Shown here piece after piece: positions 1-64,000 of a stretch of 64,000 bases of DNA. The number at the start of each line of letters is the position of its first letter. Within the stretch, counting starts at the first letter, position 1. The position numbers and the translations under genes were made by a program. The notes under the pieces are model-generated. The model was not told where the DNA came from and made no database searches. It saw nothing but the letters and a program-made list of their open reading frames with translations. The DNA is from Xylophilus sp. GOD-11R (GTDB lineage: Bacteria; Pseudomonadota; Gammaproteobacteria; Burkholderiales; Burkholderiaceae_C), in contig NZ_CP137854.1 of the NCBI RefSeq assembly GCF_033546935.1, positions 1,364,001 through 1,428,000 of the forward strand, given 5' to 3'.

Positions 1-78
1 CGGCCGGCGCCGCAAAACGAAGTCTGCGACGATACGCGCCTATCGTTTTTCGCTCATCGCGGCTTACCCCAAAACACC

Positions 79-717
79 ATGATCGACCTGTATTACTGGA
101 CCACGCCGAACGGCCACAAGATCAGCATTTTTCTGGAGGAGGCCGGCCTGCCGTATCGCCTGCACACGGTGAACATCGGCAAGGGCGAGCAGTTCGCGCC
201 CGAGTTTCTGCGGATCGCGCCGAACAACCGGATCCCGGCCCTCGTCGACGACGAACCCGCCGACGGTGGCGCGCCCCTGTCGATCTTCGAATCGGGCGCG
301 ATCTTGACTTACCTCGCCGAAAAGACCGGCCGTTTTATGCCGACCGACCTTCGGGGCCGGCAGGAGGTGTCGCAATGGTTGTTCTGGCAGATGGGCGGGC
401 TGGGGCCGATGGCCGGGCAGAACCACCATTTCGGCACGTTCGCCCCGGAAAAGATTCCTTATGCGATCGAGCGCTATATTAAGGAAACCGCCCGGCTTTA
501 TGGCGTGCTCGATCGTCGTTTGGAAAGTCGCGATTATGTTGCCGGTGATTATTCGATCGCGGACATGGCGATTTATCCCTGGATCGTGCCCCACGAACGG
601 CAGAAGCAAAATCTTGCTGATTTTCCGAATATCGAACGCTGGTTCACCAATATCCGGGCGCGGCCTGCGGTGCAGCGCGCCTACGCACTGGTGGAGCAGA
701 TCGCAGCGCGTGCCTGA
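79..717 (+). CDS. yfcG: Glutathione S-transferase, YfcG/Nu-class type
   Basis: A 212-residue cytosolic GST. The N-terminal thioredoxin-fold half begins MIDLYYWTTPNGHK, and the C-terminal helical half contains the conserved QWLFWQMGGLGPMAGQNHHF stretch and an N-capping motif in DYSIADMAIYPW. These are hallmarks of the E. coli YfcG/YghU (Nu-class) proteins, which act as glutathione-dependent disulfide reductases more than as conjugating transferases. The Thr-Pro-Asn near residues 9-11 is the usual glutathione-contact segment of that class. No operon partner is visible: the next gene on this strand starts 160 bases later behind an AT-richer gap in which I see nothing else. The family call is safe; the substrate is unknown. 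Confidence 0.9.
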   Translation: MIDLYYWTTPNGHKISIFLEEAGLPYRLHTVNIGKGEQFAPEFLRIAPNNRIPALVDDEPADGGAPLSIFESGAILTYLAEKTGRFMPTDLRGRQEVSQWLFWQMGGLGPMAGQNHHFGTFAPEKIPYAIERYIKETARLYGVLDRRLESRDYVAGDYSIADMAIYPWIVPHERQKQNLADFPNIERWFTNIRARPAVQRAYALVEQIAARA

Positions 718-878
718 TCCATCGTGCCGCCCGCGGTGCTGATTATTCAGGCGGCGGCCATTGCCAAATGCCAGAAAATGCGGGCCGATGCGTCGTTTGT
801 AATTCTTGGAACCCGGCCGGATTATCTTGGGGTGCTCCATAGAATGAGAAATTCATTTTCTCCATTTATGTGTGATTT

Positions 879-2612
879 TTGGCGCCGTATTTCCGACAAA
901 CTCCATTTTTTCTACGACAAATCTGGCCCGTCATCCTCGTCGGCGCCACGTTCGAACTGCTGACGCCCGCCGCGTTCGCCCAGCCGAGCGACCTGGACAC
1001 ACGCCAGCTCCAGCGTCAACAGGCGCGCGAGAAGGACCTCCGTGAAACCCTGCAGCCCGACGCCGGCAGGCCGCAGGCCGCTGCACCACCGTCTCCCGAC
1101 CGGCTGTTGCCCAGCGACGAGACGCCATGCTGGCCCGTCGATCGCATCGAGCTCGAAAGCGCCATGGCCGACCGCTTCGACTGGCTGGTGGAGGCGGCGT
1201 CCGGCGACGAAGGTCACGACAGCCCGATAGCCCGCTGCCTCGGCGCCCAGGGTATCGACGTGGTCCTGCAGCGCCTGCAGCATGCGCTGGTGGCGCGGGG
1301 CCTGGTCACCACCCGGGCGCTGGTCGGTCCGCAGGCGCTGCGGGAGGGCGTGCTGCGGGTGACGGTGATTCCCGGGGTGGTCCACGAGGTGCGGCTCACC
1401 GACGACAGCAGTCCGCGTGCCGGGCTTTGGAACGGCTTGCCGATGCGGCCCGGTGAGCTGCTGCGCCTGCGCGACGTCGAGCAAGGCCTCGAAAACCTGC
1501 AACGGGTGCCTACGGCGCAGGCCGACATCCGCATCGAACCGACACATGACGGTGCCTCGCCGGGCAACAGCGACCTGCTGGTGCGCTACCAGCAGCGGCT
1601 GCCGCTGCGGCTCAACCTGTTGGCCGACGATGGCGGCACGCGGGCCACCGGCAAGCGGCAGGGCACGGCGACGATCTCCTACGACAACTGGTGGACGCTC
1701 AACGACCTGTTCTATCTCAGCCTGGGTCATGACCTCGGTGGCAGCGCCGGCCGGGGCACGCGCTCGGCCTCGGCGCACTATTCGGTGCCCTTCGACTACT
1801 GGCTGGCGGGGGTAACGGTAAGCCGCAACCGCTATTTCCAATCGGTGGCCGGCGCCAGCCAGACCTACCGCTACGGCGGCGAGAGCGAAACCGCCGAACT
1901 CCGCGCGAGCCGGGTGCTCTGGCGTGATGCGAAACGCAAGCTGAGCGCCTCGCTGCGCGGCTTTCACCGCAACTCGACCAGCTTCATCGACGACACCGAA
2001 ATCGAGGTGCAGCACCGGGTGACCGCCGGTTGGGAGGCCGGCTTCTCGCATCGTGAATACGTCGGCGACGGCGTGATCGACGCGGCGCTGGCCTGGAAGC
2101 GCGGCACCGGCGCGTTCGGCGCGCAGCCGGCGCCCGAAGAGCCCTTCGGCGAAGGCATGTCACGCATGAAGGTGCTGACGGCCGACCTCGCCGTCACCAA
2201 GCCATGGACCTCGGCCGGCCAGCGCCTGCGCTACTCCGGCACCTGGCGCGGGCAATGGAACCGCACGCCGCTCACGCCGCAGGACCGTTTCGCCATCGGT
2301 GGCCGATACAGCGTGCGCGGCTTCGACGGCGAAAGCGCACTGCTGGCCGAGCGCGGCTGGTTCTGGCGCAACGACCTGGCGCTGGCGTTCGCCGGCGAGC
2401 AGCAGGTCTACCTGGGTGTGGATACCGGCCGGGTCGGCGGTACGTCGGCGCAATACCTGGTGGGCCGGTCGCTGACCGGTGCCGTGCTCGGCCTGCGGGG
2501 TGCGTGGCAAGCCGTGTCGTACGACGTATTCGTCGGCCGGCCGCTGGCGCGACCCCACGGCTTTCAGACGGCGGCGACGACGGCCGGGTTCAACCTGTCG
2601 GTCGGCTTCTGA
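879..2612 (+). CDS. ShlB/FhaC/HecB-type two-partner secretion porin (TpsB)
   Basis: A 577-residue outer-membrane TpsB transporter, of the class that exports a large TpsA exoprotein. A signal-like N-terminus ends near AFAQ. A charged helix/linker (residues about 35-75), POTRA domains (about 80-210) and a 16-strand-type barrel follow. The barrel carries the diagnostic VRGFDGE motif near residue 480 and ends in phenylalanine (NLSVGF), the usual outer-membrane insertion signal. Its length matches FhaC and ShlB. The reading frame begins at a TTG without a good ribosome-binding site, so the start is uncertain. No TpsA gene lies on either side, which is unusual because the pair is normally adjacent. 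Confidence 0.88.
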   Translation: MAPYFRQTPFFLRQIWPVILVGATFELLTPAAFAQPSDLDTRQLQRQQAREKDLRETLQPDAGRPQAAAPPSPDRLLPSDETPCWPVDRIELESAMADRFDWLVEAASGDEGHDSPIARCLGAQGIDVVLQRLQHALVARGLVTTRALVGPQALREGVLRVTVIPGVVHEVRLTDDSSPRAGLWNGLPMRPGELLRLRDVEQGLENLQRVPTAQADIRIEPTHDGASPGNSDLLVRYQQRLPLRLNLLADDGGTRATGKRQGTATISYDNWWTLNDLFYLSLGHDLGGSAGRGTRSASAHYSVPFDYWLAGVTVSRNRYFQSVAGASQTYRYGGESETAELRASRVLWRDAKRKLSASLRGFHRNSTSFIDDTEIEVQHRVTAGWEAGFSHREYVGDGVIDAALAWKRGTGAFGAQPAPEEPFGEGMSRMKVLTADLAVTKPWTSAGQRLRYSGTWRGQWNRTPLTPQDRFAIGGRYSVRGFDGESALLAERGWFWRNDLALAFAGEQQVYLGVDTGRVGGTSAQYLVGRSLTGAVLGLRGAWQAVSYDVFVGRPLARPHGFQTAATTAGFNLSVGF

Positions 2613-2614
2613 TC

Positions 2615-2631
2615 GCCCCGGCCGGCGGGGC
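2615..2631. terminator. GC hairpin between convergent genes
   Basis: GCCCCG (2615-2620) pairs with CGGGGC (2626-2631) over a 5-base loop, three bases after the TpsB stop and 11 bases before the end of the opposing Nudix gene. It lacks a T-run, so it may only be a structural or bidirectional stop. Confidence 0.3.
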
Positions 2632-2642
2632 AGGCCGGCCGG

Positions 2643-3191
2643 TCAGGCGATGTCGAAATGGTGCAGGCCGAACTGCCCGCTGCGGCGATCGTCGAAGAAG
2701 TGCCGCAAGGTGTCGCGCACCGTGTAAAAGGCGATGTCGTCCCAGGGAATCTCGTCTTCGCGGAACAGCCGGGCTTCCATGGTTTCGTGGCCCGGGTCGA
2801 ACCGGTCGGACAGCAGTCGCGCACGGTAGAAGAAATGCACCTGGCCCACGCGCACCACGTTGATGACGGTGAACAGGGGCTGCATCTCGATCTGCGCACC
2901 GGCTTCCTCGTCGGTCTCGCGCGCGGCGCCCTGGGCGGTGGTTTCGCCGAGTTCCATGAAACCCGCCGGCAGCGTCCAGAAGCCGCGGCGCGGTTCGATG
3001 TTGCGCTTGCACAGCAGCACCCGGTCGTCGAGCCACGGCACCGTGCCCACCACGTTGAGCGGATTCTCGTAGTGGATGGTGCCGCAGGCCGGGCAGACGG
3101 CGCGCTCTCGCGTGTCGCCGTCGTCCGGAATGCGGTAGATGACGGCGGTTCCGCATTGGCGGCAGTGGCGTATGGGCGGGCGGTGGCTCAT
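2643..3191 (-). CDS. Nudix hydrolase with N-terminal zinc ribbon
   Basis: A 182-residue Nudix-family pyrophosphohydrolase. Residues 10-36 form a zinc ribbon with CRQC and CPAC pairs (Cys10, 13, 33, 36), as in the NADH-pyrophosphatase-like subgroup. The Nudix box runs from Gly77 to about Ala99 (GFMELGETTAQGAARETDEE), with the metal-binding glutamates of REtxEE all present. The likely role is hydrolysis of a nucleoside-diphosphate-linked compound such as a dinucleotide cofactor; the exact substrate cannot be read from the sequence. It converges on the TpsB gene and lies 16 bases after the FAH-family gene on the same strand, so the two are probably co-transcribed. Confidence 0.9.
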   Translation of the reverse strand: MSHRPPIRHCRQCGTAVIYRIPDDGDTRERAVCPACGTIHYENPLNVVGTVPWLDDRVLLCKRNIEPRRGFWTLPAGFMELGETTAQGAARETDEEAGAQIEMQPLFTVINVVRVGQVHFFYRARLLSDRFDPGHETMEARLFREDEIPWDDIAFYTVRDTLRHFFDDRRSGQFGLHHFDIA

Positions 3192-3207
3192 CGGGGCGCC
3201 GTCGCCC

Positions 3208-3903
3208 TCAGACCACTTGCAGCTTGAGCGTGCCGATGCCGGCCACGCCGCCTTCGAGCACGTCGCCCGCCACCACCGCGCCTACGCCTTCGGGCGTGCC
3301 CGAGTAGATGAGGTCGCCGGGCTGGAGCTCCCATGCGGCCGACAGAATCTCGATGGTTTCGGCGATGTTCCAGATCAACTTGGTGACATGGCTGCGCTGG
3401 CGGTCGGTGCCATTGACCTGCAGCCAGATCTCGGCGTTTTGCACGTCACCGGCCTGGGCGGCGGGCACGATGGGGCCGATGGGCGCGCTGTGGTCGAAAC
3501 CCTTGCCGATGCTCCAGGAGCGGCCCTGCTTCTTCATCTCGTTCTGCAGGTCGCGGCGGGTCATGTCCAGGCCGACGGCATAGCCGAACACGTGCTGCAG
3601 AGCGTCGGCCTTGGCGATGTTCCTGCCGCCCTTGCCGATGGCCACCACGAGCTCGATCTCGTGGTGGAAGTTCTTGGTGAGGCTGGGGTAGGGCAGCGAC
3701 CCGGTTTCGCCCTGCGCCACGACGACGACGGCGTCGGCCGGCTTCATGAAGAAGAAGGGCGGCTCGCGACCGGTGAAGCCCATCTCCTTGGCGTGGTCCT
3801 CGTAGTTGCGGCCGACGCAATAGATGCGGTGTACGGGAAACCGTTCCGGGCGGCCCACTACCGGCACGGCGGGCTGGGCGATGGGCGGAAAGACGTAAGA
3901 CAT
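3208..3903 (-). CDS. Fumarylacetoacetate hydrolase-family protein
   Basis: A 231-residue FAH-family hydrolase, the size of single-domain fumarylpyruvate/acylpyruvate hydrolases. The conserved IYCVGRNYEDHAKEMG segment near the N-terminus, the metal-site region around HHEIELVVAIG, and GDLIYSGTPEGVG near the C-terminus are all present. Such enzymes cleave the C-C bond of ring-fission products in aromatic catabolism, for example fumarylpyruvate in the gentisate route. The start was chosen at the ATG preceded by GGAGACCTCC. A longer frame upstream has no ribosome-binding site and would overlap nothing useful. No other ring-cleavage genes are adjacent. Confidence 0.88.
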   Translation of the reverse strand: MSYVFPPIAQPAVPVVGRPERFPVHRIYCVGRNYEDHAKEMGFTGREPPFFFMKPADAVVVVAQGETGSLPYPSLTKNFHHEIELVVAIGKGGRNIAKADALQHVFGYAVGLDMTRRDLQNEMKKQGRSWSIGKGFDHSAPIGPIVPAAQAGDVQNAEIWLQVNGTDRQRSHVTKLIWNIAETIEILSAAWELQPGDLIYSGTPEGVGAVVAGDVLEGGVAGIGTLKLQVV

Positions 3904-3973
3904 GCGGGAGGTCTCCGAGGAAGCTCGTGACGACGAGCGGGCGTGTGCCGAAATTGAAAACGACCGGGTGGCG

Positions 3974-4276
3974 TCAGGCCTTGGCCGCGGTGGCGTCGAA
4001 ATGCTCGACCGTCGGCGGGCCTGCAAAGAACGGGCCGACGATGCCGCGCCATTCGGTGAACAGCGGCGATTCGCGAAAACCCACGGTGTGGTCTTCGAGT
4101 GTTTCCCACTCGATCATCAACAGATAGCGCTCCGTCGACTCGATGCCGCGCATCACCCGCGCGCTGCGAAAGCCACGGGCCTTGGCGATCACGGTGTTCA
4201 GGCCGCGGTGGATGGCTTCCTCGAATTCGGCATTGCGGCCGGGCGTGATGCGAATGTCTGCGTGTTCCAGGATCAT
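3974..4276 (-). CDS. Antibiotic biosynthesis monooxygenase (ABM)-fold protein
   Basis: A 100-residue single ABM/dimeric alpha-beta-barrel domain protein. It opens MILEHADIRITPGRN and contains the family pattern of a central YLLMIEWETLEDHTVGFRES strand-helix and a C-terminal GPFFAGPPTVEHF strand. Members are small monooxygenases or heme/quinone-binding proteins. It lies 70 bases upstream of the FAH-family gene on the same strand, so it is probably the first gene of a three-gene unit with FAH and Nudix. The function of this copy is not predictable. Confidence 0.8.
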   Translation of the reverse strand: MILEHADIRITPGRNAEFEEAIHRGLNTVIAKARGFRSARVMRGIESTERYLLMIEWETLEDHTVGFRESPLFTEWRGIVGPFFAGPPTVEHFDATAAKA

Positions 4277-4385
4277 GGCGATGCGGCTTGTCTTGGTTGA
4301 AGTTCGGCGGATGTTGGAAAAATGGCTGGCGCTATGCTCGGCCGTCCACGACTCTACCGCCACTTCGCACCGCGCCGCTGCCGCC

Positions 4386-5186
4386 ATGTCCCAGGAATCA
4401 GAACGAAGCGCCGCCGCCGACTGGCTGCGGCCCGACTGGCCCGCGCCGCCGGGCGTGCGCGCGGTGTTCACCACCCGCGGCACCGGCGCGTCGGCGGCAC
4501 CCTGGGACAGTTTCAATCTTGGCGACCACGTCGGAGATGCGCCGCAGGCCGTCGCCGCCAATCGCGACACCTTGCGCCGCGAGATCGGGGCCCTGCCGTT
4601 CTTTCTGCAGCAGCCGCACGGCACCGATTGCGCCGACCTCGACGCGCTGCAAGCCGACGCCCGGCCGACAGCCGATGCCTGCGTGGCCACGCGGCCGGGT
4701 CGGGCCTGCACCGTGATGGTGGCCGACTGCCTGCCGGTGCTGCTCTGCGATGTGCGAGGCCGCGTCGTCGCGGCGGCGCATGCCGGCTGGCGCGGCCTGG
4801 CGGCAGGCGTTCTCGAAAGTGCGGTGCACGCGCTGCGCGAGCGCACCGGCGAGACGGCCGCGCCCTTGCTCGCCTGGCTCGGGCCTTGCATCGGGCCGCA
4901 GGCGTTCGAGGTGGGCGAGGAGGTGCGTGCCGCCTTCGTGCAGGCCGATTTGGCCGCGGCCGGAAACTTCACACCCGGCCGGGCGCCGGGCAAATGGATG
5001 GCCGATCTGGCCGGGCTGGCGCGGCGGCGACTGCAGTCGGCGGGCGTGGAGCGCCTCTTCGGCAACGACAGCGGCCCGGACTGGTGCACGGTCGGCCAGC
5101 CCTCACGGTTCTTCTCGCACCGGCGCGACGCTGCCCGGCTCGGCGGCACCGGGCGCATGGCCGCCGCCATCTGGCGCCTTGCCTGA
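4386..5186 (+). CDS. pgeF: Polyphenol oxidase / purine nucleoside phosphorylase-like laccase-domain protein
   Basis: A 266-residue YfiH/PgeF (DUF152, 'laccase domain') protein. Characteristic features are FTTRGTGASAAPWDSFNLG near residue 30, the metal-site His in LQQPHGTD, Cys-Leu in MVADCLPVLL, HAGWRG in the middle and a C-terminal SRFFSHRRD. Family members act on purine nucleosides and in peptidoglycan-precursor quality control. I chose the ATG at 4386; the frame stays open upstream, so a start some 25 codons earlier cannot be excluded. The position directly before phaC is common in Comamonadaceae. The last 84 bases overlap a gene on the opposite strand. Confidence 0.9.
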   Translation: MSQESERSAAADWLRPDWPAPPGVRAVFTTRGTGASAAPWDSFNLGDHVGDAPQAVAANRDTLRREIGALPFFLQQPHGTDCADLDALQADARPTADACVATRPGRACTVMVADCLPVLLCDVRGRVVAAAHAGWRGLAAGVLESAVHALRERTGETAAPLLAWLGPCIGPQAFEVGEEVRAAFVQADLAAAGNFTPGRAPGKWMADLAGLARRRLQSAGVERLFGNDSGPDWCTVGQPSRFFSHRRDAARLGGTGRMAAAIWRLA

Positions 5187-5396
5187 GGCCACGGGCCGAT
5201 CTTCGGCAGCGGCCCGCCGGCGCGCCGCCCGGCGCCGCGCCGGTGTGCCCAGCAGATACAGCACGATCGACAGCGGCAGCAGGCCGTAGAGCACGAAGGT
5301 GACGACCGCCCCCAGCACGCTGCCGTTGCTGGCGGTGGCCTCCGCCACGGCCATCATCAAAGCCACATAGACCCAGGCGATTACCACGAGGTACAT
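5103..5396 (-). CDS. Small conserved membrane protein of unknown function
   Basis: A 97-residue protein with two hydrophobic segments: about residues 2-20 (LVVIAWVYVALMMAVAEA) and 28-48 (LGAVVTFVLYGLLPLSIVLYL). A basic, alanine/arginine-rich tail (ARRRAARRRAAAE) follows, then a disordered Gly/Pro/Ala end. I recall short proteins of this shape beside phaC in related Burkholderiales, but I know of no function. It overlaps the pgeF 3' end by 84 bases, tail to tail; the disordered tail lies in that overlap. It is divergent from phaC. Confidence 0.7.
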   Translation of the reverse strand: MYLVVIAWVYVALMMAVAEATASNGSVLGAVVTFVLYGLLPLSIVLYLLGTPARRRAARRRAAAEDRPVASGKAPDGGGHAPGAAEPGSVAPVREEP

Positions 5397-5490
5397 ACAA
5401 TCGTTTCGCGTGCATCATGATTCCAACCGGCAGGCTGAAATAGCCAACCCAGAACCGGACGCCGGCCCGCAAGCGCTGTTGAAGAGACAT

Positions 5491-7197
5491 ATGGATTCTG
5501 AACCCACCGGGCCACAGGACGGCAAAGCCGCCATACAACAAGCCACCCAGGCCATCGACCAGATGCAGCGATGGTGGCAGTCCATGCTCGGCGCACAGGC
5601 GCCGGGTGCCGGCGCTGCCCCTCGCATCGATCCGACCGGTCTGATGGCCGCCCAGGCCGAATACCTGCGCGGACTGGCCGAGCTCACCACCGCGCCCGCC
5701 CAGGCCGCGCCGGTGCAGGACCGCCGCTTCGCGAGCCCGGCCTGGCAGCAGAACCCGGTTTCCGAATTCGCCGCCCGCGCGCATCTGCTGGCCGCCCGCG
5801 CCATGACCGCCATGGCCGACGCGGTGCAGGCAGACGAGAAGACGCGCCAGCGCATCCGCTTCGCGGTCGATCAATGGTCGGCCGCCACCGCGCCGAGCAA
5901 CCTGCTGGCGCTCAACGCCGACGCGCTGCAGAAGGCGGTGGAAACCGAAGGACGCAGCATCGCGCAGGGCCTGCAGAACCTCGCCGCGGACCTGCGGCGC
6001 GGCTACGTCAGCCAGACCGACGAGCAGCAGTTCGAGGTCGGCCGCAATGTGGCCATCACCGAGGGCGCGGTGGTGTTCGAGAACGACTTCTTCCAGCTCC
6101 TCGAATACAAGCCGCTCGGCGCCAAGGTCCATGCGCGGCCGATACTGCTGGTGCCGCCGTGCATCAACAAGTACTACATCCTCGACCTGCAACCGGCCAA
6201 TTCGCTGATCCGCCACGTGGTGGAGCAGGGCCACCGCACTTTCGTCGTGAGCTGGCGCAATCCCGACGAAACGCTCGCGTCCGCCACCTGGGACGACTAC
6301 ATCGAGCAGGCGGTGATCCGCGCGATCGCGGTGGTGCGCGAGATCACCGCCGCGCGTACCGTCAACACGCTGGGCTTCTGCGTCGGCGGCACCATGCTCG
6401 CCACCGCGCTGGCGGTACTGGCTGCGCGCGGGGAGAAACCGGCGCATTCGCTCACGCTGCTCACCACCTTCCTGGATTTCAGCGACACCGGCGTGCTCGA
6501 CATCTTCATCGACGAGCAGGCGGTGCGGCTGCGCGAGATGACCATCGGCAAAGGCGGTCTGCTCAAGGGCCAGGAACTGGCGTCCACCTTCAGCTTCCTG
6601 CGGCCCAACGAACTGGTCTGGAACTACGTCGTCGGCAACTACTTGAAGGGCGAGACGCCCGCGCCGTTCGATCTGCTCTACTGGAACAGCGACGCCACCA
6701 ACCTGCCCGGCCCGTTCTACGCCTGGTACCTGCGCAACGCCTACCTGGAAAACCGCCTCTGCCGCGCGGGCGAGGCGACGGTTTGCGGCCAGCCGGTCGA
6801 TTTCGGCCTGATCGACATTCCGGCCTATCTCTACGGCTCGCGCGAAGACCACATCGTGCCGGTCGGCAACGAGGGCGGTGGCGCCTATGCTTCCACCCAG
6901 CTGCTGCCGGGGCCGTGCCGTTTCGTGATGGGCGCGTCCGGCCACATCGCGGGTGTCATCAATCCACCGGCCAAGAAGAAGCGCAGCCACTGGGTGCGCG
7001 ACGACGGAAAACTGCCGCCCACGCTGGCCGGCTGGCTGCAGGGCGCCGAAGAGCGCCCGGGCAGCTGGTGGGACGACTGGACCAGCTGGCTCGCCGGACA
7101 CGCCGGCCGGCTGCAGGCCGCACCCAAGGCCTACGGCGGCCACGGCCATGCGGCCATCGAGCCGGCGCCCGGCCGCTACGTTCGCCAGAAAGCCTGA
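5491..7197 (+). CDS. phaC: Class I polyhydroxyalkanoate synthase
   Basis: A 568-residue class I PHA synthase, which polymerises (R)-3-hydroxyacyl-CoA into PHB on the granule surface. The lipase-like box GFCVGG carries the nucleophile Cys297. Asp453 (GSREDHIVPV) and His485 (ASGHIAG) complete the triad. The N-terminal 200 residues are the variable domain. The ATG at 5491 is preceded by GAAGAG; an earlier in-frame GTG at 5410 lacks this signal. phaA follows after 47 bases and phaB 79 bases after that, so the three form an operon. Confidence 0.96.
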   Translation: MDSEPTGPQDGKAAIQQATQAIDQMQRWWQSMLGAQAPGAGAAPRIDPTGLMAAQAEYLRGLAELTTAPAQAAPVQDRRFASPAWQQNPVSEFAARAHLLAARAMTAMADAVQADEKTRQRIRFAVDQWSAATAPSNLLALNADALQKAVETEGRSIAQGLQNLAADLRRGYVSQTDEQQFEVGRNVAITEGAVVFENDFFQLLEYKPLGAKVHARPILLVPPCINKYYILDLQPANSLIRHVVEQGHRTFVVSWRNPDETLASATWDDYIEQAVIRAIAVVREITAARTVNTLGFCVGGTMLATALAVLAARGEKPAHSLTLLTTFLDFSDTGVLDIFIDEQAVRLREMTIGKGGLLKGQELASTFSFLRPNELVWNYVVGNYLKGETPAPFDLLYWNSDATNLPGPFYAWYLRNAYLENRLCRAGEATVCGQPVDFGLIDIPAYLYGSREDHIVPVGNEGGGAYASTQLLPGPCRFVMGASGHIAGVINPPAKKKRSHWVRDDGKLPPTLAGWLQGAEERPGSWWDDWTSWLAGHAGRLQAAPKAYGGHGHAAIEPAPGRYVRQKA

Positions 7198-7244
7198 ACC
7201 CCCCACCGACCACCGCTTTTCACCATCAGCTCAGGAGTTCTCCC

Positions 7245-8423
<1,179 letters not shown>

Positions 8424-8502
8424 GATTCGGCCACACTAGCTTTTCGCCGTGCGTTCTTTCGCGCACGGCATCCACAACACACAAGATTCAGGAGAGTGAT
8501 CC

Positions 8503-9240
8503 ATGGGCCAGAAAGTGGCTTACGTAACCGGCGGCATGGGCGGCATCGGTACCGCCATCTGCCAGCGCCTGCACAAGGACGGCTTCAAGGTCGTCGCGGG
8601 CTGCGGGCCGACCCGCGATTTCGAAAAATGGCTGGCGGCCCAAAAGGCGCTGGGCTTCACCTTCCACGCATCGGTCGGGAATGTGGGCGACTGGGAGTCC
8701 ACGGTCGAGGCCTTCTCCAAGGCCAAGCAGGAGCACGGCAGCATCGACGTGCTGGTCAACAACGCCGGCATCACGCGTGACCGCATGTTCCTCAAGATGA
8801 CCCGCGACGACTGGGACGCGGTGATCGAGACCAACCTCAACAGCATGTTCAACGTGACCAAGCAGGTGGTGGGCGACATGGTGGAAAAGGGCTGGGGCCG
8901 CATCATCAACATCAGCTCGGTCAACGGCGTGAAGGGTCAGGCCGGCCAGACCAACTACTCGGCCGCCAAGGCCGGCATGCACGGCTTCTCGATGGCGCTG
9001 GCGCAGGAGATGGCGACCAAGGGCGTCACCGTCAACACGGTGAGCCCGGGCTATATCGGCACCGACATGGTCAAGGCGATCCGCCAGGACGTGCTCGACA
9101 AGATCGTCGCGACGATTCCGGTCAAGCGCCTGGGCGAGCCGACCGAGATCGCCTCCATCATCGCCTGGCTGGCGTCCGACGAGGGTGGCTATACCACCGG
9201 TGCCGAGTTCGCCGTGAATGGCGGCCTGCACATGCACTGA
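8503..9240 (+). CDS. phaB: Acetoacetyl-CoA reductase (NADPH)
   Basis: A 245-residue short-chain dehydrogenase that reduces acetoacetyl-CoA to (R)-3-hydroxybutyryl-CoA. The cofactor loop is TGGMGGIGTAI, NNAGITRD follows, and the catalytic triad is Ser139, Tyr152 and Lys156. The sequence closely follows the Cupriavidus PhaB pattern, including NVGDWEST. A ribosome-binding site (AGGAGAG) precedes the ATG. It is the last gene of the operon; a strong terminator begins 23 bases downstream. Confidence 0.96.
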   Translation: MGQKVAYVTGGMGGIGTAICQRLHKDGFKVVAGCGPTRDFEKWLAAQKALGFTFHASVGNVGDWESTVEAFSKAKQEHGSIDVLVNNAGITRDRMFLKMTRDDWDAVIETNLNSMFNVTKQVVGDMVEKGWGRIINISSVNGVKGQAGQTNYSAAKAGMHGFSMALAQEMATKGVTVNTVSPGYIGTDMVKAIRQDVLDKIVATIPVKRLGEPTEIASIIAWLASDEGGYTTGAEFAVNGGLHMH

Positions 9241-9263
9241 GCGGCCCCGCGCCCACGCACCGA

Positions 9264-9287
9264 GCCCGCCCCTGTGGCGGGCTTTTT
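9264..9287 (+). terminator. Rho-independent terminator of the pha operon
   Basis: A perfect 7-bp stem GCCCGCC/GGCGGGC with a 5-base loop is followed at once by TTTTT. It stands 23 bases after the phaB stop codon. Confidence 0.9.
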
Positions 9288-9410
9288 CGTGGGCGCCGCA
9301 TTCCCGCCAAGCCCCGCGGCCGCGACCGTGAATAAGAAGCGCGTCCGGCGTGAGCGGTTATAACGAAGCGATTCCATAAGACCCGACCCCACACGAGGAC
9401 AAGCGCTCCG

Positions 9411-11132
9411 ATGCCGCATAACGTTTCCCTGATCAACACCATCGCGGCGGGCCTCGGCCTGGCGCTCATCCTGGGCTTCCTGGCGATCAAGATTCGCCTG
9501 CCGGCCCTGGTGGGTTATCTGCTGGCCGGGGTGATCATCGGACCGTTCACACCCGGCTTCGTGGCCGATGCCGAAATCGCGGCGCAGCTCTCCGAGATCG
9601 GCGTGATGTTGCTCATGTTCGGCGTCGGCCTGCATTTCTCGCTCGACGACCTGCTGGCGGTGCGCCGCATCGCCTTGCCCGGCGCCCTGGTGCAGATAGC
9701 GGCGGCCACGCTCATGGGCATGGGCCTGGCTTGGTGGTGGGACTGGCCGATCGGCGGCGCGCTGGTCTTCGGCCTGGCGCTGTCGGTGGCCAGCACGGTG
9801 GTGCTGCTGCGCGCGCTCGAAACGCTGAACCTGCTCGACTCCTTCACCGGCCGTGTCGCGGTCGGCTGGCTGGTGGTGGAAGACCTGGCGATGGTGCTGG
9901 TGCTGGTGTTGCTGCCGCCGCTGGCCGGCGTACTGGGCGGCCCGGGCGCCGAGGCCGATCTGCCGACGCTGCTCAAGACCATCGGCTTCACCCTGCTGCA
10001 GGTCGCGATCTTCGTCGCGCTGATGCTGGTGGTGGGGCGCCGGGTGTTCCCCTGGATCCTGTGGCAGGTCACCCGCACCGCGTCGCGCGAGCTGTTCACG
10101 CTGTGCGTGGTGGCGGCAGCGGTGAGCATCGCCTTCGGTGCGGCGGCGCTGTTCGGCGTGTCCTTCGCGCTCGGCGCGTTCTTCGCCGGCATGGTGATGC
10201 GCGAGTCCGAATTCAGCCACCGCGCGGCAGAAGAATCGCTGCCGCTGCGCGATGCTTTCGCGGTTTTGTTCTTCGTGTCGGTCGGCATGTTGTTCGATCC
10301 ACACGTGCTGGTGGAGCGCCCGTTCCAGGTGCTGGCGGTGGTGGCGGTGATCGTCGTCGGCAAGTCGCTGGCGGCGGCCGGCCTGGTGCTGCTGTTCCGC
10401 TACCCGCTGCAGATGGCGCTGACCATCTCGGCGAGCCTGGCGCAGATCGGCGAGTTCTCCTTCATCCTGGTCGCGCTCGGCCGCTCGCTCGGCCTGCTGC
10501 CGGCCGAGGGGCAAAGCCTGGTGCTGGCCGGTGCGCTCATTTCAATCGCCATCAACCCGCTGGTCTTCGGTGCGACCGCGCCGGTGCGTTCCTGGTTGCT
10601 GGCTCGCTCGGCCTTTGCCCGCAAGCTCGAGCAGCGCGACGATCCGCTGGCCGAACTGCCGATGGGCACGCACGAACGCTACCTGTCGAGCCAGGTGGTG
10701 GTGGTGGGTTATGGCCGTGTCGGCCGGCGCATCGCCGTGGCGCTGGCGGGGCAAGGCCTGCCCTACGTGATCGCCGAGGAAAACCGCGAGATCGTCGAAC
10801 GGCTGCGCGGCCAGGGCATCGCGGCGGTGTTCGGCAATGCGGCCGACCCGGCGGTGCTGATCCAGGCGCACATCGCCCGGGCGCGGATGCTCGTGGTGGC
10901 GGTGCCGGAATCGATGGACATCCGGCAGATGATCGAGACGGCGCGCACGCTCAACCCGGGCATCGAGATCGTGCTGCGCAGCCACAACGAAGAAGAGGCG
11001 AGGCTGCTGGAGCAGGAGAACGCCGGCAAGGTGTTCCTCGGCGAACAGGAGCTGGCCGAAGCCATGGTGCGCCATGTGCTCGAGCGCACCGCCGGGCCGG
11101 CGCCGCACGCCGAAAGCCGGGCGCACGCCTGA
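9411..11132 (+). CDS. ybaL: YbaL/KefB-type cation:proton antiporter with RCK domain
   Basis: A 573-residue CPA2-family integral membrane antiporter. About twelve hydrophobic segments fill residues 5-395, with the conserved LPALVGYLLAGVIIGPFTPGF near the start and LMFGVGLHFSLDDL after it. A TrkA-N/RCK nucleotide-binding domain follows, whose Rossmann motif GYGRVG lies near residue 430. The sequence resembles E. coli YbaL over its full length. It probably exchanges a monovalent cation for protons, gated by NAD(H) or another ligand. It is a single gene, ending at a hairpin shared with a convergent gene. Confidence 0.93.
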   Translation: MPHNVSLINTIAAGLGLALILGFLAIKIRLPALVGYLLAGVIIGPFTPGFVADAEIAAQLSEIGVMLLMFGVGLHFSLDDLLAVRRIALPGALVQIAAATLMGMGLAWWWDWPIGGALVFGLALSVASTVVLLRALETLNLLDSFTGRVAVGWLVVEDLAMVLVLVLLPPLAGVLGGPGAEADLPTLLKTIGFTLLQVAIFVALMLVVGRRVFPWILWQVTRTASRELFTLCVVAAAVSIAFGAAALFGVSFALGAFFAGMVMRESEFSHRAAEESLPLRDAFAVLFFVSVGMLFDPHVLVERPFQVLAVVAVIVVGKSLAAAGLVLLFRYPLQMALTISASLAQIGEFSFILVALGRSLGLLPAEGQSLVLAGALISIAINPLVFGATAPVRSWLLARSAFARKLEQRDDPLAELPMGTHERYLSSQVVVVGYGRVGRRIAVALAGQGLPYVIAEENREIVERLRGQGIAAVFGNAADPAVLIQAHIARARMLVVAVPESMDIRQMIETARTLNPGIEIVLRSHNEEEARLLEQENAGKVFLGEQELAEAMVRHVLERTAGPAPHAESRAHA

Positions 11133-11139
11133 GGCCGGT

Positions 11140-11160
11140 GGCCGCCCTGCACGGGCGGCC
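11140..11160. terminator. Hairpin between convergent genes
   Basis: A perfect 8-bp stem GGCCGCCC/GGGCGGCC with a 5-base loop sits between two converging stop codons. It has no T-run on either side, so efficiency as an intrinsic terminator is doubtful. Confidence 0.4.
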
Positions 11161-11168
11161 GATGCCGG

Positions 11169-11576
11169 TCAGTTGAGGTCTTCGATGACCAGCGTGCGGT
11201 ACTTCTGCGCCAGCGAAAATTCCACCCGCCGCGCGATCTGCATCAGCCGCTCGGTGTCTTCGCGCGAGTCGGCCACCACCACCAGGCCGTGATGTCCCTT
11301 GCGGGCCAGCGCCTCGAAGGAGCGCACCGTGGCGCCTTCGGTGCCGACCGAGGGCAGGGGAATGTCGCTGCCTTCCTCGGACTTGGCCACGTCGCGCAGC
11401 AGCGTCGCTGGCGACAGGCTGGCCACCGCGTCTGCCGGAAACCCGCCTTCGGCGACCAGCGCCTCGGCGGTGCGTTCGGCGTCGGCCTTGTCGGGGAACA
11501 TGATGACCGCGTGGCCGGTGGGATAGAACACGCCGCCCATGGTCAGCATCTTCTTGTCCATGACGAACTCTCTCAT
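11169..11576 (-). CDS. Uncharacterised protein, possibly general-stress (YflT-like) fold
   Basis: A 135-residue soluble protein. It starts at an ATG with AGGAG seven bases upstream. The layout is a short beta strand (HAVIMFPDKADAERTAEALVAEGGF), an acidic/Ser-rich middle, then a second strand-helix unit (HHGLVVVADSREDTERLMQIARR). This suggests a small alpha/beta domain like the general-stress 17M family, where a hydrophobic strand precedes a helix that tracks 'deliberate residues'. That resemblance is my impression only. There is no signal peptide or membrane segment. It is downstream of no obvious partner. Confidence 0.6.
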   Translation of the reverse strand: MREFVMDKKMLTMGGVFYPTGHAVIMFPDKADAERTAEALVAEGGFPADAVASLSPATLLRDVAKSEEGSDIPLPSVGTEGATVRSFEALARKGHHGLVVVADSREDTERLMQIARRVEFSLAQKYRTLVIEDLN

Positions 11577-11660
11577 CGCATGCTCCTGTTCTTCGCGCCC
11601 GTGGGGCGTTGGGCGGATCAGCTTAGGAGTGCGCGAAGGTCGGAGCTGTAGGACAAGGAA

Positions 11661-13511
11661 TCAATATTCCTCCAGCCGCAGCGCGGGCACGGTGGCCACG
11701 CGGCCGACGGCGTCGAGGCGGTCGATCACCCGGCGGGCGAAGAAGCTGTCGGGGCTGTCGGGCTCCAGCGCCGCGAAGATCAGGTTGCCCAGTGGCTGCG
11801 AGGCGGGCACGTAGAAGCCGCCTTGCGGAACGTCGGCCAGCGCGCGGCTGACGGTGACGTCGACCAGCACCGTGCCACGCGTGGGGTCGTCGCGGCGTGC
11901 GGTTTCGCGGTAGGCGTCGATCAGCAGCGAGGACGGCTCCATTACCCGCATCACCTGCACGCCGGCGTCGCGCAGCCGGTCGACCGCGCCGGAGGCCGAG
12001 GCGTCGAGCCAGTAGCCGCAGGGCCGGCGGCGGCTGATGACGGTGCGCGGCACCAGATAGGAATTCCATTCGACTTCCATCGCGCGGTCGGCGCCGGTGG
12101 CGGGGTCGAGCAGGGTGACGCTGCGGCGCTGGGTGGTCGGCAGGATGTCGATGGCGGCATCGGCGCGGCAGGCGAGCGAGGCGACGTCGCGGTCGACGAA
12201 CTCACGCAGCTTGCGCAGTTCGTCGGCGCGGGTGGCGGCGCCCTGCAGCAGGCCCGACAGCGCCACGACCTGGCTGTGGACCCGGCGCTGCAGGTGCAGC
12301 CGGCCCAGGCCCTGCCCGCGGCTGGCGACCATGAGCGCGGCGATGTTCTTCAGGCCTTCGGTGTTGCGCAGGTCGCCGGCCATGGCGCCGGCCATGGTGA
12401 GGGTGCGCACGGCCGGGTCGTCCGACGCGGTGAAGTACCAGTCCTGGCTGAGCCCGGAGCGCTCCAGCGCGGAGCTGACCGGGCGGCGCAGCCATTCTTC
12501 GGCGGCCTTGGTGACGAATTCGGGTTCGTTGGCGGGCGTGGCGTATTGCAGCAGCACGTCGGCGCGCTGCACCGCGCCGAACTTCTCGGCGAAGGCGCGG
12601 GTCACCGGGTATTCGCGGGCGTCGGCCAGCACGACGGGCTTGTAGTCGCGCACCAGGCGGGCGATGGCGCGGGCTTCGGGCGTGCGCAGCACCAGGTGGT
12701 CGCGGGCGAGGTCGGTCCCGTCGGTGGTGAGCGCGGTGCCGGCGGCGGCGCCGTCGGGGTTGGCGCGCGGCAGCACGATGATGTTGATGCGGCCCAGCAG
12801 CGGCTGCAGCAGGCCTTGCGCGGCCTCGCGCGCCAGGATGAGCAGGGCTTCGGCGGTGGCCGGCTCGTCGCCGCGCTGCTGCCCGATCAGCAGCACCGTG
12901 GGCCGGCCGTCGGCCAGCAGGGTGCTCGGCTCGGTGTTGGCCGAGCGGGTGAGCACCAGCGCCTCCAGCGCTTCACCGCGCTGCGAGCTGCCGAGGGAGA
13001 CGACGCCGGCACGCGTGTTGCCGCCGTTGCCCGACGCGGTGGCCAGGCCGGCGAGCCAGGCGCGCAGCTCGGTGTTGCTGGTGTAGGTGCTGCGGCCGTC
13101 GGCCAGGCCGGGCGTGGCGTATCGCACGGTGGGCTCGGGAAAGCGCGCGGCAACCGCCGGGCCGTAGGGCGGCACCTCGGCCACCGGCGCGGGGGGCGGC
13201 GCGGGCGCTGTCGGGTCGACGGGTGCCTGCGAGGCGGGCAGGCCGGGCGCGATGTCGTCACGGGGACGGATCGGCATCACTTCCACGCCGGGGCCCATGT
13301 CGACCACCGGCGGGGCAGTGGGGGTGGCTGGCCGGGCAGGTACCGGCTGGCGGCTGGCCGGCGCGGCGGGGGTGCCGCTGTTCCAGGTCGGCAGCGGCGT
13401 CGACGAGCAGGCCGCGAGGGCCAGGCTCAGGGCCATGGGGGCCGTCAGTGCCAGTCGCGGTCGCCGGGCAGGGCGGGTGGACGCGGTCGGCAGATGATGG
13501 GGCGATGGCAT
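11661..13511 (-). CDS. M14 peptidase-like lipoprotein lacking zinc-ligand histidines
   Basis: A 616-residue secreted protein. A lipoprotein signal ends at LAAC (Cys35). A Pro/Ala-rich linker spans about residues 45-125, and an M14 carboxypeptidase-like domain follows. The expected zinc motif HxxE appears as RGDE (Arg213, Glu216), the usual Asn-Arg of the substrate clamp as ALA-ARG (269-270), and the second zinc ligand in D-A-H-E-Y as D-A-R-E-Y (Arg299). Both His-to-Arg changes are single-base CAC-to-CGC changes in an otherwise intact frame. The fold is clear but peptidase activity is doubtful. The start has AGGAG seven bases upstream. Confidence 0.8.
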   Translation of the reverse strand: MPSPHHLPTASTRPARRPRLALTAPMALSLALAACSSTPLPTWNSGTPAAPASRQPVPARPATPTAPPVVDMGPGVEVMPIRPRDDIAPGLPASQAPVDPTAPAPPPAPVAEVPPYGPAVAARFPEPTVRYATPGLADGRSTYTSNTELRAWLAGLATASGNGGNTRAGVVSLGSSQRGEALEALVLTRSANTEPSTLLADGRPTVLLIGQQRGDEPATAEALLILAREAAQGLLQPLLGRINIIVLPRANPDGAAAGTALTTDGTDLARDHLVLRTPEARAIARLVRDYKPVVLADAREYPVTRAFAEKFGAVQRADVLLQYATPANEPEFVTKAAEEWLRRPVSSALERSGLSQDWYFTASDDPAVRTLTMAGAMAGDLRNTEGLKNIAALMVASRGQGLGRLHLQRRVHSQVVALSGLLQGAATRADELRKLREFVDRDVASLACRADAAIDILPTTQRRSVTLLDPATGADRAMEVEWNSYLVPRTVISRRRPCGYWLDASASGAVDRLRDAGVQVMRVMEPSSLLIDAYRETARRDDPTRGTVLVDVTVSRALADVPQGGFYVPASQPLGNLIFAALEPDSPDSFFARRVIDRLDAVGRVATVPALRLEEY

Positions 13512-13629
13512 GCGGTACTCCTGGATGCGTTGGACTTCTCGTGCCCGCACGGCCGGCAGGCGCGCCGGCGGGCGACGCATATTAGACCGTGCCCGCCGCA
13601 GGACGGTTACCGGACGAAGTCCCGCGGCG

Positions 13630-15813
13630 TTAGACCGAGGTGGTGGCTTCGCCCGGAGACGTTTCCATCTCGTCGGCCATGCGGCGGTGCTCGCGCAGAC
13701 CGCGTGCCAGGTCGGTCAGGGCGTTGAAATGGACCCCTCGGCCGAAAGACGATCCCGGCACCAGGTATTCGGCCAGGATCCGGTTGTGGTGGTGCAGGTG
13801 CACCGCATTGGCGACCGGATCGTGCTTCAGGTGTTCGGCGAAGTCGTCTTCGAAGAAGCGGACGCGCCGGGCGCCGTCCGGATGGCGAAACAGCATCGAG
13901 GTCTGCGAGCCTTCTCGCCGGGCCAGGGTGTCGAGCGTGGCGAAGAGCACCTTCTGCCGAAACTCCGGCAGCGCCACGATCTTCGCCGTGTCCGGATGCT
14001 CTGCCATCTCGTCCCGCAGTGCTTCGTGGATGGCCCGCATCGGCCGGTCGAAAAACGCCGTCCGATAGCGGTCGCGAAGGGCCTGGCGCATCAGGCGATG
14101 GCCGGCTGGCAGCAGCCGTGCCTTGCCGCGCCAGCGCAGGCTGATCGCCCGCAGTTCGTCGCGCCGCTCCTCGGGCGTGCGTGTGGGCCAGGGTGCCAGG
14201 ATGTCCTCGGTTTCGAGCATCCGGGTCAGGTCGTGCCACAGGTGGGTCCGCACCACGTCGTGCTGGTGGGCCAGGTAATGGTCGCCGATGGCGCGCAGGA
14301 CGGTCTCGTGCCCCTGGTCGCGCAGGCGGTCGCCCAGGTTGCCGGGATCGACCGCGGCCTTGACCACGTCCGGCGCTGCCTCGCCGACATACCGTGCCTT
14401 GCGGCTCTCGTTGACGCTGGCGCCGATGGCCGTACCGATGGTGAGGACGGTGCCCGGCACCGCCGCAGCCGTGCCGGTGCCGGGTGCGACCAGGTTCATG
14501 AGCGTCGCGATGAACATCAGCACCTGCCCGGCCACCAGGCCGCCGGCCATGATCTGGTCGACGAGATTGGTGTGCAGGCGAAAGGCGAGGTCCTGCGCAT
14601 AGAGTTCGCGCGCGTCGGGCGGCAGCTGGTCGAACATGTCCCGTACCGCCGCCAGATCGTCCTGCAGGTCGGCGCGCGCCCGTCGCTGCAGGCGCAGGTT
14701 GAGGGCACCGGAAGTCGCCTGGAACACTTGCGCGGTCATCATGATCGCGCCGGTGCCGATCTGCAGCCCGTGGGCCGTCGCATGGTGGGCCAGGGCTTCG
14801 GCGGTTCTTGCCTGCCGTTCGGCGCTGTCCGCTACGGCGGTGAAGGCCGATTTGGCGGCCGACACCTGCATGCCACCGGCCATCAGTCCCATGCCGATAG
14901 CGGTGAAGATCAGGGCGGTGCGTTGCTCCTTGGTGCCGTGGCGATTGCTTTCGAGCCGATCGGTCAATGCGCACTGGTAGGCGCTTTCCTCGCTCGGCAG
15001 CTCGCGGTGGCGGCGCAGGCGCTCGTCGAGGATGGCGCAGGCCTCTTCCACGAAGGCGCGGGAGAGGTCGCCATTGCCCTTGACCTCGTCACGGCGCGCC
15101 CGCAGGTTGTCGACCATCAGATGGTGAAAGCCCCGCTCGCGCGTCGCCTGCCGGCGCTGGAAGCGCGCCACGCCGGCTTCGTGCAGCGACACCAGCCGTG
15201 CGATTTCGAGCTCCGTCGCGGCGGGCACCGCGCGGCCGTTGCCCAGCCGGCTGTCGCGTCGTAGCGCCTCGATGAGTTTCCGCTGTTGCTCGAGCACGGC
15301 TTGCACCGTCGCCGGGTAGAGGGCGTAGTAACCCTGGATCGCGCTCTTCACCGCGCCGGCCGCCGAGACGGCCACCAGCGGGAACAGGAACTCGAGCAGG
15401 CCGATCTCGATGAAGGGCTGGTCGGCCTCGGCGAAGAGGATGGGCACGGTGCCGGCGAGCTCGTCGCCGCCATCCATGTTCTTGACCCTGGCGATCAAGC
15501 GCAGCGCGGAGACGAAGGTCGAGCCGGAGAAATCGTCGATCACCTTGGGCTTGCCGGAGAACCGGTGGTAACCGAGCCTGACGCTGACCGGCCGGGGCAG
15601 GGCGGGATCGGGCGCCGCGACGATATTGATCTGGAAATCGTTCGTGTCGATCCGGCCGCCCACGCGCCGCTGCAGCAAGGCTTCCTCCAGCACCGAGTGT
15701 GGAATGTCGGCGAGCTCGTAACCACCGATCTGGTGAGACTGGAGCGGTTCCGGGCTGGGGTCGGATGGAGATCGATTCGGCGGATGGTTCGTCGCGGCGA
15801 TGGTTCGAAGCAT
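13630..15813 (-). CDS. Unrecognised 727-aa protein, effector-like
   Basis: I do not recognise this 727-residue protein. Its first 27 residues are rich in Pro, Ser, Asn and Thr with no signal peptide, as in type III secretion signals. Hydrophobic stretches lie near residues 135-155, 295-320, 350-370, 415-440 and 450-470, among long charged, probably helical regions. The C-terminus holds HLHHHN and a polar tail. No Shine-Dalgarno sequence precedes the ATG. The upstream region carries an imperfect PIP box with a correctly spaced -10 element. No secretion-system gene or chaperone is in the window. A membrane-inserting toxin or type III effector is possible; the function is unknown. Confidence 0.65.
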   Translation of the reverse strand: MLRTIAATNHPPNRSPSDPSPEPLQSHQIGGYELADIPHSVLEEALLQRRVGGRIDTNDFQINIVAAPDPALPRPVSVRLGYHRFSGKPKVIDDFSGSTFVSALRLIARVKNMDGGDELAGTVPILFAEADQPFIEIGLLEFLFPLVAVSAAGAVKSAIQGYYALYPATVQAVLEQQRKLIEALRRDSRLGNGRAVPAATELEIARLVSLHEAGVARFQRRQATRERGFHHLMVDNLRARRDEVKGNGDLSRAFVEEACAILDERLRRHRELPSEESAYQCALTDRLESNRHGTKEQRTALIFTAIGMGLMAGGMQVSAAKSAFTAVADSAERQARTAEALAHHATAHGLQIGTGAIMMTAQVFQATSGALNLRLQRRARADLQDDLAAVRDMFDQLPPDARELYAQDLAFRLHTNLVDQIMAGGLVAGQVLMFIATLMNLVAPGTGTAAAVPGTVLTIGTAIGASVNESRKARYVGEAAPDVVKAAVDPGNLGDRLRDQGHETVLRAIGDHYLAHQHDVVRTHLWHDLTRMLETEDILAPWPTRTPEERRDELRAISLRWRGKARLLPAGHRLMRQALRDRYRTAFFDRPMRAIHEALRDEMAEHPDTAKIVALPEFRQKVLFATLDTLARREGSQTSMLFRHPDGARRVRFFEDDFAEHLKHDPVANAVHLHHHNRILAEYLVPGSSFGRGVHFNALTDLARGLREHRRMADEMETSPGEATTSV

Positions 15814-15844
15814 GGGCAGGCCCGGCAGTGGTGAAGGCCGGGGA

Positions 15845-15906
15845 GTCTGTCGGGCCGGCCTGCGGGCCGCGCGCGGCCAGGCGAAGCGCCGTCAGCCGGA
15901 CGGAAC
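15845..15906 (-). promoter_or_regulatory. Imperfect PIP-box-like promoter
   Basis: Read on the minus strand: TTCCG (15906-15902), 15 bases, TTCGC (15886-15882), 31 bases, CAGACT (15850-15845). The HrpX/HrpB-type consensus is TTCGB-N15-TTCGB-N30-32-YANNNT, so there is one mismatch, in the first half-site. The start codon of the 727-aa gene is 31 bases after the -10. A 14-bp GC palindrome (15866-15879) lies between. Confidence 0.35.
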
Positions 15907-15924
15907 GCCGCGCCGAGCCGGGCT

Positions 15925-16917
15925 TCAGGCCGCTTCGGTGCTCGCCTGCGGTTGCCGCGCGATCGCCATCACCTCGCGCGCCGGCAGGGTCTTGAGCCGG
16001 TGGTCGCTCCACACCCGCCGCCAGCCGCGCGCACCCGGCAGGCCGTGGCGCAGCCCGAGCATGTGGCGGGCGATGGAGTACCAGCCGGTGCCGTGCGCGG
16101 CGGCCTCGCGCTCCATGTAGGCCACCATGGTTTCCTCGACTTCCTCGCGCGTGAGCGCCCGATCGGCCGCGCCCATGAAGGCGTGGTCCCAGCCGGCCAG
16201 GCTCCAGGGGTTGTGATAGGCCTCGCGGCCGACCATCACGCTGTCCATGAAGCCGAGCTGTTCGGTGATCTGCCCGTAGTCGGCGATGCCGCCGTTGACC
16301 GCGATGAAGAGATGGGGGAAGTCGCGCTTCAACTGGTGCGCCATCTCGTAGCGCAGCGGCGGAATCTCGCGGTTCTGCTTGGGGCTCAGGCCCTGCAGCC
16401 AGGCGCTGCGGGCGTGCACGATGAAGTGCCCGCAGCCGGCCTCGGCCACCTGTCCGACGAAGTCACGCACGAAGTCGTAGCTGTCCTCGCGGTCCACGCC
16501 GATGCGGTGCTTGACCGTGACCGGGATATCGACCGCGTCGACCATGGCCTTCACGCAGTCGGCGACCAGGACCGGCTCACGCATGAGGCAGGCGCCGAAG
16601 GCACCGCGCTGCACCCGCTCCGACGGGCAGCCGCAGTTGAGGTTGATCTCGTCGTAGCCCCATTGCCGGCCCAGCCGTGCGGCCGCGGCCAGATCGGCCG
16701 GCTCGCTGCCGCCGAGCTGCAGGGCGACCGGGTGCTCGGTGTCGTCGAAACGCAGGTGCCGGTCCACGTCGCCGTGCAGCAGCGCGCCGGTGGTCACCAT
16801 TTCGGTGTAGAGCAGGGCATGGCGCGACAACAGACGGTGGAAGTAGCGGCAGTGGCGGTCGGTCCAGTCGAGCATCGGGGCCACCGACAGGCGGGAAGGC
16901 GCGTAAGTCGTTTTCAT
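15925..16917 (-). CDS. dusA: tRNA-dihydrouridine(20/20a) synthase DusA
   Basis: A 330-residue flavoenzyme that reduces uridines 20/20a in the tRNA D-loop. The N-terminal SVAPMLDWTDRHCR, the GCPSERVQRGAFGACLM region with the catalytic Cys, KHRIG, and the HARSAWLQGLSPKQNREIPPL type motif are all diagnostic of DusA rather than DusB or DusC. The TIM-barrel and C-terminal helical domain are complete. It is oriented head-to-head with the toxin-antitoxin pair across a 464-base gap. The 5' end of dusA is a known integration site for mobile elements, but no integrase is present here. Confidence 0.95.
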   Translation of the reverse strand: MKTTYAPSRLSVAPMLDWTDRHCRYFHRLLSRHALLYTEMVTTGALLHGDVDRHLRFDDTEHPVALQLGGSEPADLAAAARLGRQWGYDEINLNCGCPSERVQRGAFGACLMREPVLVADCVKAMVDAVDIPVTVKHRIGVDREDSYDFVRDFVGQVAEAGCGHFIVHARSAWLQGLSPKQNREIPPLRYEMAHQLKRDFPHLFIAVNGGIADYGQITEQLGFMDSVMVGREAYHNPWSLAGWDHAFMGAADRALTREEVEETMVAYMEREAAAHGTGWYSIARHMLGLRHGLPGARGWRRVWSDHRLKTLPAREVMAIARQPQASTEAA

Positions 16918-17381
16918 AGATGGATATCGGGCGCTGCCGGTCGAGACTCTTCTGCCAGATCATGACTCGGTTGGCACCTTGAACTGCATGGGCCAGCGTC
17001 GATCGGCATCGCCGAAATGGCATCCGACAGCAAACAAAACAGGCAGGTCGCTCGCCCGTTTTCGACCCAAGGGGTGCGAGCCGAAAAGTCGGACATTTTC
17101 CATCAAGGCCTTTGCCTCGATGTTGAGCGACTTCAGCGCAGTGCAAGCCGTCCATGCCTCAGCGGCAAGCGCTCGGTACGCGCATTCGATATTCCAGGGG
17201 TATTCGAGCAGCACTCGTCCACTGGAACCGAACCGCCTTCGCGGATCCCCTGGTGCTTCGGGCTCGACGCCGATGTCCGCATGGCTTCGCGTTCGGAAAG
17301 CTGCGGGCCGTTATGCGAACTTTGTCAGGGGCAATGCAAATGCATTACCATGAGCCACGCCATTTACGCCGGAGTCACGCC
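16918..17381. other. 464-base intergenic region, dusA to prlF
   Basis: Divergent promoter region. The short open frames inside show no family resemblance and no ribosome-binding sites. The only clear structure is a palindrome near the prlF end, listed separately. I see no integrase, att-type direct repeat or RNA gene. Confidence 0.6.
17333..17346. promoter_or_regulatory. Candidate antitoxin operator upstream of prlF
   Basis: A perfect inverted repeat AATGCA-AA-TGCATT ends 35 bases before the prlF start. TTGTCA at 17322-17327 could be the -35 element of the same promoter. PrlF-type antitoxins repress their own operon, so this is a reasonable operator, by inference. Confidence 0.4.
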
Positions 17382-17711
17382 ATGCGCGCCATCATGCAAC
17401 TCGAATCGACATTGACCGACCGCTACCAGACCACCGTACCGGAGTCGGTGCGCCGGGCCTTGCGCCTGGGCAAACGCGACCGGATTCACTACACGATTCG
17501 TCCCGACGGCGAGGTCGTGCTCACCCGAGCGGTGACCGGCGATGGCGACGATCCGGCGTTGGCGCCATTCCTGGGCTTCCTGGCTCGCGACATCGCCGAG
17601 CATCCTGGGCGGCTCCATGCCTTGGATCCGGACTTGGCGCAGCGCATCAAGTTCCTGGTCGGCACAGCCGAATTCGATCTCGATACACCGTTGTCGGCGG
17701 ACGATGAATGA
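17382..17711 (+). CDS. prlF: Type II antitoxin, PrlF/SohA family
   Basis: A 109-residue antitoxin. The N-terminal swapped-hairpin AbrB-type DNA-binding domain (about residues 5-50: ESTLTDRYQTTVPESVRRAL, then KRDRIHYTIRPDGEVVLTR) is followed by the PrlF-specific tail PFLGFLARDIAEHP. It neutralises the YhaV ribonuclease and represses the operon. The ATG at 17382 was chosen because the homologous domain starts there. It overlaps the toxin gene by four bases (ATGA), which couples their translation. Confidence 0.92.
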   Translation: MRAIMQLESTLTDRYQTTVPESVRRALRLGKRDRIHYTIRPDGEVVLTRAVTGDGDDPALAPFLGFLARDIAEHPGRLHALDPDLAQRIKFLVGTAEFDLDTPLSADDE

Positions 17712-18205
17712 CCGGCGGCGAGCCACTCGTCGTCAACGGCTGGACACTTTTTGCCCACCCGATCTTTCTGGAGCAACTCGAAGCCCTCACGGCGCAGGTG
17801 GAGGCGCTCGAGCGCAAGGATCCCGTTGGCTACACCGGAAAGAATGCCTCGAAACGTCTGGCTGCCATCGCCAAGCTGGCGTTCGAGGTCATTCCGCAAG
17901 AACCCACGCGGCCGGAGTACCGCCAAGGCAGCACGCTCGGCGACGAGAACAAGCACTGGTTCCGCGCCAAGTTTTTCCAGCAGTACCGCCTGTTTTTTCG
18001 TTTCCACGCATCGGCCAAGGTGATCGTGTTCGCCTGGGTCAACGACAAAGACACGAAACGGGCCTACGAGCGCGCGGACGATGCCTACCGCGTATTCCGT
18101 CGAATGCTCGACAACGGCCGGCCGCCCTCGGATTGGGAAAAGTTGCTGGCTGAAGCACGCGCCGAGGGCAAGCGCCTGGGCCGGCTGGCGCGACGGGACA
18201 CTTGA
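17708..18205 (+). CDS. yhaV: Type II toxin, YhaV-family ribonuclease
   Basis: A 165-residue RelE-superfamily toxin of the YhaV family; E. coli YhaV is of similar length. Recognisable parts are VNGWTLFAHPIFLEQLE, GYTGKNASKRLAAIAKLAFEVIP, and the core KHWFRAKFFQQYRLFFRF-VIVFAWVNDKDTKRAYE, which holds the basic and aromatic active-site residues. It cleaves mRNA when free of antitoxin. The frame is intact and every core segment is present, so the toxin is probably functional. Confidence 0.92.
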   Translation: MTGGEPLVVNGWTLFAHPIFLEQLEALTAQVEALERKDPVGYTGKNASKRLAAIAKLAFEVIPQEPTRPEYRQGSTLGDENKHWFRAKFFQQYRLFFRFHASAKVIVFAWVNDKDTKRAYERADDAYRVFRRMLDNGRPPSDWEKLLAEARAEGKRLGRLARRDT

Positions 18206-18439
18206 AGGCGGCGTCTGCGATGAAAGCGTGCTCGTCCGCAGATGCACCCGTCGCGGTCGGACAAGGTCCGCCAACCGGGCGTGTGGCATTCATGCCGTGG
18301 AAGGACGCCGTCGCCTGACTCACATCGAACCGGGCGACGACGAATTTCTAGAGACGCTCGCCGCCCACGATCAGGGCATGTGGATGCCCAGGCCGGTTTG
18401 GCGGCGGCCGAGGCGTTCGTGTTGGTCAGCACCGGTACT

Positions 18440-19085
18440 GCGCCGGGCGCCTTCCACTTACTCGCTGAAGAACACGTGGGGCGCGCCCGGCGGCAGACGA
18501 CGGCCACGATACCGACGGTGACGCTGCCCGCGCGGGTCGCCGTCTGGCCCTGGAGTCGGTCAGGGTGACCATCACGTCGTAGCTGCCGGCCGCGCTGTCG
18601 TCACCCCAGTTCACGGTGAGCGAGGGGAGCGTGGCGCTGCCGACGGGCGAGGCTTCGGAGATGTCGACCATGTAGGCCTCACCGACATTGACCGCGGCCG
18701 GGATGTCGGCCGTGACGATGAGCCGCGTCGTCCCCGGATCCGCGGCCAGGTTCAGGCCGACCAGCGCCGGGTCGTGGTCCGAGGCGCGGAAGGCGGTGGG
18801 CGCATAGCGGTCGTCGGTGGTCAAGTCGGTGTTGTAGTCGAGCTCGGGTCGGCTCGTCGGCTTTGATGTGCCACACCGCCACGCCGCCGACCTGGGCGGC
18901 CAACGAGCCCGATGCATAGCCGTGGTCGAGCGCGCCGGTTTCACCGCCGAAGACGTAGGTGTAGCGGTCGACCGCCGGCAGGCGCTTGAGCAGGCTTTCG
19001 AAAGCGGCGTTCTCCAGCACCCGGGTCGGGTCTTCCGGCAGGTAGCTGTTGAAGTCGCCCATCATCAGCGCGTCGGATGACCTGA
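18440..19085 (-). pseudogene. Decayed ExeM/NucH-type extracellular endonuclease
   Basis: The remains of the C-terminal part of an extracellular endonuclease/exonuclease/phosphatase-family protein. Reading leftward from about 19085: MMGDFNSYLPE (catalytic metal loop), GALDHGYASGSLAAQV and VAVWHIKADEP. A frameshift near 18850 then leads to LDYNT and FRASDHDPALVGLNL in another frame. A PKD-like domain follows and shifts frame again near 18555 (TLTDS, then GQTATRAGSVTV). A last frame reads HVFFSE, then a stop, then VEG, where lamin-tail domains normally have SEYVEG. At least two frameshifts and one nonsense change are visible, and the N-terminal half is missing. Confidence 0.85.
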
Positions 19086-19137
19086 CGGAAGCCTGACTGA
19101 ACTGCGAACCAAGGGTAAATACTGATAAGATTTTGTA

Positions 19138-19156
19138 TCGAGAATCACTCCTATTT
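19138..19156. promoter_or_regulatory. Fur-box-like site before the TonB receptor
   Basis: GAGAATCACTCCTATTT (19140-19156) matches the GAGAATCATTCTCATTT form of the Fur box at 14 of 17 bases. It lies 60-78 bases before the receptor start. Iron repression of the receptor is inferred. Confidence 0.55.
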
Positions 19157-19215
19157 ACTTCCTGTCCGTGAAGCGTGCCGTTTGGGTTTGTGTTTCCGGG
19201 CGTTCATCGGTCTCC

Positions 19216-21294
19216 ATGTCACCTCGCCGCTTCGTCACCTTTTTCGCCCTCACCGCTCCCGCCCTGGCCGCCCAGGCGCAAACCGCCTCCCTTGCCGAGA
19301 TCCAGGTGCGCGGCTCGGCCGACTACGTTTCCGAGTCGAGCCAGGCCTTTACCGCCACCCGCACCGACCAGTCCCTGATGGACGTGGCGCAATCGGTGCA
19401 GGTGGTCGGCCCGTCGGTGCTGCAGGAGCAGCAGGTGCGCAACCTCGACGACGCGCTGTCGCTGGTCAGCGGCATCGCCCAGGCGCCGACGCGTGCCGGC
19501 ACGCAGGATTCGTTCGTGCGGCGCGGCTTCACCGGCAGTTCGTCCACCGGCCTGCTGCGCGACGGCGTGCGTTCGATCCAGGCGCGCAACTTCAGCGCGA
19601 CGACCGAACGCATCGAGGTCCTGAAGGGACCGACGTCGACCCTCTACGGCATCCAGGAACCGGGCGGCGTGATCAACGTGGTGAGCAAGGTGCCGATGCT
19701 GACCTCGCGCACCGGCCTGCAGCTCGACACCGAACAGGCCGGCGGCTATGGCGCGCAGTTCGACACCACGGGCCCGATCACCGGCACCGACTGGTCGTAC
19801 CGGCTGATCGCTTCCACCGAAGACCGCGACGATTGGCGCAATTTCGGCCGCACGCGGCGCGACCTGCTGGCGCCGTCGCTAGCCTGGCGTAGCGGCGGCA
19901 CCGAGGGGGTGCTGGCCTACGAACACACCGATTACGAGGTGCCCTTCGACGACGGCACCATCTTCGGCGCCAACGGCCGGCCGATCGACATTCCGCGCAA
20001 GCGCCGTCTCACCGAGTCGTTTTCGCGCATGACGGGCAACACCGACTTCATCAATACCCGGCTGCAGCACGCGTTCAACAGCCAGTGGACCGCACGGGTG
20101 AACTACGCCTTCAATCGCAACCGCTACAGCGACTGGCGCGTTCGCCCCAATCGCTACGACGACGCCACCGGCCTGCTGCGCCGCCGCGCCGACGGCCGCC
20201 AGAACGTGGACGACAGCAGCAACTACCTGGTGGCCGACCTGGTGGGCAAGTTCCGCACCGGCGCGGTCGGCCATGAGCTGCTGGTGGGTGTCGACCACGA
20301 ACGCACGCTGGGCCGCACCGGCGGCGAACTCGCGCGCATCACCTACAACGGCTTCGACACGGCCAACCCGGTCTACGAGCAGGTGCCGGTGCCGACGGCC
20401 TACGACGACACCACGCGCAACGCCCGCAGCTTTCTGCGCACGACCTCGCTCTTCGCACAGGACAGCGTGTCGCTCGGCGAGCGCTGGATCGTCTCGGGAT
20501 CGGTGCGCTACCAGCGCTGGCGGCAGGTGGAGGGCGCGGGCCTGAACTACGTGGAGACGCAGAACATTTCCGGCTCCGAGGTGCTGCCGCGTGTCGGCGC
20601 GCTCTACAAGCTGAGTCCGCAGGTATCGCTCTACGCCAACTACGCCACGTCCTTCGTGCCCAACCTCGCCAGCAGCCCGGCCCAGGCGGCGTTCGATCCG
20701 ACCAAGGGCCGCTCGATGGAGCTGGGCACCAAGTTCCAGCTGAGCCAGCGCCTGTCGGGCACCTTCGCGCTGTTCGACATCGAGAAGAAGAACATCGTCG
20801 TCAACCTCGACGACGACACGGCGCAGGCCATCGGCAAGGCCCGCTCGCGCGGCGCCGAGCTCGACATGACGGGCCAGGTGAGCGCCGCGCTGCGCTTCAT
20901 CGCCGCCTACGCCTACACCGACACCAAGGTGCTGGAAGACGCGAGCGGCCTGCAGGGCAACCGACTGCCCAACGCGCCCAAGCACTCGGCGTCCATCGCC
21001 GCGCATTTCGCGCCGGGCTGGCGCACCGGCGACCTGCCGTGGCATTTCAATGCCGCAGTCCGCTATGCCGGCGAGCGCCAGGGCGACGCGGCCAATTCGC
21101 TGACCCTGCCTTCCTACACCGTGGCCGACCTCGGCCTGGGCACCCGCTTCGACTGGAACGGCTCCACCCTCCACCTCGACGTGCTGCTGCGCAACGCCTT
21201 CGATCGTGCCTACTACCCGTCGGCCGACGGACCGCTGCGGGTGCTGGTGGGCGCGCCGAGGCAACTCGGCGTGCGCCTGCGCGCCACGTTCTGA
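19216..21294 (+). CDS. TonB-dependent siderophore receptor
   Basis: A 692-residue outer-membrane receptor. The signal peptide ends near LAAQAQT. The plug domain (about residues 45-160) has VAQSVQVVGPSVLQEQQVRNLDDAL and RIEVLKGPTSTLYGIQEPGGVINVVSK, typical of the ferrichrome/catecholate (FhuA/FpvA-like) class. A 22-strand barrel follows and ends RLRATF. I chose the ATG at 19216 directly before the signal peptide; an in-frame GTG at 19168 would add 16 residues. A Fur-box-like element upstream fits iron control. No siderophore synthesis, ABC importer or TonB gene is adjacent, so it probably takes up a foreign siderophore. Confidence 0.92.
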   Translation: MSPRRFVTFFALTAPALAAQAQTASLAEIQVRGSADYVSESSQAFTATRTDQSLMDVAQSVQVVGPSVLQEQQVRNLDDALSLVSGIAQAPTRAGTQDSFVRRGFTGSSSTGLLRDGVRSIQARNFSATTERIEVLKGPTSTLYGIQEPGGVINVVSKVPMLTSRTGLQLDTEQAGGYGAQFDTTGPITGTDWSYRLIASTEDRDDWRNFGRTRRDLLAPSLAWRSGGTEGVLAYEHTDYEVPFDDGTIFGANGRPIDIPRKRRLTESFSRMTGNTDFINTRLQHAFNSQWTARVNYAFNRNRYSDWRVRPNRYDDATGLLRRRADGRQNVDDSSNYLVADLVGKFRTGAVGHELLVGVDHERTLGRTGGELARITYNGFDTANPVYEQVPVPTAYDDTTRNARSFLRTTSLFAQDSVSLGERWIVSGSVRYQRWRQVEGAGLNYVETQNISGSEVLPRVGALYKLSPQVSLYANYATSFVPNLASSPAQAAFDPTKGRSMELGTKFQLSQRLSGTFALFDIEKKNIVVNLDDDTAQAIGKARSRGAELDMTGQVSAALRFIAAYAYTDTKVLEDASGLQGNRLPNAPKHSASIAAHFAPGWRTGDLPWHFNAAVRYAGERQGDAANSLTLPSYTVADLGLGTRFDWNGSTLHLDVLLRNAFDRAYYPSADGPLRVLVGAPRQLGVRLRATF

Positions 21295-21304
21295 CGCCGC
21301 GGCG

Positions 21305-22294
21305 TCAGCGCTTGAGCTTCTCGATTTCCTTCATGTCGGCGGCGAACACCGACTCGTAGGGTTCGCCCGCCGCGCCGATGGACATGTCCGCCAGACCATT
21401 CTTCTGGATGTACTCGGTGAAGACGCTGCCCGAGCGTGCGGTGAGCATGGCCTGCTGGAGTTCCTGGTAGCCCTTGGGGTTCTTCTGGGCGAAGGCGGCG
21501 GACACCACGTAGACGCCGTAGCGCGCCAGGAAGTGCGGCGAGGGCATGCCCACGCCGTAGCCCGACAGCAGGCTCTGCAGGGTGGGCGCCTCGGGCCAGC
21601 GCGGGCTTTTCTTGTCGGAGCCGATGAACAGCGCCGTGGTCTTGGAGCGCATCGCCGAGCGCACGAAATCGTCGCCCAGGTTGGCGGTGACATCGCCGGC
21701 GAGCAGGGCATTGACGGCTTCCGAGCCACCCTTGTAGTTGACGATGAGCACGTCGATCCTGAGCTGGTCGACCAGCCACTGCGCCAGGGTCTCCTGGGCG
21801 CTGCCGCCGGCCACCGAGATCGACAGCTTGCCGGGGTTGGCCCGGGCCTCGGAGACGAACTTGCCGAAGGAGTCGATGGCGCCGTCGTTCCTGACCAGGA
21901 ACACCCGCGGCTCGTGCAGGTCGGCCATGATCACGCGGAAGTCGCTCAGCTTGAAGCCGGCGTTGCCGCGCGCCACCGCCAGGTTCAGGTCGGGCTGGTT
22001 GATGGCCAGCACCGCCGAGCCGTCGGCTCCTTCGCGCAGCAAGGCGCTGGCCGCGATCTGCCCGCCGGCGCCGGCCTGGTTGCGCACCACCACGCTGCGG
22101 CCGCCGAGCGCACCCTGCAGCGGCACCGAGATGAGCCGGGCGAAGGCGTCGGTGCTGCCGCCGGGCGGATAGCCCACGATCATCTGCAGGGGTTTGTCGT
22201 TCTGGGCCGACGCCAGGTTCGGCCAGGCGGCTGCGGCGGAAGTGGCGGCGAGGGCCGCAGCGAAGCGGCGGCGGCTGACCAGGGTCGGGTTCAT
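21305..22294 (-). CDS. Bug-family tripartite tricarboxylate transporter receptor
   Basis: A 329-residue periplasmic binding protein. It has a Tat-like signal (RRRFAAALAATSAAAAW, with SRRRF) ending near ASAQ, then the Bug signature PLQMIVGYPPGGSTDAFARL and VVVRNQAGAGGQ. Such proteins bind carboxylates or related solutes. The usual TctA/TctB membrane partners are absent, as is common for Bug paralogues in this group. It is the third gene of a unit with threonine aldolase and M24 peptidase, 42 bases after the latter. Confidence 0.9.
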   Translation of the reverse strand: MNPTLVSRRRFAAALAATSAAAAWPNLASAQNDKPLQMIVGYPPGGSTDAFARLISVPLQGALGGRSVVVRNQAGAGGQIAASALLREGADGSAVLAINQPDLNLAVARGNAGFKLSDFRVIMADLHEPRVFLVRNDGAIDSFGKFVSEARANPGKLSISVAGGSAQETLAQWLVDQLRIDVLIVNYKGGSEAVNALLAGDVTANLGDDFVRSAMRSKTTALFIGSDKKSPRWPEAPTLQSLLSGYGVGMPSPHFLARYGVYVVSAAFAQKNPKGYQELQQAMLTARSGSVFTEYIQKNGLADMSIGAAGEPYESVFAADMKEIEKLKR

Positions 22295-22336
22295 GCGGGG
22301 TTCCAGGGTTGGATGGCGAAAAAAAAAGGGGGGAGA

Positions 22337-23518
22337 TCAGCCCAGCAGACGGTCGTCGTACGGGGTGGTGTTGAGTTGCTCGCTGCCGGTGGCGGTGACC
22401 ACCACCACGTCTTCCAGGTGCGCGCCGCCCACGTGCGGCTGGTCCGGCAGCACGATGCGCGGCTCCAGACACATGACCATGTTTTCCTCGATGACGAAGT
22501 CCACCCGGCGGTCCACCAGCGGCTCGCCGTGCAGGCCGTAGCCGAGCTGGTGGCCGGTGTTGCCGGTGTAGACGTAATCGCCCCAGCCGTGGTCGGCGAT
22601 GACCTCCCGGGCGCGGGCGTCGACCTGCTTGCCGGTCACGCCGGGGCGGATCATCTTCTTGGCTTCCTGCAAGGCCTCGTAGGTGGCGCGGTAGATGTCG
22701 CGCTGGGTCTGCGTCGGCTCGCCGCTGCTGAGCACGGTACGGCCCAGGTCGCCGGTGTAGCCCTTGACCACCGAGCCGATGTCGAGGATGACCATCTCGT
22801 TCTCGCCGATCACTTTCTCTGTCGCGATGCGCTCGAACATCGAGGCGTTGGGGCCGGAGGCGATCAGCGGGATGAAGGGCTCGAACTCGGAGCCGGCGCG
22901 GCGCATCGCGGTGACGGCGGCGGCCGACACCGAATGCTCGGTGACGCCCGGCCGGATCGCCTCGATGGCGGCCAGCGCGCCGAGGTCGGCCACGCGCAGG
23001 GAGTTGCGGATCAGCTCGATCTCCAGCGGATGCTTCACCGAGGTGAGCTGCAGCCACATCGGCGAGACATCGCCGATCTGCAAAGCGGGCAGCGCGCGGG
23101 TCAGGCCCTGGAACACCATGTGCGGCATCACGTCGGTCGCCACGCGGCCGGCGGCCACGCCGTAGTCGGACAGCATCTTCTCGATGGTCTCGTGCCACTT
23201 CGACACGTGCGGCAGGCGGCGTGCGTCCTCGATGTCGGACTTGAAGCGGATGCGCAGGTCGTCGCTGCCGGAGATGTAGCCCACGATCGGCGGCTTGCCC
23301 TTGACGACCAGCGCCACGTATTCGGGCTCCAGGAAGGGACGAAAGCCCTTCACGTAGAAGTCGGTCACGTAGCGCACCGCCTCGGCCTTGAAGAACAGGA
23401 AGGCGTCGAAGCCCGACGATTCCAGGGCCTGCTGCAGCTTGGCCTGCTTGATGGCGTGCAGTTCGTCGCCGCAATAGAAGCTGGGCGACTGTTTTTCGAA
23501 GTGGATGGTTTTGTTCAT
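22337..23518 (-). CDS. M24-family metallopeptidase (Xaa-Pro aminopeptidase-like)
   Basis: A 393-residue pita-bread-fold enzyme. The N-terminal creatinase-type domain covers about residues 10-160 and the catalytic domain 165-393. All five metal ligands are present: Asp246, Asp257 (LDIGSVVKGYTGDLGRT), His323 (TGHQLGYG), Glu352 (CLEPRI) and Glu369 (HLEDVVVV). It may be an X-Pro dipeptidase or a creatinase-like hydrolase. Its position between threonine aldolase and a Bug receptor suggests a substrate-specific catabolic role rather than general proteolysis. The start MNKTIHFEK follows a region without coding character. Confidence 0.9.
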   Translation of the reverse strand: MNKTIHFEKQSPSFYCGDELHAIKQAKLQQALESSGFDAFLFFKAEAVRYVTDFYVKGFRPFLEPEYVALVVKGKPPIVGYISGSDDLRIRFKSDIEDARRLPHVSKWHETIEKMLSDYGVAAGRVATDVMPHMVFQGLTRALPALQIGDVSPMWLQLTSVKHPLEIELIRNSLRVADLGALAAIEAIRPGVTEHSVSAAAVTAMRRAGSEFEPFIPLIASGPNASMFERIATEKVIGENEMVILDIGSVVKGYTGDLGRTVLSSGEPTQTQRDIYRATYEALQEAKKMIRPGVTGKQVDARAREVIADHGWGDYVYTGNTGHQLGYGLHGEPLVDRRVDFVIEENMVMCLEPRIVLPDQPHVGGAHLEDVVVVTATGSEQLNTTPYDDRLLG

Positions 23519-23559
23519 GGTGGTGGCCGAAAAAAGGTGGGAAGGACGGTCTCGTCGGG

Positions 23560-24612
23560 TCAGGCGATGGCGGGACGCGCGGCGACCGCCGCGAAAGCCT
23601 CGATGGCGGCGCGTATCGCATCGCCCGCGATGTGGCGGTGGGTGACACAACGCAGCAGGTGCGGCCCCCAGGGGCGCACCAGCACGCCGCGTTCTCGCAG
23701 CACGGCTTCCCACTCGCGGGCGTTCATGCCGGTGGCGGCGACATCGACCTGCACGATGTTGGTCTGCGGCTGGCGGATGCGCAGTCCGGTCACCGGGGTG
23801 ATGCCCTGGGCCAGCGTCCGGGCCGTGGCGTGGTCGTCGGCTAGGCGGTCGATCATCGACTGCAGCGCCTCCAGCCCGGCCGCCGCCGCGATGCCGACCT
23901 GGCGCTGCGACGCACCGATCAGCTTGCGCAACAGTCGTGCCCGGCCGATGGTGGCTTGCGGCCCCACCAGCACCGCGCCCATCGGCGCGCTCAGGCCCTT
24001 GGATAGGCACACCGACACCGTGTCGGCCTGCGCGCACAGCTCGGCCGCCGGCCGGCCCAGCGCCAGCGCCGCGTTGAAGAGCCGGGCGCCGTCGAGGTGG
24101 ACCCGCACGCCGGCGCCTTGCGCGGCCTGGTGCACGGCCTGCATGTGGGCGAGCGAGGCCACCGCGCCGCCTTCGTTGTTGTGCGAGGTTTCCACGCAGA
24201 CCAGGGCCGGCTTGAGGTTGCCCTTGGTCGAGGCGAGGGTGGCTTTCAGGGCCGCGAGGTCGAGCGCGCCATCCGGGTCGGGGATCGGCTGGTAGAAGGC
24301 ACCGGTGAAGGTGGCCGCGCCGCGTTCGGCGGTGTAGATGTGCGAGGCGGCGCCCAGCAGGATCGCGTCCTGGCGCGGCACCTGCGCCAGGATCGCCAGC
24401 AGGTTGGCCATGGTGGCGCTGGGAGCGTAGAGGCCCGCGGGTTTGCCGAGCAGCTCGGCGGTGAAGCGTTCCAGTTCCACGGCCGTCGGGTCGCCGTCCA
24501 GGCCGTCGTCGCCCAGCGGCGCGCTGCGGATGCGGTCGTACATCGCCTCGGTCGGCAGGGTGACCGTGTCGCTGCGTAGGTCGATGAAGGGTTGGCCTGC
24601 GGATGCGTTCAT
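23560..24612 (-). CDS. Low-specificity threonine aldolase-family PLP enzyme
   Basis: A 350-residue fold-type I PLP enzyme of the threonine-aldolase/beta-eliminating-lyase family. It starts FIDLRSDTVTLPTEAMYDRI and has DDGLDGDPTAVELE, the PLP-stacking region ASHIYTAERG, the Asp of VHLDGARLFNAA, and the Schiff-base lysine in VCLSKGLSAPMG. It would cleave beta-hydroxy amino acids to glycine and an aldehyde. It is the first gene of the leftward unit, divergent from a LysR regulator across 127 bases, so that regulator probably controls it. Confidence 0.9.
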   Translation of the reverse strand: MNASAGQPFIDLRSDTVTLPTEAMYDRIRSAPLGDDGLDGDPTAVELERFTAELLGKPAGLYAPSATMANLLAILAQVPRQDAILLGAASHIYTAERGAATFTGAFYQPIPDPDGALDLAALKATLASTKGNLKPALVCVETSHNNEGGAVASLAHMQAVHQAAQGAGVRVHLDGARLFNAALALGRPAAELCAQADTVSVCLSKGLSAPMGAVLVGPQATIGRARLLRKLIGASQRQVGIAAAAGLEALQSMIDRLADDHATARTLAQGITPVTGLRIRQPQTNIVQVDVAATGMNAREWEAVLRERGVLVRPWGPHLLRCVTHRHIAGDAIRAAIEAFAAVAARPAIA

Positions 24613-24739
24613 GTGCTTGCGGTAGGGGTCGGTGCCGTTGCCGGTTTTGAGGGGTGGATGTCTCCGTCGCCACAAATTCTGGACTTCTCGACCTTGAGCT
24701 GCTTTGATATCTTCACGAACCTACTGTGAGCAGAACTCA

Positions 24740-25621
24740 ATGAATCTCAGCGCTTTGAACACCCTTCGCGCCATCCTGGTGCACGGCAGCTTCACCGCGG
24801 CCGGGGCGGCCGTGGGCTGCACGCCGAGCGCCGTCAGCCTGCAGATCAAGCAGCTCGAGGAGTTCTTCGGCCGACCGCTTTTCGACCGCAGCACGCGGGT
24901 GCCGCGCCCCACCGGATTCGCGGTGGAAATCGCCCAGGCCGCGAGCGATTTCGGCGACCGCATCGAAGCCTTGCGGGCCGGTCCTTCGCGGGCGCTGGAG
25001 GGGCGCTTCCGGCTGGGCGTCATCACCAGCATGCAGAGCGACCTGCTGCCGCCGGCGCTGCGCCTGCTGAGCCAGCGCTACCCCATGCTGGACGTGGGCG
25101 TGCCGCCGCTCAACGACACCGACGAGCTGCTGGTCGAACTGCGCGCCGGCCGCATCGAGGCGGCCCTGCTGGTGCGCCCGGAAAACGGCGGCTCCTCGCG
25201 CATGGCCTGGCATGAACTGCGCCGCCAGCCCTACGTGATGCTGGCGCCGCCCGACGCCACCGAAGCCGATCCGCGCAGCCTGCTGGCCAACCACGGCTGG
25301 ATCGGCTATGACACCAGCCTGCCGGGCGGCCGGGTGGCGGCGCGCCATGTGCGCAGCCTGGTGCCGGGCCTGAGCTGCCAGCGGGAATTGCGCTCCATGG
25401 ACGCCATCGTGTCGATGGTGTCGCTGGGCCTCGGCGTGACCGTGGTGCCGCAGCCGCGCAAACGCCTGCTCGAAGCCTACGGAGTGCGGGTCATCGGGCT
25501 CGGGCGGCATGCGCCGTTTCGCCGCATCGCCATGGTCTGGCGCCGCGCCGACGACGACAACCGCAAGGTGATCGAGGTGGTGAACGCCTTCAAGCAGGTG
25601 CAGGAAGAAGCGTCGGCCTGA
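24740..25621 (+). CDS. LysR-family transcriptional regulator
   Basis: A 293-residue LTTR. The winged HTH covers residues 1-60 (LNTLRAILVHGSFTAAGAAVGCTPSAVSLQIKQLEEFFG), and a two-lobe effector domain follows. It is divergent from the threonine aldolase-M24-Bug unit. LTTRs normally control such a divergent neighbour, so this is its likely target; the ligand is unknown. The start at 24740 gives the standard HTH spacing. Confidence 0.92.
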   Translation: MNLSALNTLRAILVHGSFTAAGAAVGCTPSAVSLQIKQLEEFFGRPLFDRSTRVPRPTGFAVEIAQAASDFGDRIEALRAGPSRALEGRFRLGVITSMQSDLLPPALRLLSQRYPMLDVGVPPLNDTDELLVELRAGRIEAALLVRPENGGSSRMAWHELRRQPYVMLAPPDATEADPRSLLANHGWIGYDTSLPGGRVAARHVRSLVPGLSCQRELRSMDAIVSMVSLGLGVTVVPQPRKRLLEAYGVRVIGLGRHAPFRRIAMVWRRADDDNRKVIEVVNAFKQVQEEASA

Positions 25622-25769
25622 CGCGGCGAAGGCGCAGGCCGCTGCGCATTCCTGGGGCGTTCGCACCAGGGCAGGGCGGGGCGACTATTTCGGCTTCCGG
25701 GATGCGGCGGCTCGACGGGCGCTCCGGATAATCGTCGGATCGTGTCCGTCGAAACTGGAAGGGGTGACC

Positions 25770-25979
25770 ATGTCCGAAGCCGCCCCCAAAGGCCCGCAGT
25801 CCTATTTCCTATCGATCGAAAAAACTTACGGCCAGCCGGTCGCGCATTGGCTAGCGGTGCTGGCGCAGGCGGGTCCTTTGAAGCACATGGAAGCCGTCGC
25901 GCTTTTGAAGGGCGAGCACGGCTTGGGGCACGGGCATGCGAATGCCCTGGTCGCGCATTTCCGCAGCCAGCAGGGATGA
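25770..25979 (+). CDS. DUF4287 domain protein
   Basis: A 69-residue protein consisting of one DUF4287 domain: YFLSIEKTYGQPVAHWLAVL, then HMEAVALLKGEHGLGHGHANALVAHF. The domain is widespread, sometimes linked to a DUF5655 domain, and its function is unknown. GGAAGGGG five bases before the ATG at 25770 fixes the start over the GTG six bases upstream. It converges on the nitrile hydratase beta gene with 19 bases between. Confidence 0.85.
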   Translation: MSEAAPKGPQSYFLSIEKTYGQPVAHWLAVLAQAGPLKHMEAVALLKGEHGLGHGHANALVAHFRSQQG

Positions 25980-25998
25980 TTCCCGGACCGCCGGCGCC

Positions 25999-26622
25999 TC
26001 ACGGCGGCCCGACGTACTCCAGGTAGCTTGCGAACACGCCGACGTGCACGAAAGCGGCTTCGGACGAGTCGGGCCACAGATCGCGTGCGTCGAATCGCAC
26101 GTCGAAGGTCGGCTCCACCGTGGAGGGCAGGGCGTGGCCGCAGGCGTCCGGGTAGGGATAGGCGGGCGACACGTCGACGATCACGCCGGTCTGGCCGCGG
26201 ATGTAGCCGGGCATGCGGGTGTGGCCGGAGACGAATTCGTTCTTCACCCGCACGGTGTCGCCCACCTGCAGCACGCGTTCGGGCCGGGCGGCCGCGCGGC
26301 CCGGGCCGATGGGGCGCGACAGCGGATAGGCGCCGCCGGCCGCGTCGGCCAGGGCCTGCTGCGTCAGCAGGCCCTTTTCGACGCAGAGCGTGGCGGCGGC
26401 GGTCAGCACCCGTTCGTAGTAGCTGGCGGCCATGTAGTGGCAGGGATCCATGCGTTCGATGGCATGGCGGTATTCGTCCATGTTGTAGAGCCCGGCGCCG
26501 ACCAGCCGGCCGGAGATGGCGGTGGCTTCCAGTTCCCAGCGCTCCTTGAAGCGGCGGGAGTCGTCGGTGCGGACCACCGGGCCGAAACCCTGCTTGCCGC
26601 CGAGGTCGTGCATGCCGTCCAT
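25999..26622 (-). CDS. nthB: Nitrile hydratase beta subunit (cluster I)
   Basis: A 207-residue beta subunit. The N-terminus MDGMHDLGGKQGFGPV and the RHAIERM-PCHYMAASYYERVL segment, which carries the arginine that contacts the oxidised cysteines of the alpha subunit, are conserved. The C-terminal SH3-like barrel starts near VGDTVRVKN and includes HTRMPGYIRGQTGVI. Its ATG overlaps the alpha-subunit stop (TGATG), so the two are translationally coupled. It is the last gene of cluster I. No metallochaperone follows, unlike cluster II. Confidence 0.92.
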   Translation of the reverse strand: MDGMHDLGGKQGFGPVVRTDDSRRFKERWELEATAISGRLVGAGLYNMDEYRHAIERMDPCHYMAASYYERVLTAAATLCVEKGLLTQQALADAAGGAYPLSRPIGPGRAAARPERVLQVGDTVRVKNEFVSGHTRMPGYIRGQTGVIVDVSPAYPYPDACGHALPSTVEPTFDVRFDARDLWPDSSEAAFVHVGVFASYLEYVGPP

Positions 26623-27251
26623 CAGGCCTCCGTGGTGGTGGTTGGGGTGGGGGTGGCGGGCAGCGCGGCGTACGGGGCTTCGAGCCGTGCCACGCCGATG
26701 AGGGCGTCCTGGGTGACGAGTGCCCGCAGGCGCTCCTCGGGCCAGCCGACGGTGGCGGGCGGCTGCCAGGGCAGCACCATGTAGCGGGTGTCGGCGGTGG
26801 TGTCCCAGACCTGCACCGTCATGGTGTCGGGCAGGTCCAGGCCCAGTTCGCGCAGCACGGTGCGCGACTGCCGCACGATGCGGGCGCGGTATTCGAGGTT
26901 CTTGTACCAGCCCGGCGCCATGCCGACGATGGTGACGGCGGTGCAGGAGCACAGCGTGCAGCAGATGACGTTGTGCTGCGTGGCCGTGTTCTCGCGCACC
27001 GCCAGCTTGCGGTGGTGCTCGGGCATGCGGATGCCGAACTCGGCCGCCGCCGCACGCCCGTCGGCCAGCAGGCGCGCCTTGAAGGCGGGGTCGGTCCAGG
27101 CGCGGGCGACCAGGCGGGCGCCGTGCTCGGGCACCCAGTGGTCGTGTGTCTCGCGGTCGAAGGCGTCGATGTGGGCGGCGTTCACCAGGCCGGTCTGGCC
27201 GGTGAGCTTTTGCAGCGCGGCCACGCGCTGTTCGATGGGGGCGGTGTTCAA
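26622..27251 (-). CDS. nthA: Nitrile hydratase alpha subunit, cobalt-type (cluster I)
   Basis: A 209-residue alpha subunit, which hydrates a nitrile-like substrate to an amide. The metal claw is CTLCSC (Cys98, Ser102, Cys101/103); Thr at the second position is the cobalt-type form. The motif is followed by T-A-V-T-I-V-G rather than the usual Y-P-W-P, while PGWYKNLEYRARIVRQ is conserved. The missing aromatic/proline stretch and the Thr after CSC recall the thiocyanate hydrolase gamma subunit. The enzyme may therefore act on an unusual small substrate. It lies 73 bases after the DMT transporter gene. Confidence 0.9.
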   Translation of the reverse strand: MNTAPIEQRVAALQKLTGQTGLVNAAHIDAFDRETHDHWVPEHGARLVARAWTDPAFKARLLADGRAAAAEFGIRMPEHHRKLAVRENTATQHNVICCTLCSCTAVTIVGMAPGWYKNLEYRARIVRQSRTVLRELGLDLPDTMTVQVWDTTADTRYMVLPWQPPATVGWPEERLRALVTQDALIGVARLEAPYAALPATPTPTTTTEA

Positions 27252-27324
27252 GTGCAGCTCCTGTTCTCGTGGACGATGGGAGGGTGGGAATAGAAGAGAA
27301 GGAAGACGGCGCGGGCCGGGCCGC

Positions 27325-28230
27325 CTAGCCCGAGCCGACCGCCAGGCGCGGCAGCCGCCAGCGCTCCCCGGTGATCACCATCAGGCCCGACACCATGACC
27401 ACGGCGCCGCCGACGAAGACCCAGAGCCCGGGCACGTCGCCGATGCCGATCAGCGCGAAACCCACGGCCCACAGCAGCGTGGTGTATTCCAGCGGGGCCA
27501 GCGCCGAGGCTTCGGCGTTGCGCACGCTGACCATCATGAACATCTGCCCCAGGCCGCCGGCCAGACCCGAGAGGATCAGCAGCCACCACTGCCGCGCGCT
27601 GGGCATGGTCCAGCCCGCGAAGGTGGTGGCGGCCAGCAGGGCCGAGGCGAGCAGGAAGGATACGATGAGGGAGCCCGGCGGCATGTCCGACAGGCGGCGG
27701 ATCTCGATGGTGGCCGCCGCGCTGCAGAAGGCACCCAGCAGGGCCAGGCCGCAGCCCGGCAGCCAGGCGCCCTGCAGCCCGGCGGCCTTCTCGTGCGAGG
27801 GCGCCAGCAGCATGATCGCCATGCCGGCCAGCCCCATCGCCAGCGCCAGCCAGCGCACCACGCCCACGGTTTCCTGCAGCACCAGCCAGGCCAGCAGCAC
27901 GATCATCAGCGGCGCCAGGTAGCTGATCGACAGGGCGTAGGTCACCGGAATGAACTGCAGCGCGGCCGACGCGCCGAACACCGAGCCGCAGCCGAAAAGC
28001 GTGCGCCGCAGCAGCGCCCTGGGCGAGCGCGGGCGCAGGCTCTCGCGCAACTGCCCACGCCAGCCCAGCCACAGCAGCACCGGCACCAGGCCGATGGCGC
28101 TGCGGAAGAACACGATCTGGCCGATGCCGCTAGCCACGGTCGCGTGCTTGATGGCCAGGAGCATGACGGTGAAGAAGAAAGTCGAGGCGAGCTTGGCGAG
28201 CAGGCCGGTACGAAAGGACGCTGGTGGCAT
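27325..28230 (-). CDS. EamA/DMT-family transporter
   Basis: A 301-residue membrane protein with ten predicted hydrophobic segments arranged as two EamA repeats (about residues 8-140 and 150-290), ending in a short basic tail. Members export metabolites or amino acids, or in some cases import small solutes. It sits inside cluster I, between amidase and nitrile hydratase genes, which suggests it moves a substrate or product of this pathway. The direction of transport cannot be told. Confidence 0.88.
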   Translation of the reverse strand: MPPASFRTGLLAKLASTFFFTVMLLAIKHATVASGIGQIVFFRSAIGLVPVLLWLGWRGQLRESLRPRSPRALLRRTLFGCGSVFGASAALQFIPVTYALSISYLAPLMIVLLAWLVLQETVGVVRWLALAMGLAGMAIMLLAPSHEKAAGLQGAWLPGCGLALLGAFCSAAATIEIRRLSDMPPGSLIVSFLLASALLAATTFAGWTMPSARQWWLLILSGLAGGLGQMFMMVSVRNAEASALAPLEYTTLLWAVGFALIGIGDVPGLWVFVGGAVVMVSGLMVITGERWRLPRLAVGSG

Positions 28231-28260
28231 GGAAGGCGTGAGAAAGGGGATACGGGCGCA

Positions 28261-29670
28261 TCAACCAGCGAGCGTGGCGGCGATGGCGGCGGGGGCCGGC
28301 CGCGCGCACCGCGCGGCACCGGCCTGCCAGCCGCTGGCCGACTCCAGCAGCGTGGCGCCGCGCAGCAGCGTCGCCTCGCGATGGAAGCCGGCGGCCAGCT
28401 GCAGGCCGATCGGCAGGCCGGCGTGGTCCAGCCCCACCGGCACGCTGATCGCGGGGTGGCCGGTCACGCTGTAGAGGCTCGCCTGCACCGCCTGCGAGCG
28501 AAGGAAGCTGTCGCCGAAGGAGTCGAGCCGGGGCGCGGTGCGCAGTACCGTGGGGTTGAGCAGCAGGTCGCATTGCCCGAACGCCGATTCGACCGCGTCG
28601 CTCAGGCTGCGGCGCAGCCGCTGCGCGTCGAGGTATTCGCCCGCGTCCAGAGTGGCGCCCAGGGCGAAGCGGCGGGTGGAGGTCACGCTGTAGTCGTCGA
28701 AGCGTTGGGCGAGGTCGGCCCGGTGTACCGAGAAGGCTTCCGAGAGCATCACCACCCAGTTGCAGGCGTAGAACTGCGCGTAGGGCGGCAGCTCGACATC
28801 CACCACGCTCAAACCGAGCGCGCGCAGGGCGGCGATGCAGCGCTCCAGCGCGGCGGCCACGTCCGGCTGCAGTTCCGGTGATGCAGCGAACTGGCTGCGC
28901 GGCACGCCGATGGTGATCGGCCGGGCGGCGTCGTGGCCGGTGCAGGGCGCGCGGCGCGGCGCCATGGCCTGCAGCGCCAGGCGGGCGTCGTCGACGCTGG
29001 CGGTGATCGGGCCGCAATGGTCCAGCGACCAGGCGAGCGGGAAGATGCCTTCGCGCGATACGCGGTCGTAAGTGGGCTTGAGGCCCACCGCACCCGACCA
29101 GGCGGCCGGCAGGCGCACCGAGCCGGCGGTGTCGGTGCCGATGGCCAGCCGCACGAAGCCCGCCGCCACCGCCGCGCCGGCGCCGGAAGACGAACTGCCC
29201 GGCGCATGCGCCAGGTTCCAGGGGTTGCGCGCGGGCGGAAATGGCAGGTCGAAGGCTGGCCCGCCGAGCGCGAACTCATGCGTGGCCAGCTTGCCGAGCA
29301 GCACCGCGCCGGCCTCGGTCATGCGGCGCACGACGACGGCGTCGTCGGCCGCCCGGTGCGCGAGCCGCAGCCGGGAGTGGCAGGTGGTGGCTTCGCCACG
29401 CACGTCGATCAGGTCTTTCACCGCGTACGGAATGCCCTGCAGCGGGCCGCGATCGCGGCCCTCGCGGAAGTCCGCATCGGCGGCGGCGGCTTCGGCCAGC
29501 GCACGGGCGGTGGTGAGCGCGGTGAAGGCGTGGATGCGGGTGTCGTGCGCGGCCACCAGGTCCAGGCAATGGCGGGTCAGCTCGACCGAGCCGAGCGACC
29601 CCTCGCGCAGCCAGCGGCCGAGCGTGGCGATGGAGGGCAGGCCGGCAACCCGCAGTCGTTCGAGGCTCAT
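28261..29670 (-). CDS. Amidase-signature hydrolase (cluster I)
   Basis: A 469-residue amidase-signature enzyme. The catalytic triad is Lys85 (PYAVKDLID), cis-Ser160 (in GSSSSGAGAA) and nucleophile Ser184 (TAGSVRLP), with the normal 24-residue spacing between the serines. It resembles GatA/AtzE-type amidases. Its start overlaps the stop of a small AtzG-like gene (ATGA). In this setting it could hydrolyse the amide made by the nitrile hydratase, or a carboxylated urea/amide by analogy with AtzE. The substrate is not determined. Confidence 0.9.
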   Translation of the reverse strand: MSLERLRVAGLPSIATLGRWLREGSLGSVELTRHCLDLVAAHDTRIHAFTALTTARALAEAAAADADFREGRDRGPLQGIPYAVKDLIDVRGEATTCHSRLRLAHRAADDAVVVRRMTEAGAVLLGKLATHEFALGGPAFDLPFPPARNPWNLAHAPGSSSSGAGAAVAAGFVRLAIGTDTAGSVRLPAAWSGAVGLKPTYDRVSREGIFPLAWSLDHCGPITASVDDARLALQAMAPRRAPCTGHDAARPITIGVPRSQFAASPELQPDVAAALERCIAALRALGLSVVDVELPPYAQFYACNWVVMLSEAFSVHRADLAQRFDDYSVTSTRRFALGATLDAGEYLDAQRLRRSLSDAVESAFGQCDLLLNPTVLRTAPRLDSFGDSFLRSQAVQASLYSVTGHPAISVPVGLDHAGLPIGLQLAAGFHREATLLRGATLLESASGWQAGAARCARPAPAAIAATLAG

Positions 29671-29855
29671 GCGCCGGCACCTTCACGGTCGAGGGATGGC
29701 GGCGGTGTCCAAGGTTGCGCGGCCAGCGGCGTGGACTGGACGAGGGCGACGAGGGCGCGCAGGTCTTGGTGATTGCGCGTGAATTCGGCGTGGCGCTCCG
29801 GCGGCACGGCGATGCCGTGGCGGGCGAGCAGGTCGGGCCAGTCGGGCTGGCTCAT
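29667..29855 (-). CDS. Small AtzG/GatC-like amidase partner (cluster I)
   Basis: A 62-residue protein: two short helices (DWPDLLARHGIAVPPERHAEFTRNHQDLRALVALV) and a Pro-rich tail PWTPPPSLD. The size, the helix pattern and the four-base overlap with an amidase gene match the AtzG (DUF4089) and GatC-type subunits that wrap around their amidase. Sequence identity with the cluster II AtzG copy is weak, so the assignment rests on shape and position. Confidence 0.65.
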   Translation of the reverse strand: MSQPDWPDLLARHGIAVPPERHAEFTRNHQDLRALVALVQSTPLAAQPWTPPPSLDREGAGA

Positions 29856-29951
29856 CGGATCGCCTGACGCACCGGCGCGGGGAATGACAGGAGCCGGCGC
29901 ACCAGCAAAGGGAGTCGGGCACCGTTATCTGGCCAGGTTTTTAGTAAGAAG

Positions 29952-29964
29952 TCCATATGGTGGA
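29952..29964. promoter_or_regulatory. Candidate IclR operator A
   Basis: TCCA-TATGG-TGGA, preceded by G, lies 97 bases upstream of the cluster I start. It has the same GTCCA-N5-TGGA form as sites at 30109 and 34135. Confidence 0.5.
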
Positions 29965-30108
29965 ATTTTGGTTTGTAGGAATTCACAGGATTTTTTCCTG
30001 GGCAGCCCTGCGTTTTTTCCAGTGGAGGATGACACGGTTTTGGCAATCGATTCGACAGGTTGGCGCGAATCTCGCTTCATCGGTTGCATGAATCATACCA
30101 ATTGGATG

Positions 30109-30121
30109 TCCACTATATGGA
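30109..30121. promoter_or_regulatory. Candidate IclR operator B
   Basis: TCCA-CTATA-TGGA, preceded by G, lies 58 bases upstream of the TRAP permease start. It shares the GTCCA-N5-TGGA form with sites A and C. Confidence 0.5.
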
Positions 30122-30178
30122 ACTAATGAAACGCAGTGCGGATGCCCGCCTCCTTGCCCACCTGCCGGGAGCGCGGCG

Positions 30179-32074
30179 ATGAGCGCGCATGTCGTCGAAG
30201 GCGTCATGCCCCGTCCGGCCGATTCCCTGCCGCCGGCTCCCGCATCCGGCCTGCTGCCGCGGGTCGAGCGCGCCGTGGAATGGGTGGTGGAGCGCGTGGC
30301 GGCCCTGCTGCTGGTCGCCGAAATCGTGGTGCTGTTCGTGGGTGTCTGCGCCCGCTACGTGTTCCATGCGCCCATCACCTGGACCGAGGAGACCGCCACC
30401 ACCCTGTTCATCTGGCTGGCGATGCTGGGCGCGGTCATCGCCATGCGGCGCAGCGAGCACATGCGGCTGGGTTTCGTGCGCGACCAGTTCGGCGAGCGCA
30501 GCCGGCGCTGGGTGGACGCGACGGCGTTGGCGGTGGTGATGCTCTTCCTGGGGCTGCTGGTGTGGCCCGCCTTCGAATACGTGATGGACCACGCCGCCAT
30601 CACCAAGCCTTCGCTCGGCATCAGCGACGGCTGGCGCGCCGCGGCCCTGCCGGCCGGCATCGTGCTGATGCTGCTGCTGGCCGTGCGCCAGCTGCTGCGC
30701 GAGCACACGCTCGACCGGGTGGCCGGCGCCTGCGCGGTGGTGCTGGTGCTCTCGGCGGCGCTGTATGCGGCGCAGGGGCTGCTGGCGGAGCTGGGCAACC
30801 TCAACCTGCTGCTGTTCTTCGTGGCGATCGTGGGGGTGTGCATCGCCATCGGCGTGCCGATCGCCTTCGCCTTCGGCGCGGCCACCGCCGGCTACCTGGC
30901 GCTGGTGGCCGACATCCCGCTGGTGCTGTCGGTCAACCGGCTCGACGAGGGCATGTCGCACATCATCCTGCTGGCGATTCCGCTGTTCGTCTTTCTCGGC
31001 CAGCTGCTGGAGGCGACCGGTATCGCCCGGGTGCTGATCACGCTGATCGCCGCGCTGGTGGGGCACTACCGCAGCGGGCTGTCGTATGTGTTGCTGGGCA
31101 GCATGTATGTGGTGTCGGGCATCTCGGGCTCCAAGGCGGCCGACATGGCGGCCATCGCGCCCGCGCTGTTTCCGGAAATGCGGGCGCGCGGCGCGAAACC
31201 GGGGCGGCTGGCCGCGCTGCTGTCGTCCTCGGGGGCGATGTCCGAGACGATTCCGCCGAGCCTGGTGCTGATCGCCATCGGCTCGGTCACCGGCGTATCG
31301 ATCTCGGCGCTGTTCGTGGGCGGACTGCTGCCGGCGGCCGTGGCGCTGGGCGTGCTGGCGGTGTTCGCCTTTTTCGAGGGGCGGCGCGACACGGCGGCCG
31401 CCTTGCCCAAGGCCAGCGGCCGCCAGATCTGGCAGGCGCTGTGGGTGGCGCTGCCAGCGCTGGCGCTGCCGGTGATCATCCGCTTCGCGGTCACCGACGG
31501 CATCGCCACGGCCACCGAGGTGTCCACCATCGGCGTGCTCTATGCGCTGATCGTCGGTCTTCTGGTCTACCGCCGCTTCGATGTGCGCCGCATCCTGCCG
31601 ATGCTGGTGGAAACCGCCAGCCTGTCGGGTGCCATCCTCATCATCATCGGCATGGCCACCGGCATGGCCTGGGCGCTCACCAGCAGCGGTTTTTCCGACC
31701 AGATCCTGGACCTGATGCGCGCCATTCCGGGCGGGCGGACGGGCTTTCTGGCCATCTCCATCCTGGTCTTCATCGTGCTGGGCAGCCTGCTCGAAGGCAT
31801 TCCGGTGATCGTGCTGCTCGGGCCGCTGCTGTTCCCGGTGGCGCGCGCCATGGGCATCCACGAGGTGCACTACTCCATGGTGGTGATCCTGGCCATGGGC
31901 GTGGGTCTGTTCATGCCGCCTTTCGGCGTGGGCTTCTATACGGCCTGCGCCATCGGCAAGGTGCCGCCGGACGAGGCGATGCGCTTCATGTGGCCTTACC
32001 TCGCGGCGATGCTGATCGCGCTGGTGCTGGTCGCGGCCTTCCCCTGGCTGTCGATCGGGTTCCTGGTGCGCTAG
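30179..32074 (+). CDS. TRAP transporter fused small/large permease (DctQ-DctM)
   Basis: A 631-residue membrane protein. The N-terminal part (about residues 25-180) is a DctQ-type four-helix subunit ([27 protein letters not shown]). After a short linker comes a full DctM large subunit from about residue 215, with [29 protein letters not shown] and [10 protein letters not shown]. Fused QM proteins are common in TRAP systems for C4-dicarboxylates and related organic acids. The matching DctP protein is 1.0 kb beyond its end on the other strand, after the IclR regulator. Operator B lies in its promoter region. Confidence 0.92.
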
Positions 32075-32078
32075 GCGC

Positions 32079-32111
32079 CCGGGCGGCGAAGGTAAACCTT
32101 CCGCCGCCCGG
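32079..32111. terminator. Bidirectional hairpin terminator
   Basis: CCGGGCGGC-GAAGG (32079-32092) pairs with CCTTCCGCCGCCCGG (32097-32111), with one bulged base and a TAAA loop. It lies between the converging stops of the TRAP permease and the IclR gene. Only two Ts follow on the plus strand. Confidence 0.55.
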
Positions 32112-32115
32112 TTGC

Positions 32116-32934
32116 TCAGGCTTGCCGACCCGCCAGCTCCAGTGCGGTGATGGCGCGGGCTTCTTCTTCCAGGAGGCGCCGGGCCTGCAGCAGGTCGTCG
32201 CCCTGCAGGCGGGAGGCCAGCGTGGCCATGCTGAGCGCGGCGATGATCCGGCCTTCTTGGTCGAACACCGGCACGCCGATGCCCGACATCTCGGGAATCA
32301 TCCGGCCCGGATTGAAGGCGTAGCCGGTGCGCTGGGCCTCGCGGATGTCGCCCAGCATCTGCTCGATGGTGATGCCCGGGTAGGGCAGGTTGGGGTTGTC
32401 GCGCACCAGGGCGTCGATCTCGGCCTGCGGACGGAAGGCCAGCAGGGCCAGTCCGCCCGCGCTGATGCCCAGCGGGCGGCGCTCGCCGATGTTGAGCGTG
32501 AGGATGCGGATCGGGTAGTCGCCGACCACGCAGTCCACGCAGATCGAATCCCATCCGGAAGGAATGCTGAGGTAGATGGTGTTCTGCGTGGTCGCGGCCA
32601 GGCGGTGCAGCGAGGGTTCGGCCAGTGCGCGGATGTTCTGCGTACGGCTCGCCGACAGGCCGACCGCCAGCGACTCGGGGCCGGGCAGGTAGACGCGGGC
32701 GTCATCTCCCACCTGCAGAAAGCCTTCTTCCACCAGCGCCGCGAGGATGCGGTGCACCGTGGGTTTGGTGAGCCCGCTGGCGTCGACCGCCTCGGTCAGC
32801 GTGATGCCGCCGGTGCGCGACACCGCGTACTTGAGCACCCGCAGGGCCCGCTGGATGCTTTGCGCGCCCTCGGTTTCCATGGGGGCGTTGCCGAACGGCA
32901 GCGCGCCGGGCGTGGGGGAAGTCTTGCGCTTCAT
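32116..32934 (-). CDS. IclR-family transcriptional regulator
   Basis: A 272-residue IclR protein. The winged HTH covers about residues 22-85 (SIQRALRVLKYAVSRTGGITLTEAVDASGLTKPTVHRIL), and the IclR effector domain follows to the C-terminus, with GERRPLGISAGGLALLA in the ligand pocket region. It is 98 bases downstream of dctP on the same strand, probably in one operon. It is the best candidate to bind the three GTCCA-N5-TGGA sites around cluster I, the TRAP permease and dctP. Confidence 0.92.
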   Translation of the reverse strand: MKRKTSPTPGALPFGNAPMETEGAQSIQRALRVLKYAVSRTGGITLTEAVDASGLTKPTVHRILAALVEEGFLQVGDDARVYLPGPESLAVGLSASRTQNIRALAEPSLHRLAATTQNTIYLSIPSGWDSICVDCVVGDYPIRILTLNIGERRPLGISAGGLALLAFRPQAEIDALVRDNPNLPYPGITIEQMLGDIREAQRTGYAFNPGRMIPEMSGIGVPVFDQEGRIIAALSMATLASRLQGDDLLQARRLLEEEARAITALELAGRQA

Positions 32935-33032
32935 CCGTGGAGTCTGTCTGGTGGTGGTTGCCGGCGGGGCGCGATGCCGGCCCTGCGCGGCCGCCGGCGC
33001 AGGCGCTGGGCCTGCCCGGTGCGGTGTGGTCT

Positions 33033-34043
33033 TCAGGCCAGTTTACCGGTGTATTTTTCCATCGCGGCCCACAGATCCGGGCGGTAGTTGCCCTGCGCCT
33101 TCTTGTAGAAGCCGGCTGCGCTCAGGCGGTCGCGGAAGTCGCTGCTCTTCACGTCGACGAACTGCATGCCCTTGGCGGTGAGGTCGGCGCGCAGGCTCTG
33201 GTTGAGCCGCTCGGAATTGGCGCGCTGCGACACTCCGGCCTGGTCGACCGCCTTCTCGATGGCGGCGCGTGTCTTGGGATCCATCTTTTCCCAACGCGAC
33301 TTGTTCACGATGATCCACATGCCGTCCCACATGTGATTGCTCATCGCCACGTATTTCTGCACTTCGTACATCTTGGAGAAGAAGATGGGCGTCAGCGGGT
33401 TCTCCTGGCCGTCGGCCACGCGGGTCTGCAGTGCCGAATAGGTTTCTGCCCAGGAGATGTTGGCGGGCGAGGCGCCCAGCGACTGGAAGAGCGAGACCCA
33501 GATCTCGGCCGGCGGGATGCGGATCTTGAAGCCCTTCAGGTCGTCCGGGCTGGCGATGCGTTTTTCGGACGAGGTGATCTGCCGGAAACCCATGTCCCAG
33601 ATGCGCCCGACGCAGTGCAGGCCCTTGGCCTCGATGTCGGCCTGGAGCTGCCTGCCGAGTTCGCCGTCCATGGCGGCCCACACCTTGTCGTAGCCCGACC
33701 AGGCGAAACCCACGCCCGTGACCGAGGTGCTCGGCACCAGGTTGGACAGCACGATGCTGGAGATGGCCACCATGTCGAGCGCGCCGGCGCGCACCTGCGA
33801 CAGCATGTCCATGTCGGATCCGAGCTGGCTGTTGGGGAACACGCGCAGGTCGACGTCGCCGCCGGTGGCCTCCTTCAAGGTGGCGGCGGCCTCCTTGGCG
33901 CCCAGGGTGACGGGGTGGTCGACGGCAGTGACCGAGCCAAACTTGAGCGTGGTCCTGGCGGCGTGCGCCGGCAGCCAGGCCAGCGAGCCGGTGCTGGCGA
34001 GCAGTGGCGCGGTCTTGAGAAGGTGGCGGCGGGAAAGAGTCAT
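33033..34043 (-). CDS. TRAP transporter substrate-binding protein (DctP)
   Basis: A 336-residue periplasmic protein. A signal peptide with a twin-Arg-like start (SRRHLLKTAPLLAS) ends near AHAA. The DctP core includes GSDMDMLSQVRAGALDMVAIS, the arginine region FKIRIPPAEIW that ligates the carboxylate in this family, and ADGQENPLTPIFF. It should deliver an organic acid to the QM permease encoded at 30179. Transcription runs away from operator C into dctP and on to iclR. Confidence 0.92.
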   Translation of the reverse strand: MTLSRRHLLKTAPLLASTGSLAWLPAHAARTTLKFGSVTAVDHPVTLGAKEAAATLKEATGGDVDLRVFPNSQLGSDMDMLSQVRAGALDMVAISSIVLSNLVPSTSVTGVGFAWSGYDKVWAAMDGELGRQLQADIEAKGLHCVGRIWDMGFRQITSSEKRIASPDDLKGFKIRIPPAEIWVSLFQSLGASPANISWAETYSALQTRVADGQENPLTPIFFSKMYEVQKYVAMSNHMWDGMWIIVNKSRWEKMDPKTRAAIEKAVDQAGVSQRANSERLNQSLRADLTAKGMQFVDVKSSDFRDRLSAAGFYKKAQGNYRPDLWAAMEKYTGKLA

Positions 34044-34105
34044 GGTGGCCTCGTCAGTTGATCCGTAATGTGGAACGTAATTTTGGTTAGCGGCGAAATT
34101 CGGTT

Positions 34106-34120
34106 TTTACTCCGAGTAAA
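34106..34120. promoter_or_regulatory. Perfect palindrome in the dctP promoter region
   Basis: TTTACTC-C-GAGTAAA is a 7-1-7 inverted repeat 63 bases upstream of dctP and 15 bases from operator C. It may bind a second regulator or be part of a composite operator. Confidence 0.4.
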
Positions 34121-34134
34121 TTCATTCATCGAGG

Positions 34135-34147
34135 TCCATAATATGGA
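34135..34147. promoter_or_regulatory. Candidate IclR operator C
   Basis: TCCA-TAATA-TGGA, preceded by G, lies 92 bases upstream of the dctP start. It is the third member of the GTCCA-N5-TGGA set. Confidence 0.5.
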
Positions 34148-34453
34148 TTGTCAATGCGTCGCTGACCACAATTAGCAAAATCGATGCCTGCGCTTTCAGC
34201 GTGGAGGAGCCGGCCGCACCCGTTCCTGGTGCATGGCGACAAAGCCACCGATCCGCGGAAGGGCCAGCCGGCCGGTCGCATGAGATGCGTGCAACCCTGT
34301 CACAACGAAGTGCAATCGGTACCTTTAGCGACAGCTTCTGATTGCGCCCTTCGTAGACTGAAAGTCCGCTCGTGCTCCAAGCCGGGCTATCACGCTCGGT
34401 CGACAACTGACGCTGGCGTGGCCATCCAATCCATTTCCGGGGGAGCCGAGCCA

Positions 34454-36601
34454 GTGAAAATCCTGACGTCTCCAGACCAGTCGCCCGCCGGCATCACGTC
34501 GTCGCCCTACGCGTCCATCGAGCGAGAGAGGCGAGCGTTGCGTGCGATCGCGCTTGGCCAACCACTCAACGCGGTGCTCGACGAGCTGCTCAAGACCGTG
34601 GAGGAGCAGAGCGACCAGCACATGCTGACCTCGATCCTCATCGTCACCGAGGACGGCAAGCACCTCAAGCACGGGGCCGGGCCGAGCCTGCCGGCCGACT
34701 ACAACGCCGCGATCGACGGCATTCCGCTCGACGAAGGCGTGGGTTCCTGCGGCACCGGCGCCAAGCGCGGAGAGCCGGTGTATGTGGCGGACATCGCGAA
34801 CGATCCGCTGTGGAAGGACTACCGGGAGCTCGCCCTCGCCCACAACCTGCGTGCCTGCTGGTCCTCGCCCATCAAGGACGTGGACGGCAAGGTGCTCGGC
34901 ACCTTCGCCATCTACTACGACGCGCCGCGCTCGCCCAATGCGGACGACCTCAACGCCATCGCGCAGATCACCCAGACGGTGAGCCTCGCGCTGGAACGCT
35001 ACCAGCTCGACCAGAAGCAGCGGCAGACGGAAAACGAGCTGCGCTTCTGGAACAGCTCGCTCGAAAGCCAGGTCGAGGCCCGGGTGCGCGACCGCGACCG
35101 CAGCTGGAAACATTCGCCCGACCTGCTGGCGGTAGTCACTTCGCAGGGCGAAATCGAAAATATCAATCCGGCGTGGGAGGCCACGCTGGGCTGGACCGAG
35201 GCGGAGCTGCGCGGCCGCAGGATCTCGGAGCTGTTCGACGACGGCGACAAGGACGCCTTCGACGCGGTGATGCGCAAGGTGAACCACGCCATTCCGATCT
35301 TCCGCTTCGAGAACAGGATCCGGCTCAAGGACAACTCCTACCGCAGCGTGTCGTGGTCTGCCGTGCCGGAAGGCGCCAACGTGTATTTCAGCGGCCGCGA
35401 CATCCAGCCCGACAAGGACGCCGCCGAGGCACTGGCCAAGGCGGAAGAAGCGCTGCGCCTGACCCAGAAGATGGAAGCCGTGGGCCAGCTCAGCGGCGGC
35501 CTGGCGCATGACTTCAACAACCTGCTGGCCGGGGTTTCGGGCAGCCTCGAACTGATCCACCGGCGCATCCAGCAAGGGCGGCATGCGGACCTGGAACGCT
35601 ACATCGGCGTGGCGCAGGGCGCCGCCCGCCGGGCGGCGGCGCTGACGCAGCGGCTGCTGGCTTTCTCGCGCCGGCAGACGCTGGCGCCCAAGCCGATCAA
35701 CCTCAACATGCTGACCACCGACATGGAGGAGATGCTGAGTCGCACCATCGGCCCGTCGGTGGAGCTCGAGATCATCGGCGGTGTCGGCCTGTGGGGCGCG
35801 CTGGCCGACCAGAGCCAGGTGGAGAACGCGCTGCTCAACCTCTGCATCAATGCGCGCGACGCCATGCCCGACGGCGGCCGGATCACCATCGAGACGAAGA
35901 ACCGCACCATCGAAGAGCGCGAGGCGATGGGCATGGGGCTGTCCAAAGGCCAGTACGTGCAGTTCTCGGTGCGCGACAACGGCAGCGGCATGCCACCGGA
36001 GGTGGCGGCGCGGGCCTTCGATCCCTTCTTCACTACCAAGCCGATCGGCATGGGCACGGGGCTGGGTCTTTCCATGGTCTACGGTTTCGCCCAGCAGTCG
36101 GGAGGCCAGGCGGTCATCCATTCGAAGGTGGGCGAAGGCACGGTGGTGTGTGTGTGGCTGCCGCGCCAGGACCTTCCGCAGGAGGCGAGCGGCGTGCCGG
36201 AAATGGCGCCGGCACCGGAGCCGGCGGCCGATGGCCAGACGGTGCTGGTGGTGGACGACGAGCCCTCGGTGCGCATGCTGATGACCGACGTGCTGGAGGA
36301 AGAGGGCTACACCGTGCTGATCGCGGGCGACGGCCAGGAGGCGCTGAAGATCCTGCGATCGGCGCGCCGCATCGACGCGCTGGTGACCGACGTGGGGCTG
36401 CCCGGCGGGCTCAACGGCCGCCAGGTCGCGGACGCGGCGCGCATCCACCGGCCGAGCCTGGAGATCCTCTTCGTCACCGGCTATGCCGAGTCGGCGGTGC
36501 TCAACCACGACAGTCTGGAGAGCGGCATGCAGGTGCTGACCAAGCCCTTCGACCTCGACACCTTGCTGCACCGGGTGAAGGGCATGGTCGAGACGGCCTG
36601 A
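34454..36601 (+). CDS. Hybrid sensor histidine kinase (GAF-PAS-HisKA-HATPase-REC)
   Basis: A 715-residue soluble hybrid kinase with no membrane segment. The GAF domain covers about residues 40-180, PAS about 215-320, and the dimerisation/phosphorylation domain has His352 in GGLAHDFNNLLA. The HATPase domain has Asn466 (NLCINARDAM), DNGSGM and GMGTGLGLS, and the C-terminal receiver (about 595-713) has Asp646 and Lys near 697. The H-box type is the HWE-like/NtrB-type 'HDFNN' class. The GTG start is preceded by GGGGAG. No separate response regulator is next to it, so its output is unknown. Confidence 0.92.
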   Translation: MKILTSPDQSPAGITSSPYASIERERRALRAIALGQPLNAVLDELLKTVEEQSDQHMLTSILIVTEDGKHLKHGAGPSLPADYNAAIDGIPLDEGVGSCGTGAKRGEPVYVADIANDPLWKDYRELALAHNLRACWSSPIKDVDGKVLGTFAIYYDAPRSPNADDLNAIAQITQTVSLALERYQLDQKQRQTENELRFWNSSLESQVEARVRDRDRSWKHSPDLLAVVTSQGEIENINPAWEATLGWTEAELRGRRISELFDDGDKDAFDAVMRKVNHAIPIFRFENRIRLKDNSYRSVSWSAVPEGANVYFSGRDIQPDKDAAEALAKAEEALRLTQKMEAVGQLSGGLAHDFNNLLAGVSGSLELIHRRIQQGRHADLERYIGVAQGAARRAAALTQRLLAFSRRQTLAPKPINLNMLTTDMEEMLSRTIGPSVELEIIGGVGLWGALADQSQVENALLNLCINARDAMPDGGRITIETKNRTIEEREAMGMGLSKGQYVQFSVRDNGSGMPPEVAARAFDPFFTTKPIGMGTGLGLSMVYGFAQQSGGQAVIHSKVGEGTVVCVWLPRQDLPQEASGVPEMAPAPEPAADGQTVLVVDDEPSVRMLMTDVLEEEGYTVLIAGDGQEALKILRSARRIDALVTDVGLPGGLNGRQVADAARIHRPSLEILFVTGYAESAVLNHDSLESGMQVLTKPFDLDTLLHRVKGMVETA

Positions 36602-36752
36602 ACGTTCGGCCCGGGTCGGGCCGGCGGTTCAGTACTTCCAGTCGAGGGTCACGCTGTTGCACGGTGCCGCGAAGTAACCCGAGCCCCGGGACACGCCGGC
36701 ACTGCAGCTTGCCCGCCCAAACACGCCACCGCAGCGGCGTGCGCAACCTTTG

Positions 36753-37517
36753 TCAGACCAGGCGTGTCGGCCGGGTCTGGGCCCAGGCCACGGCGTCGTC
36801 GCCGGCTGGTTGCGCGATCGGGCAGTCGGCCTGCGTCGCGGCGCGCCAGATGGCCTCGGCCACCTGCGGGCTGGTGGTGACGGGGCCGTCGTAGCTCTGG
36901 AAGCCTTCGAGCACCTGGGCGAGCATCGGCGCGTATTCCTCGGGCGGCGGCACCATCGAGCGCGGCATCGCGTTGGCCGCGAACTGCGTCGATTGCGCCA
37001 TGCCCGGCAGCACTACGCGCGCCTGGATGCCCAGGGGCGCGAGTTCCAGGGCCAGCGATTCGGTGAAGGTCACGACGGCCGCCTTGGTCGCCGCGTACAC
37101 CGCCAGCAAGGGCAGCGCCTTGAGGGTGACGGTGGAGGCCACGTTGACCACCACGCCCTGGCGCCGCGCACGAAACTGCGGCAGCACCGCGCGGGTGGTG
37201 GCCATGAGCCCGAGCACATTGGTCTCGAAGGTTTCGCGGCAGAGCGCGCTCGATTGCGCTTCGAAGGCGCCGAGCAGGCCCACGCCGGCGTTGTTGACCA
37301 GTACGTCGATCGGCCCGGCGGCGGCAATGGCCATGGCGATGCTGGCCTCGTCGGCCACGTCCAGCGGCAGGACGCGCAGGCGCTCGGAAGCCGGGAGCAG
37401 GTCTTCGCGCGGTGTGCGCATGGTGGCCACGACGTGCCAGCCGCGATCGAGGAAAAGTCGGGCGGTTTCCAGGCCGAAGCCGGAGGAGCAGCCGGTAATG
37501 AGCACGGTCTTTTTCAT
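36753..37517 (-). CDS. Short-chain dehydrogenase/reductase
   Basis: A 254-residue classical SDR. The cofactor motif TGCSSGFGLE is at residues 8-17, NNAGVG follows, and the catalytic Ser (VNVASTVT), Tyr and Lys (YAATKAA) are in place. The substrate is unknown; closest in feel are oxidoreductases of the YusZ type. I chose MKKTVLITG as start because the cofactor strand begins there. It is divergent from an AraC regulator 103 bases away, which probably controls it. Confidence 0.9.
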   Translation of the reverse strand: MKKTVLITGCSSGFGLETARLFLDRGWHVVATMRTPREDLLPASERLRVLPLDVADEASIAMAIAAAGPIDVLVNNAGVGLLGAFEAQSSALCRETFETNVLGLMATTRAVLPQFRARRQGVVVNVASTVTLKALPLLAVYAATKAAVVTFTESLALELAPLGIQARVVLPGMAQSTQFAANAMPRSMVPPPEEYAPMLAQVLEGFQSYDGPVTTSPQVAEAIWRAATQADCPIAQPAGDDAVAWAQTRPTRLV

Positions 37518-37620
37518 GGTGGTTATCCTGTGAAGTTGGAGAAAAAAAGCGACTCTAGGCTGTCTGAAGCGGCACATCTACAATAGGAAATCCATGTTTT
37601 GTTGTAGATAGTCCGAAAAA

Positions 37621-38529
37621 ATGGCTGATCCACTCGCCGACTTCGTGGCTTTGCTGCAGCCCCGCATGCACTACACCAAGGTGGCGGGCGCCGCGGGGGA
37701 ATGGGGCGTTTGCTGCCCCGAATCAGGCGAGCCGATGTTTCTGGTGATGCTCGAGGGCGTGGTCGACATGCGGGTCGGCGGCATGGAAACCCTGCCGCTG
37801 GAAACCGGCGATTTCGTGCTGATCCCCTCCAGCCTGCCCTTCGTCATGACCAGCCGCGGGCATCCGCGGCCGGAGCAGTTCTTTCCCGACCCGGTACGCC
37901 TGCCCAACGGCGAGATGCGCTGCGGCGATCCGCAGGCCGAGCCCGACGCCCGCATGCTGGTCGGCCATTGCAAGCTGGGCTCGCCCGACGCGGCCCTGCT
38001 GTTGTCGCTGTTGCCCAGGCTGATTCACATCCGCGAGCAAGCGCGGCTGTCGACGCTGATGCGCCTGGTGGTCGACGAGTCGCGCAGCCAGCGACCGGCG
38101 CGCGACGTGGCCATGGACCATCTGCTGAAGCTGCTGTTCATCGAGGCGCTGCGCTCGCCGGGCGATGCGGTGGCCTCGCCGGGCTTGCTGCGTGGCCTCT
38201 CCGACGAGCGCCTGTCGCAGGCGCTGCGCAGCTTCCACGAGGCGCCGGACCGGTGCTGGACCGTGCCGCTGCTGGCCGAGCGGGCGGCGATGTCGCGGTC
38301 GAGTTTCTTCGAGCGCTTTCTGCGCTTCGTGGGTGTGCCGCCGATGCAATACGTGCTCGCCTGGCGCATGGCCCTGGCCAAGAGCCTGCTGAAGCACGGC
38401 GCCGCGCAGATCGCCGAGGTGGCGGCGCAGGTCGGATATAGCTCGGCGAGCACTTTCACCGTGGCCTTCACCCGCCATGTCGGAGTACCGCCGGGGCGGT
38501 TCGCGCGCTTACCGGCAGCGGAGGCTTGA
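37621..38529 (+). CDS. AraC-family regulator with cupin sensor domain
   Basis: A 302-residue regulator. The N-terminal AraC-type cupin (about residues 5-170) has GDFVLIPSSLPFVM, and a double HTH covers about 205-300 (WTVPLLAERAAMSRSSFFERFLRFVGVPPMQYVLAWRM; IAEVAAQVGYSSASTFTVAF). It belongs to the group that often controls a divergent oxidoreductase. Its target here is probably the neighbouring SDR gene. Confidence 0.92.
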   Translation: MADPLADFVALLQPRMHYTKVAGAAGEWGVCCPESGEPMFLVMLEGVVDMRVGGMETLPLETGDFVLIPSSLPFVMTSRGHPRPEQFFPDPVRLPNGEMRCGDPQAEPDARMLVGHCKLGSPDAALLLSLLPRLIHIREQARLSTLMRLVVDESRSQRPARDVAMDHLLKLLFIEALRSPGDAVASPGLLRGLSDERLSQALRSFHEAPDRCWTVPLLAERAAMSRSSFFERFLRFVGVPPMQYVLAWRMALAKSLLKHGAAQIAEVAAQVGYSSASTFTVAFTRHVGVPPGRFARLPAAEA

Positions 38530-38533
38530 CCTA

Positions 38534-38551
38534 AACCGACTAGTTGGTAGA
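38534..38551. promoter_or_regulatory. TetR operator copy 1
   Basis: AACCGACTAGTTGGTAGA contains a near-palindrome ACCGACTAGTTGGT and ends 9 bases before the TetR start codon. An identical 18-mer occurs in reverse orientation at 39193-39210. Confidence 0.7.
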
Positions 38552-38560
38552 CTGCGCGGC

Positions 38561-39148
38561 ATGGAACTCGAACTCTCACCGCGTGCTGCCGAAATCGTCG
38601 CCTGCGCCCAGTCGCTGCTGGTGGCGGGCGGCTACAACGGCTTCAGTTATGCCGACATCTCGGCGGCGGTGCAGATCAGCAAGCCCACCATCCACCATCA
38701 CTTTCCGAGCAAGGCGGAGCTGGTGCAGACGGTGGTCAAACGCTACCGGCAGCAGGCGCGCGACGGCATGGCAGCCACCGACCGGGCCATCGCCGACCCC
38801 GTCGGGCGGCTCGAGGCCTACACCGCGTACTGGGAAGCCTGCATCCGCGACGGCACCGCCTCGCTATGTGTGTGCGCGATGCTCGCGGCCGAAATGCCGG
38901 CGATCCCGCCCTTGGTCGCCGACGAGGTGCGCGGGCATTTTTTCGACCTCACCGGCTGGCTGACCACCACGCTCGAGCAGGGTGTAGCCAGCGGCGCGTT
39001 CCGGCTGAGGGCATCGCCCCGGGCCGATGCGATGGCGCTGATGGCGACGGTACACGGCGCCATGCTGGCGGCCCGCGCATACGGCGATCCGGCGATCTTC
39101 CGCACCATCGTGGCGCCGTCGATGGCGCAGTTGTCGGGCAAGGCCTGA
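38561..39148 (+). CDS. TetR-family transcriptional regulator
   Basis: A 195-residue TetR protein. The HTH covers about residues 8-55 (EIVACAQSLLVAGGYNGFSYADISAAVQISKPTIHHHFPSKAELV), and the ligand domain has the TetR_C pattern of AcrR-like efflux or lipid regulators. The 18-bp operator directly before its start and an exact inverted copy before the next gene imply that it represses itself and the DUF308 gene downstream. Confidence 0.93.
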   Translation: MELELSPRAAEIVACAQSLLVAGGYNGFSYADISAAVQISKPTIHHHFPSKAELVQTVVKRYRQQARDGMAATDRAIADPVGRLEAYTAYWEACIRDGTASLCVCAMLAAEMPAIPPLVADEVRGHFFDLTGWLTTTLEQGVASGAFRLRASPRADAMALMATVHGAMLAARAYGDPAIFRTIVAPSMAQLSGKA

Positions 39149-39192
39149 GGCCGGAGCGCTCGGGTTTCCGTCTCCTTTTTTTAATTGTTCAA

Positions 39193-39210
39193 TCTACCAA
39201 CTAGTCGGTT
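39193..39210. promoter_or_regulatory. TetR operator copy 2
   Basis: TCTACCAACTAGTCGGTT is the exact reverse complement of 38534-38551. It lies 90 bases before the DUF308 membrane protein gene. Confidence 0.7.
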
Positions 39211-39299
39211 GAAGCTTCGATGTCGGAAGCGTCTGCGGCGCCGCTTTCGTCCATTCCCTCATGCGCCCACGTCGCGACCCGCTCGCACAGGATCCATCC

Positions 39300-39908
39300 A
39301 TGTCTTCTCCCACCGCCAAGCGCTACGAAGTTCCGACCGGCAGCGCCACGACATCCACGAACGCGCCCTGGCTGCAGACCTACTACTTCTTGCGAGCGGG
39401 CTTCTCCATCGTCTGGGTGCTGCTCGCCTTGACCGTTGGCCAGCACCTGCCGGTGCTCGCGATGGCGCTGCTGGTGATCTACCCGGGGTGGGACGCCGTC
39501 GCCAACTACCTTGATGCCCGGCAGAGCGGCGGGCTCCGGCGCAACCCGAGCCAGATGCTCAACGTGCTGGCCAGCGGCATCGTCACGCTGGCGATCGCTG
39601 CGGCGCTGAACTTCGGCATGCATGCGGTGCTGGGCGTGTTCGGCGTATGGGCCGGCCTGTCGGGCCTGCTGCAACTGGCCACCGGCGTGCGGCGCTGGAA
39701 AACGCACGGCGCGCAGTGGCCGATGGTGCTGAGCGGCGCGCAGTCGACGCTGGCGGGCGTGCTGTTCATCCAGCGCGCGACCAGCCCGCATCTGCCGGCC
39801 ATCACCGACATCGCGCCGTATGCGGCGGTCGGCGCCTTCTATTTCCTGGTGTCGGGCGTATCGATGGTGGTGGCCGATCTGCGGCGCCGCCGCAAGGCGT
39901 CTGCCTGA
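39300..39908 (+). CDS. DUF308/HdeD-like membrane protein
   Basis: A 202-residue membrane protein with five or six hydrophobic segments, a disordered N-terminus of about 25 residues (Ser/Thr-rich) and a basic C-terminus (DLRRRRKASA). The pattern GVFGVWAGLSGLLQLATGVRRW matches DUF308, the family of HdeD. Members are linked to acid or membrane stress, but no mechanism is established. Control by the upstream TetR protein is suggested by the shared operator. Confidence 0.75.
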   Translation: MSSPTAKRYEVPTGSATTSTNAPWLQTYYFLRAGFSIVWVLLALTVGQHLPVLAMALLVIYPGWDAVANYLDARQSGGLRRNPSQMLNVLASGIVTLAIAAALNFGMHAVLGVFGVWAGLSGLLQLATGVRRWKTHGAQWPMVLSGAQSTLAGVLFIQRATSPHLPAITDIAPYAAVGAFYFLVSGVSMVVADLRRRRKASA

Positions 39909-39924
39909 CGTCGCGCAGCAGGCA

Positions 39925-40785
39925 TCACGTCGACCGGCGGCCGACCTCGGCCAGCGCCGACCAGTCCTGGTCTGCCCGGCCGGCCCGCACCGCATGCTGC
40001 AGCCGATCGCGCACGACGGCCGCGCCGGGCAGGTCCACGCCCCGGGCCTTGGCTGCGTCACCGGCGAGCAGCGCGTCCTTCAGGCCCAGCGCCAGCCGGA
40101 ACCCCGGCTCGTAGCGGCGCTCGGCGATGTTGCGGCCGTAACGCTGGTAGCTCGGGCAGGCGAACAGCGTCTGGGTGAGCACCTCCAGAAAATCCGCCGC
40201 CGGCAGGCCGTAGGACTCGGTGAGGGTGGCGGCCTCGGCCATCGATTCGATGGCCATGGTGATCATCATGTTGCCGGCGATCTTGGCGATGGCGGCACGC
40301 ACCGGGTCGTCGCCCAGTCGCCAGGTCTTGCGGCCGATGGCGTCGAAGAGCGGCTGCACCCGCCGCACCGCCTCTTCGGCGCCGGCGGCGAGGATATTGA
40401 GCTCGGCCCGCGCCGCGACCGCCGGCACGCCGAACACCGGTGCCGCCACGTAAGCCACACCGGCCTGCCGGTGCAGCGGCTGCATCTCGGCGACGAGGGC
40501 GGGGGAAACGGTCGACATCACCACATGCACCGGATCGCCCGTGGCCGACGCCAGCGCGCCGCTGTCGAGCAGCACGGCACGCACCGCCGCGTCGTCGGCC
40601 AGCATGGTGATCACCACGTCGTGACCGGTGAAGGCCTGCGCAGGCGAGGCCAAAGGCGCGACCCCGGCGAGCCCGGCCACGGCCTCGGGCCGGCGCGCCC
40701 AGGCCGAGACCTCGTGGCCGTTTGCGACGAGGTGCGGCACGATGGCCGCACCCATGGCGCCGACGCCGATGAAGGCGATCTTCAT
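39925..40785 (-). CDS. NAD(P)-dependent beta-hydroxyacid dehydrogenase family protein
   Basis: A 286-residue enzyme of the 3-hydroxyisobutyrate/tartronate-semialdehyde reductase family. The N-terminal cofactor motif GVGAMGAAI, the substrate region (AAPVFG in place of the usual D-A-P-V-S-G), and the catalytic lysine in AKIAGNMMI are visible. The altered substrate loop suggests an unusual substrate, or an imine-reductase-like member. It is translated just after the TetR gene, overlapping it by four bases (ATGA). Confidence 0.85.
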   Translation of the reverse strand: MKIAFIGVGAMGAAIVPHLVANGHEVSAWARRPEAVAGLAGVAPLASPAQAFTGHDVVITMLADDAAVRAVLLDSGALASATGDPVHVVMSTVSPALVAEMQPLHRQAGVAYVAAPVFGVPAVAARAELNILAAGAEEAVRRVQPLFDAIGRKTWRLGDDPVRAAIAKIAGNMMITMAIESMAEAATLTESYGLPAADFLEVLTQTLFACPSYQRYGRNIAERRYEPGFRLALGLKDALLAGDAAKARGVDLPGAAVVRDRLQHAVRAGRADQDWSALAEVGRRST

Positions 40786-41411
40786 GCCCGGCTCCCCGAT
40801 GCCGGACGCGCGGCGTCCCAGAGCCGCATCACCTGCGTGACGGCGGCATCGAGCCGATCGGCATCGACGCCGTCGCGCGCCAGGGTGGAGACGCCGGTCA
40901 GAAAGCCGTCGAACACCATCGCCAGCGCCTGGGTATCGGTGTCGGCGGCCAGCTGGCCGCTCGCGACTCCGCGCCGCACGCAGGCCAGCAGGCCGGCGCT
41001 GGTTTCGGCGCGCGAGTCGTGCAGCGGCTGAGCGACGGCGGCGTTGGCCGGGGAGGGCGCACTCATCACGCCCAGCGACACCATGCAGCCTCGCGGATGG
41101 TCGGGGCCGCACTGCATGGCGGCCGAGCGTCGCAAGGCGGTCTCGATCGCGTCGCGCGGTGCGAGGGCCGCATCGTGCAGGCAGGCGGTGACCTGGCCAT
41201 GGGTCGCCAGGTATTGCGCGACAGCCTCCTGAAAAAGCCCTTCCTTGGAGCCGAAGGCCGCGTAGAAGCTGGGCGCGGAGATGCCGCCGCCGAGGCTGTC
41301 TTTCAGCTGGGCGAGCGAAGTGGCATCGAAACCGTGTTCCCAGAACAGGTGCATGGCCTGGGTAACGGCGGCATGTCGGTCGAAGGCGCGGGGGCGGCCC
41401 ATGGTGGCCAT
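40782..41411 (-). CDS. TetR-family regulator divergent from MFS exporter
   Basis: A 209-residue TetR protein. The HTH is in the N-terminal 60 residues (VTQAMHLFWEHGFDATSLAQLKDSL...SFYAAFGSKEGLF), and the C-terminal domain resembles the ComR/YxaF group. The start has AGGAG seven bases upstream. It is divergent from an MFS efflux gene and overlaps the downstream oxidoreductase by ATGA, so one regulator may control both units. Confidence 0.92.
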   Translation of the reverse strand: MATMGRPRAFDRHAAVTQAMHLFWEHGFDATSLAQLKDSLGGGISAPSFYAAFGSKEGLFQEAVAQYLATHGQVTACLHDAALAPRDAIETALRRSAAMQCGPDHPRGCMVSLGVMSAPSPANAAVAQPLHDSRAETSAGLLACVRRGVASGQLAADTDTQALAMVFDGFLTGVSTLARDGVDADRLDAAVTQVMRLWDAARPASGSRA

Positions 41412-41459
41412 GACGGTCTCCTGTTGAATCGAGTTAAATACTAATCGGTACAAAAGTTG

Positions 41460-41503
41460 TTGACAAGCGTTGGACGGCAAAACTACATTTGTATCGATCG
41501 ATA
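41460..41503 (+). promoter_or_regulatory. Promoter and palindrome before the MFS gene
   Basis: TTGACA (41460-41465), an 18-base spacer and TACATT (41484-41489) form a plausible sigma-70 promoter. A perfect 12-bp palindrome TATCGATCGATA (41492-41503) starts at the expected transcription start and is a likely TetR operator. Confidence 0.5.
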
Positions 41504-41519
41504 TATAAATGGTATTCGC

Positions 41520-42770
41520 ATGACATCAAAGATTCTGGAACCTTCCTCGCCCCGCAACCTGCCGTCCGCTCTGCCTGCCCGTCCGAAGACCGACGACCTG
41601 CCTGTCGCCGCGTTGCTGGCACTGGCCATGACCGGCTTCATCTGCATCGTCACCGAAACCCTGCCGGCCGGTTTGCTGCCGCAGATCGCCACGGGCCTGG
41701 GCGTGTCGCAGGCGTTTGCCGGCCAGATGGTCACCGCCTACGCGCTCGGCTCGGTCATCGCCGCCATTCCGCTGACCATCGCCACGCGCGGCTGGCGACG
41801 CCGCCACGCCTTGCTGCTGCCCATCGTGGGCTTTCTGGTGTTCAACAGCCTGACGGCGGTGTCGTCGAATTTCTGGCTGACCCTGGTCGCGCGTTTCTTC
41901 GCGGGAGCCTCGGCGGGCCTGGCGTGGAGCCTGCTGGCGTCGTATGCGCGGCGCATGGTCGAGCCGCGCCAGCAGGGCCGGGCGCTGGCGCTGGCCATGG
42001 TCGGCACGCCGATCGCGCTGTCGCTCGGTGTGCCGCTCGGCACGCTCATGGGAAGCCTGGTCGGCTGGCGCAGCGCGTTCGCCATCATGTCGGGGCTGAC
42101 GCTGGTGCTCATCGCCTGGGTGCTGGCCAAGGTGCCGGACTATCCCGGCCAGGGCGACGAGCGCCGGTTGCCCTTGTCACGGGTGCTGGTGACGCCGGGG
42201 GTGCGGCCCGTGCTGGCCGTGGTCATGGCCTGGATGCTGGCGCACAACCTGCTCTACACCTACGTCGCGCCCTTCGTGGCGCGGGCCGGGTTGGGCGAGC
42301 GTGTCGACCTGGTGCTGCTGGTGTTCGGGCTTGCCGCGCTGGCGGGCATAGCCCTCACCGGCCGGCTGGTCGACCGCCATCTGCGGGCTTGCGTGCTCGC
42401 CAGCCTGGCCGCGTTCGGCGCCGTGGCGATCGGGTTCGCGGTGGCGGGCCAGTCACCGGCGGCAGTGCTGGCAGGGGTGGCGCTCTGGGGCCTGAGTTTC
42501 GGCGGTGCCGCCACGCTGCTGCAGACCGCGCTGGCCGATGCGGCGGGCGACGGCGCCGACGTGGCGCTGTCGATGAACGTGGTGGCCTGGAACAGCGCCA
42601 TCGCCGGTGGCGGATTGCTGGGTGGTGTGCTGCTGGATGCGTGGGGACCGCAGTCTTTCGCCTGGGCCGTGATCTTGCTGGCAGGGCTGGCGCTGGGCAT
42701 CGCCTGGACAGCGCGGCGTGACGGTTTTCCGGCCGAGGCGCGCCACTCGCCGACGGGCGCCGGGCACTAA
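41520..42770 (+). CDS. MFS transporter, AraJ/PbuE-like efflux permease
   Basis: A 416-residue, 12-segment major facilitator. The N-terminal part has FICIVTETLPAGLLPQIATGLGVSQAFAGQMVTAYALGSVI, typical of DHA1-type drug, sugar or purine efflux permeases. The divergent TetR gene and the operator-like palindrome support inducible export. The substrate is unknown. Confidence 0.92.
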   Translation: MTSKILEPSSPRNLPSALPARPKTDDLPVAALLALAMTGFICIVTETLPAGLLPQIATGLGVSQAFAGQMVTAYALGSVIAAIPLTIATRGWRRRHALLLPIVGFLVFNSLTAVSSNFWLTLVARFFAGASAGLAWSLLASYARRMVEPRQQGRALALAMVGTPIALSLGVPLGTLMGSLVGWRSAFAIMSGLTLVLIAWVLAKVPDYPGQGDERRLPLSRVLVTPGVRPVLAVVMAWMLAHNLLYTYVAPFVARAGLGERVDLVLLVFGLAALAGIALTGRLVDRHLRACVLASLAAFGAVAIGFAVAGQSPAAVLAGVALWGLSFGGAATLLQTALADAAGDGADVALSMNVVAWNSAIAGGGLLGGVLLDAWGPQSFAWAVILLAGLALGIAWTARRDGFPAEARHSPTGAGH

Positions 42771-42788
42771 AAAACGGGGGGGCGCGCG

Positions 42789-44309
42789 TCAGGACCCGCG
42801 CGCCGGACCGAACCAGTCGACGCAGGCCTTGTCCAGTGCCGCCTCGTCGGCCCGCTCCTGGGCGGCCCAGGCCACCACGCCGTCGGGGCGAACAAGCACG
42901 GCGCGAAGGCCGAGCGTGTTCCGGGCGGCGCCCGCCACATGGCGGATGCGACCATTCCAGCCGGCGGCGCGTTCGCGCAGCAGCGCGCCCGGGTCGAAGT
43001 CCAGCAGCAGGCCATGGCCGCTCCGCAGCAGTTGGCCGACCGTGGTGTCGTCGCCGAAAGTGAAGTCCGGCACGCTGCAGCCCACGAGCGGATGAGCGTC
43101 GCCCAGCGGGTATCGCAGCTTCGCTTCCCACACCCGTTCGGCCATGTAGGTGGCGCCGTCCGTCGTCGCGACGAGGTCGCGCAGGATCGCTTCGAGCGCA
43201 CGCGAAGCCGGGCTCGGCCGCATCACGCCGACCTGCGCACGCGACCAGTCGAGCACCTGCGCGCCGACCGGGTGTCGTTCGCTGAAGTAGGTGTCGAGCA
43301 ATGTCTCCGGCAGGTCGCCGCGCACCACGGCCGCGAGCTTCCAGCCGAGGTTCATCGCATCGCCCAGGCCGAGGTTCAAGCCCTGGCCGCCCAGGGGCGA
43401 ATGGATGTGGGCGGCGTCACCGGCCAGCAGCAGCCGGCCTTGGCGGTAGGTGCTGGCCTGGCTGGCGCGATCGGTCCAGGTGCTTGCGAGGTGCAGCGCG
43501 TTCAGCACCACGTCGACACCGGACACGCGCCGCAATACCGCCTGCACCTGTTCCCGCGTGATCGGCTGCGTGCGGTGGAAGGCGCCGCCGTCGAAGTCGA
43601 CCATCGCGATGGTGCCGGGCGGCTGGTAGGTGTACATGCCCTGCGGCGTGTAGTGGCGGCCGGGGGCCAGCAAGGCGGGGTCGGCGAGCTCGATCTCGAC
43701 CGAATAGCCGGTGAATTCCGGCTCGGTGCCGACGAAGGCGAAGCCGCCGAGCTTGCGCACCGTGCTGCGGCCGCCGTCGCATCCGACGAGCCAACGGGCG
43801 CGCCAGCGTTCCGGCCCCGCGTGGATGGTCACGTCGTGCCCGGTCTGCTCGAAGGCCGTGACGCCGGCACCGCGGCGGATCTGCACGCCGAGCGCGGTGG
43901 CACGGTCTGCCAGCACGGTCTCGATGCGCGCCATCGTGGTCGGCTTGCCCCGCGCCGCCGGGTTGGGCAGGCGGTAGGGCCAGCGGGATTCGTCGATGCG
44001 GTCGTCGAAGAACGGGATGCCGGCGAAGTGGCCGCCGGCCGCGCGCTTCTGGCGGGCCCAATGCGCGTTCTGCATCGCCTCGACCGGCGCGACGACATCG
44101 TCGAGCAGGCCGCGCCGGTACAGGGCTTCGACGCTCGGAATCGACAGGCCGCGCATGCCGAAAGGCAGGCGCTTGAGCGGGGTGCTCGCATCGTCGGCCT
44201 GCTCCAGCACCGCCACGGAAAGCCCGGCCAGCCGCAGCTCGCAGGCGAGGAACAGGCCGACCGGGCCGGCACCCGCGACGACGACATCGAAAGAAGTGCA
44301 ATCGTGCAT
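42789..44309 (-). CDS. FAD-dependent aromatic monooxygenase (PheA/TfdB type)
   Basis: A 506-residue group A flavoprotein hydroxylase. It has GAGPVGLFLACEL (FAD ADP-binding), DG near 170 (GCDGGRSTVRK), and the second FAD motif GDAAHIHSPLGGQGLNLGLGDAMNLGWKL. The C-terminal thioredoxin-like domain of the phenol-hydroxylase class is present (about 420-506). It would hydroxylate an aromatic ring or an antibiotic, using NAD(P)H. It starts three bases after the LysR stop on the same strand, so the two are co-transcribed. Confidence 0.9.
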   Translation of the reverse strand: MHDCTSFDVVVAGAGPVGLFLACELRLAGLSVAVLEQADDASTPLKRLPFGMRGLSIPSVEALYRRGLLDDVVAPVEAMQNAHWARQKRAAGGHFAGIPFFDDRIDESRWPYRLPNPAARGKPTTMARIETVLADRATALGVQIRRGAGVTAFEQTGHDVTIHAGPERWRARWLVGCDGGRSTVRKLGGFAFVGTEPEFTGYSVEIELADPALLAPGRHYTPQGMYTYQPPGTIAMVDFDGGAFHRTQPITREQVQAVLRRVSGVDVVLNALHLASTWTDRASQASTYRQGRLLLAGDAAHIHSPLGGQGLNLGLGDAMNLGWKLAAVVRGDLPETLLDTYFSERHPVGAQVLDWSRAQVGVMRPSPASRALEAILRDLVATTDGATYMAERVWEAKLRYPLGDAHPLVGCSVPDFTFGDDTTVGQLLRSGHGLLLDFDPGALLRERAAGWNGRIRHVAGAARNTLGLRAVLVRPDGVVAWAAQERADEAALDKACVDWFGPARGS

Positions 44310-44312
44310 GCA

Positions 44313-45257
44313 TCAACCCGCGTGCGGGCCGGTCGCCAAACCAGGGAGCATAGGCGCTCGGGCGGCTTGCATCCGGGGCGCGCACAGGGTCGCCACCAGA
44401 TGTCCGAGCTGCCGGTTGCCGGCGATCGCACCTTTGCGGATGCAGACGCGGTGGTGGCGCGGCGCCCAGGCATCGGTGAGTTCCACGGCCACCATGCGGC
44501 CGACTTCCTGTTTCTCCAGGGCCGACGCCGGAACGATGCTGACCCCCGCACCGGAGGCCACCAAGCCCATCACCGCGTCGAAGCTGGCCACCTGCACCCG
44601 CACGTCCAGCCGGCCGCCGAGCGAGGCGGCCTGGTTCATCAGGTAGGTATGCAGGGCCGACCCGTTCTGCAGGCAGATCCAGGGCTGGTCGAAACAGTCG
44701 GCGAAACGCACGCTGGCCTGCCGGCTCAGGCGGCTGCCCGGCGGCACGATCAAGACGAAACGGTCTTCGCGATAGGGCAGGAAATCGAGCTCGGGATGGT
44801 CGGAATCGACCGCCACCACGCCGATGTCGGCGCGGCCCTGCGCCACCGCCAGGATGATGTCGGTGCCCAGCCGTTCCTCCAGCGTGATGCGCACCGAGGG
44901 ATGGTGGGCGAAGAAGCGCGCCAGGTCGTCCGGCAGGTGGAAATTGACCACGTTGTTGTTGGCGAAGAAGGTCAGGTGCGTGGTCAGCCCCAGGGCGTAG
45001 GGCGACAGGTCGGCGTGCATCTGTTCCAGCCCCGCCACGCACTGGCGTACGTGTTCCAGCATGACGTTGCCGGCAGCGGTGAGGGCCACGCCGCGTGCGC
45101 GCCGCACGAAGAGCGAAACGCCCAGCGCTTCTTCGAGCCCCTTCAGGCGCAGGCTGGCCGACGAGGCGGCCAGATGGGCGCGCGCCGCGCCGCGCGAGAG
45201 GCTGCCTTCCTCGGCGATGGCGAGGAAGACGCGTAGATCGACCAGGTCGTAGTGCAT
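44313..45257 (-). CDS. LysR-family transcriptional regulator (cluster II)
   Basis: A 314-residue LTTR with an N-terminal HTH (LVDLRVFLAIAEEGSLSRGAARAHLAASSASLRLKGLEEALG) and a CynR/CbbR-type effector domain. It is divergent from cluster II across 349 bases that hold an LTTR-type inverted repeat. Its likely target is the AtzG-AtzE-AtzH-nitrile hydratase operon. The FAD monooxygenase downstream may be part of the same regulon or an unrelated passenger. Confidence 0.92.
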   Translation of the reverse strand: MHYDLVDLRVFLAIAEEGSLSRGAARAHLAASSASLRLKGLEEALGVSLFVRRARGVALTAAGNVMLEHVRQCVAGLEQMHADLSPYALGLTTHLTFFANNNVVNFHLPDDLARFFAHHPSVRITLEERLGTDIILAVAQGRADIGVVAVDSDHPELDFLPYREDRFVLIVPPGSRLSRQASVRFADCFDQPWICLQNGSALHTYLMNQAASLGGRLDVRVQVASFDAVMGLVASGAGVSIVPASALEKQEVGRMVAVELTDAWAPRHHRVCIRKGAIAGNRQLGHLVATLCAPRMQAARAPMLPGLATGPHAG

Positions 45258-45334
45258 GCGTTTGCCTTTGGCGAATTCGTGTTTCGCCCGATGGGAATGT
45301 GCACCCGTGCGGGGCGCGAATCTTCGCTAGCAGG

Positions 45335-45351
45335 TTTCGTGCACAACGAAA
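45335..45351. promoter_or_regulatory. LysR-type operator candidate for cluster II
   Basis: TTTCGT-GCACA-ACGAAA is a perfect 6-5-6 inverted repeat with the T-N11-A form of LTTR sites. It lies 78 bases from the LysR start. A second, weaker GCGAA-N7-TTCGC repeat of the same length is at 45271-45287. Confidence 0.5.
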
Positions 45352-45424
45352 GGTCTGCTTGCCAGAACTCACTTGTTGGTGACGGTCGGCCTGCGGACAC
45401 TGGCGCCGCACCAGGAGTCGCCCC

Positions 45425-45572
45425 ATGTCGATGAAAAAAATTTTCCGCAGCTCGCTCGCCGCCGCGTTGGCCGCCACCGGCCTGACCGCCGGGGCCCGGA
45501 CCGCAGCGCCGACCTATCCGGACCGCCCGATCGCCGGAGCTCATCGACGCCGCCCACATCACGCTGCAGTGA
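45425..45572 (+). pseudogene. Bug-type receptor remnant (internal deletion)
   Basis: The ATG at 45425, preceded by AGGAG, opens a typical signal peptide (MSMKKIFRSSLAAALAA) followed by TYPDRPI, the start of a mature Bug receptor. Right after it the sequence jumps: in another frame it reads PELIDAAHITLQ and stops at 45570-45572, like the end of a protein. About 300 codons appear to be missing. It stands at the head of cluster II, whose last gene is an intact Bug receptor. Confidence 0.65.
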
Positions 45573-45606
45573 TGCCGGCCTTCCGTCATCAAGAAAGAGA
45601 TTGACC

Positions 45607-45807
45607 ATGAACACATCAGCCCCACCCGGCCCGGGCGCGCTCGACCGGCTTCTCTCGGCGACCATCGACACCTTCGGCCTGGCCGTGGAGCCGTCGTGGC
45701 GGGAAGAGGCGCGCTCCGTCGTCGGCGTCATCGCCGCCGCCGCGAGCGTGATCCAGGCAGCCGACCTCGGAGACCGCGCGGAACCCGCCGCGGTGTACCG
45801 GCCATGA
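45607..45807 (+). CDS. AtzG-like (DUF4089) amidase partner (cluster II)
   Basis: A 66-residue two-helix protein (LDRLLSATIDTFGLAVEPSWREEARSVVGVIAAAASVIQ) ending DLGDRAEPAAVYRP. This is the size and pattern of AtzG/DUF4089 proteins, which bind the AtzE amidase and shield it; the final 'EPAAVYRP' is typical of the family. It overlaps the amidase gene by four bases (ATGA). It is the first intact gene of cluster II. Confidence 0.85.
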   Translation: MNTSAPPGPGALDRLLSATIDTFGLAVEPSWREEARSVVGVIAAAASVIQAADLGDRAEPAAVYRP

Positions 45808-47216
45808 GCGCGACGCTGGAACTCGCATCGCCCGCGTCGGCGTCCGCCCAGGCCATTGCATCGGCCGTGGCGCGTGGCGACACCAGCGCCCGGGCCGTGG
45901 TCGAGGCGACGCTGCAGCGCATCGAGGCGCTGAACCCGGTGGTCAACGCCTTCACCGACGTCACCGCCGAGCGGGCCCTGCGGGCCGCCGACGCGCTCGA
46001 CCGCCGCGTGGCCGGTGGCGGTGTGCCCGGCGTGCTGGCGGGCGTGCCTTTCGCGGCCAAGAACCTGTTCGACATCCGGGGCCTGCCGACCCGGGCCGGC
46101 TCCCGAATCAACCGCGAGCTGCCGCCGGCGGGCAGCGACGCATTCTTGATCGCACAGCTGGAACAGCAGGGCGCGATCCTCGTCGGCGGCCTGAACATGG
46201 GCGAATACGCCTGCGACTTCACCGGCGAGAACCACCACGACGGCGCATCGCGCAATCCGCACGGGCTGGACCACATGACCGGCGGTTCGTCCGGCGGTTC
46301 CGGCGCGGCCGTGGCGGCGAAGCTGGTGCCGATCGCGCTGGGCTCCGACACCAACGGCTCCATCCGCGTGCCGTCTTCGCTGTGCGGCACCTTCGGGCTC
46401 AAGCCGACCTATGGCCGGTTGTCGCGCGGCGGGAGTTTTCCCTTCGTTTCCGCCTTCGACCACCTCGGGCCGTTCGGCCGCTCGGTGGCCGACCTGGCGC
46501 TGGTCTACGACGCGCTGCAGGGCGCCGATGCGGCCGACCCGATGCAGAGCGTACGGCCGCCCGAGCCGACCTTGCAGCAGATCGACCTGGGCACCGAAGG
46601 CCTGCGTATCGCCGTGGCCGGCGGCTACTTTCGCCGCCTGGGCCAGCCCGAGGCTTTCGAGGCGGTCGACCGGGTGGCGCAGGCGCTCGGCGTGACGCGC
46701 CTGGTCGAGCTGCCGCAGGCCGAGGTTGCACGCGCGGCGGCCATCGTCATCACCACGGCCGAAGGCGCGGCGCTGCATGTGCAGCGGCTGCAGCACCGCA
46801 TCCAGGACTTCGATCCGGCGGTGCGCGCCCGCCTGCTCGGCGGCCTGGCGACACCGGCGGCCTGGGTGGAGGCCGCCCAGCGCTTTCGCCGGCATTTCCG
46901 CGAACAGGTGCTGCGGGTGTTCGACACCGTCGATGTGCTGCTCGCACCCGCCACGCCGTGCCGCGCGCCGCGCATCGGCCAGAAGACCATGGTGCTCGAC
47001 GGCCAGACCCTGCCGGTGCGGCCGAACCTGGGCGTGTTCACCCAGCCCATCTCGTTCGTCGGCCTGCCGGTGGTGGCCGTGCCGGTGCTCGACGGCGCGG
47101 CGTTGCCCATCGGGGTGCAGGTGATCGCGCCGCCCTGGCGGGAAGACCTGGCGCTGCGGGTCGCCCGCGAGCTGGAACGCCGGGGCGTGGTCGGCTGCCG
47201 CGAAGCGAACCTGTAG
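45804..47216 (+). CDS. AtzE-family amidohydrolase (cluster II)
   Basis: A 470-residue amidase-signature enzyme close to AtzE, the 1-carboxybiuret amidohydrolase of cyanuric acid breakdown. The triad is Lys86 (FAAKNLFD), cis-Ser162 and nucleophile Ser186 (SDTNGSIRVP). AtzE-like stretches include GGLNMGEYACDFTGENHHDG and GRLSRGGSFPFVSAFDHLGP. The AtzG-AtzE-AtzH gene order is that of the cyanuric acid pathway, but AtzD is absent here and nitrile hydratase genes follow, so the real substrate may differ. Confidence 0.9.
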   Translation: MSATLELASPASASAQAIASAVARGDTSARAVVEATLQRIEALNPVVNAFTDVTAERALRAADALDRRVAGGGVPGVLAGVPFAAKNLFDIRGLPTRAGSRINRELPPAGSDAFLIAQLEQQGAILVGGLNMGEYACDFTGENHHDGASRNPHGLDHMTGGSSGGSGAAVAAKLVPIALGSDTNGSIRVPSSLCGTFGLKPTYGRLSRGGSFPFVSAFDHLGPFGRSVADLALVYDALQGADAADPMQSVRPPEPTLQQIDLGTEGLRIAVAGGYFRRLGQPEAFEAVDRVAQALGVTRLVELPQAEVARAAAIVITTAEGAALHVQRLQHRIQDFDPAVRARLLGGLATPAAWVEAAQRFRRHFREQVLRVFDTVDVLLAPATPCRAPRIGQKTMVLDGQTLPVRPNLGVFTQPISFVGLPVVAVPVLDGAALPIGVQVIAPPWREDLALRVARELERRGVVGCREANL

Positions 47217-47234
47217 AAGAAAAGGAAGACGACG

Positions 47235-47627
47235 ATGTTGGTCAACGACCCCACGGTGCTTGCCGAAGTGCGGCAGGCTTTCGAGCGCTACGAAGCCGCG
47301 CTCGTCTCCAACGACCTGGACGGCATGGACGCCTGCTTCTGGCACGACGGCCGCACGATCCGCTACGGCATCGCCGAGAACCTGCACGGCATCGAGGAGA
47401 TCCGCGCCTTTCGCAGCGGCCGTTCGCCGGTCGGGCTGCAACGCGTGCTGAGCCGCACCGAGATCACCACCTTCGGCACCGACAGCGCCACGGCCAGCAC
47501 GCTCTTCGAGCGCGAGGCCCAGCCCGGCATGATCGGCCGCCAGCAACAGACCTGGGCGCGGCTGGACGGCGCCTGGAAGATCGTGGCGGCGCACGTCAGC
47601 GTGATCGCCCGGCCGGTGGCGGGCTAG
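47235..47627 (+). CDS. AtzH-like protein (DUF3225, SnoaL/NTF2 fold)
   Basis: A 130-residue NTF2-fold protein. It begins VLAEVRQAFERYEAALVSNDLDGMDACFWHDGRTIRYG and ends with a QTWARLDGAWKIVAAHVS strand, the pattern of AtzH-type proteins. AtzH acts on dicarboxyurea after AtzE in cyanuric acid degradation. It lies 18 bases after the AtzE-like gene. The catalytic assignment here is by analogy only. Confidence 0.85.
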   Translation: MLVNDPTVLAEVRQAFERYEAALVSNDLDGMDACFWHDGRTIRYGIAENLHGIEEIRAFRSGRSPVGLQRVLSRTEITTFGTDSATASTLFEREAQPGMIGRQQQTWARLDGAWKIVAAHVSVIARPVAG

Positions 47628-47636
47628 GGAAGCGCC

Positions 47637-48866
47637 ATGCCCCACGCACCGACGTCCACCAACTCGGCATCGGCGGATCGCCGTCTGCCCGTCACCGTGC
47701 TCAGCGGTTTCCTGGGCGCGGGCAAGACGACCCTGCTCAACCACCTGCTCGGCAGCCTGCACGGCATGCGCATCGCGGTCGTGGTCAACGACATGAGTGC
47801 GATCAACATCGATGCACACCGGGTGCAGGACGCCGCCGCCCTCACACGCACCGACTACGCGCTGGTGGAGATGACCAACGGCTGCATTTGCTGCACCCTG
47901 CGCGAAGACCTGCTGGGCGAGGTGGCGCGGCTGGCCGCCGACGGCCGCTTCGACTACCTGCTGATCGAGTCCACCGGCATCGGCGAGCCGCTGCCCGTGG
48001 CCGAGACCTTCACCTTCATGGACGAGGCCGGCCGGGTGCTGTCGGACGTGGCGCGGCTCGACACCATGGTGACGGTGGTCGACGGCACGGACTACCTGGC
48101 ACGGTTGCGGTCGCAGCCGGCGCCGTTTGCCGCGCAGGAACCGGATCTGCACGACCTGCTGGTGAGCCAGGTCGAGTTCGCCGACGTCATCGTCGTCGCC
48201 AAGGGCGATTTGATATCGCCCGAACAGCAGGCCAGCCTGCGCGGCGTGCTGCGTGGCCTGAACAGCCGGGCGCGCATCGTGGTGTCGCACGGCGGTGATG
48301 TGGCACCGGAATTGCTGGTGAACACGCAGGCCTTCGACATCGAGCAGGCGGCGGCGGCCCCCGGCTGGCTGGCGACCATGCGCGGCGAGGAGCATTCCGA
48401 GCAGGACGCCTACGGCATCGACTCCTTCGTCTACGGCTCGCGCATCCCGTTCCATCCGGCCCGGTTCGCCGACTTCCTGGCCCGTCATGGCCGCGACCCG
48501 GCGGTGCTGCGCGCCAAGGGCTACCTGTGGCTGGCGCACCGCGTCACCGAGATGGGCGTGCTGGCCAAGGCCGGCGCCTCGCCGATGGCCTGCGACTGGT
48601 CCGGACCGTGGTGGCGTTTCGTCGACGAGCGCACCTGGCCGCAGAACGACGACCTGCGGGCCTTCATCCGCAGCCGCTGGTCCGAAGACGTGGGCGACTG
48701 CCGACAGGAACTGGTCTTCATCGGCCAACGCCTGGACCGGCAGGCGATCACCGACGCACTCGATGCCTGCCGGCTCACCGACGACGAAATCCTGCAGGGC
48801 GCCGACGCCTGGGCAGCCTATGAAACACAAGCGACGATGAAAGGAAATACCCGTGCACTTCAATAA
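47637..48866 (+). CDS. CobW/G3E GTPase, nitrile hydratase activator-type metallochaperone
   Basis: A 409-residue P-loop GTPase. Walker A is GFLGAGKTT (residues 24-32), the metal-binding CICC is at 83-86 (NGCICCTLREDLL), and ESTGIGEP is the switch. The C-terminal CobW domain runs from about 255. Its position directly before the alpha subunit gene, with a 14-base overlap, marks it as the chaperone that loads metal into the nitrile hydratase (P47K-type activator). Cluster I has no such gene and may depend on this one. Confidence 0.92.
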   Translation: MPHAPTSTNSASADRRLPVTVLSGFLGAGKTTLLNHLLGSLHGMRIAVVVNDMSAINIDAHRVQDAAALTRTDYALVEMTNGCICCTLREDLLGEVARLAADGRFDYLLIESTGIGEPLPVAETFTFMDEAGRVLSDVARLDTMVTVVDGTDYLARLRSQPAPFAAQEPDLHDLLVSQVEFADVIVVAKGDLISPEQQASLRGVLRGLNSRARIVVSHGGDVAPELLVNTQAFDIEQAAAAPGWLATMRGEEHSEQDAYGIDSFVYGSRIPFHPARFADFLARHGRDPAVLRAKGYLWLAHRVTEMGVLAKAGASPMACDWSGPWWRFVDERTWPQNDDLRAFIRSRWSEDVGDCRQELVFIGQRLDRQAITDALDACRLTDDEILQGADAWAAYETQATMKGNTRALQ

Positions 48867-49485
48867 CGAGAAGGAAAGAACGCTCGCCTTGCGCGACGCG
48901 TTGATCGCCAAGGGCATGCATACGCAGGCCGAGGTCGATGCGGTGGAAGAGGGCTTCGAGACCTGGACGCCCGAGAACGGCGCCGCCGTGGTGGCGCGGG
49001 CCTGGTGCGATCCGGCGTTCAAGCAGCGGCTGCTGGCCGACGCGCTGGGCACCGCCAACGAGGTGGTGCAGCCGGTGCCCTTCGGCGGCTGGGACGCGGT
49101 GGCGGTCGAGAACACCGACAACGTGCACAACGTGCTGGTCTGCACCCTGTGCTCCTGCACCATCAAGTCGCTGATCGGCCAGCCGCCGCATTGGTACAAG
49201 AGCCTGGCCTATCGGGCGCGCCTGGTGCGCGAGCCGCGTGCGGTGCTGCAGGAGTTCGGCCTGGAACTGGCGCCGGAGGTGGAGATCAAGGTCTGGGACA
49301 TCACCGCCGAGACCGGCTACATGGTGATCCCGGCGCGACCCGCCGGCACCGATGGCTGGAGCGAGGCGGAGCTGGCCTCCATCGTCACCAAGAAATGCCT
49401 GATCGGCGTGGAGCAGCCCGACGTTACCCGCGTGCGGCGCGATGCCGTGTCGGTCGGCGGTGCGCGGGAGGTGCAGCATGCCTGA
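48853..49485 (+). CDS. nthA: Nitrile hydratase alpha subunit, cobalt-type (cluster II)
   Basis: A 210-residue alpha subunit. The claw is CTLCSC (Cys97, Cys100, Ser101, Cys102). As in cluster I, the following residues T-I-K-S-L-I-G replace the canonical Y-P-W-P, and PPHWYKSLAYRARLVREPR is conserved. Thr at position two of the claw indicates the cobalt form. The start is GTG with AAAGGAAA upstream; it overlaps the GTPase gene by 14 bases. The N-terminal 70 residues differ from cluster I. Confidence 0.93.
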   Translation: MHFNNEKERTLALRDALIAKGMHTQAEVDAVEEGFETWTPENGAAVVARAWCDPAFKQRLLADALGTANEVVQPVPFGGWDAVAVENTDNVHNVLVCTLCSCTIKSLIGQPPHWYKSLAYRARLVREPRAVLQEFGLELAPEVEIKVWDITAETGYMVIPARPAGTDGWSEAELASIVTKKCLIGVEQPDVTRVRRDAVSVGGAREVQHA

Positions 49486-50110
49486 TGTGCACGACCTAGG
49501 CGGCGCCACCGGCTTTGGCGCCATCCCGCACCTGGAAAAGGACTACGAATACCACGAGCGCTGGGAGTGGACGCTGATGGCCGTGTTGCGCCTGGGCGCG
49601 AAGAAGGGCTGGTACCGCACCGACGCCTACCGCCACGCGCTCGAGCGCCTGCCGCGCGACTTCTACCTGAGCAAGTCCTACTACGACCGCATGCTGAGCG
49701 GCATCACCAACGCCTATTTCGAGGCCGGCATCGTCACGCCTGACGAGATCCGGCAGCACCTCGAGCCCCATGTGCAGATCCCCATGTCCGGCCCCCGGGG
49801 CCCGGGCCATGCAGGTGCCGCCGAGCCGCAGCGGGTGCGCTTCGCGGCCGGCGATCGCGTCCGGGTGCGGGCGGACCTGCCCGACGGCCATGTGCGCGCT
49901 CCCGCCTACGTGCGTGGGCACGCCGGCACCATCGTCGACCGGGGCCGTCATGCGCTGCCGTTCCCTGGCCGGGTGGGGCATCGCGAGGAAGGCGCGGCCG
50001 AGTTCACCTACCGCGTCGAATTCGACCGGCGTGAGCTCTGGGAAGACGCGACCGACGCCGGCACGGTGATCGTCGACCTCTCCGACAGCTACCTCGAACC
50101 GGCGGCCTGA
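49478..50110 (+). CDS. nthB: Nitrile hydratase beta subunit (cluster II)
   Basis: A 210-residue beta subunit. The N-terminus MPDVHDLGGATGFGAIP, the YRHALERLPRDFYLSKSYYDRML segment with the arginine that contacts the claw, and the C-terminal barrel from RFAAGDRVRVR are present. It overlaps the alpha gene by eight bases, the reverse order of coupling from cluster I but the same alpha-beta order. The two subunits should form the heterodimer. Confidence 0.93.
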   Translation: MPDVHDLGGATGFGAIPHLEKDYEYHERWEWTLMAVLRLGAKKGWYRTDAYRHALERLPRDFYLSKSYYDRMLSGITNAYFEAGIVTPDEIRQHLEPHVQIPMSGPRGPGHAGAAEPQRVRFAAGDRVRVRADLPDGHVRAPAYVRGHAGTIVDRGRHALPFPGRVGHREEGAAEFTYRVEFDRRELWEDATDAGTVIVDLSDSYLEPAA

Positions 50111-50113
50111 TCC

Positions 50114-50500
50114 ATGGACAACGCGACCCTACCCATCACCGCCACCGCTGGCGCGGCCTACGAAATGGACCGCCGCGTCAAGCTCGTCGAAGAACCGAAC
50201 CACCGGCTGACGCAGATCAGCATGAGCGGCGACCAGCGCAGTCCCTGGCATGTGCACACGCATGTCGAAGACCTGTTCTACATCACCGAGGGCGTGCTGC
50301 GGATCCGCATGCACAACCCGCCAGAGACCCGCGAAATCGAAGCGGGCGAGTCTTTCTCCATCCAGGCAGGCCGTCCGCACTTCATCGAGGTCGCGGACAA
50401 GAAGACGGTGTCCTTCCTGTTGATCCAGGGCCTTGGTCCGTGCGACTTCAAGGTGCTGGACCCACAGGACTTCCCGACCCACGACGGTATCGAGTCCTAG
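50114..50500 (+). CDS. Cupin-domain protein
   Basis: A 128-residue single-cupin protein. Motif 1 is around SPWHVHTHVEDLFYITEGVLRI and motif 2 around GESFSIQAGRPHFIEV, with His residues for one metal ion. It starts three bases after the beta subunit stop, so it belongs to the cluster II operon. It might be an isomerase or dioxygenase-like enzyme acting on the product, or a small-molecule binding protein. Confidence 0.88.
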   Translation: MDNATLPITATAGAAYEMDRRVKLVEEPNHRLTQISMSGDQRSPWHVHTHVEDLFYITEGVLRIRMHNPPETREIEAGESFSIQAGRPHFIEVADKKTVSFLLIQGLGPCDFKVLDPQDFPTHDGIES

Positions 50501-50516
50501 CGAAAAGGGAGAGTTC

Positions 50517-51485
50517 ATGTTCAAGCGTTTCATGGCGGCGTTGGCCGTCGCCGTTTCCATCGCCGCACCGCAGGTCGGCCATTCGGGCACCTTCCCCGAC
50601 CGACCGATCAAGATCGTGGTGCCTTACCCGCCCGGCGGTTCGTCCGACGTTCTGCTGCGGGTCATGGCGCCCGTCCTGCAGGCCCGCTGGGGCGTGCCGG
50701 TGGTGATCGAGAACAAGGTCGGGGCCAGCACCATCATCGGTGTCGCCTCGGTGGCCAAGTCGCCGGCGGGCGGCTACACGCTCGGCGTCGTCACCAACGC
50801 CTTCGCCGTCAACCCGAGCCTGCGCGACAACCTGCCCTACGACACGCTCAAGGATTTCACGCCGCTGACGCAGCTGACCTTCACGCCCAACGTGTTGGTG
50901 GCCCAGCCCGGCGCGAGCTTCAAGACCATGGGTGAACTGCGGGAGCTCGCCCGGTCGGGCAAACGCGAGCTTTCCTCGGGCTCCATCGGCAACGGCACGG
51001 CGGCCCACCTGGCGCTGGAGAAGCTCAAGGTGTTGTCGGGCATGAACATCCTGCACGTGCCCTATCCCGGCTCGGCGCCCGGTGTGGTGGCGGTGATGGG
51101 CGGGCAGACCGACCTGCTGATGGCCCCGCTGCCGGACGTGCTGCCCTATGTGCGCAGCGGCAAGCTGATCGCCATCGGCGTGGGAAGCGCCTCGCGCGTG
51201 GCGCAATTGCCCGACGTGCCGACCTTCATCGAAACCGGTTTCGCCGGCTTCGAGTCGGGCGCCTGGTTCGGCATGACCGCGCCCGCCGGCCTCGACTCCA
51301 AGATCACCGGTCGCCTGAGCGCGGATTTCGCCGCCGCCCTGTCCGACCCGGTGGTCAACGAGAAGGTCTCCGCGCTCGGCCTGACACCGACGAGCTCGAC
51401 GCCGGAGGCTTTCCGCAAATTGATCGCGTCGGAGGTCAGAAGCAGCGGAGAAACAGTGCGCAAGGCCGGCATCCGGGTCGACTGA
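50517..51485 (+). CDS. Bug-family receptor (cluster II)
   Basis: A 322-residue periplasmic binding protein. The signal peptide ends near GHSG, then comes TFPDRPIKIVVPYPPGGSSDVLLR, the Bug signature, and VVIENKVGAST. It closes the cluster II operon, so it probably captures the nitrile/amide substrate or a related acid. No TctA/TctB is present. The start is preceded by AAGGGAGAG. Confidence 0.92.
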   Translation: MFKRFMAALAVAVSIAAPQVGHSGTFPDRPIKIVVPYPPGGSSDVLLRVMAPVLQARWGVPVVIENKVGASTIIGVASVAKSPAGGYTLGVVTNAFAVNPSLRDNLPYDTLKDFTPLTQLTFTPNVLVAQPGASFKTMGELRELARSGKRELSSGSIGNGTAAHLALEKLKVLSGMNILHVPYPGSAPGVVAVMGGQTDLLMAPLPDVLPYVRSGKLIAIGVGSASRVAQLPDVPTFIETGFAGFESGAWFGMTAPAGLDSKITGRLSADFAAALSDPVVNEKVSALGLTPTSSTPEAFRKLIASEVRSSGETVRKAGIRVD

Positions 51486-51496
51486 GGTTCGGCGAA

Positions 51497-51529
51497 CCGG
51501 TTTCACGCCGGTTTCGCGCCGGTTTCGCG
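51497..51529. repeat. 11-base tandem repeat, three copies
   Basis: CCGGTTTC(A/G)CG is repeated three times in the gap before the 1146-aa gene. The unit contains TTCGC, but the spacings (11 and 22) do not fit a PIP box. Confidence 0.6.
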
Positions 51530-51600
51530 CCGATGCCCGGCGGCTTCGGTTCTGACCGCCATCGAGGCGCCGGGCCGTCAACCATCGAGCCTTTGCGCTA

Positions 51601-54600
51601 TTGCGAGCGCTCAGCGACGTGGCCTTTCTTCCTCCCTCCCTCCCGCCGGGCCCATCCGGTACCTCATTGCCGCCGCACGGCTACCCGGCTTCGACGGCGT
51701 TGCCAAACGGCCAGACGGCACCGACATCGGCATCGAATGCGGTCACGACGGCCGATCTGTTCCAAGACTGGAACCTCCAGCAGGCTGACGGTGCCGACCC
51801 CCTCGCGTTCGCGCAACCATCCTGGTCATCGACGATGGCGCGCGGGGTCGTCGCGACGAGCCTCTCCATCGAGCAGGCGCCACGGGAAGCCAAGCCCACG
51901 GACGTCACGGCGCACATGCCCGATACGCTTCGCCGGAGTTCGGTGACCGCCGCCGCCGAACATGTGGCGCATGAACTCAGGAAGCTCGGCCTGCTGGCAC
52001 CGATCCGAAGAATCCAGGGCTGGATCGCGATGGAGCATCCGGAGCTGTGCCCTCAATGGCCGGCCTTGACCACCTTTCTGCCCCGGGTCCGGACGGCCCT
52101 CGCGAAGGGCTCCTCCCCATTGCTCAGCCGCGACCGACTGAAGGCGTTCCTGCTGCGAATGGCCCATCCGGACGCCTGCGGGCCCACGCTCCTCGACTTT
52201 CTCGTGACCCACCATGTCCCGGTCATGCAGTACCTTCATTTCCTGGTGTACGGCGACATCGCGAGGTTCGGGAGGGTGCGCGAGTTGAATCCAACGCCCG
52301 AATGCAAGAGCATCCTAAGACTGAAGCAGATCATCGGCGACCACGCCGCGGCCATCGGGGAATGCGTGCAGACCATGGCCGACGAAGGTTTTCCAACGAC
52401 CGAGCGTGAGTTGCAGGAGCTCCTGTGGCTGCGAGGTGTGCGCTTGAGCAAGGATTTCACGCGCAGCCTGCCCAAACTCATGGCCAGCCAGCCCCAATCG
52501 AGGTGCCAGCTGCAAAGGCATGGCTCCCATTACTTTCCGAGCGGGCGGGAGCCTGAGGAGTTCTTCCATTTCCAGAACGAGAGTGAAACGCTGAACCTGT
52601 TCCGGGGCCGGGCGCCGGTGTACGACAGCCTGCCGGGCGCCGACCGGCCACCTCGCGAAGCGGGTATCGCGGGCGAACTGCGCAGGCGATTCCCCGACGG
52701 CTTCAGCACGGCCCAATGCGAGGACGTCATTGCCGCCATGCGCCCGGAAATGCCGCCCGAGCAACGCGTGGAGCAGGTCGACCGACTGGCCGATCACGGC
52801 CTGCTCATGCGGGGCGACGACACGGAATGGGTCCTCAACGAAGCGGTTTTGTGCCCCCCCGCCGGCCGCCGGAAACCCGTACAGCCCCTCGTGCAGAACC
52901 ATGTGCAGCCCCGCGCGCAGACCGTGCAGCCGGCAGAGCGCCAGGTTCAAGCGCTCGGCACCGCCAGCGCCACGCAGGTCGAACAGGTCTTCACCCTGCT
53001 GGAGCAACTGAAGAAGGAAAAGCGCCTCGACTATTACATCGTCAAAAACACGGCCGGGCGCGACTGTTTCGACGCCACGCGCATCCTGCAGACCATCGAC
53101 CAAAGAAAGCTTCCCATCGTTCACCGGGGCGTGCGCGAGATGCTGTCACGCATCTATCCCGCGCAATGGGAAACGCTGCTGAATCGACGCCAGTGGGAGC
53201 GCCCGGCGCCGACGTCCGCGGAGTTGGGCGCTCAGATCGACCGATTGCGGCAGGAAATTCCCTATGCCGCCTTCGCACCACGCAACCAGCTGGTCAGCTG
53301 GATCAACGAACGCAACCCCGATTTCTTCTGCTCGGTCCCGATCCTCATCAGCCACATCGCCAGCCTGCCGCAGAACGCGGAACACAACAGATCGGTCATC
53401 GACGCCATGGTCGGAGACGACACGATGGCGCTGTTCGCCCATTCCAAGGGAGCGCGGGGCATCGACCAGGGCACCCTGGCGGCCCATCTGGCGCTTTCCG
53501 GCCGCCAGGTGTCCCGTGTGAATCTGGACCAGATGCTGGCCCGGCATGGACAACCACTCCGCTTCCCGAATATTCGATTCCTCGGGCGCGCGACCCCGAC
53601 GGGTGAGGTGGCCAAGCATGAGGCCGCAGCCAGGATCATGACCCGGCTCCAGCACCAACCCGGCCAGGGCATGCCACCCTGGGACGACTTCCTCGACGCC
53701 TTCCACGAAGAAGTCTGCAAGGACCCGGACACCGGCGCGATGCTGCAGCCGACCGGCATCGCCGTCATCGACGTATACCTGGCGCTCCAGCGCGACCTGA
53801 CCCCCGGCGAACTGCCACTGGCAGACGACGAGACATCGGCCCCGACGGCGAGGAAGCGACGCAAGCGGCCGACCGACGTGGGCGGGTCCGGCGCATACGA
53901 GGGCATGCCCAAGCGCAAGCCGACCGTGACCTCCGTGGCGCCGATCGCGGTGTCAGGCCAGATCGCGTCGATGCCGCAGACCGCGCCGATCCAGCCGTGG
54001 GCACCGCAGGCCGCTGATGCGTTCGTCCCGCCATCCGGCCTGCCTTCTGCCGAAGTCCAGCAACATCCCCAAGCCGGCATGGCCCCCGAAATGGGCGATC
54101 TCCATCAGCTCGCTTACGCCATGGCCAACGCCATCCAGAGCACCGCGCCCACCGACGCCGTCGCCCAGGCCTGGGCGCAGTCGGCAACACCCGACGACGC
54201 GCTGCGGATCGCCCAGTCGTACAACGCATCCCGAACGTTCGACGGGCAAAACGCCGATGCCGGCTGGACCACCTTGTGGCTGCCGCCGCACCAATGGCCA
54301 GCGGTGGCCGGCGCCGTCATGCCCGACCTGCGCCAGGCCGTGGTGATGCGATCCGGACAGAGCGCGGCGTCGGCTGAATTCGTGGCGCTGAATCACCACG
54401 ATCAGGTGCTCTACCTGCTCGACGAGCGTGTGGGCCAGCCGACGATCGCAGGCCCCGACACCGCCGCCGGCCTCACGCTGCAAGGCGGGCAGTTCTGGGC
54501 CGCGCTGCCCGAGACGGCCTGCCAGGGGGCGGTGAGCCGGCTCGTGTCCTGGCTGCGGATCCCCGGCTTCAGCGACGCCTGCGACGCGATCGCCGAACTC

Positions 54601-55041
54601 ACCGACAGACCCGCGCCATTGGACGACTTCGCGGACTGGCTCGACAAGAGCCTGGGCATTCCCGCCCACGCCACGCACGCCACGGCGCACCAGATTCGCA
54701 ACCGGTCCTACGGCATGGTCAGCTTCAACACGATGGCCAACTATCTGGCGCAGCGCCACGGCATCGCATTGCGGCCCGCAGGCTCTGCCATGCCGCTGCT
54801 GAGCGGCCAGGACGGCGGCCAGGCCGTGCTCGACGATGTCCTGTGGCGCACCGCACACAGCCTCCAGCCGGTCGTCGCCCTGTTGAGTCTTCCCGACCTG
54901 GGACGCATCCTGGCGCTGCGCTGGATCGACGGAATGCTCTATGCCACCACCGGAGCCGGCGCATGGCCGCTGGCGAGTGTGCTGGCGTCGGCGGCCGGTG
55001 ATGCGGGGCGGGATCAGCCGGTCGGGTTCTATCCGGTCTGA
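51601..55041 (+). CDS. Unrecognised 1146-aa protein, effector-like
   Basis: I do not recognise this 1146-residue protein. The N-terminal 60 residues are rich in Pro, Ser and Thr, with no signal peptide. Residues about 110-720 look like a series of helical HTH-like units of roughly 50-80 residues. A basic pair, ARKRRKRP (750-757) and PKRKP (770-774), has the spacing of a bipartite nuclear-localisation signal. The C-terminal 300 residues form a separate domain ending FYPV. It starts at TTG (51601) or GTG (51619), with no clear Shine-Dalgarno. It is a single gene with no neighbour of related function; an injected effector is possible but unproven. Confidence 0.7.
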   Translation: MRALSDVAFLPPSLPPGPSGTSLPPHGYPASTALPNGQTAPTSASNAVTTADLFQDWNLQQADGADPLAFAQPSWSSTMARGVVATSLSIEQAPREAKPTDVTAHMPDTLRRSSVTAAAEHVAHELRKLGLLAPIRRIQGWIAMEHPELCPQWPALTTFLPRVRTALAKGSSPLLSRDRLKAFLLRMAHPDACGPTLLDFLVTHHVPVMQYLHFLVYGDIARFGRVRELNPTPECKSILRLKQIIGDHAAAIGECVQTMADEGFPTTERELQELLWLRGVRLSKDFTRSLPKLMASQPQSRCQLQRHGSHYFPSGREPEEFFHFQNESETLNLFRGRAPVYDSLPGADRPPREAGIAGELRRRFPDGFSTAQCEDVIAAMRPEMPPEQRVEQVDRLADHGLLMRGDDTEWVLNEAVLCPPAGRRKPVQPLVQNHVQPRAQTVQPAERQVQALGTASATQVEQVFTLLEQLKKEKRLDYYIVKNTAGRDCFDATRILQTIDQRKLPIVHRGVREMLSRIYPAQWETLLNRRQWERPAPTSAELGAQIDRLRQEIPYAAFAPRNQLVSWINERNPDFFCSVPILISHIASLPQNAEHNRSVIDAMVGDDTMALFAHSKGARGIDQGTLAAHLALSGRQVSRVNLDQMLARHGQPLRFPNIRFLGRATPTGEVAKHEAAARIMTRLQHQPGQGMPPWDDFLDAFHEEVCKDPDTGAMLQPTGIAVIDVYLALQRDLTPGELPLADDETSAPTARKRRKRPTDVGGSGAYEGMPKRKPTVTSVAPIAVSGQIASMPQTAPIQPWAPQAADAFVPPSGLPSAEVQQHPQAGMAPEMGDLHQLAYAMANAIQSTAPTDAVAQAWAQSATPDDALRIAQSYNASRTFDGQNADAGWTTLWLPPHQWPAVAGAVMPDLRQAVVMRSGQSAASAEFVALNHHDQVLYLLDERVGQPTIAGPDTAAGLTLQGGQFWAALPETACQGAVSRLVSWLRIPGFSDACDAIAELTDRPAPLDDFADWLDKSLGIPAHATHATAHQIRNRSYGMVSFNTMANYLAQRHGIALRPAGSAMPLLSGQDGGQAVLDDVLWRTAHSLQPVVALLSLPDLGRILALRWIDGMLYATTGAGAWPLASVLASAAGDAGRDQPVGFYPV

Positions 55042-55226
55042 GCGTGCCGGCTAGCGGTGCCGAAGGCGGCGGGCACACGAACACAGCGACGGGGGCGTTC
55101 GTGCCGAAAGCCGCCGGATTCGGATCTTCGGGCCCGGGTGGCGTGAGGTGACAAACCATGCCGGGTTCCGACCCATCCTTTATCACGCCTGGTTCATGAC
55201 ACCGCCATCGCCCACTGCTTCGCGCG

Positions 55227-56471
55227 CTACTCGGCGACGTTGCACTCGCGGCGCAGCAGTGCCAGCGCGTCCTCGGTGGCTTGCACCCGGTCGCTGCGCA
55301 GCACCGGTTCGGCCTCGTCGATGAAGGCGTTCCATAGCTGCAGGTAGTCGCCCTGCAACTGCGGCGGCGCGTGCTGCCGCACGAAATCGCGGGGCAGGTC
55401 GGCATCCAGGCCGGAGGTGCGGACCTTCTTGACCAGCGCGGTCGCGGTCTTGCGGGTCAGCAGCGTGGCGTGCCTGCTGTTGGTGGCGATGCGCAGAAAC
55501 AGGGTAAGCAGCGAACTGTCGTCGCCGTGGCCTTCGGTGGCCTTTTCCCACACCGCGCTGACGCTGCGTTCGAAATGGTCGAGGTCGGCCAGGGCGTCTT
55601 CCAGCCAGAAATAGCGGCCGAGAAAAGCCGGTGTCTGGTCGAAGAGTTTGCGCACGCCGAGGCTGGCGTCGAGGATGCGGGGGAGGTCCTGCACGACCGA
55701 ATCCTGCACGGTCTGCACCGCCTCCAGGTACTGCGCGGGCAGGTCGCGGGGCAGGCCGATGGCGACTGGTGGCCTCGGCTGGCCGTCGCCTGTCGGCGCG
55801 TGCTTCTTGCGCAGGCCGAGCACCATCTTCTCGAACGCGGCCCAGTCGGGCATGGCGCCGCGCCGGCAGGCACGCACCAGCAGGGCGGTGCGCACGACGG
55901 CTTCGGCGTCCTTGCCGGCATCGTCCAGGTCATCGGCATCCAGGCCGAGCCGGGCGGCCATCCAGGTGGCCGCTTCCACCAGGGTGGCGGCCTGGCTGCG
56001 TGCGGCACGCTCGGCCTGGTACTCGGGCAGGCTGCGCAGGGTCCATTTGGCGAGCAGGGGAATCTGCTTGTCCTGGAAGACGCCGTGTTCCTGCATGCCG
56101 AAGTGGCTGCTCTGGGGCATGGCGATCAGGGCCTTGAGCATGTCCGAGCCGCCCTTGGAGCGCGACAGCAGGCTGTGGTCGCGCAATGACTCGGCGGCGC
56201 GGTCGAGGTCGCCGCCGGTGGAGTGTTCCAGGTACAGGCTCATCAGGTTGACGAGCCGGTCGCGGGCTTTTTCCAGGTCGGGGCGCAGGTACTCGGTGCC
56301 GAAGTAACGCGCGATCTGCACCATGCCCTTGGGCGCCTCCTGGAGCATGGCGGCCAGCCGGTCGGGCGTGATGATGCCGTGGCGCACGCCGTGCTGCAGG
56401 GCCTTCTCGAAGAAGGGCCGGTCGTCGAACAGCGCGACGGCCTGGAGCGCGGCGGAGTGGGGCGTGGGCAT
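55227..56471 (-). CDS. Unknown 414-aa protein of the J-domain cluster
   Basis: A 414-residue, largely helical soluble protein of no family I recognise. It contains a PRPPV loop near residue 230 and many Leu/Ala-rich amphipathic helices. No signal peptide, membrane segment or catalytic motif is apparent. It is the last gene of a four-gene leftward unit with a J-domain protein and two acidic proteins, with gaps of 30, 30 and 6 bases, so they are almost surely co-transcribed. Confidence 0.75.
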   Translation of the reverse strand: MPTPHSAALQAVALFDDRPFFEKALQHGVRHGIITPDRLAAMLQEAPKGMVQIARYFGTEYLRPDLEKARDRLVNLMSLYLEHSTGGDLDRAAESLRDHSLLSRSKGGSDMLKALIAMPQSSHFGMQEHGVFQDKQIPLLAKWTLRSLPEYQAERAARSQAATLVEAATWMAARLGLDADDLDDAGKDAEAVVRTALLVRACRRGAMPDWAAFEKMVLGLRKKHAPTGDGQPRPPVAIGLPRDLPAQYLEAVQTVQDSVVQDLPRILDASLGVRKLFDQTPAFLGRYFWLEDALADLDHFERSVSAVWEKATEGHGDDSSLLTLFLRIATNSRHATLLTRKTATALVKKVRTSGLDADLPRDFVRQHAPPQLQGDYLQLWNAFIDEAEPVLRSDRVQATEDALALLRRECNVAE

Positions 56472-56501
56472 GGTGGATGGGGTGCGGATAAATGGCGATC
56501 C

Positions 56502-57251
56502 TCAGATCGCCGACTCTTCCTCGTCGTCGCGTGCGGCGGGCGTGCTGCCGCCCCGGTCGGTGTCGCCGGTCTCCACGCGGGGGTCATAGTCTTCGTCGGC
56601 CTCCTCGTCGTCTTCCAGACCGAGGTCGTGGGCGCGCGCCTTGGCGCGCAGCACCAGCAGGGTTTCGGTGAACAGGTCCGGGCACTCGTAGCGCATGCGC
56701 CAGGCCAGTTCCATCCAGTCCTGGTCCGCCACCTCGTCGAGCGATACCTTGGGGCTGGCGTAGGCCGAGGCCAGCAGGGCGGTTTCCGACAGCATCTCGC
56801 CGTCTTCCTCGACCGTGTCGAAGTTGCCGGTGCGGGCAAAGGATTCGATGCGCGCCCACTTCTCGGCGAAGTAGTTGGCCATGGCCTCGCTGCCGCCTTC
56901 GAGGTCACCCACCGCGGTCAGAAAAGCCACCGGGTCGGCGTCTTCGCGGAACACGATGCCGTTGACCATGCCGCGCAGGTGCGTGTGGGTGAGGTCCTTG
57001 TAGCGCTTCTCGATGACGATGGCGTGCGCGAACTGCTCGGGGGTGACCAGCAGGCTCACCACCGATTCGCGCGACGGGTCGTATTCGCGCATCACCGCCA
57101 GGATGTCCTTGGGCTCGAGCTGGTCGAGCACCACCATCAGCGCACGGTCGCCCTCGGTGTCGGCCAGCTCGGTGAGGGCCGACTCGGCGCCGGCGATGTC
57201 GCCGGCGGCGATCAGGCTGCGGGTCTTGGTGATCAGGGCAAGGTGGTTCAT
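56502..57251 (-). CDS. Unknown 249-aa protein with acidic tail (J-domain cluster)
   Basis: A 249-residue protein. The helical body is followed by an acidic, probably disordered tail from about residue 210 (LEDDEEADEDYDP then DDEEESAI). The body has no recognisable motif. It is the third gene of the unit. The acidic tail, like that of its neighbour, might bind a basic partner or a chaperone. Confidence 0.75.
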   Translation of the reverse strand: MNHLALITKTRSLIAAGDIAGAESALTELADTEGDRALMVVLDQLEPKDILAVMREYDPSRESVVSLLVTPEQFAHAIVIEKRYKDLTHTHLRGMVNGIVFREDADPVAFLTAVGDLEGGSEAMANYFAEKWARIESFARTGNFDTVEEDGEMLSETALLASAYASPKVSLDEVADQDWMELAWRMRYECPDLFTETLLVLRAKARAHDLGLEDDEEADEDYDPRVETGDTDRGGSTPAARDDEEESAI

Positions 57252-57281
57252 GGTGGTGGGTGCGTTGCGTGCGGGAGGGCG

Positions 57282-57854
57282 TCAGTCCTTGCGGTCGAAG
57301 CCCTGCTCGGCCATCCAGTCGGCACGGGCTTCCTCGCGACTCTTGCCGTCGGCGTCGTCCAGGTCGTCGGCCGACAGGTGCTGGCCGTCGTCGGATTCGC
57401 GTTCGTCGTCGTGGTCCGTGTCGTCGTCGCTGTCGTCCTCGTCGGCGGCAGCGGCGGGCGCGTGGCGGGGGCTGCCCGCCATGTATTCGAGCGCGGCGGC
57501 CACGCTCAGAAAGTGGTCACCGGCGGCATGCTCGCGCAGCAATTTCACGGTGGGCATGGCCCAGGCGGCGATTGTGATCGTCTGGCGCAGGCTCTCCCAC
57601 GGAGCCAGGTCTTCGGGTTCGCAGGCCAGCAGGCGGTCCATGACCGGCGCGGAGCTGAAGTGGAAGGCCTTGTGCAGCACGACCGCCACCATCTCCGGCG
57701 CGACCTCCAGCATGTTGACCAGGAAGGTCACCTCGCCGCGCCGCTCGGCCAGGCGCCGGTCCAGCACGAACTGGCCGTCGGAGTCGTGGCGCATGTCGTC
57801 GAGTTCGGCCAGGTAGGCGGAGCGCAGGTTGTGGAAGTAGGGGGATACGTGCAT
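57282..57854 (-). CDS. Unknown 190-aa protein with Asp-rich tail (J-domain cluster)
   Basis: A 190-residue protein. Residues 1-125 are helical (MHVSPYFHNLRSAYLAELDDM; LVNMLEVAPEMVAVVLHKAF), and 135-180 are very acidic (DEDDSDDDTDHDDERESDDG). No family is recognised. It starts six bases after the J-domain gene, so the two are tightly coupled. Confidence 0.78.
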   Translation of the reverse strand: MHVSPYFHNLRSAYLAELDDMRHDSDGQFVLDRRLAERRGEVTFLVNMLEVAPEMVAVVLHKAFHFSSAPVMDRLLACEPEDLAPWESLRQTITIAAWAMPTVKLLREHAAGDHFLSVAAALEYMAGSPRHAPAAAADEDDSDDDTDHDDERESDDGQHLSADDLDDADGKSREEARADWMAEQGFDRKD

Positions 57855-57860
57855 CGGGGC

Positions 57861-58136
57861 CTAGAGGAGGCGTTGAAAATAGTCGGCCCAGATCACGCGT
57901 GCCGTCTCCAGCGGATCGTCGAGCAGGTTGCGCTTGCGGTTGTCGTCGTAGGTTTCGCGAAGGGCCGCGTCGCCGAGGATGTCGTAGGCCTCCTGGACCG
58001 CGCGAAAGCGTTTCGCGGCATCCGGGGCCGGGTTGCGGTCGGGGTGGTAGCGGGCGGCCTGGAGCCGGTAGGCCTTCTTGATGTCCGCCAGGCTCGCACC
58101 GCTGCTGACGCCCAGGGCGAGATAGTGGTCTTGCAT
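57861..58136 (-). CDS. J-domain (DnaJ-like) co-chaperone
   Basis: A 91-residue protein that is almost entirely a J domain. The HPD motif is in AARYHPDRNP, and the helix 3 region is KRFRAVQEAYDILGD. It lacks the Gly/Phe and zinc-finger parts of DnaJ, so it should recruit Hsp70 to specific clients. It is the first gene of the four-gene unit, which suggests that the three downstream proteins are its clients or partners. Confidence 0.93.
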   Translation of the reverse strand: MQDHYLALGVSSGASLADIKKAYRLQAARYHPDRNPAPDAAKRFRAVQEAYDILGDAALRETYDDNRKRNLLDDPLETARVIWADYFQRLL

Positions 58137-58292
58137 GCGGCGGGCTTCCTGCGTCGGGGTATCACGGCGAACCGCAAAAGCCGACGATTGTAGGAGGCCC
58201 GGGGCATGGGCTCTGTCCTGGTGCGCCGAAGAGGCCGCAAAAACGGCCCTGGCCGCGTCTGGCCGCCTCTGGCGGATCAGGCCCTCAAACGA

Positions 58293-58514
58293 TCAGACCG
58301 GCAGGGCGCGGACAATGGTGGCGGGTGCCTGCCGGGCGAGAGAAGCAGCCAGTTGGCGCTTGCGCAGACGGGCAACGGGGCTGGCCGCGGCGATGCCAGC
58401 GCGCAACACCGTGCCGGCATCGGCCACGAATTTCGATGCGAATAGGGGCGCCTCGTCCTGCGCCGCGAACGCATCGACGGCACCGAATGCCCGGTAGACG
58501 ACAGCTTCATTCAT
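58293..58514 (-). CDS. Small hypothetical protein
   Basis: A 73-residue protein (MNEAVVYRAFGAVDAFAAQ...) with an Ala-rich helix and a basic C-terminal half (ARLRKRQLAASLARQ). No family is recognised. A good ribosome-binding site (GGAGAGG) precedes the ATG and an AT-richer promoter-like gap lies upstream, which is why I accept it. It could be a short regulatory or membrane-associated peptide. Confidence 0.55.
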   Translation of the reverse strand: MNEAVVYRAFGAVDAFAAQDEAPLFASKFVADAGTVLRAGIAAASPVARLRKRQLAASLARQAPATIVRALPV

Positions 58515-58617
58515 GAACCTCTCCTCTTCGATACATCTAAGAGGTGAAGTACACAAAAAGAAGCATCAACGCGCAATAGTCTGTAGGTACTAATGGGCGT
58601 AAAGCTATAGCCTTTGC

Positions 58618-59913
58618 CTAATCAGCGAGTTTTTCGAGCATCTCGCGTGTGACCAGCACCACGCCGGTTTCGGTGCGCTCGAATCGCGCGGCGTCGGCGG
58701 CGGCGTCTTCGCCGACGACCAGACCTTCGGGAATGACGCAGCCGCGATCGACCACCACTTTCGACAGTCGCGCGCCCCGGCCGACCTCGACGTCCGGCAG
58801 CAGCACGGCCTGGCGTATTTCGCAGAACGAGTGAATGCGCACGCCGGAGAACAGTACCGATCCGATCACCTTGGAGCCCGACACGATGCAGCCGCCCGAC
58901 ACGATGGTGTTGACGGTGACGCCGTTGTTGCCGTCGCGGTCCACGACGAACTTGGCCGGCGGCAACTGGCGCTGGTAGGTCCAGATCGGCCAGTCGGTGT
59001 CGTAGATGTCGAGTTGCGGGCTGATCGACGCGAGGTCGAGGTTGGCGGCCCAGAAGGCGTCGATGGTGCCGACGTCGCGCCAGTAGGTCTCGGCGTGCGG
59101 TCCGCGCGCGCCCCGCGTCACGCAGGACAGGCTGAACGGGTGCGCCAGTGCCCGGCCCTCGGCGACGGCGCGCGGAATGATGTCCTTGCCGAAATCGTGG
59201 CTCGAGTTGGGATTGCGGGCGTCTTCCTCCAGCAGCGAATACAGGTACTTCGAATCGAAGACGTAGATGCCCATGCTGGCCAGCGCCAGGTCGGGCGAGC
59301 CCGGCATGGCGGGCGGATCGGCCGGCTTCTCCAGAAAGGCGGTGATCTGCCGGTTCTCGTCGATCGCCATCACGCCGAACGCGGTGGCCTGTTCGCGCGG
59401 CACCTCGATGCAGCCGACGGTGCAGCCCCGGCCGTGTTCGGCGTGGTCCTTCACCATGATGGAGTAGTCCATCTTGTAGACGTGGTCGCCGGCCAGCACC
59501 ACCACGTAGTCGTGCCGGGTGGAGCGCGTCTGGATGATGTCGAGGTTCTGGAACACCGCGTCGGCGGTGCCGCGGTACCAGTGCTCGTCGCCGGTGCGTT
59601 GCTGGGCGGGCAGCACGTCGACCATTTCGTTGAGTTCGGCGCGCAGGAAGCTCCAGCCGCGCTGCAGGTGGCGCATGAGCGAATGCGACTTGTACTGGGT
59701 GACCACGGCCATCCGCCGGATGCCCGAATTCAGGCAGTTGGACAGCGCGAAATCGATGATGCGGAACTTGCCGCCGAAATAGACCGCGGGCTTGGCGCGG
59801 CGGTCGGTCAGTTGCTTGAGGCGGGATCCACGCCCGCCCGCGAGGACCAAGGCGATCGTTCGGCGCACCAATTGATGCGCCTGCAGCGGTGGCTGCCGGC
59901 TTTCGTGACTCAC
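58618..59913 (-). CDS. glgC: Glucose-1-phosphate adenylyltransferase
   Basis: A 431-residue ADP-glucose pyrophosphorylase, the first committed enzyme of glycogen synthesis. [23 protein letters not shown] near residue 24 is the nucleotide-binding motif; GDHVYKMDY and the catalytic region GTADAVFQN follow, and the C-terminal beta-helix is complete. It aligns with E. coli GlgC over nearly its full length. The GTG start at 59913 was chosen because GGGAG stands six bases upstream; ATG codons further up lack such a site. It is solitary, without glgA, glgB or glgX. Confidence 0.94.
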
Positions 59914-60054
59914 GGTGACTCCCTGGTCGTTCTGATTTCGATCGCGAAGCGGTTCCATGAACGCCGGCATGCCGGGTCCATGGAACGTCATCGGGATTTG
60001 TACTCGGTGACAGGGGTCGTGCAGGCTAGGGCTTGCCCGATGAAAGCGCTTGCG

Positions 60055-61038
60055 TCATTCGGCCTTGATGTGGTTGTCCTTCACCACCTTGGCCCAGCGG
60101 GTGGTCTCCGACTGCATCCAGGCGGCCATCTGTTCGCGGGTCATGTCCGAGGGCTCAGAGCCGAGCTCCTGCAGCCGCTTGGCGATTTCCGGGCGCGCCA
60201 CGATGGCCCGCACCGCCGACTGCAGCTTGTCGAGCACGGCCGGCGGCGTGCCGGCCGGCGCCATCAGGCCTTGCCAGGAGCCGGTGACGAAGTCGGGAAT
60301 CTGCGAGGCGACGGTGGGTATGCCCGGCGTGGCCGCGAAGGGCTTGGCGCTGGTGACCGCGATGGCGCGGACCTTGCCGCCCTGCACCAGCGGATTGCTG
60401 GCCAGCACGCTGGCCATCGCCGAATCGATCTGCGAGCCGGCGAGATCGGCCAGCGCCTGCGCGCCGCCTTTGTAGCCGATCACGTTGAATTCGAAGCCCA
60501 GGCCTTGTGCCAGCACGATGCCGGCCAACTGGCTGATGGACGCCAGCGGCGTGCCGAAGCTCGGCGGCTTGCCGGTCTTTTTGGCATAGGCAGCGAGCTC
60601 GTCGAGGTTCTTCACCGGCAGGTCGTTGCGCACCACGAGAAGATGCGGCGAGTAGGCCGGCATGGTGATCGGCGTCAGCTCCTTGAGCGGCTGGTAGGTG
60701 AGCTGCATCACGCTGGGGCCGATGGTGAGGTTGCTCATGTCGAGCAGCAGCAGGTTGTAGCCGTCGGGTGGCGCCTTGGCGACGAAGGCCGCGCCGATGT
60801 GGCCGTTGCCGCCGGCGCGGTTCTCGACGATGACCGACTGCTTGAACTGCTCGCCGAGTTCCTTGGCGAGGATGCGCGCCAGCACGTCCGAGGTGCCGCC
60901 CGCCGGGTTGGGCACGATGATGCGGATCATGCGCGACGGATAGGCGGCGGGGTCCTGGGCGAAGGCGGGTGCGGCCGGCATCGCCGCCAGGGCGGATGCG
61001 GCCAGGCACAGCAGCGTGCGGCGGGCGAAGGTCTTCAT
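60055..61038 (-). CDS. Bug-family receptor (hydroxyacid operon)
   Basis: A 327-residue periplasmic binding protein. A signal peptide ends near AFAQ, followed by YPSRMIRIIVPNPAGGTSDVLAR and VIVENRAGGNGH. It closes a three-gene unit with an enolase-superfamily enzyme and a D-2-hydroxyacid dehydrogenase, overlapping the latter by four bases (ATGA). It probably binds the sugar acid or hydroxyacid that these enzymes process. Confidence 0.92.
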   Translation of the reverse strand: MKTFARRTLLCLAASALAAMPAAPAFAQDPAAYPSRMIRIIVPNPAGGTSDVLARILAKELGEQFKQSVIVENRAGGNGHIGAAFVAKAPPDGYNLLLLDMSNLTIGPSVMQLTYQPLKELTPITMPAYSPHLLVVRNDLPVKNLDELAAYAKKTGKPPSFGTPLASISQLAGIVLAQGLGFEFNVIGYKGGAQALADLAGSQIDSAMASVLASNPLVQGGKVRAIAVTSAKPFAATPGIPTVASQIPDFVTGSWQGLMAPAGTPPAVLDKLQSAVRAIVARPEIAKRLQELGSEPSDMTREQMAAWMQSETTRWAKVVKDNHIKAE

Positions 61039-62030
61039 GCGGGTCTCCTGTCGGGGTTTTCTCGTCGTGTCACGGGGCTCTGGAACACAACGTTGTGCAG
61101 TGGCTGGCCGGCCTGCAGGCGGCCCAGGTTGTCGGCCATGAAGCGGTAGCGCCGGTCCAGCAGGCCGGGGGTGATGGCCGAGATGTGCGGCGTGGCGCGC
61201 ACGTTGGGCAGCTCGTGCAGCGGCCAGCGCGAGGGCGCCACCGGCGGCTGGCCGGGCTTGGGGTAGCGGTACCAGACGTCCAGCGCCGCGCGGCCCAGGC
61301 GCTTGTCGCGCAGGGCTTCGTAGAGCGCCTGCTCGTCGATCACTTCGGCCCGCGCCACGTTCACCAGCAGCGCCTTCGGCCCAAGCAGTTCCAATTGCCG
61401 TGCACCGATCAGGCCGCGTGTGCCGTCGTCGAGCGGGCAGCACACCACCAGGGTGTCGACCCTGGGCAGCACGGCGTCGAGTGCGGTCACCGCGACGAAC
61501 TCGTGCGCCAGCTCGGCCGCGCCCTGGCGGCCGCCGCGCGTGACGGCGATCACGTGCATGTCGAAGGCTCGGGCGCGGCGGGCGATCTCCTGGCCGATGT
61601 GGCCGAAGCCGAGGATGGCGACGGTCTTGCCCTGGGCTTCGTCGTGCTGCGGCCGTGCGGCATAGCAGCCGGCGAAGGCCTCGGCATCCAGCCGCGCGGG
61701 ATACGACCACAGCTGGAGTGCGTGCTCCAGCATGGCATGCAGCGTGAACTCGGCGATCGGCACTTCGTGGCCGTGTACGTTGCACACGGTGGTCGTGCCC
61801 GGCAGCGCCTGCATGGCGACCTGCTCGGTGCCGGCGCCCGGCACCTGCAGCAGCCGGCAATGCAGGCGAGCGGCCTCGTCGGTCGACAGGCTGTTGGTGA
61901 TGACCGCATCGGCGCGGATCTCGCCGGTGGGCGGAAAAGCCGCGAGTGCCTCGACTTCGTGGCCTTCCCCCAGCAGCGTGCGCAGGCGCGGGGCATGGGG
62001 TGCGTGGAGTCCGACGATCTTGACGCGCAT
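61035..62030 (-). CDS. D-2-hydroxyacid dehydrogenase family protein
   Basis: A 331-residue NAD(P)-dependent enzyme. The Rossmann motif GFGHIG is at 141-146, and the substrate/catalytic parts NVARAEVIDEQAL (Arg) and ATPHISAIT (His) follow. It belongs to the formate/glycerate/glyoxylate reductase superfamily. It lies two bases after the enolase-superfamily gene and would reduce or oxidise a 2-keto/2-hydroxy acid from that enzyme. Confidence 0.9.
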   Translation of the reverse strand: MRVKIVGLHAPHAPRLRTLLGEGHEVEALAAFPPTGEIRADAVITNSLSTDEAARLHCRLLQVPGAGTEQVAMQALPGTTTVCNVHGHEVPIAEFTLHAMLEHALQLWSYPARLDAEAFAGCYAARPQHDEAQGKTVAILGFGHIGQEIARRARAFDMHVIAVTRGGRQGAAELAHEFVAVTALDAVLPRVDTLVVCCPLDDGTRGLIGARQLELLGPKALLVNVARAEVIDEQALYEALRDKRLGRAALDVWYRYPKPGQPPVAPSRWPLHELPNVRATPHISAITPGLLDRRYRFMADNLGRLQAGQPLHNVVFQSPVTRRENPDRRPA

Positions 62031-62032
62031 GG

Positions 62033-63238
62033 TCAGGCGCTCCGGCGGGATTCGCGCACGACCAGACCGGGCTGCTGCTTGAAGCTTTCCTGCAGCGCGG
62101 CGCCGAGTCCGGGGGCCGTGGGCGGCTGTGCCAGACCATTGGCGATGACCGGCAGGCCGGTGAGGATGTCGCGGTACCAGGTCGCCAGGGTGGCGCGCAC
62201 GACTTCCTGGTAGATGGCGGTGGGCGCGTGCAGCGCCATGTGCAGGCCGGCCATCAGCGTGACCGGGCCGGTGCAGTCGTGCGGCGCCAGCGGGCGGTTG
62301 AAGGCCTGGGCGAGCGCGGCGATCTTGCGACCTTCGGTGAAGCCGCCGCACCAGGCCAGGTCGAGCATGACGACGTCGAGCGCGTCGGCCGCGAGCAGCT
62401 CACGGAACGGGCGCAGGCCGCCGAAACTCTCACTGCCGCAGATCGGCACCCGGGTGCGGCGGCGCAGGTCGGCAAGGCCGGCGGGGTCGTCCATCTTGCA
62501 GAGCGGATCTTCCACCCAGAAAACGTCGTAGTCCTCCAGGGCCTGGCAGATGCGCAGCGCCGAATGGCCGCCGAAGAGGCTGTGCAGCTCGCACATCACC
62601 TCGATCCGGTTGCCCACGGCTTCGCGGATCTTGCGAAAGGGTTCCAGCCCTTTTTCCAGCTCGGCCAGCGTGATCAGCTGGCCGTTGCTGGCCGGCGCGT
62701 AGATGTCGAAAGGCCAGATCTTCATGGCCTTGTAGCCCTCGGCGACCAGGCTGGTGGCCAGCGCGCCGGCGTCGCGCATGAAGGCCACCTGGTCGTCGTA
62801 GGGGCCGTCGGACACGTCGGCCGTGCCGATGTCGCGCCGCTTGCCAGTCGTGTTGTAGGCATAGCCGGCGCAGGTGTTGTAGACCGGTACGGTCGGCCGC
62901 GACAGGCCACCGAGCGCCTCGTGGATCGGCACGCCCTGGCGCTGCCCGGCCAGGTCCCACAAGGCGATGTCGACCGCGCTGGCCGCACGCACCTCCACGC
63001 CCGAGCCGTTGTAGCCGACATAGGGCGTGAGCAGGTGGCGCGAGATGCCCTCGATCTGCCGGGCATCGCGGCCGAGTAGCCAAGGCGCCAGTTCCTCGTG
63101 CAGGAAGGTGTCGACGGTGACCGCGCCGCGGAAGGTTTCACCCAGGCCGACCAGGCCGTCGGCGGTTTCCAGCTCGACCCAGACCAGGCTGGGACGGTCG
63201 GGAAGTCGATAGGTCTTCAGGCTTTGAATGGCGGACAT
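62033..63238 (-). CDS. Mandelate racemase/muconate lactonizing (enolase superfamily) enzyme
   Basis: A 401-residue enolase-superfamily enzyme. The base-bearing KxxK-type strand holds Lys170 and Lys173 (YKAMKIW), the metal ligands are Glu217 (CELH), Glu243 (WVEDPL) and Glu270 (GSESFG), and His320 (APHDCTG) is the acid/base on the other face. This set suits acid-sugar dehydratases. It is the first gene of the unit and is divergent from a FadR-type regulator. Confidence 0.92.
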   Translation of the reverse strand: MSAIQSLKTYRLPDRPSLVWVELETADGLVGLGETFRGAVTVDTFLHEELAPWLLGRDARQIEGISRHLLTPYVGYNGSGVEVRAASAVDIALWDLAGQRQGVPIHEALGGLSRPTVPVYNTCAGYAYNTTGKRRDIGTADVSDGPYDDQVAFMRDAGALATSLVAEGYKAMKIWPFDIYAPASNGQLITLAELEKGLEPFRKIREAVGNRIEVMCELHSLFGGHSALRICQALEDYDVFWVEDPLCKMDDPAGLADLRRRTRVPICGSESFGGLRPFRELLAADALDVVMLDLAWCGGFTEGRKIAALAQAFNRPLAPHDCTGPVTLMAGLHMALHAPTAIYQEVVRATLATWYRDILTGLPVIANGLAQPPTAPGLGAALQESFKQQPGLVVRESRRSA

Positions 63239-63369
63239 GGTTATCAGCTTTTGACAGCTATGCGGAAAAGTTGGGGTAAAAGGGCGCTCAAGTCATTGTC
63301 TGCTGGTCTGGTATCGGCCGTCGCGTTGGATTACCCTGTAAATAGCTGTCTATCCGCGCGAGGTGTTTT

Positions 63370-64000
63370 TTGGCTGAATCGACGTTTTCCGCAGGCCCGG
63401 TGGTGGGGCTGCTGGCCGACAAGGTCTACGAGCGACTGCTCGGCTTGATCGGCACGCCCGGTTTCGAGCCCCAGGCGCGCATGCCGGGCGAAACCGCCTT
63501 GTCGCGGCAATTGGGTGTGTCGCGGCCGGTGCTGCGGCAGGCGCTGGCGCGGCTGCGGGACGAAGGCCGGATCGCGGCGCGCAAGGGCTCGGGCACCTTC
63601 GTCACCGACATGCTGCCGCAGGCGGCGGCGCTGTCGATCCGCACCCTGCAGGACATTCCGGACATCCGCGCCTTCCTCGAATTCCGGCTTTGCATGGAGG
63701 GCGAGGCGGCCGCCCGCGCGGCGCAGGTGCGCACCGGGTCGCAGCTGCAGGACGTGCGCGACTGCTGCGAGCGTTTCGAGCGCGCGCTGGCCGAAGGGCG
63801 CGACGCGGTCGACGAGGACATCGCCTTCCACGAGGCGATCGCCCAGGGCTGCGGCAACCGCTTCTTCGCCATGACCATGTCGGCCCTGGCGCCGCAGACG
63901 CGTTTCAGCATCCAGCTCGCGCGGCAGTTGTCGGGCCGTGCCGCGGGTGATCGCCCGAGCGGCGTATGCGCCGAACACCGGGCGGTGGTCGACGCCATCG
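63370..64000 (+). CDS. FadR/GntR-family regulator, truncated by window end
   Basis: The 5' part (about 210 codons) of a GntR-family regulator. The wHTH (ADKVYERLLGLIG...MPGETALSRQLGVSRPVLRQAL; GRIAARKGSGTFV) and the beginning of an FCD effector domain (IRAFLEFRLCMEGEAA; DIAFHEAIAQG) are visible. The frame runs off the end without a stop. The TTG at 63370 follows GAGG by six bases; a GTG at 63400 is a possible alternative. It is divergent from the enolase-superfamily operon and probably controls it. Confidence 0.88.
   Translation, partial: MAESTFSAGPVVGLLADKVYERLLGLIGTPGFEPQARMPGETALSRQLGVSRPVLRQALARLRDEGRIAARKGSGTFVTDMLPQAAALSIRTLQDIPDIRAFLEFRLCMEGEAAARAAQVRTGSQLQDVRDCCERFERALAEGRDAVDEDIAFHEAIAQGCGNRFFAMTMSALAPQTRFSIQLARQLSGRAAGDRPSGVCAEHRAVVDAI

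Follow-up and report, generated by a model that had tools for sequence, protein, structure and literature searches.

The combination of AtzG, AtzE and AtzH genes with nitrile hydratase (NHase) genes found in the window, a stretch of 64,000 nucleotides of the Xylophilus sp. GOD-11R genome, is real and conserved and points, as the preliminary description had proposed, to a nitrogen-rich or nitrile-type substrate. The locus carrying it (cluster II) is, judged by synteny and phylogeny, a rare but conserved, co-inherited gene set. It probably forms a nitrogen-scavenging operon whose NHase, AtzEG and AtzH would act in sequence on what is probably a nitrile- or cyanamide-like nitrogen source. A second locus nearby (cluster I) looks ordinary and separately assembled, combining NHase and amidase genes with transporters of its own. 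The combination of AtzGEH and NHase is undescribed as far as a full-text literature search shows: no paper found there links AtzG or AtzE to NHase.

Gene content of the two clusters

Genes and strands are as first described (Table 1). Both clusters code for an NHase alpha and beta pair and for a tiny protein whose gene overlaps that of the amidase by ATGA (29667-29670 in cluster I, 45804-45807 in cluster II). Family matches support the AtzH-like protein, CobW/COG0523 GTPase, cupin and Bug/TctC receptor of cluster II and the EamA (DMT), TRAP DctQM and DctP proteins of cluster I, which has neither AtzH nor chaperone. The spacing of 16 kb holds (~15.8 kb), while the end first given to cluster II does not, its Bug gene running to 51485.

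Table 1. Position in the window and supporting matches of genes in and next to clusters I and II.
Feature	Position	Strand	Support
Cluster I
NHase beta	25999..26622	-	TIGR03888 181 bits, cut-off 152
NHase alpha, TTG start, motif CTLCSCT	26622..27251	-	PF02979 224 bits; best PDB match 4fm4, 270 bits
EamA/DMT transporter	27325..28230	-	PF00892
Amidase signature enzyme, not AtzE	28261..29670	-	PF01425 322 bits; AtzE models below cut-off
Orphan 62-aa ORF, probably GatC/AtzG-like	29667..29855	-	No family match; position, profile, fold hints
Neighbour: fused TRAP DctQM	30179..32074	+	PF04290, PF06808
Neighbour: IclR regulator	32116..32934	-	PF01614, PF09339
Neighbour: TRAP DctP receptor	33033..34043	-	PF03480
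Cluster II (AtzG-AtzE-AtzH, COG0523 GTPase, NHase alpha and beta, cupin, Bug receptor)	45607-51485
LysR regulator, divergent from cluster II	44313..45257	-	PF03466, PF00126; same place in Xylophilus rhododendri, 76% identity
AtzG-like small subunit	45607..45807	+	PF13318 20.6 bits, cut-off 24; ATGA overlap with AtzE
AtzE family amidase	45804..47216	+	NF006631 708 bits, cut-off 461; PDB 6c62 465.6 bits
AtzH/HpxZ (DUF3225)	47235..47627	+	NF033625 176 bits, cut-off 135; pocket 9/9
COG0523/CobW-type GTPase, likely NHase metallochaperone	47637..48866	+	PF02492, PF07683; CICC motif, P-loop
NHase alpha, rare clade, motif CTLCSCT	48853..49485	+	PF02979 228 bits
NHase beta	49478..50110	+	PF21006, PF02211; TIGR03888 153.4 bits, cut-off 152.2
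Small cupin	50114..50500	+	PF07883; 89% identity to X. rhododendri counterpart
Bug/TctC periplasmic receptor	50517..51485	+	PF03401 211 bits; 83% identity to X. rhododendri counterpart

The cluster II amidase exceeds the cut-offs of both NCBIfam AtzE models (for TIGR02715, 677 bits against 425.75). The small protein encoded in front of it falls just below the PF13318 gathering score; its AtzG identity is supported by its position and by a 54.5% identical X. rhododendri orthologue with a conserved overlap. Neither its sequence nor its structure model retrieved a PDB relative. AtzH has all nine published pocket residues (Tyr22, Arg46, Arg63, Arg66, Arg73, Phe94, Arg96, Gln106, Gln108) and also scores above the HpxZ model cut-off. 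The GTPase combines a COG0523 fold with a CXCC motif and adjoins the NHase genes, the features that define the NHase activator Nha3, and is likely the metallochaperone of this NHase. It misses the cut-offs of the ZigA model (502 bits, cut-off 600) and of the CobW equivalog; its best listed relatives in a plasmid search were named ZigA or had no name. The cupin scores a weak 21 bits for cupin mandelonitrile lyase, whose cut-off is 140. The ORF downstream has no Pfam match. AtzD was found neither among the Pfam-scanned genes at 42789-51485 around cluster II nor by a PF09663 search of the whole genome, in which the positive control gave no match either.

The alpha subunits of both clusters match PF02979, contain C-x-L-C-S-C and are accompanied by a beta subunit, which identifies NHases; both are below the stricter TIGR01323 cut-off of 249.85 bits (224 and 230 bits). 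Their CTLCSCT motif combines features of the motifs published for Fe enzymes (CSLCSCT) and Co enzymes (CTLCSCY; PMC2770081 section 7). In a tree into which 24 of the 27 chosen loci entered, three having been removed by a length and stop filter, they group with the rows whose motif ends in T (35/36, the remaining row lacking the motif), while the 15 rows with a final Y stand apart. The two alphas fall in separate clades. The cluster II alpha belongs to a tight clade of 19 rows (100/100) and, by this placement, is of a distinct and rare lineage.

Conservation and co-inheritance of cluster II

Genes for LysR, AtzG, AtzE, AtzH, CobW, NHase alpha and beta, cupin and Bug are all syntenic in X. rhododendri, with 54-90% identity and a dN/dS of 0.17-0.44 across the nine genes compared, denoting purifying selection on each. 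Homologous clusters that hold both functions thus exist for cluster II. Its AtzE forms a tight clade of 8 rows (100/100) nested in AtzE. Five of the eight non-self AtzE relatives (76-84% identity) lie on a record equal in size to that of an alpha relative (6,989,698, 5,854,580, 191,046, 13,581 and 10,702 bases); equal size is an indirect indication, and in the two complete genomes (6.99 and 5.85 Mb), one of which was read as DNA, it shows no more than a shared replicon. The other three are on short contigs with no partner record of equal size, and the same goes for the majority of the 14 relatives of the alpha. Among the cases in which relatives of AtzE and NHase alpha share a replicon, or a record length, are Variovorax sp. 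J22P168, Bordetella sp. N and two further contigs.

None of 96 background NHase loci has an AtzE of at least 50% identity beside it, many of these loci being on short contigs and two pairs (L043/L128, L092/L134) looking like the same contig, which leaves ~94 distinct loci. The background includes at least 80 hydratases of 47-56% identity from a contig search, with none of the close clade among the matches listed. Among 159 plasmid records with a match, an alpha of at least 60% identity was absent. The cluster II alpha clade occurs in one of 399 genomes of the order-level sample, namely this one. In the family sample, matches at E 1e-50 were found in 17 of 399 genomes and identity above 54% solely in this genome. 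That sample has AtzH above cut-off in 119 genomes and NHase in 68; the two lie at most 20 kb apart on one contig in two of the 399 (this genome and G587), as counted by eye from two lists of fragmented assemblies. G587 was rejected as a second AtzGEH-NHase locus: its AtzH (38% identity) and amidase (30%) are separated by ~14-15 kb from the NHase, which belongs to a different clade. The operon is found in two of the seven genomes of the genus and is therefore dispensable; synteny and co-inheritance indicate that its assembly is more than chance.

Cluster I and its relation to cluster II

The two clusters had been described as versions of one pathway. They do share an architecture in which a small gene overlaps that of an amidase and accompanies an NHase pair, 16 kb apart, and the cluster I small ORF is probably GatC/AtzG-like. 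It is nevertheless very improbable that one derives from the other. AtzE membership stands for the amidase of cluster II and fails for that of cluster I (285 bits to NF006631, cut-off 461; 276 bits to TIGR02715, cut-off 425.75), whose enzyme sits on a long branch outside the 18-row AtzE clade. With 34% identity, the two amidases lie on separate lineages within the amidase signature family; unrelatedness of the amidases, named beforehand as an argument against parallel clusters, thus largely holds (same superfamily, different subfamilies). The NHases also belong to different clades (47% identity for alpha, 40% for beta), and that of cluster I is nearer to a third locus of the same genome (65% and 62%, respectively), 2 Mb away. 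Cluster I moreover has no AtzH and no chaperone. The amidase tree, the NHase clades and these identities led to rejection of the idea that either cluster arose as a copy of the other. In a genome of 5.13 Mb, two of three NHase loci falling inside 22 kb is, by arithmetic, a ~2.6% event; closeness alone is weak evidence against chance.

The AtzG-like identity of the tiny gene is supported by position and orthologue in cluster II, where the Pfam score is just below the cut-off, and is suggestive in cluster I. The 62-aa ORF has no Pfam (up to E 10) or NCBIfam match, and a protein database search returned only itself. A small ORF of GatC/AtzG appearance is found at the amidase start in 14 of the 29 nearest homologues of the cluster I amidase, as judged by eye and with one locus truncated by a contig end. 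Against a combined profile the ORF scored 13.3 bits, second among 2314 sequences and exceeded by 1 of 2000 shuffles, while two narrower profiles gave no standout. Its structure model (mean pLDDT 80) retrieved seven PDB chains, of which three are from transamidosome/GATC entries, all with E > 4 and each insignificant alone. Overlap position, homologous loci, profile and fold together suggest a GatC/AtzG-like protein.

Proposed function of cluster II

The Bug receptor would bind the substrate and the COG0523 GTPase would load NHase with metal. NHase would add water to a carbon-nitrogen triple bond, giving an amide or ureide. From this product AtzEG would release NH3 by hydrolysis and leave a carboxylate or carbamate, whose new carboxyl group AtzH would split off as CO2. 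The operon would be under the control of LysR. The order of steps, the chaperone, uptake and regulatory roles and the sharing of one substrate are inferred from the genes present.

A cyanamide-type (N-cyano) substrate is the best chemical fit. In a tentative decyanation route, R-NH-C#N would be converted by NHase to R-NH-CO-NH2, by AtzEG to R-NH-COO- and NH3, and by AtzH to R-NH2 and CO2. AtzEG (ureide to carbamate) and AtzH (N-carboxy loss) would keep their reported chemistry in this route. Since the AtzH pocket is rich in arginine, R would carry a carboxylate. Bacterial NHases hydrate N-cyano insecticides, according to the available part of PMC12646544, and cyanamide occurs naturally in legumes, according to that of PMC4650597. 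Another, similarly tentative special case of the sequential model starts from an ordinary, cyanoacetate-like C-nitrile bearing a carboxylate or carbonyl, which would be hydrated and then hydrolysed to a malonate-like diacid that AtzH would decarboxylate. For C-nitriles, the pairing of NHase and amidase is the textbook pathway in the accessible parts of PMC8955678 and PMC11205548, and the AtzH pocket accommodated 1,3-dicarboxyacetone in the crystallised Arg73Lys variant (PMC6219798); however, the reported AtzH reaction cleaves an N-carboxy and not a C-C bond (PMC6219798), and the known AtzE substrate, 1-carboxybiuret, is a ureide.

It is unlikely that AtzGEH processes a separate ureide, similar to oxalurate or biuret, and NHase another substrate, with merely regulator and receptor in common. 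In favour of this, many genomes have AtzGEH clusters that function, or are assumed to function, in the absence of NHase (PMC6219798 section 14), and the cluster II AtzH also exceeds the HpxZ cut-off. Against it, the AtzGEH and NHase genes remain together, with frame overlaps kept and parallel clades, and a second AtzGEH set, accompanied by an allophanate hydrolase, is already present in this genome at 0.73 Mb. Most improbable is a hydratase akin to thiocyanate hydrolase: the TIGR03887 model of that enzyme gives 175 bits for cluster II, but its cut-off is 291 bits (175 and 153 obtained), among PDB entries nitrile hydratases reach 172-211 bits and thiocyanate hydrolase 139-141, and cluster II has a two-subunit gene set whose beta exceeds the TIGR03888 cut-off. 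This identity was rejected on the TIGR03887 cut-off and the PDB scores.

Comparison with known systems

Cluster II shares with the atzDGEHF operon of Pseudomonas sp. ADP the AtzG-AtzE-AtzH order and overlap, an AtzE scoring 465 bits to 6c62 and the complete AtzH pocket, but differs by having NHase, COG0523 GTPase, cupin and Bug receptor and no AtzD or AtzF. The enterobacterial ggt-linked AtzGEH genes are named HpxXYZ. These and other proteobacterial atzG-atzE-atzH clusters resemble cluster II in lacking AtzD and having LysR nearby (PMC6219798 section 14); unlike cluster II, no context named there has NHase, and "nitrile" is absent from the main text. The initial assignment of AtzGEH to cyanuric acid degradation was incomplete, atzG-atzE-atzH being reported in more than thirty genomes and rarely with atzD or atzF (PMC6219798 section 14), so the missing AtzD says little.

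Classical NHase-amidase clusters of Rhodococcus and Pseudomonas chlororaphis B23 comprise the NHase pair, an amidase and the activator P47K, as described in the available text of PMC8955678. By that description cluster II likewise joins its NHase pair to an enzyme of the amidase signature family and an activator of COG0523 type, but its amidase is the two-subunit AtzEG, followed by AtzH. A genome search for aldoxime dehydratase gave no match, nor did its positive control. For the alphas of cluster I and the third locus, the nearest solved relative is 4fm4 (270 and 290 bits, respectively), the Comamonas testosteroni Ni1 Fe NHase; its motif is CSLCSCT as opposed to CTLCSCT here. The Ni1 NHase was expressed without activator, as far as the accessible part of PMC7329996 tells, and cluster I resembles it in having none. 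GatCAB, proposed as ancestor of AtzEG (PMC6219798), similarly combines an amidase with a small partner; unlike it, the clusters have no GatB, and GatC-GatA of this genome is encoded at a different locus (L008).

AtzGEH is far more widespread than cyanuric acid catabolism, and its genomic contexts give little on the specific function of AtzH (PMC6219798 section 14). An operon that encodes its own amide-forming enzyme narrows the AtzGEH substrate class and makes the question testable. One genome has three hydratases, each with an amidase from one of three lineages; the pairing was therefore assembled more than once.

Gene organization of the clusters

The window (G000:C1:1364001-1428000) belongs to a single-contig genome of 5.13 Mb and carries two gene clusters with nitrile hydratase (NHase) genes. 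Beyond cluster I lie a divergent TRAP DctQM gene and then genes for an IclR regulator and a DctP receptor. A LysR gene is divergent from cluster II and adjoins an FAD aromatic-ring hydroxylase-like gene that is not found in the corresponding X. rhododendri stretch. The products of two large ORFs directly downstream of cluster II (1146 aa counted from the first TTG, and 414 aa) have no Pfam match.

Features of clusters I and II and of their surroundings (window coordinates)
Feature	Position	Strand
Cluster I NHase beta	25999-26622	-
Cluster I NHase alpha	26622-27251	-
Cluster I EamA transporter	27325-28230	-
Cluster I amidase	28261-29670	-
Cluster I orphan ORF, 62 aa	29667-29855	-
FAD aromatic-ring hydroxylase-like	42789-44309	-
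Cluster II AtzG-like	45607-45807	+
Cluster II AtzE	45804-47216	+
Cluster II AtzH	47235-47627	+
Cluster II COG0523 GTPase	47637-48866	+
Cluster II NHase alpha	48853-49485	+
Cluster II NHase beta	49478-50110	+
Cluster II cupin	50114-50500	+
Cluster II Bug receptor	50517-51485	+
Large ORF	51601-55041	+
Large ORF	55227-56471	-

Family assignment of cluster II proteins

AtzE-II (the suffix marks cluster II proteins) scores 708 and 677 bits with the two AtzE models, over the cut-off of each, and is matched by the solved AtzE at 465.6 bits, the best GatA reaching 218. AtzH-II is over the HpxZ model cut-off and retains, at a constant offset of three, 9/9 of the residues lining the AtzH pocket (Tyr22, Arg46, Arg63, Arg66, Arg73, Phe94, Arg96, Gln106, Gln108; PMC6219798). 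This retention is not automatic since chain 2owp, overall a better match to AtzH-II, deviates at Arg66 and Arg96 as read from the alignment. The GTPase carries a CXCC motif and a P-loop; the Nha3 subgroup of COG0523, comprising NHase activators, occurs only with Fe-type NHase according to section 7 of PMC2770081. The alphas of both clusters have the motif CTLCSCT, and the tree places them with T-ending rows, away from Y-ending Co-type rows. The cupin weakly resembles cupin mandelonitrile lyase (21 bits against a cut-off of 140), which is a lead only.

Cluster II is a rare, co-inherited and conserved unit

Cluster II is rare and its genes are co-inherited. Among the best 120 of 7536 scored alpha-II relatives, 14 have 73-90% identity, 4 have 64-66% and the remainder at most 61%. 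The AtzE-II matches listed include eight non-self proteins at 76-84%, the next being at most 73%. Five of these eight are on contigs equal in size to that of an alpha relative (Bordetella sp. N, 6,989,698 bases; X. rhododendri, 5,854,580; Variovorax sp. J22P168, 191,046; two others of 13,581 and 10,702), a pairing that rests on the recorded sizes, the DNA itself having been seen for X. rhododendri; the other three (contigs 5766, 2676 and 5401) have no equal-sized alpha contig. In an amidase tree that left out P0126 and P0127, eight AtzE-II rows, representing 7 distinct proteins, make up a clade with 100/100 support within an 18-row AtzE group. In a separate alpha tree, NHase alphas of the cluster II type form a clade of 19 (100/100, stem 1.02). 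The branching order is alike in both trees, with the 13,581-base and Variovorax records first, then the 10,702-base record and then the rest, several forks inside both clades being weak. A second tier of the hydratase clade (P0015-P0018) lies on contigs of 9.2-13.6 kb, whose sizes have no match among the best 120 AtzE relatives.

Cluster II is a conserved unit, and its hydratase is present in 2/7 genomes of the genus Xylophilus. The X. rhododendri gene order is the same by tblastn (identities: LysR 76%, AtzG 57%, AtzE 79%, AtzH 79%, GTPase 79%, alpha 90%, beta 86%, cupin 91%, Bug 83%), save for an additional Bug gene between LysR and AtzG (positions 7264-8202 of that locus, L127), 34% identical to the downstream one. 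Gene overlaps are preserved (AtzG/AtzE 4 bases, GTPase/alpha 14, alpha/beta 8), and nine aligned genes give dN/dS of 0.17-0.44 at 54.5-89.5% protein identity.

Tblastn of AtzE-II against 96 other NHase loci (80 named, 16 unnamed) gave no match of at least 50% identity; three of them (L070, L077, L100) have amidases at 28-33%. Of 399 sampled family genomes, 119 have an AtzH above the cut-off and 68 an NHase alpha, these 68 including some short partial matches; only in the Xylophilus genome of the window and in G587 do the two lie at most 20 kb apart. AtzH is thus common by itself, while AtzGEH with NHase is not, G587 having been ruled out as an equivalent because its genes are a different set.

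Cluster I and the other related loci

Cluster I is something else than cluster II. Its amidase is below the AtzE cut-offs, at most 44% identical to anything in 299 related genomes (five candidates scored per genome), and sits on a long branch outside AtzE without a well-supported home. The cluster I NHase shares 65% (alpha) and 62% (beta) identity with that of a third locus at 3.378 Mb (L024, 8423-11063) against 47% and 40% with that of cluster II. The third locus pairs its NHase, whose alpha likewise has CTLCSCT, with a third amidase lineage, and is adjoined by NMT1-type ABC genes and a TauD dioxygenase gene. The closest PDB entry to the cluster I alpha is 4fm4, which we take to be the Ni1 enzyme. 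Ni1 NHase was produced without an activator (PMC7329996), a possible reason for the lack of one in cluster I.

The 62-aa ORF is an orphan, its only protein-database relative being itself, and is probably a GatC/AtzG-like partner: a small ORF of this look occupies the same place beside 14/29 homologous amidases, its profile score is close to the top of the controls, and its predicted model has two helices, with 3/7 PDB fold matches being transamidosome or GATC chains, though no single match is significant. The preliminary description saw two versions of one pathway. The parallel architecture, a small ORF by an amidase together with an NHase, is fairly described; the two versions are instead convergence, as the amidase differs and the cluster I NHase is nearer the third locus.

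A second AtzGEH set lies at 0.736-0.738 Mb, its AtzE being 58.5% identical to AtzE-II. Genes for allophanate hydrolase, CN-hydrolase, isochorismatase, and Bmp-type and other ABC transporters are found nearby (L023, 0.728-0.746 Mb), an arrangement resembling that of Comamonadaceae in PMC6219798. The AtzGEH contexts given in section 14 of that paper include none with NHase, and full-text searches of open-licence literature found no description linking AtzG or AtzE with nitrile hydratase. A genome search for AtzD (PF09663) gave no match, nor did the control genomes, so that its absence is not proven.

Proposed role of cluster II

AtzEG converts 1-carboxybiuret to 1,3-dicarboxyurea and NH3, with AtzH proposed to remove CO2 from the product (PMC6219798). 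Read generally, AtzEGH would convert a ureide to an amine, NH3 and CO2. Were the substrate an N-cyano compound, a hydratase ahead of AtzEGH would provide this ureide; acetamiprid and sulfoxaflor are examples of N-cyano insecticides that bacterial NHases hydrate (PMC12646544). The substrate could alternatively be a C-nitrile bearing a carboxylate. Our confidence in a sequential route is divided about evenly between an N-cyano substrate, by itself doubtful, and a carboxylate-bearing C-nitrile, to which we give the same low weight, the remainder being mixed. In its generic form, with the hydratase acting before AtzEGH, this route is the reading of cluster II that we moderately favour.
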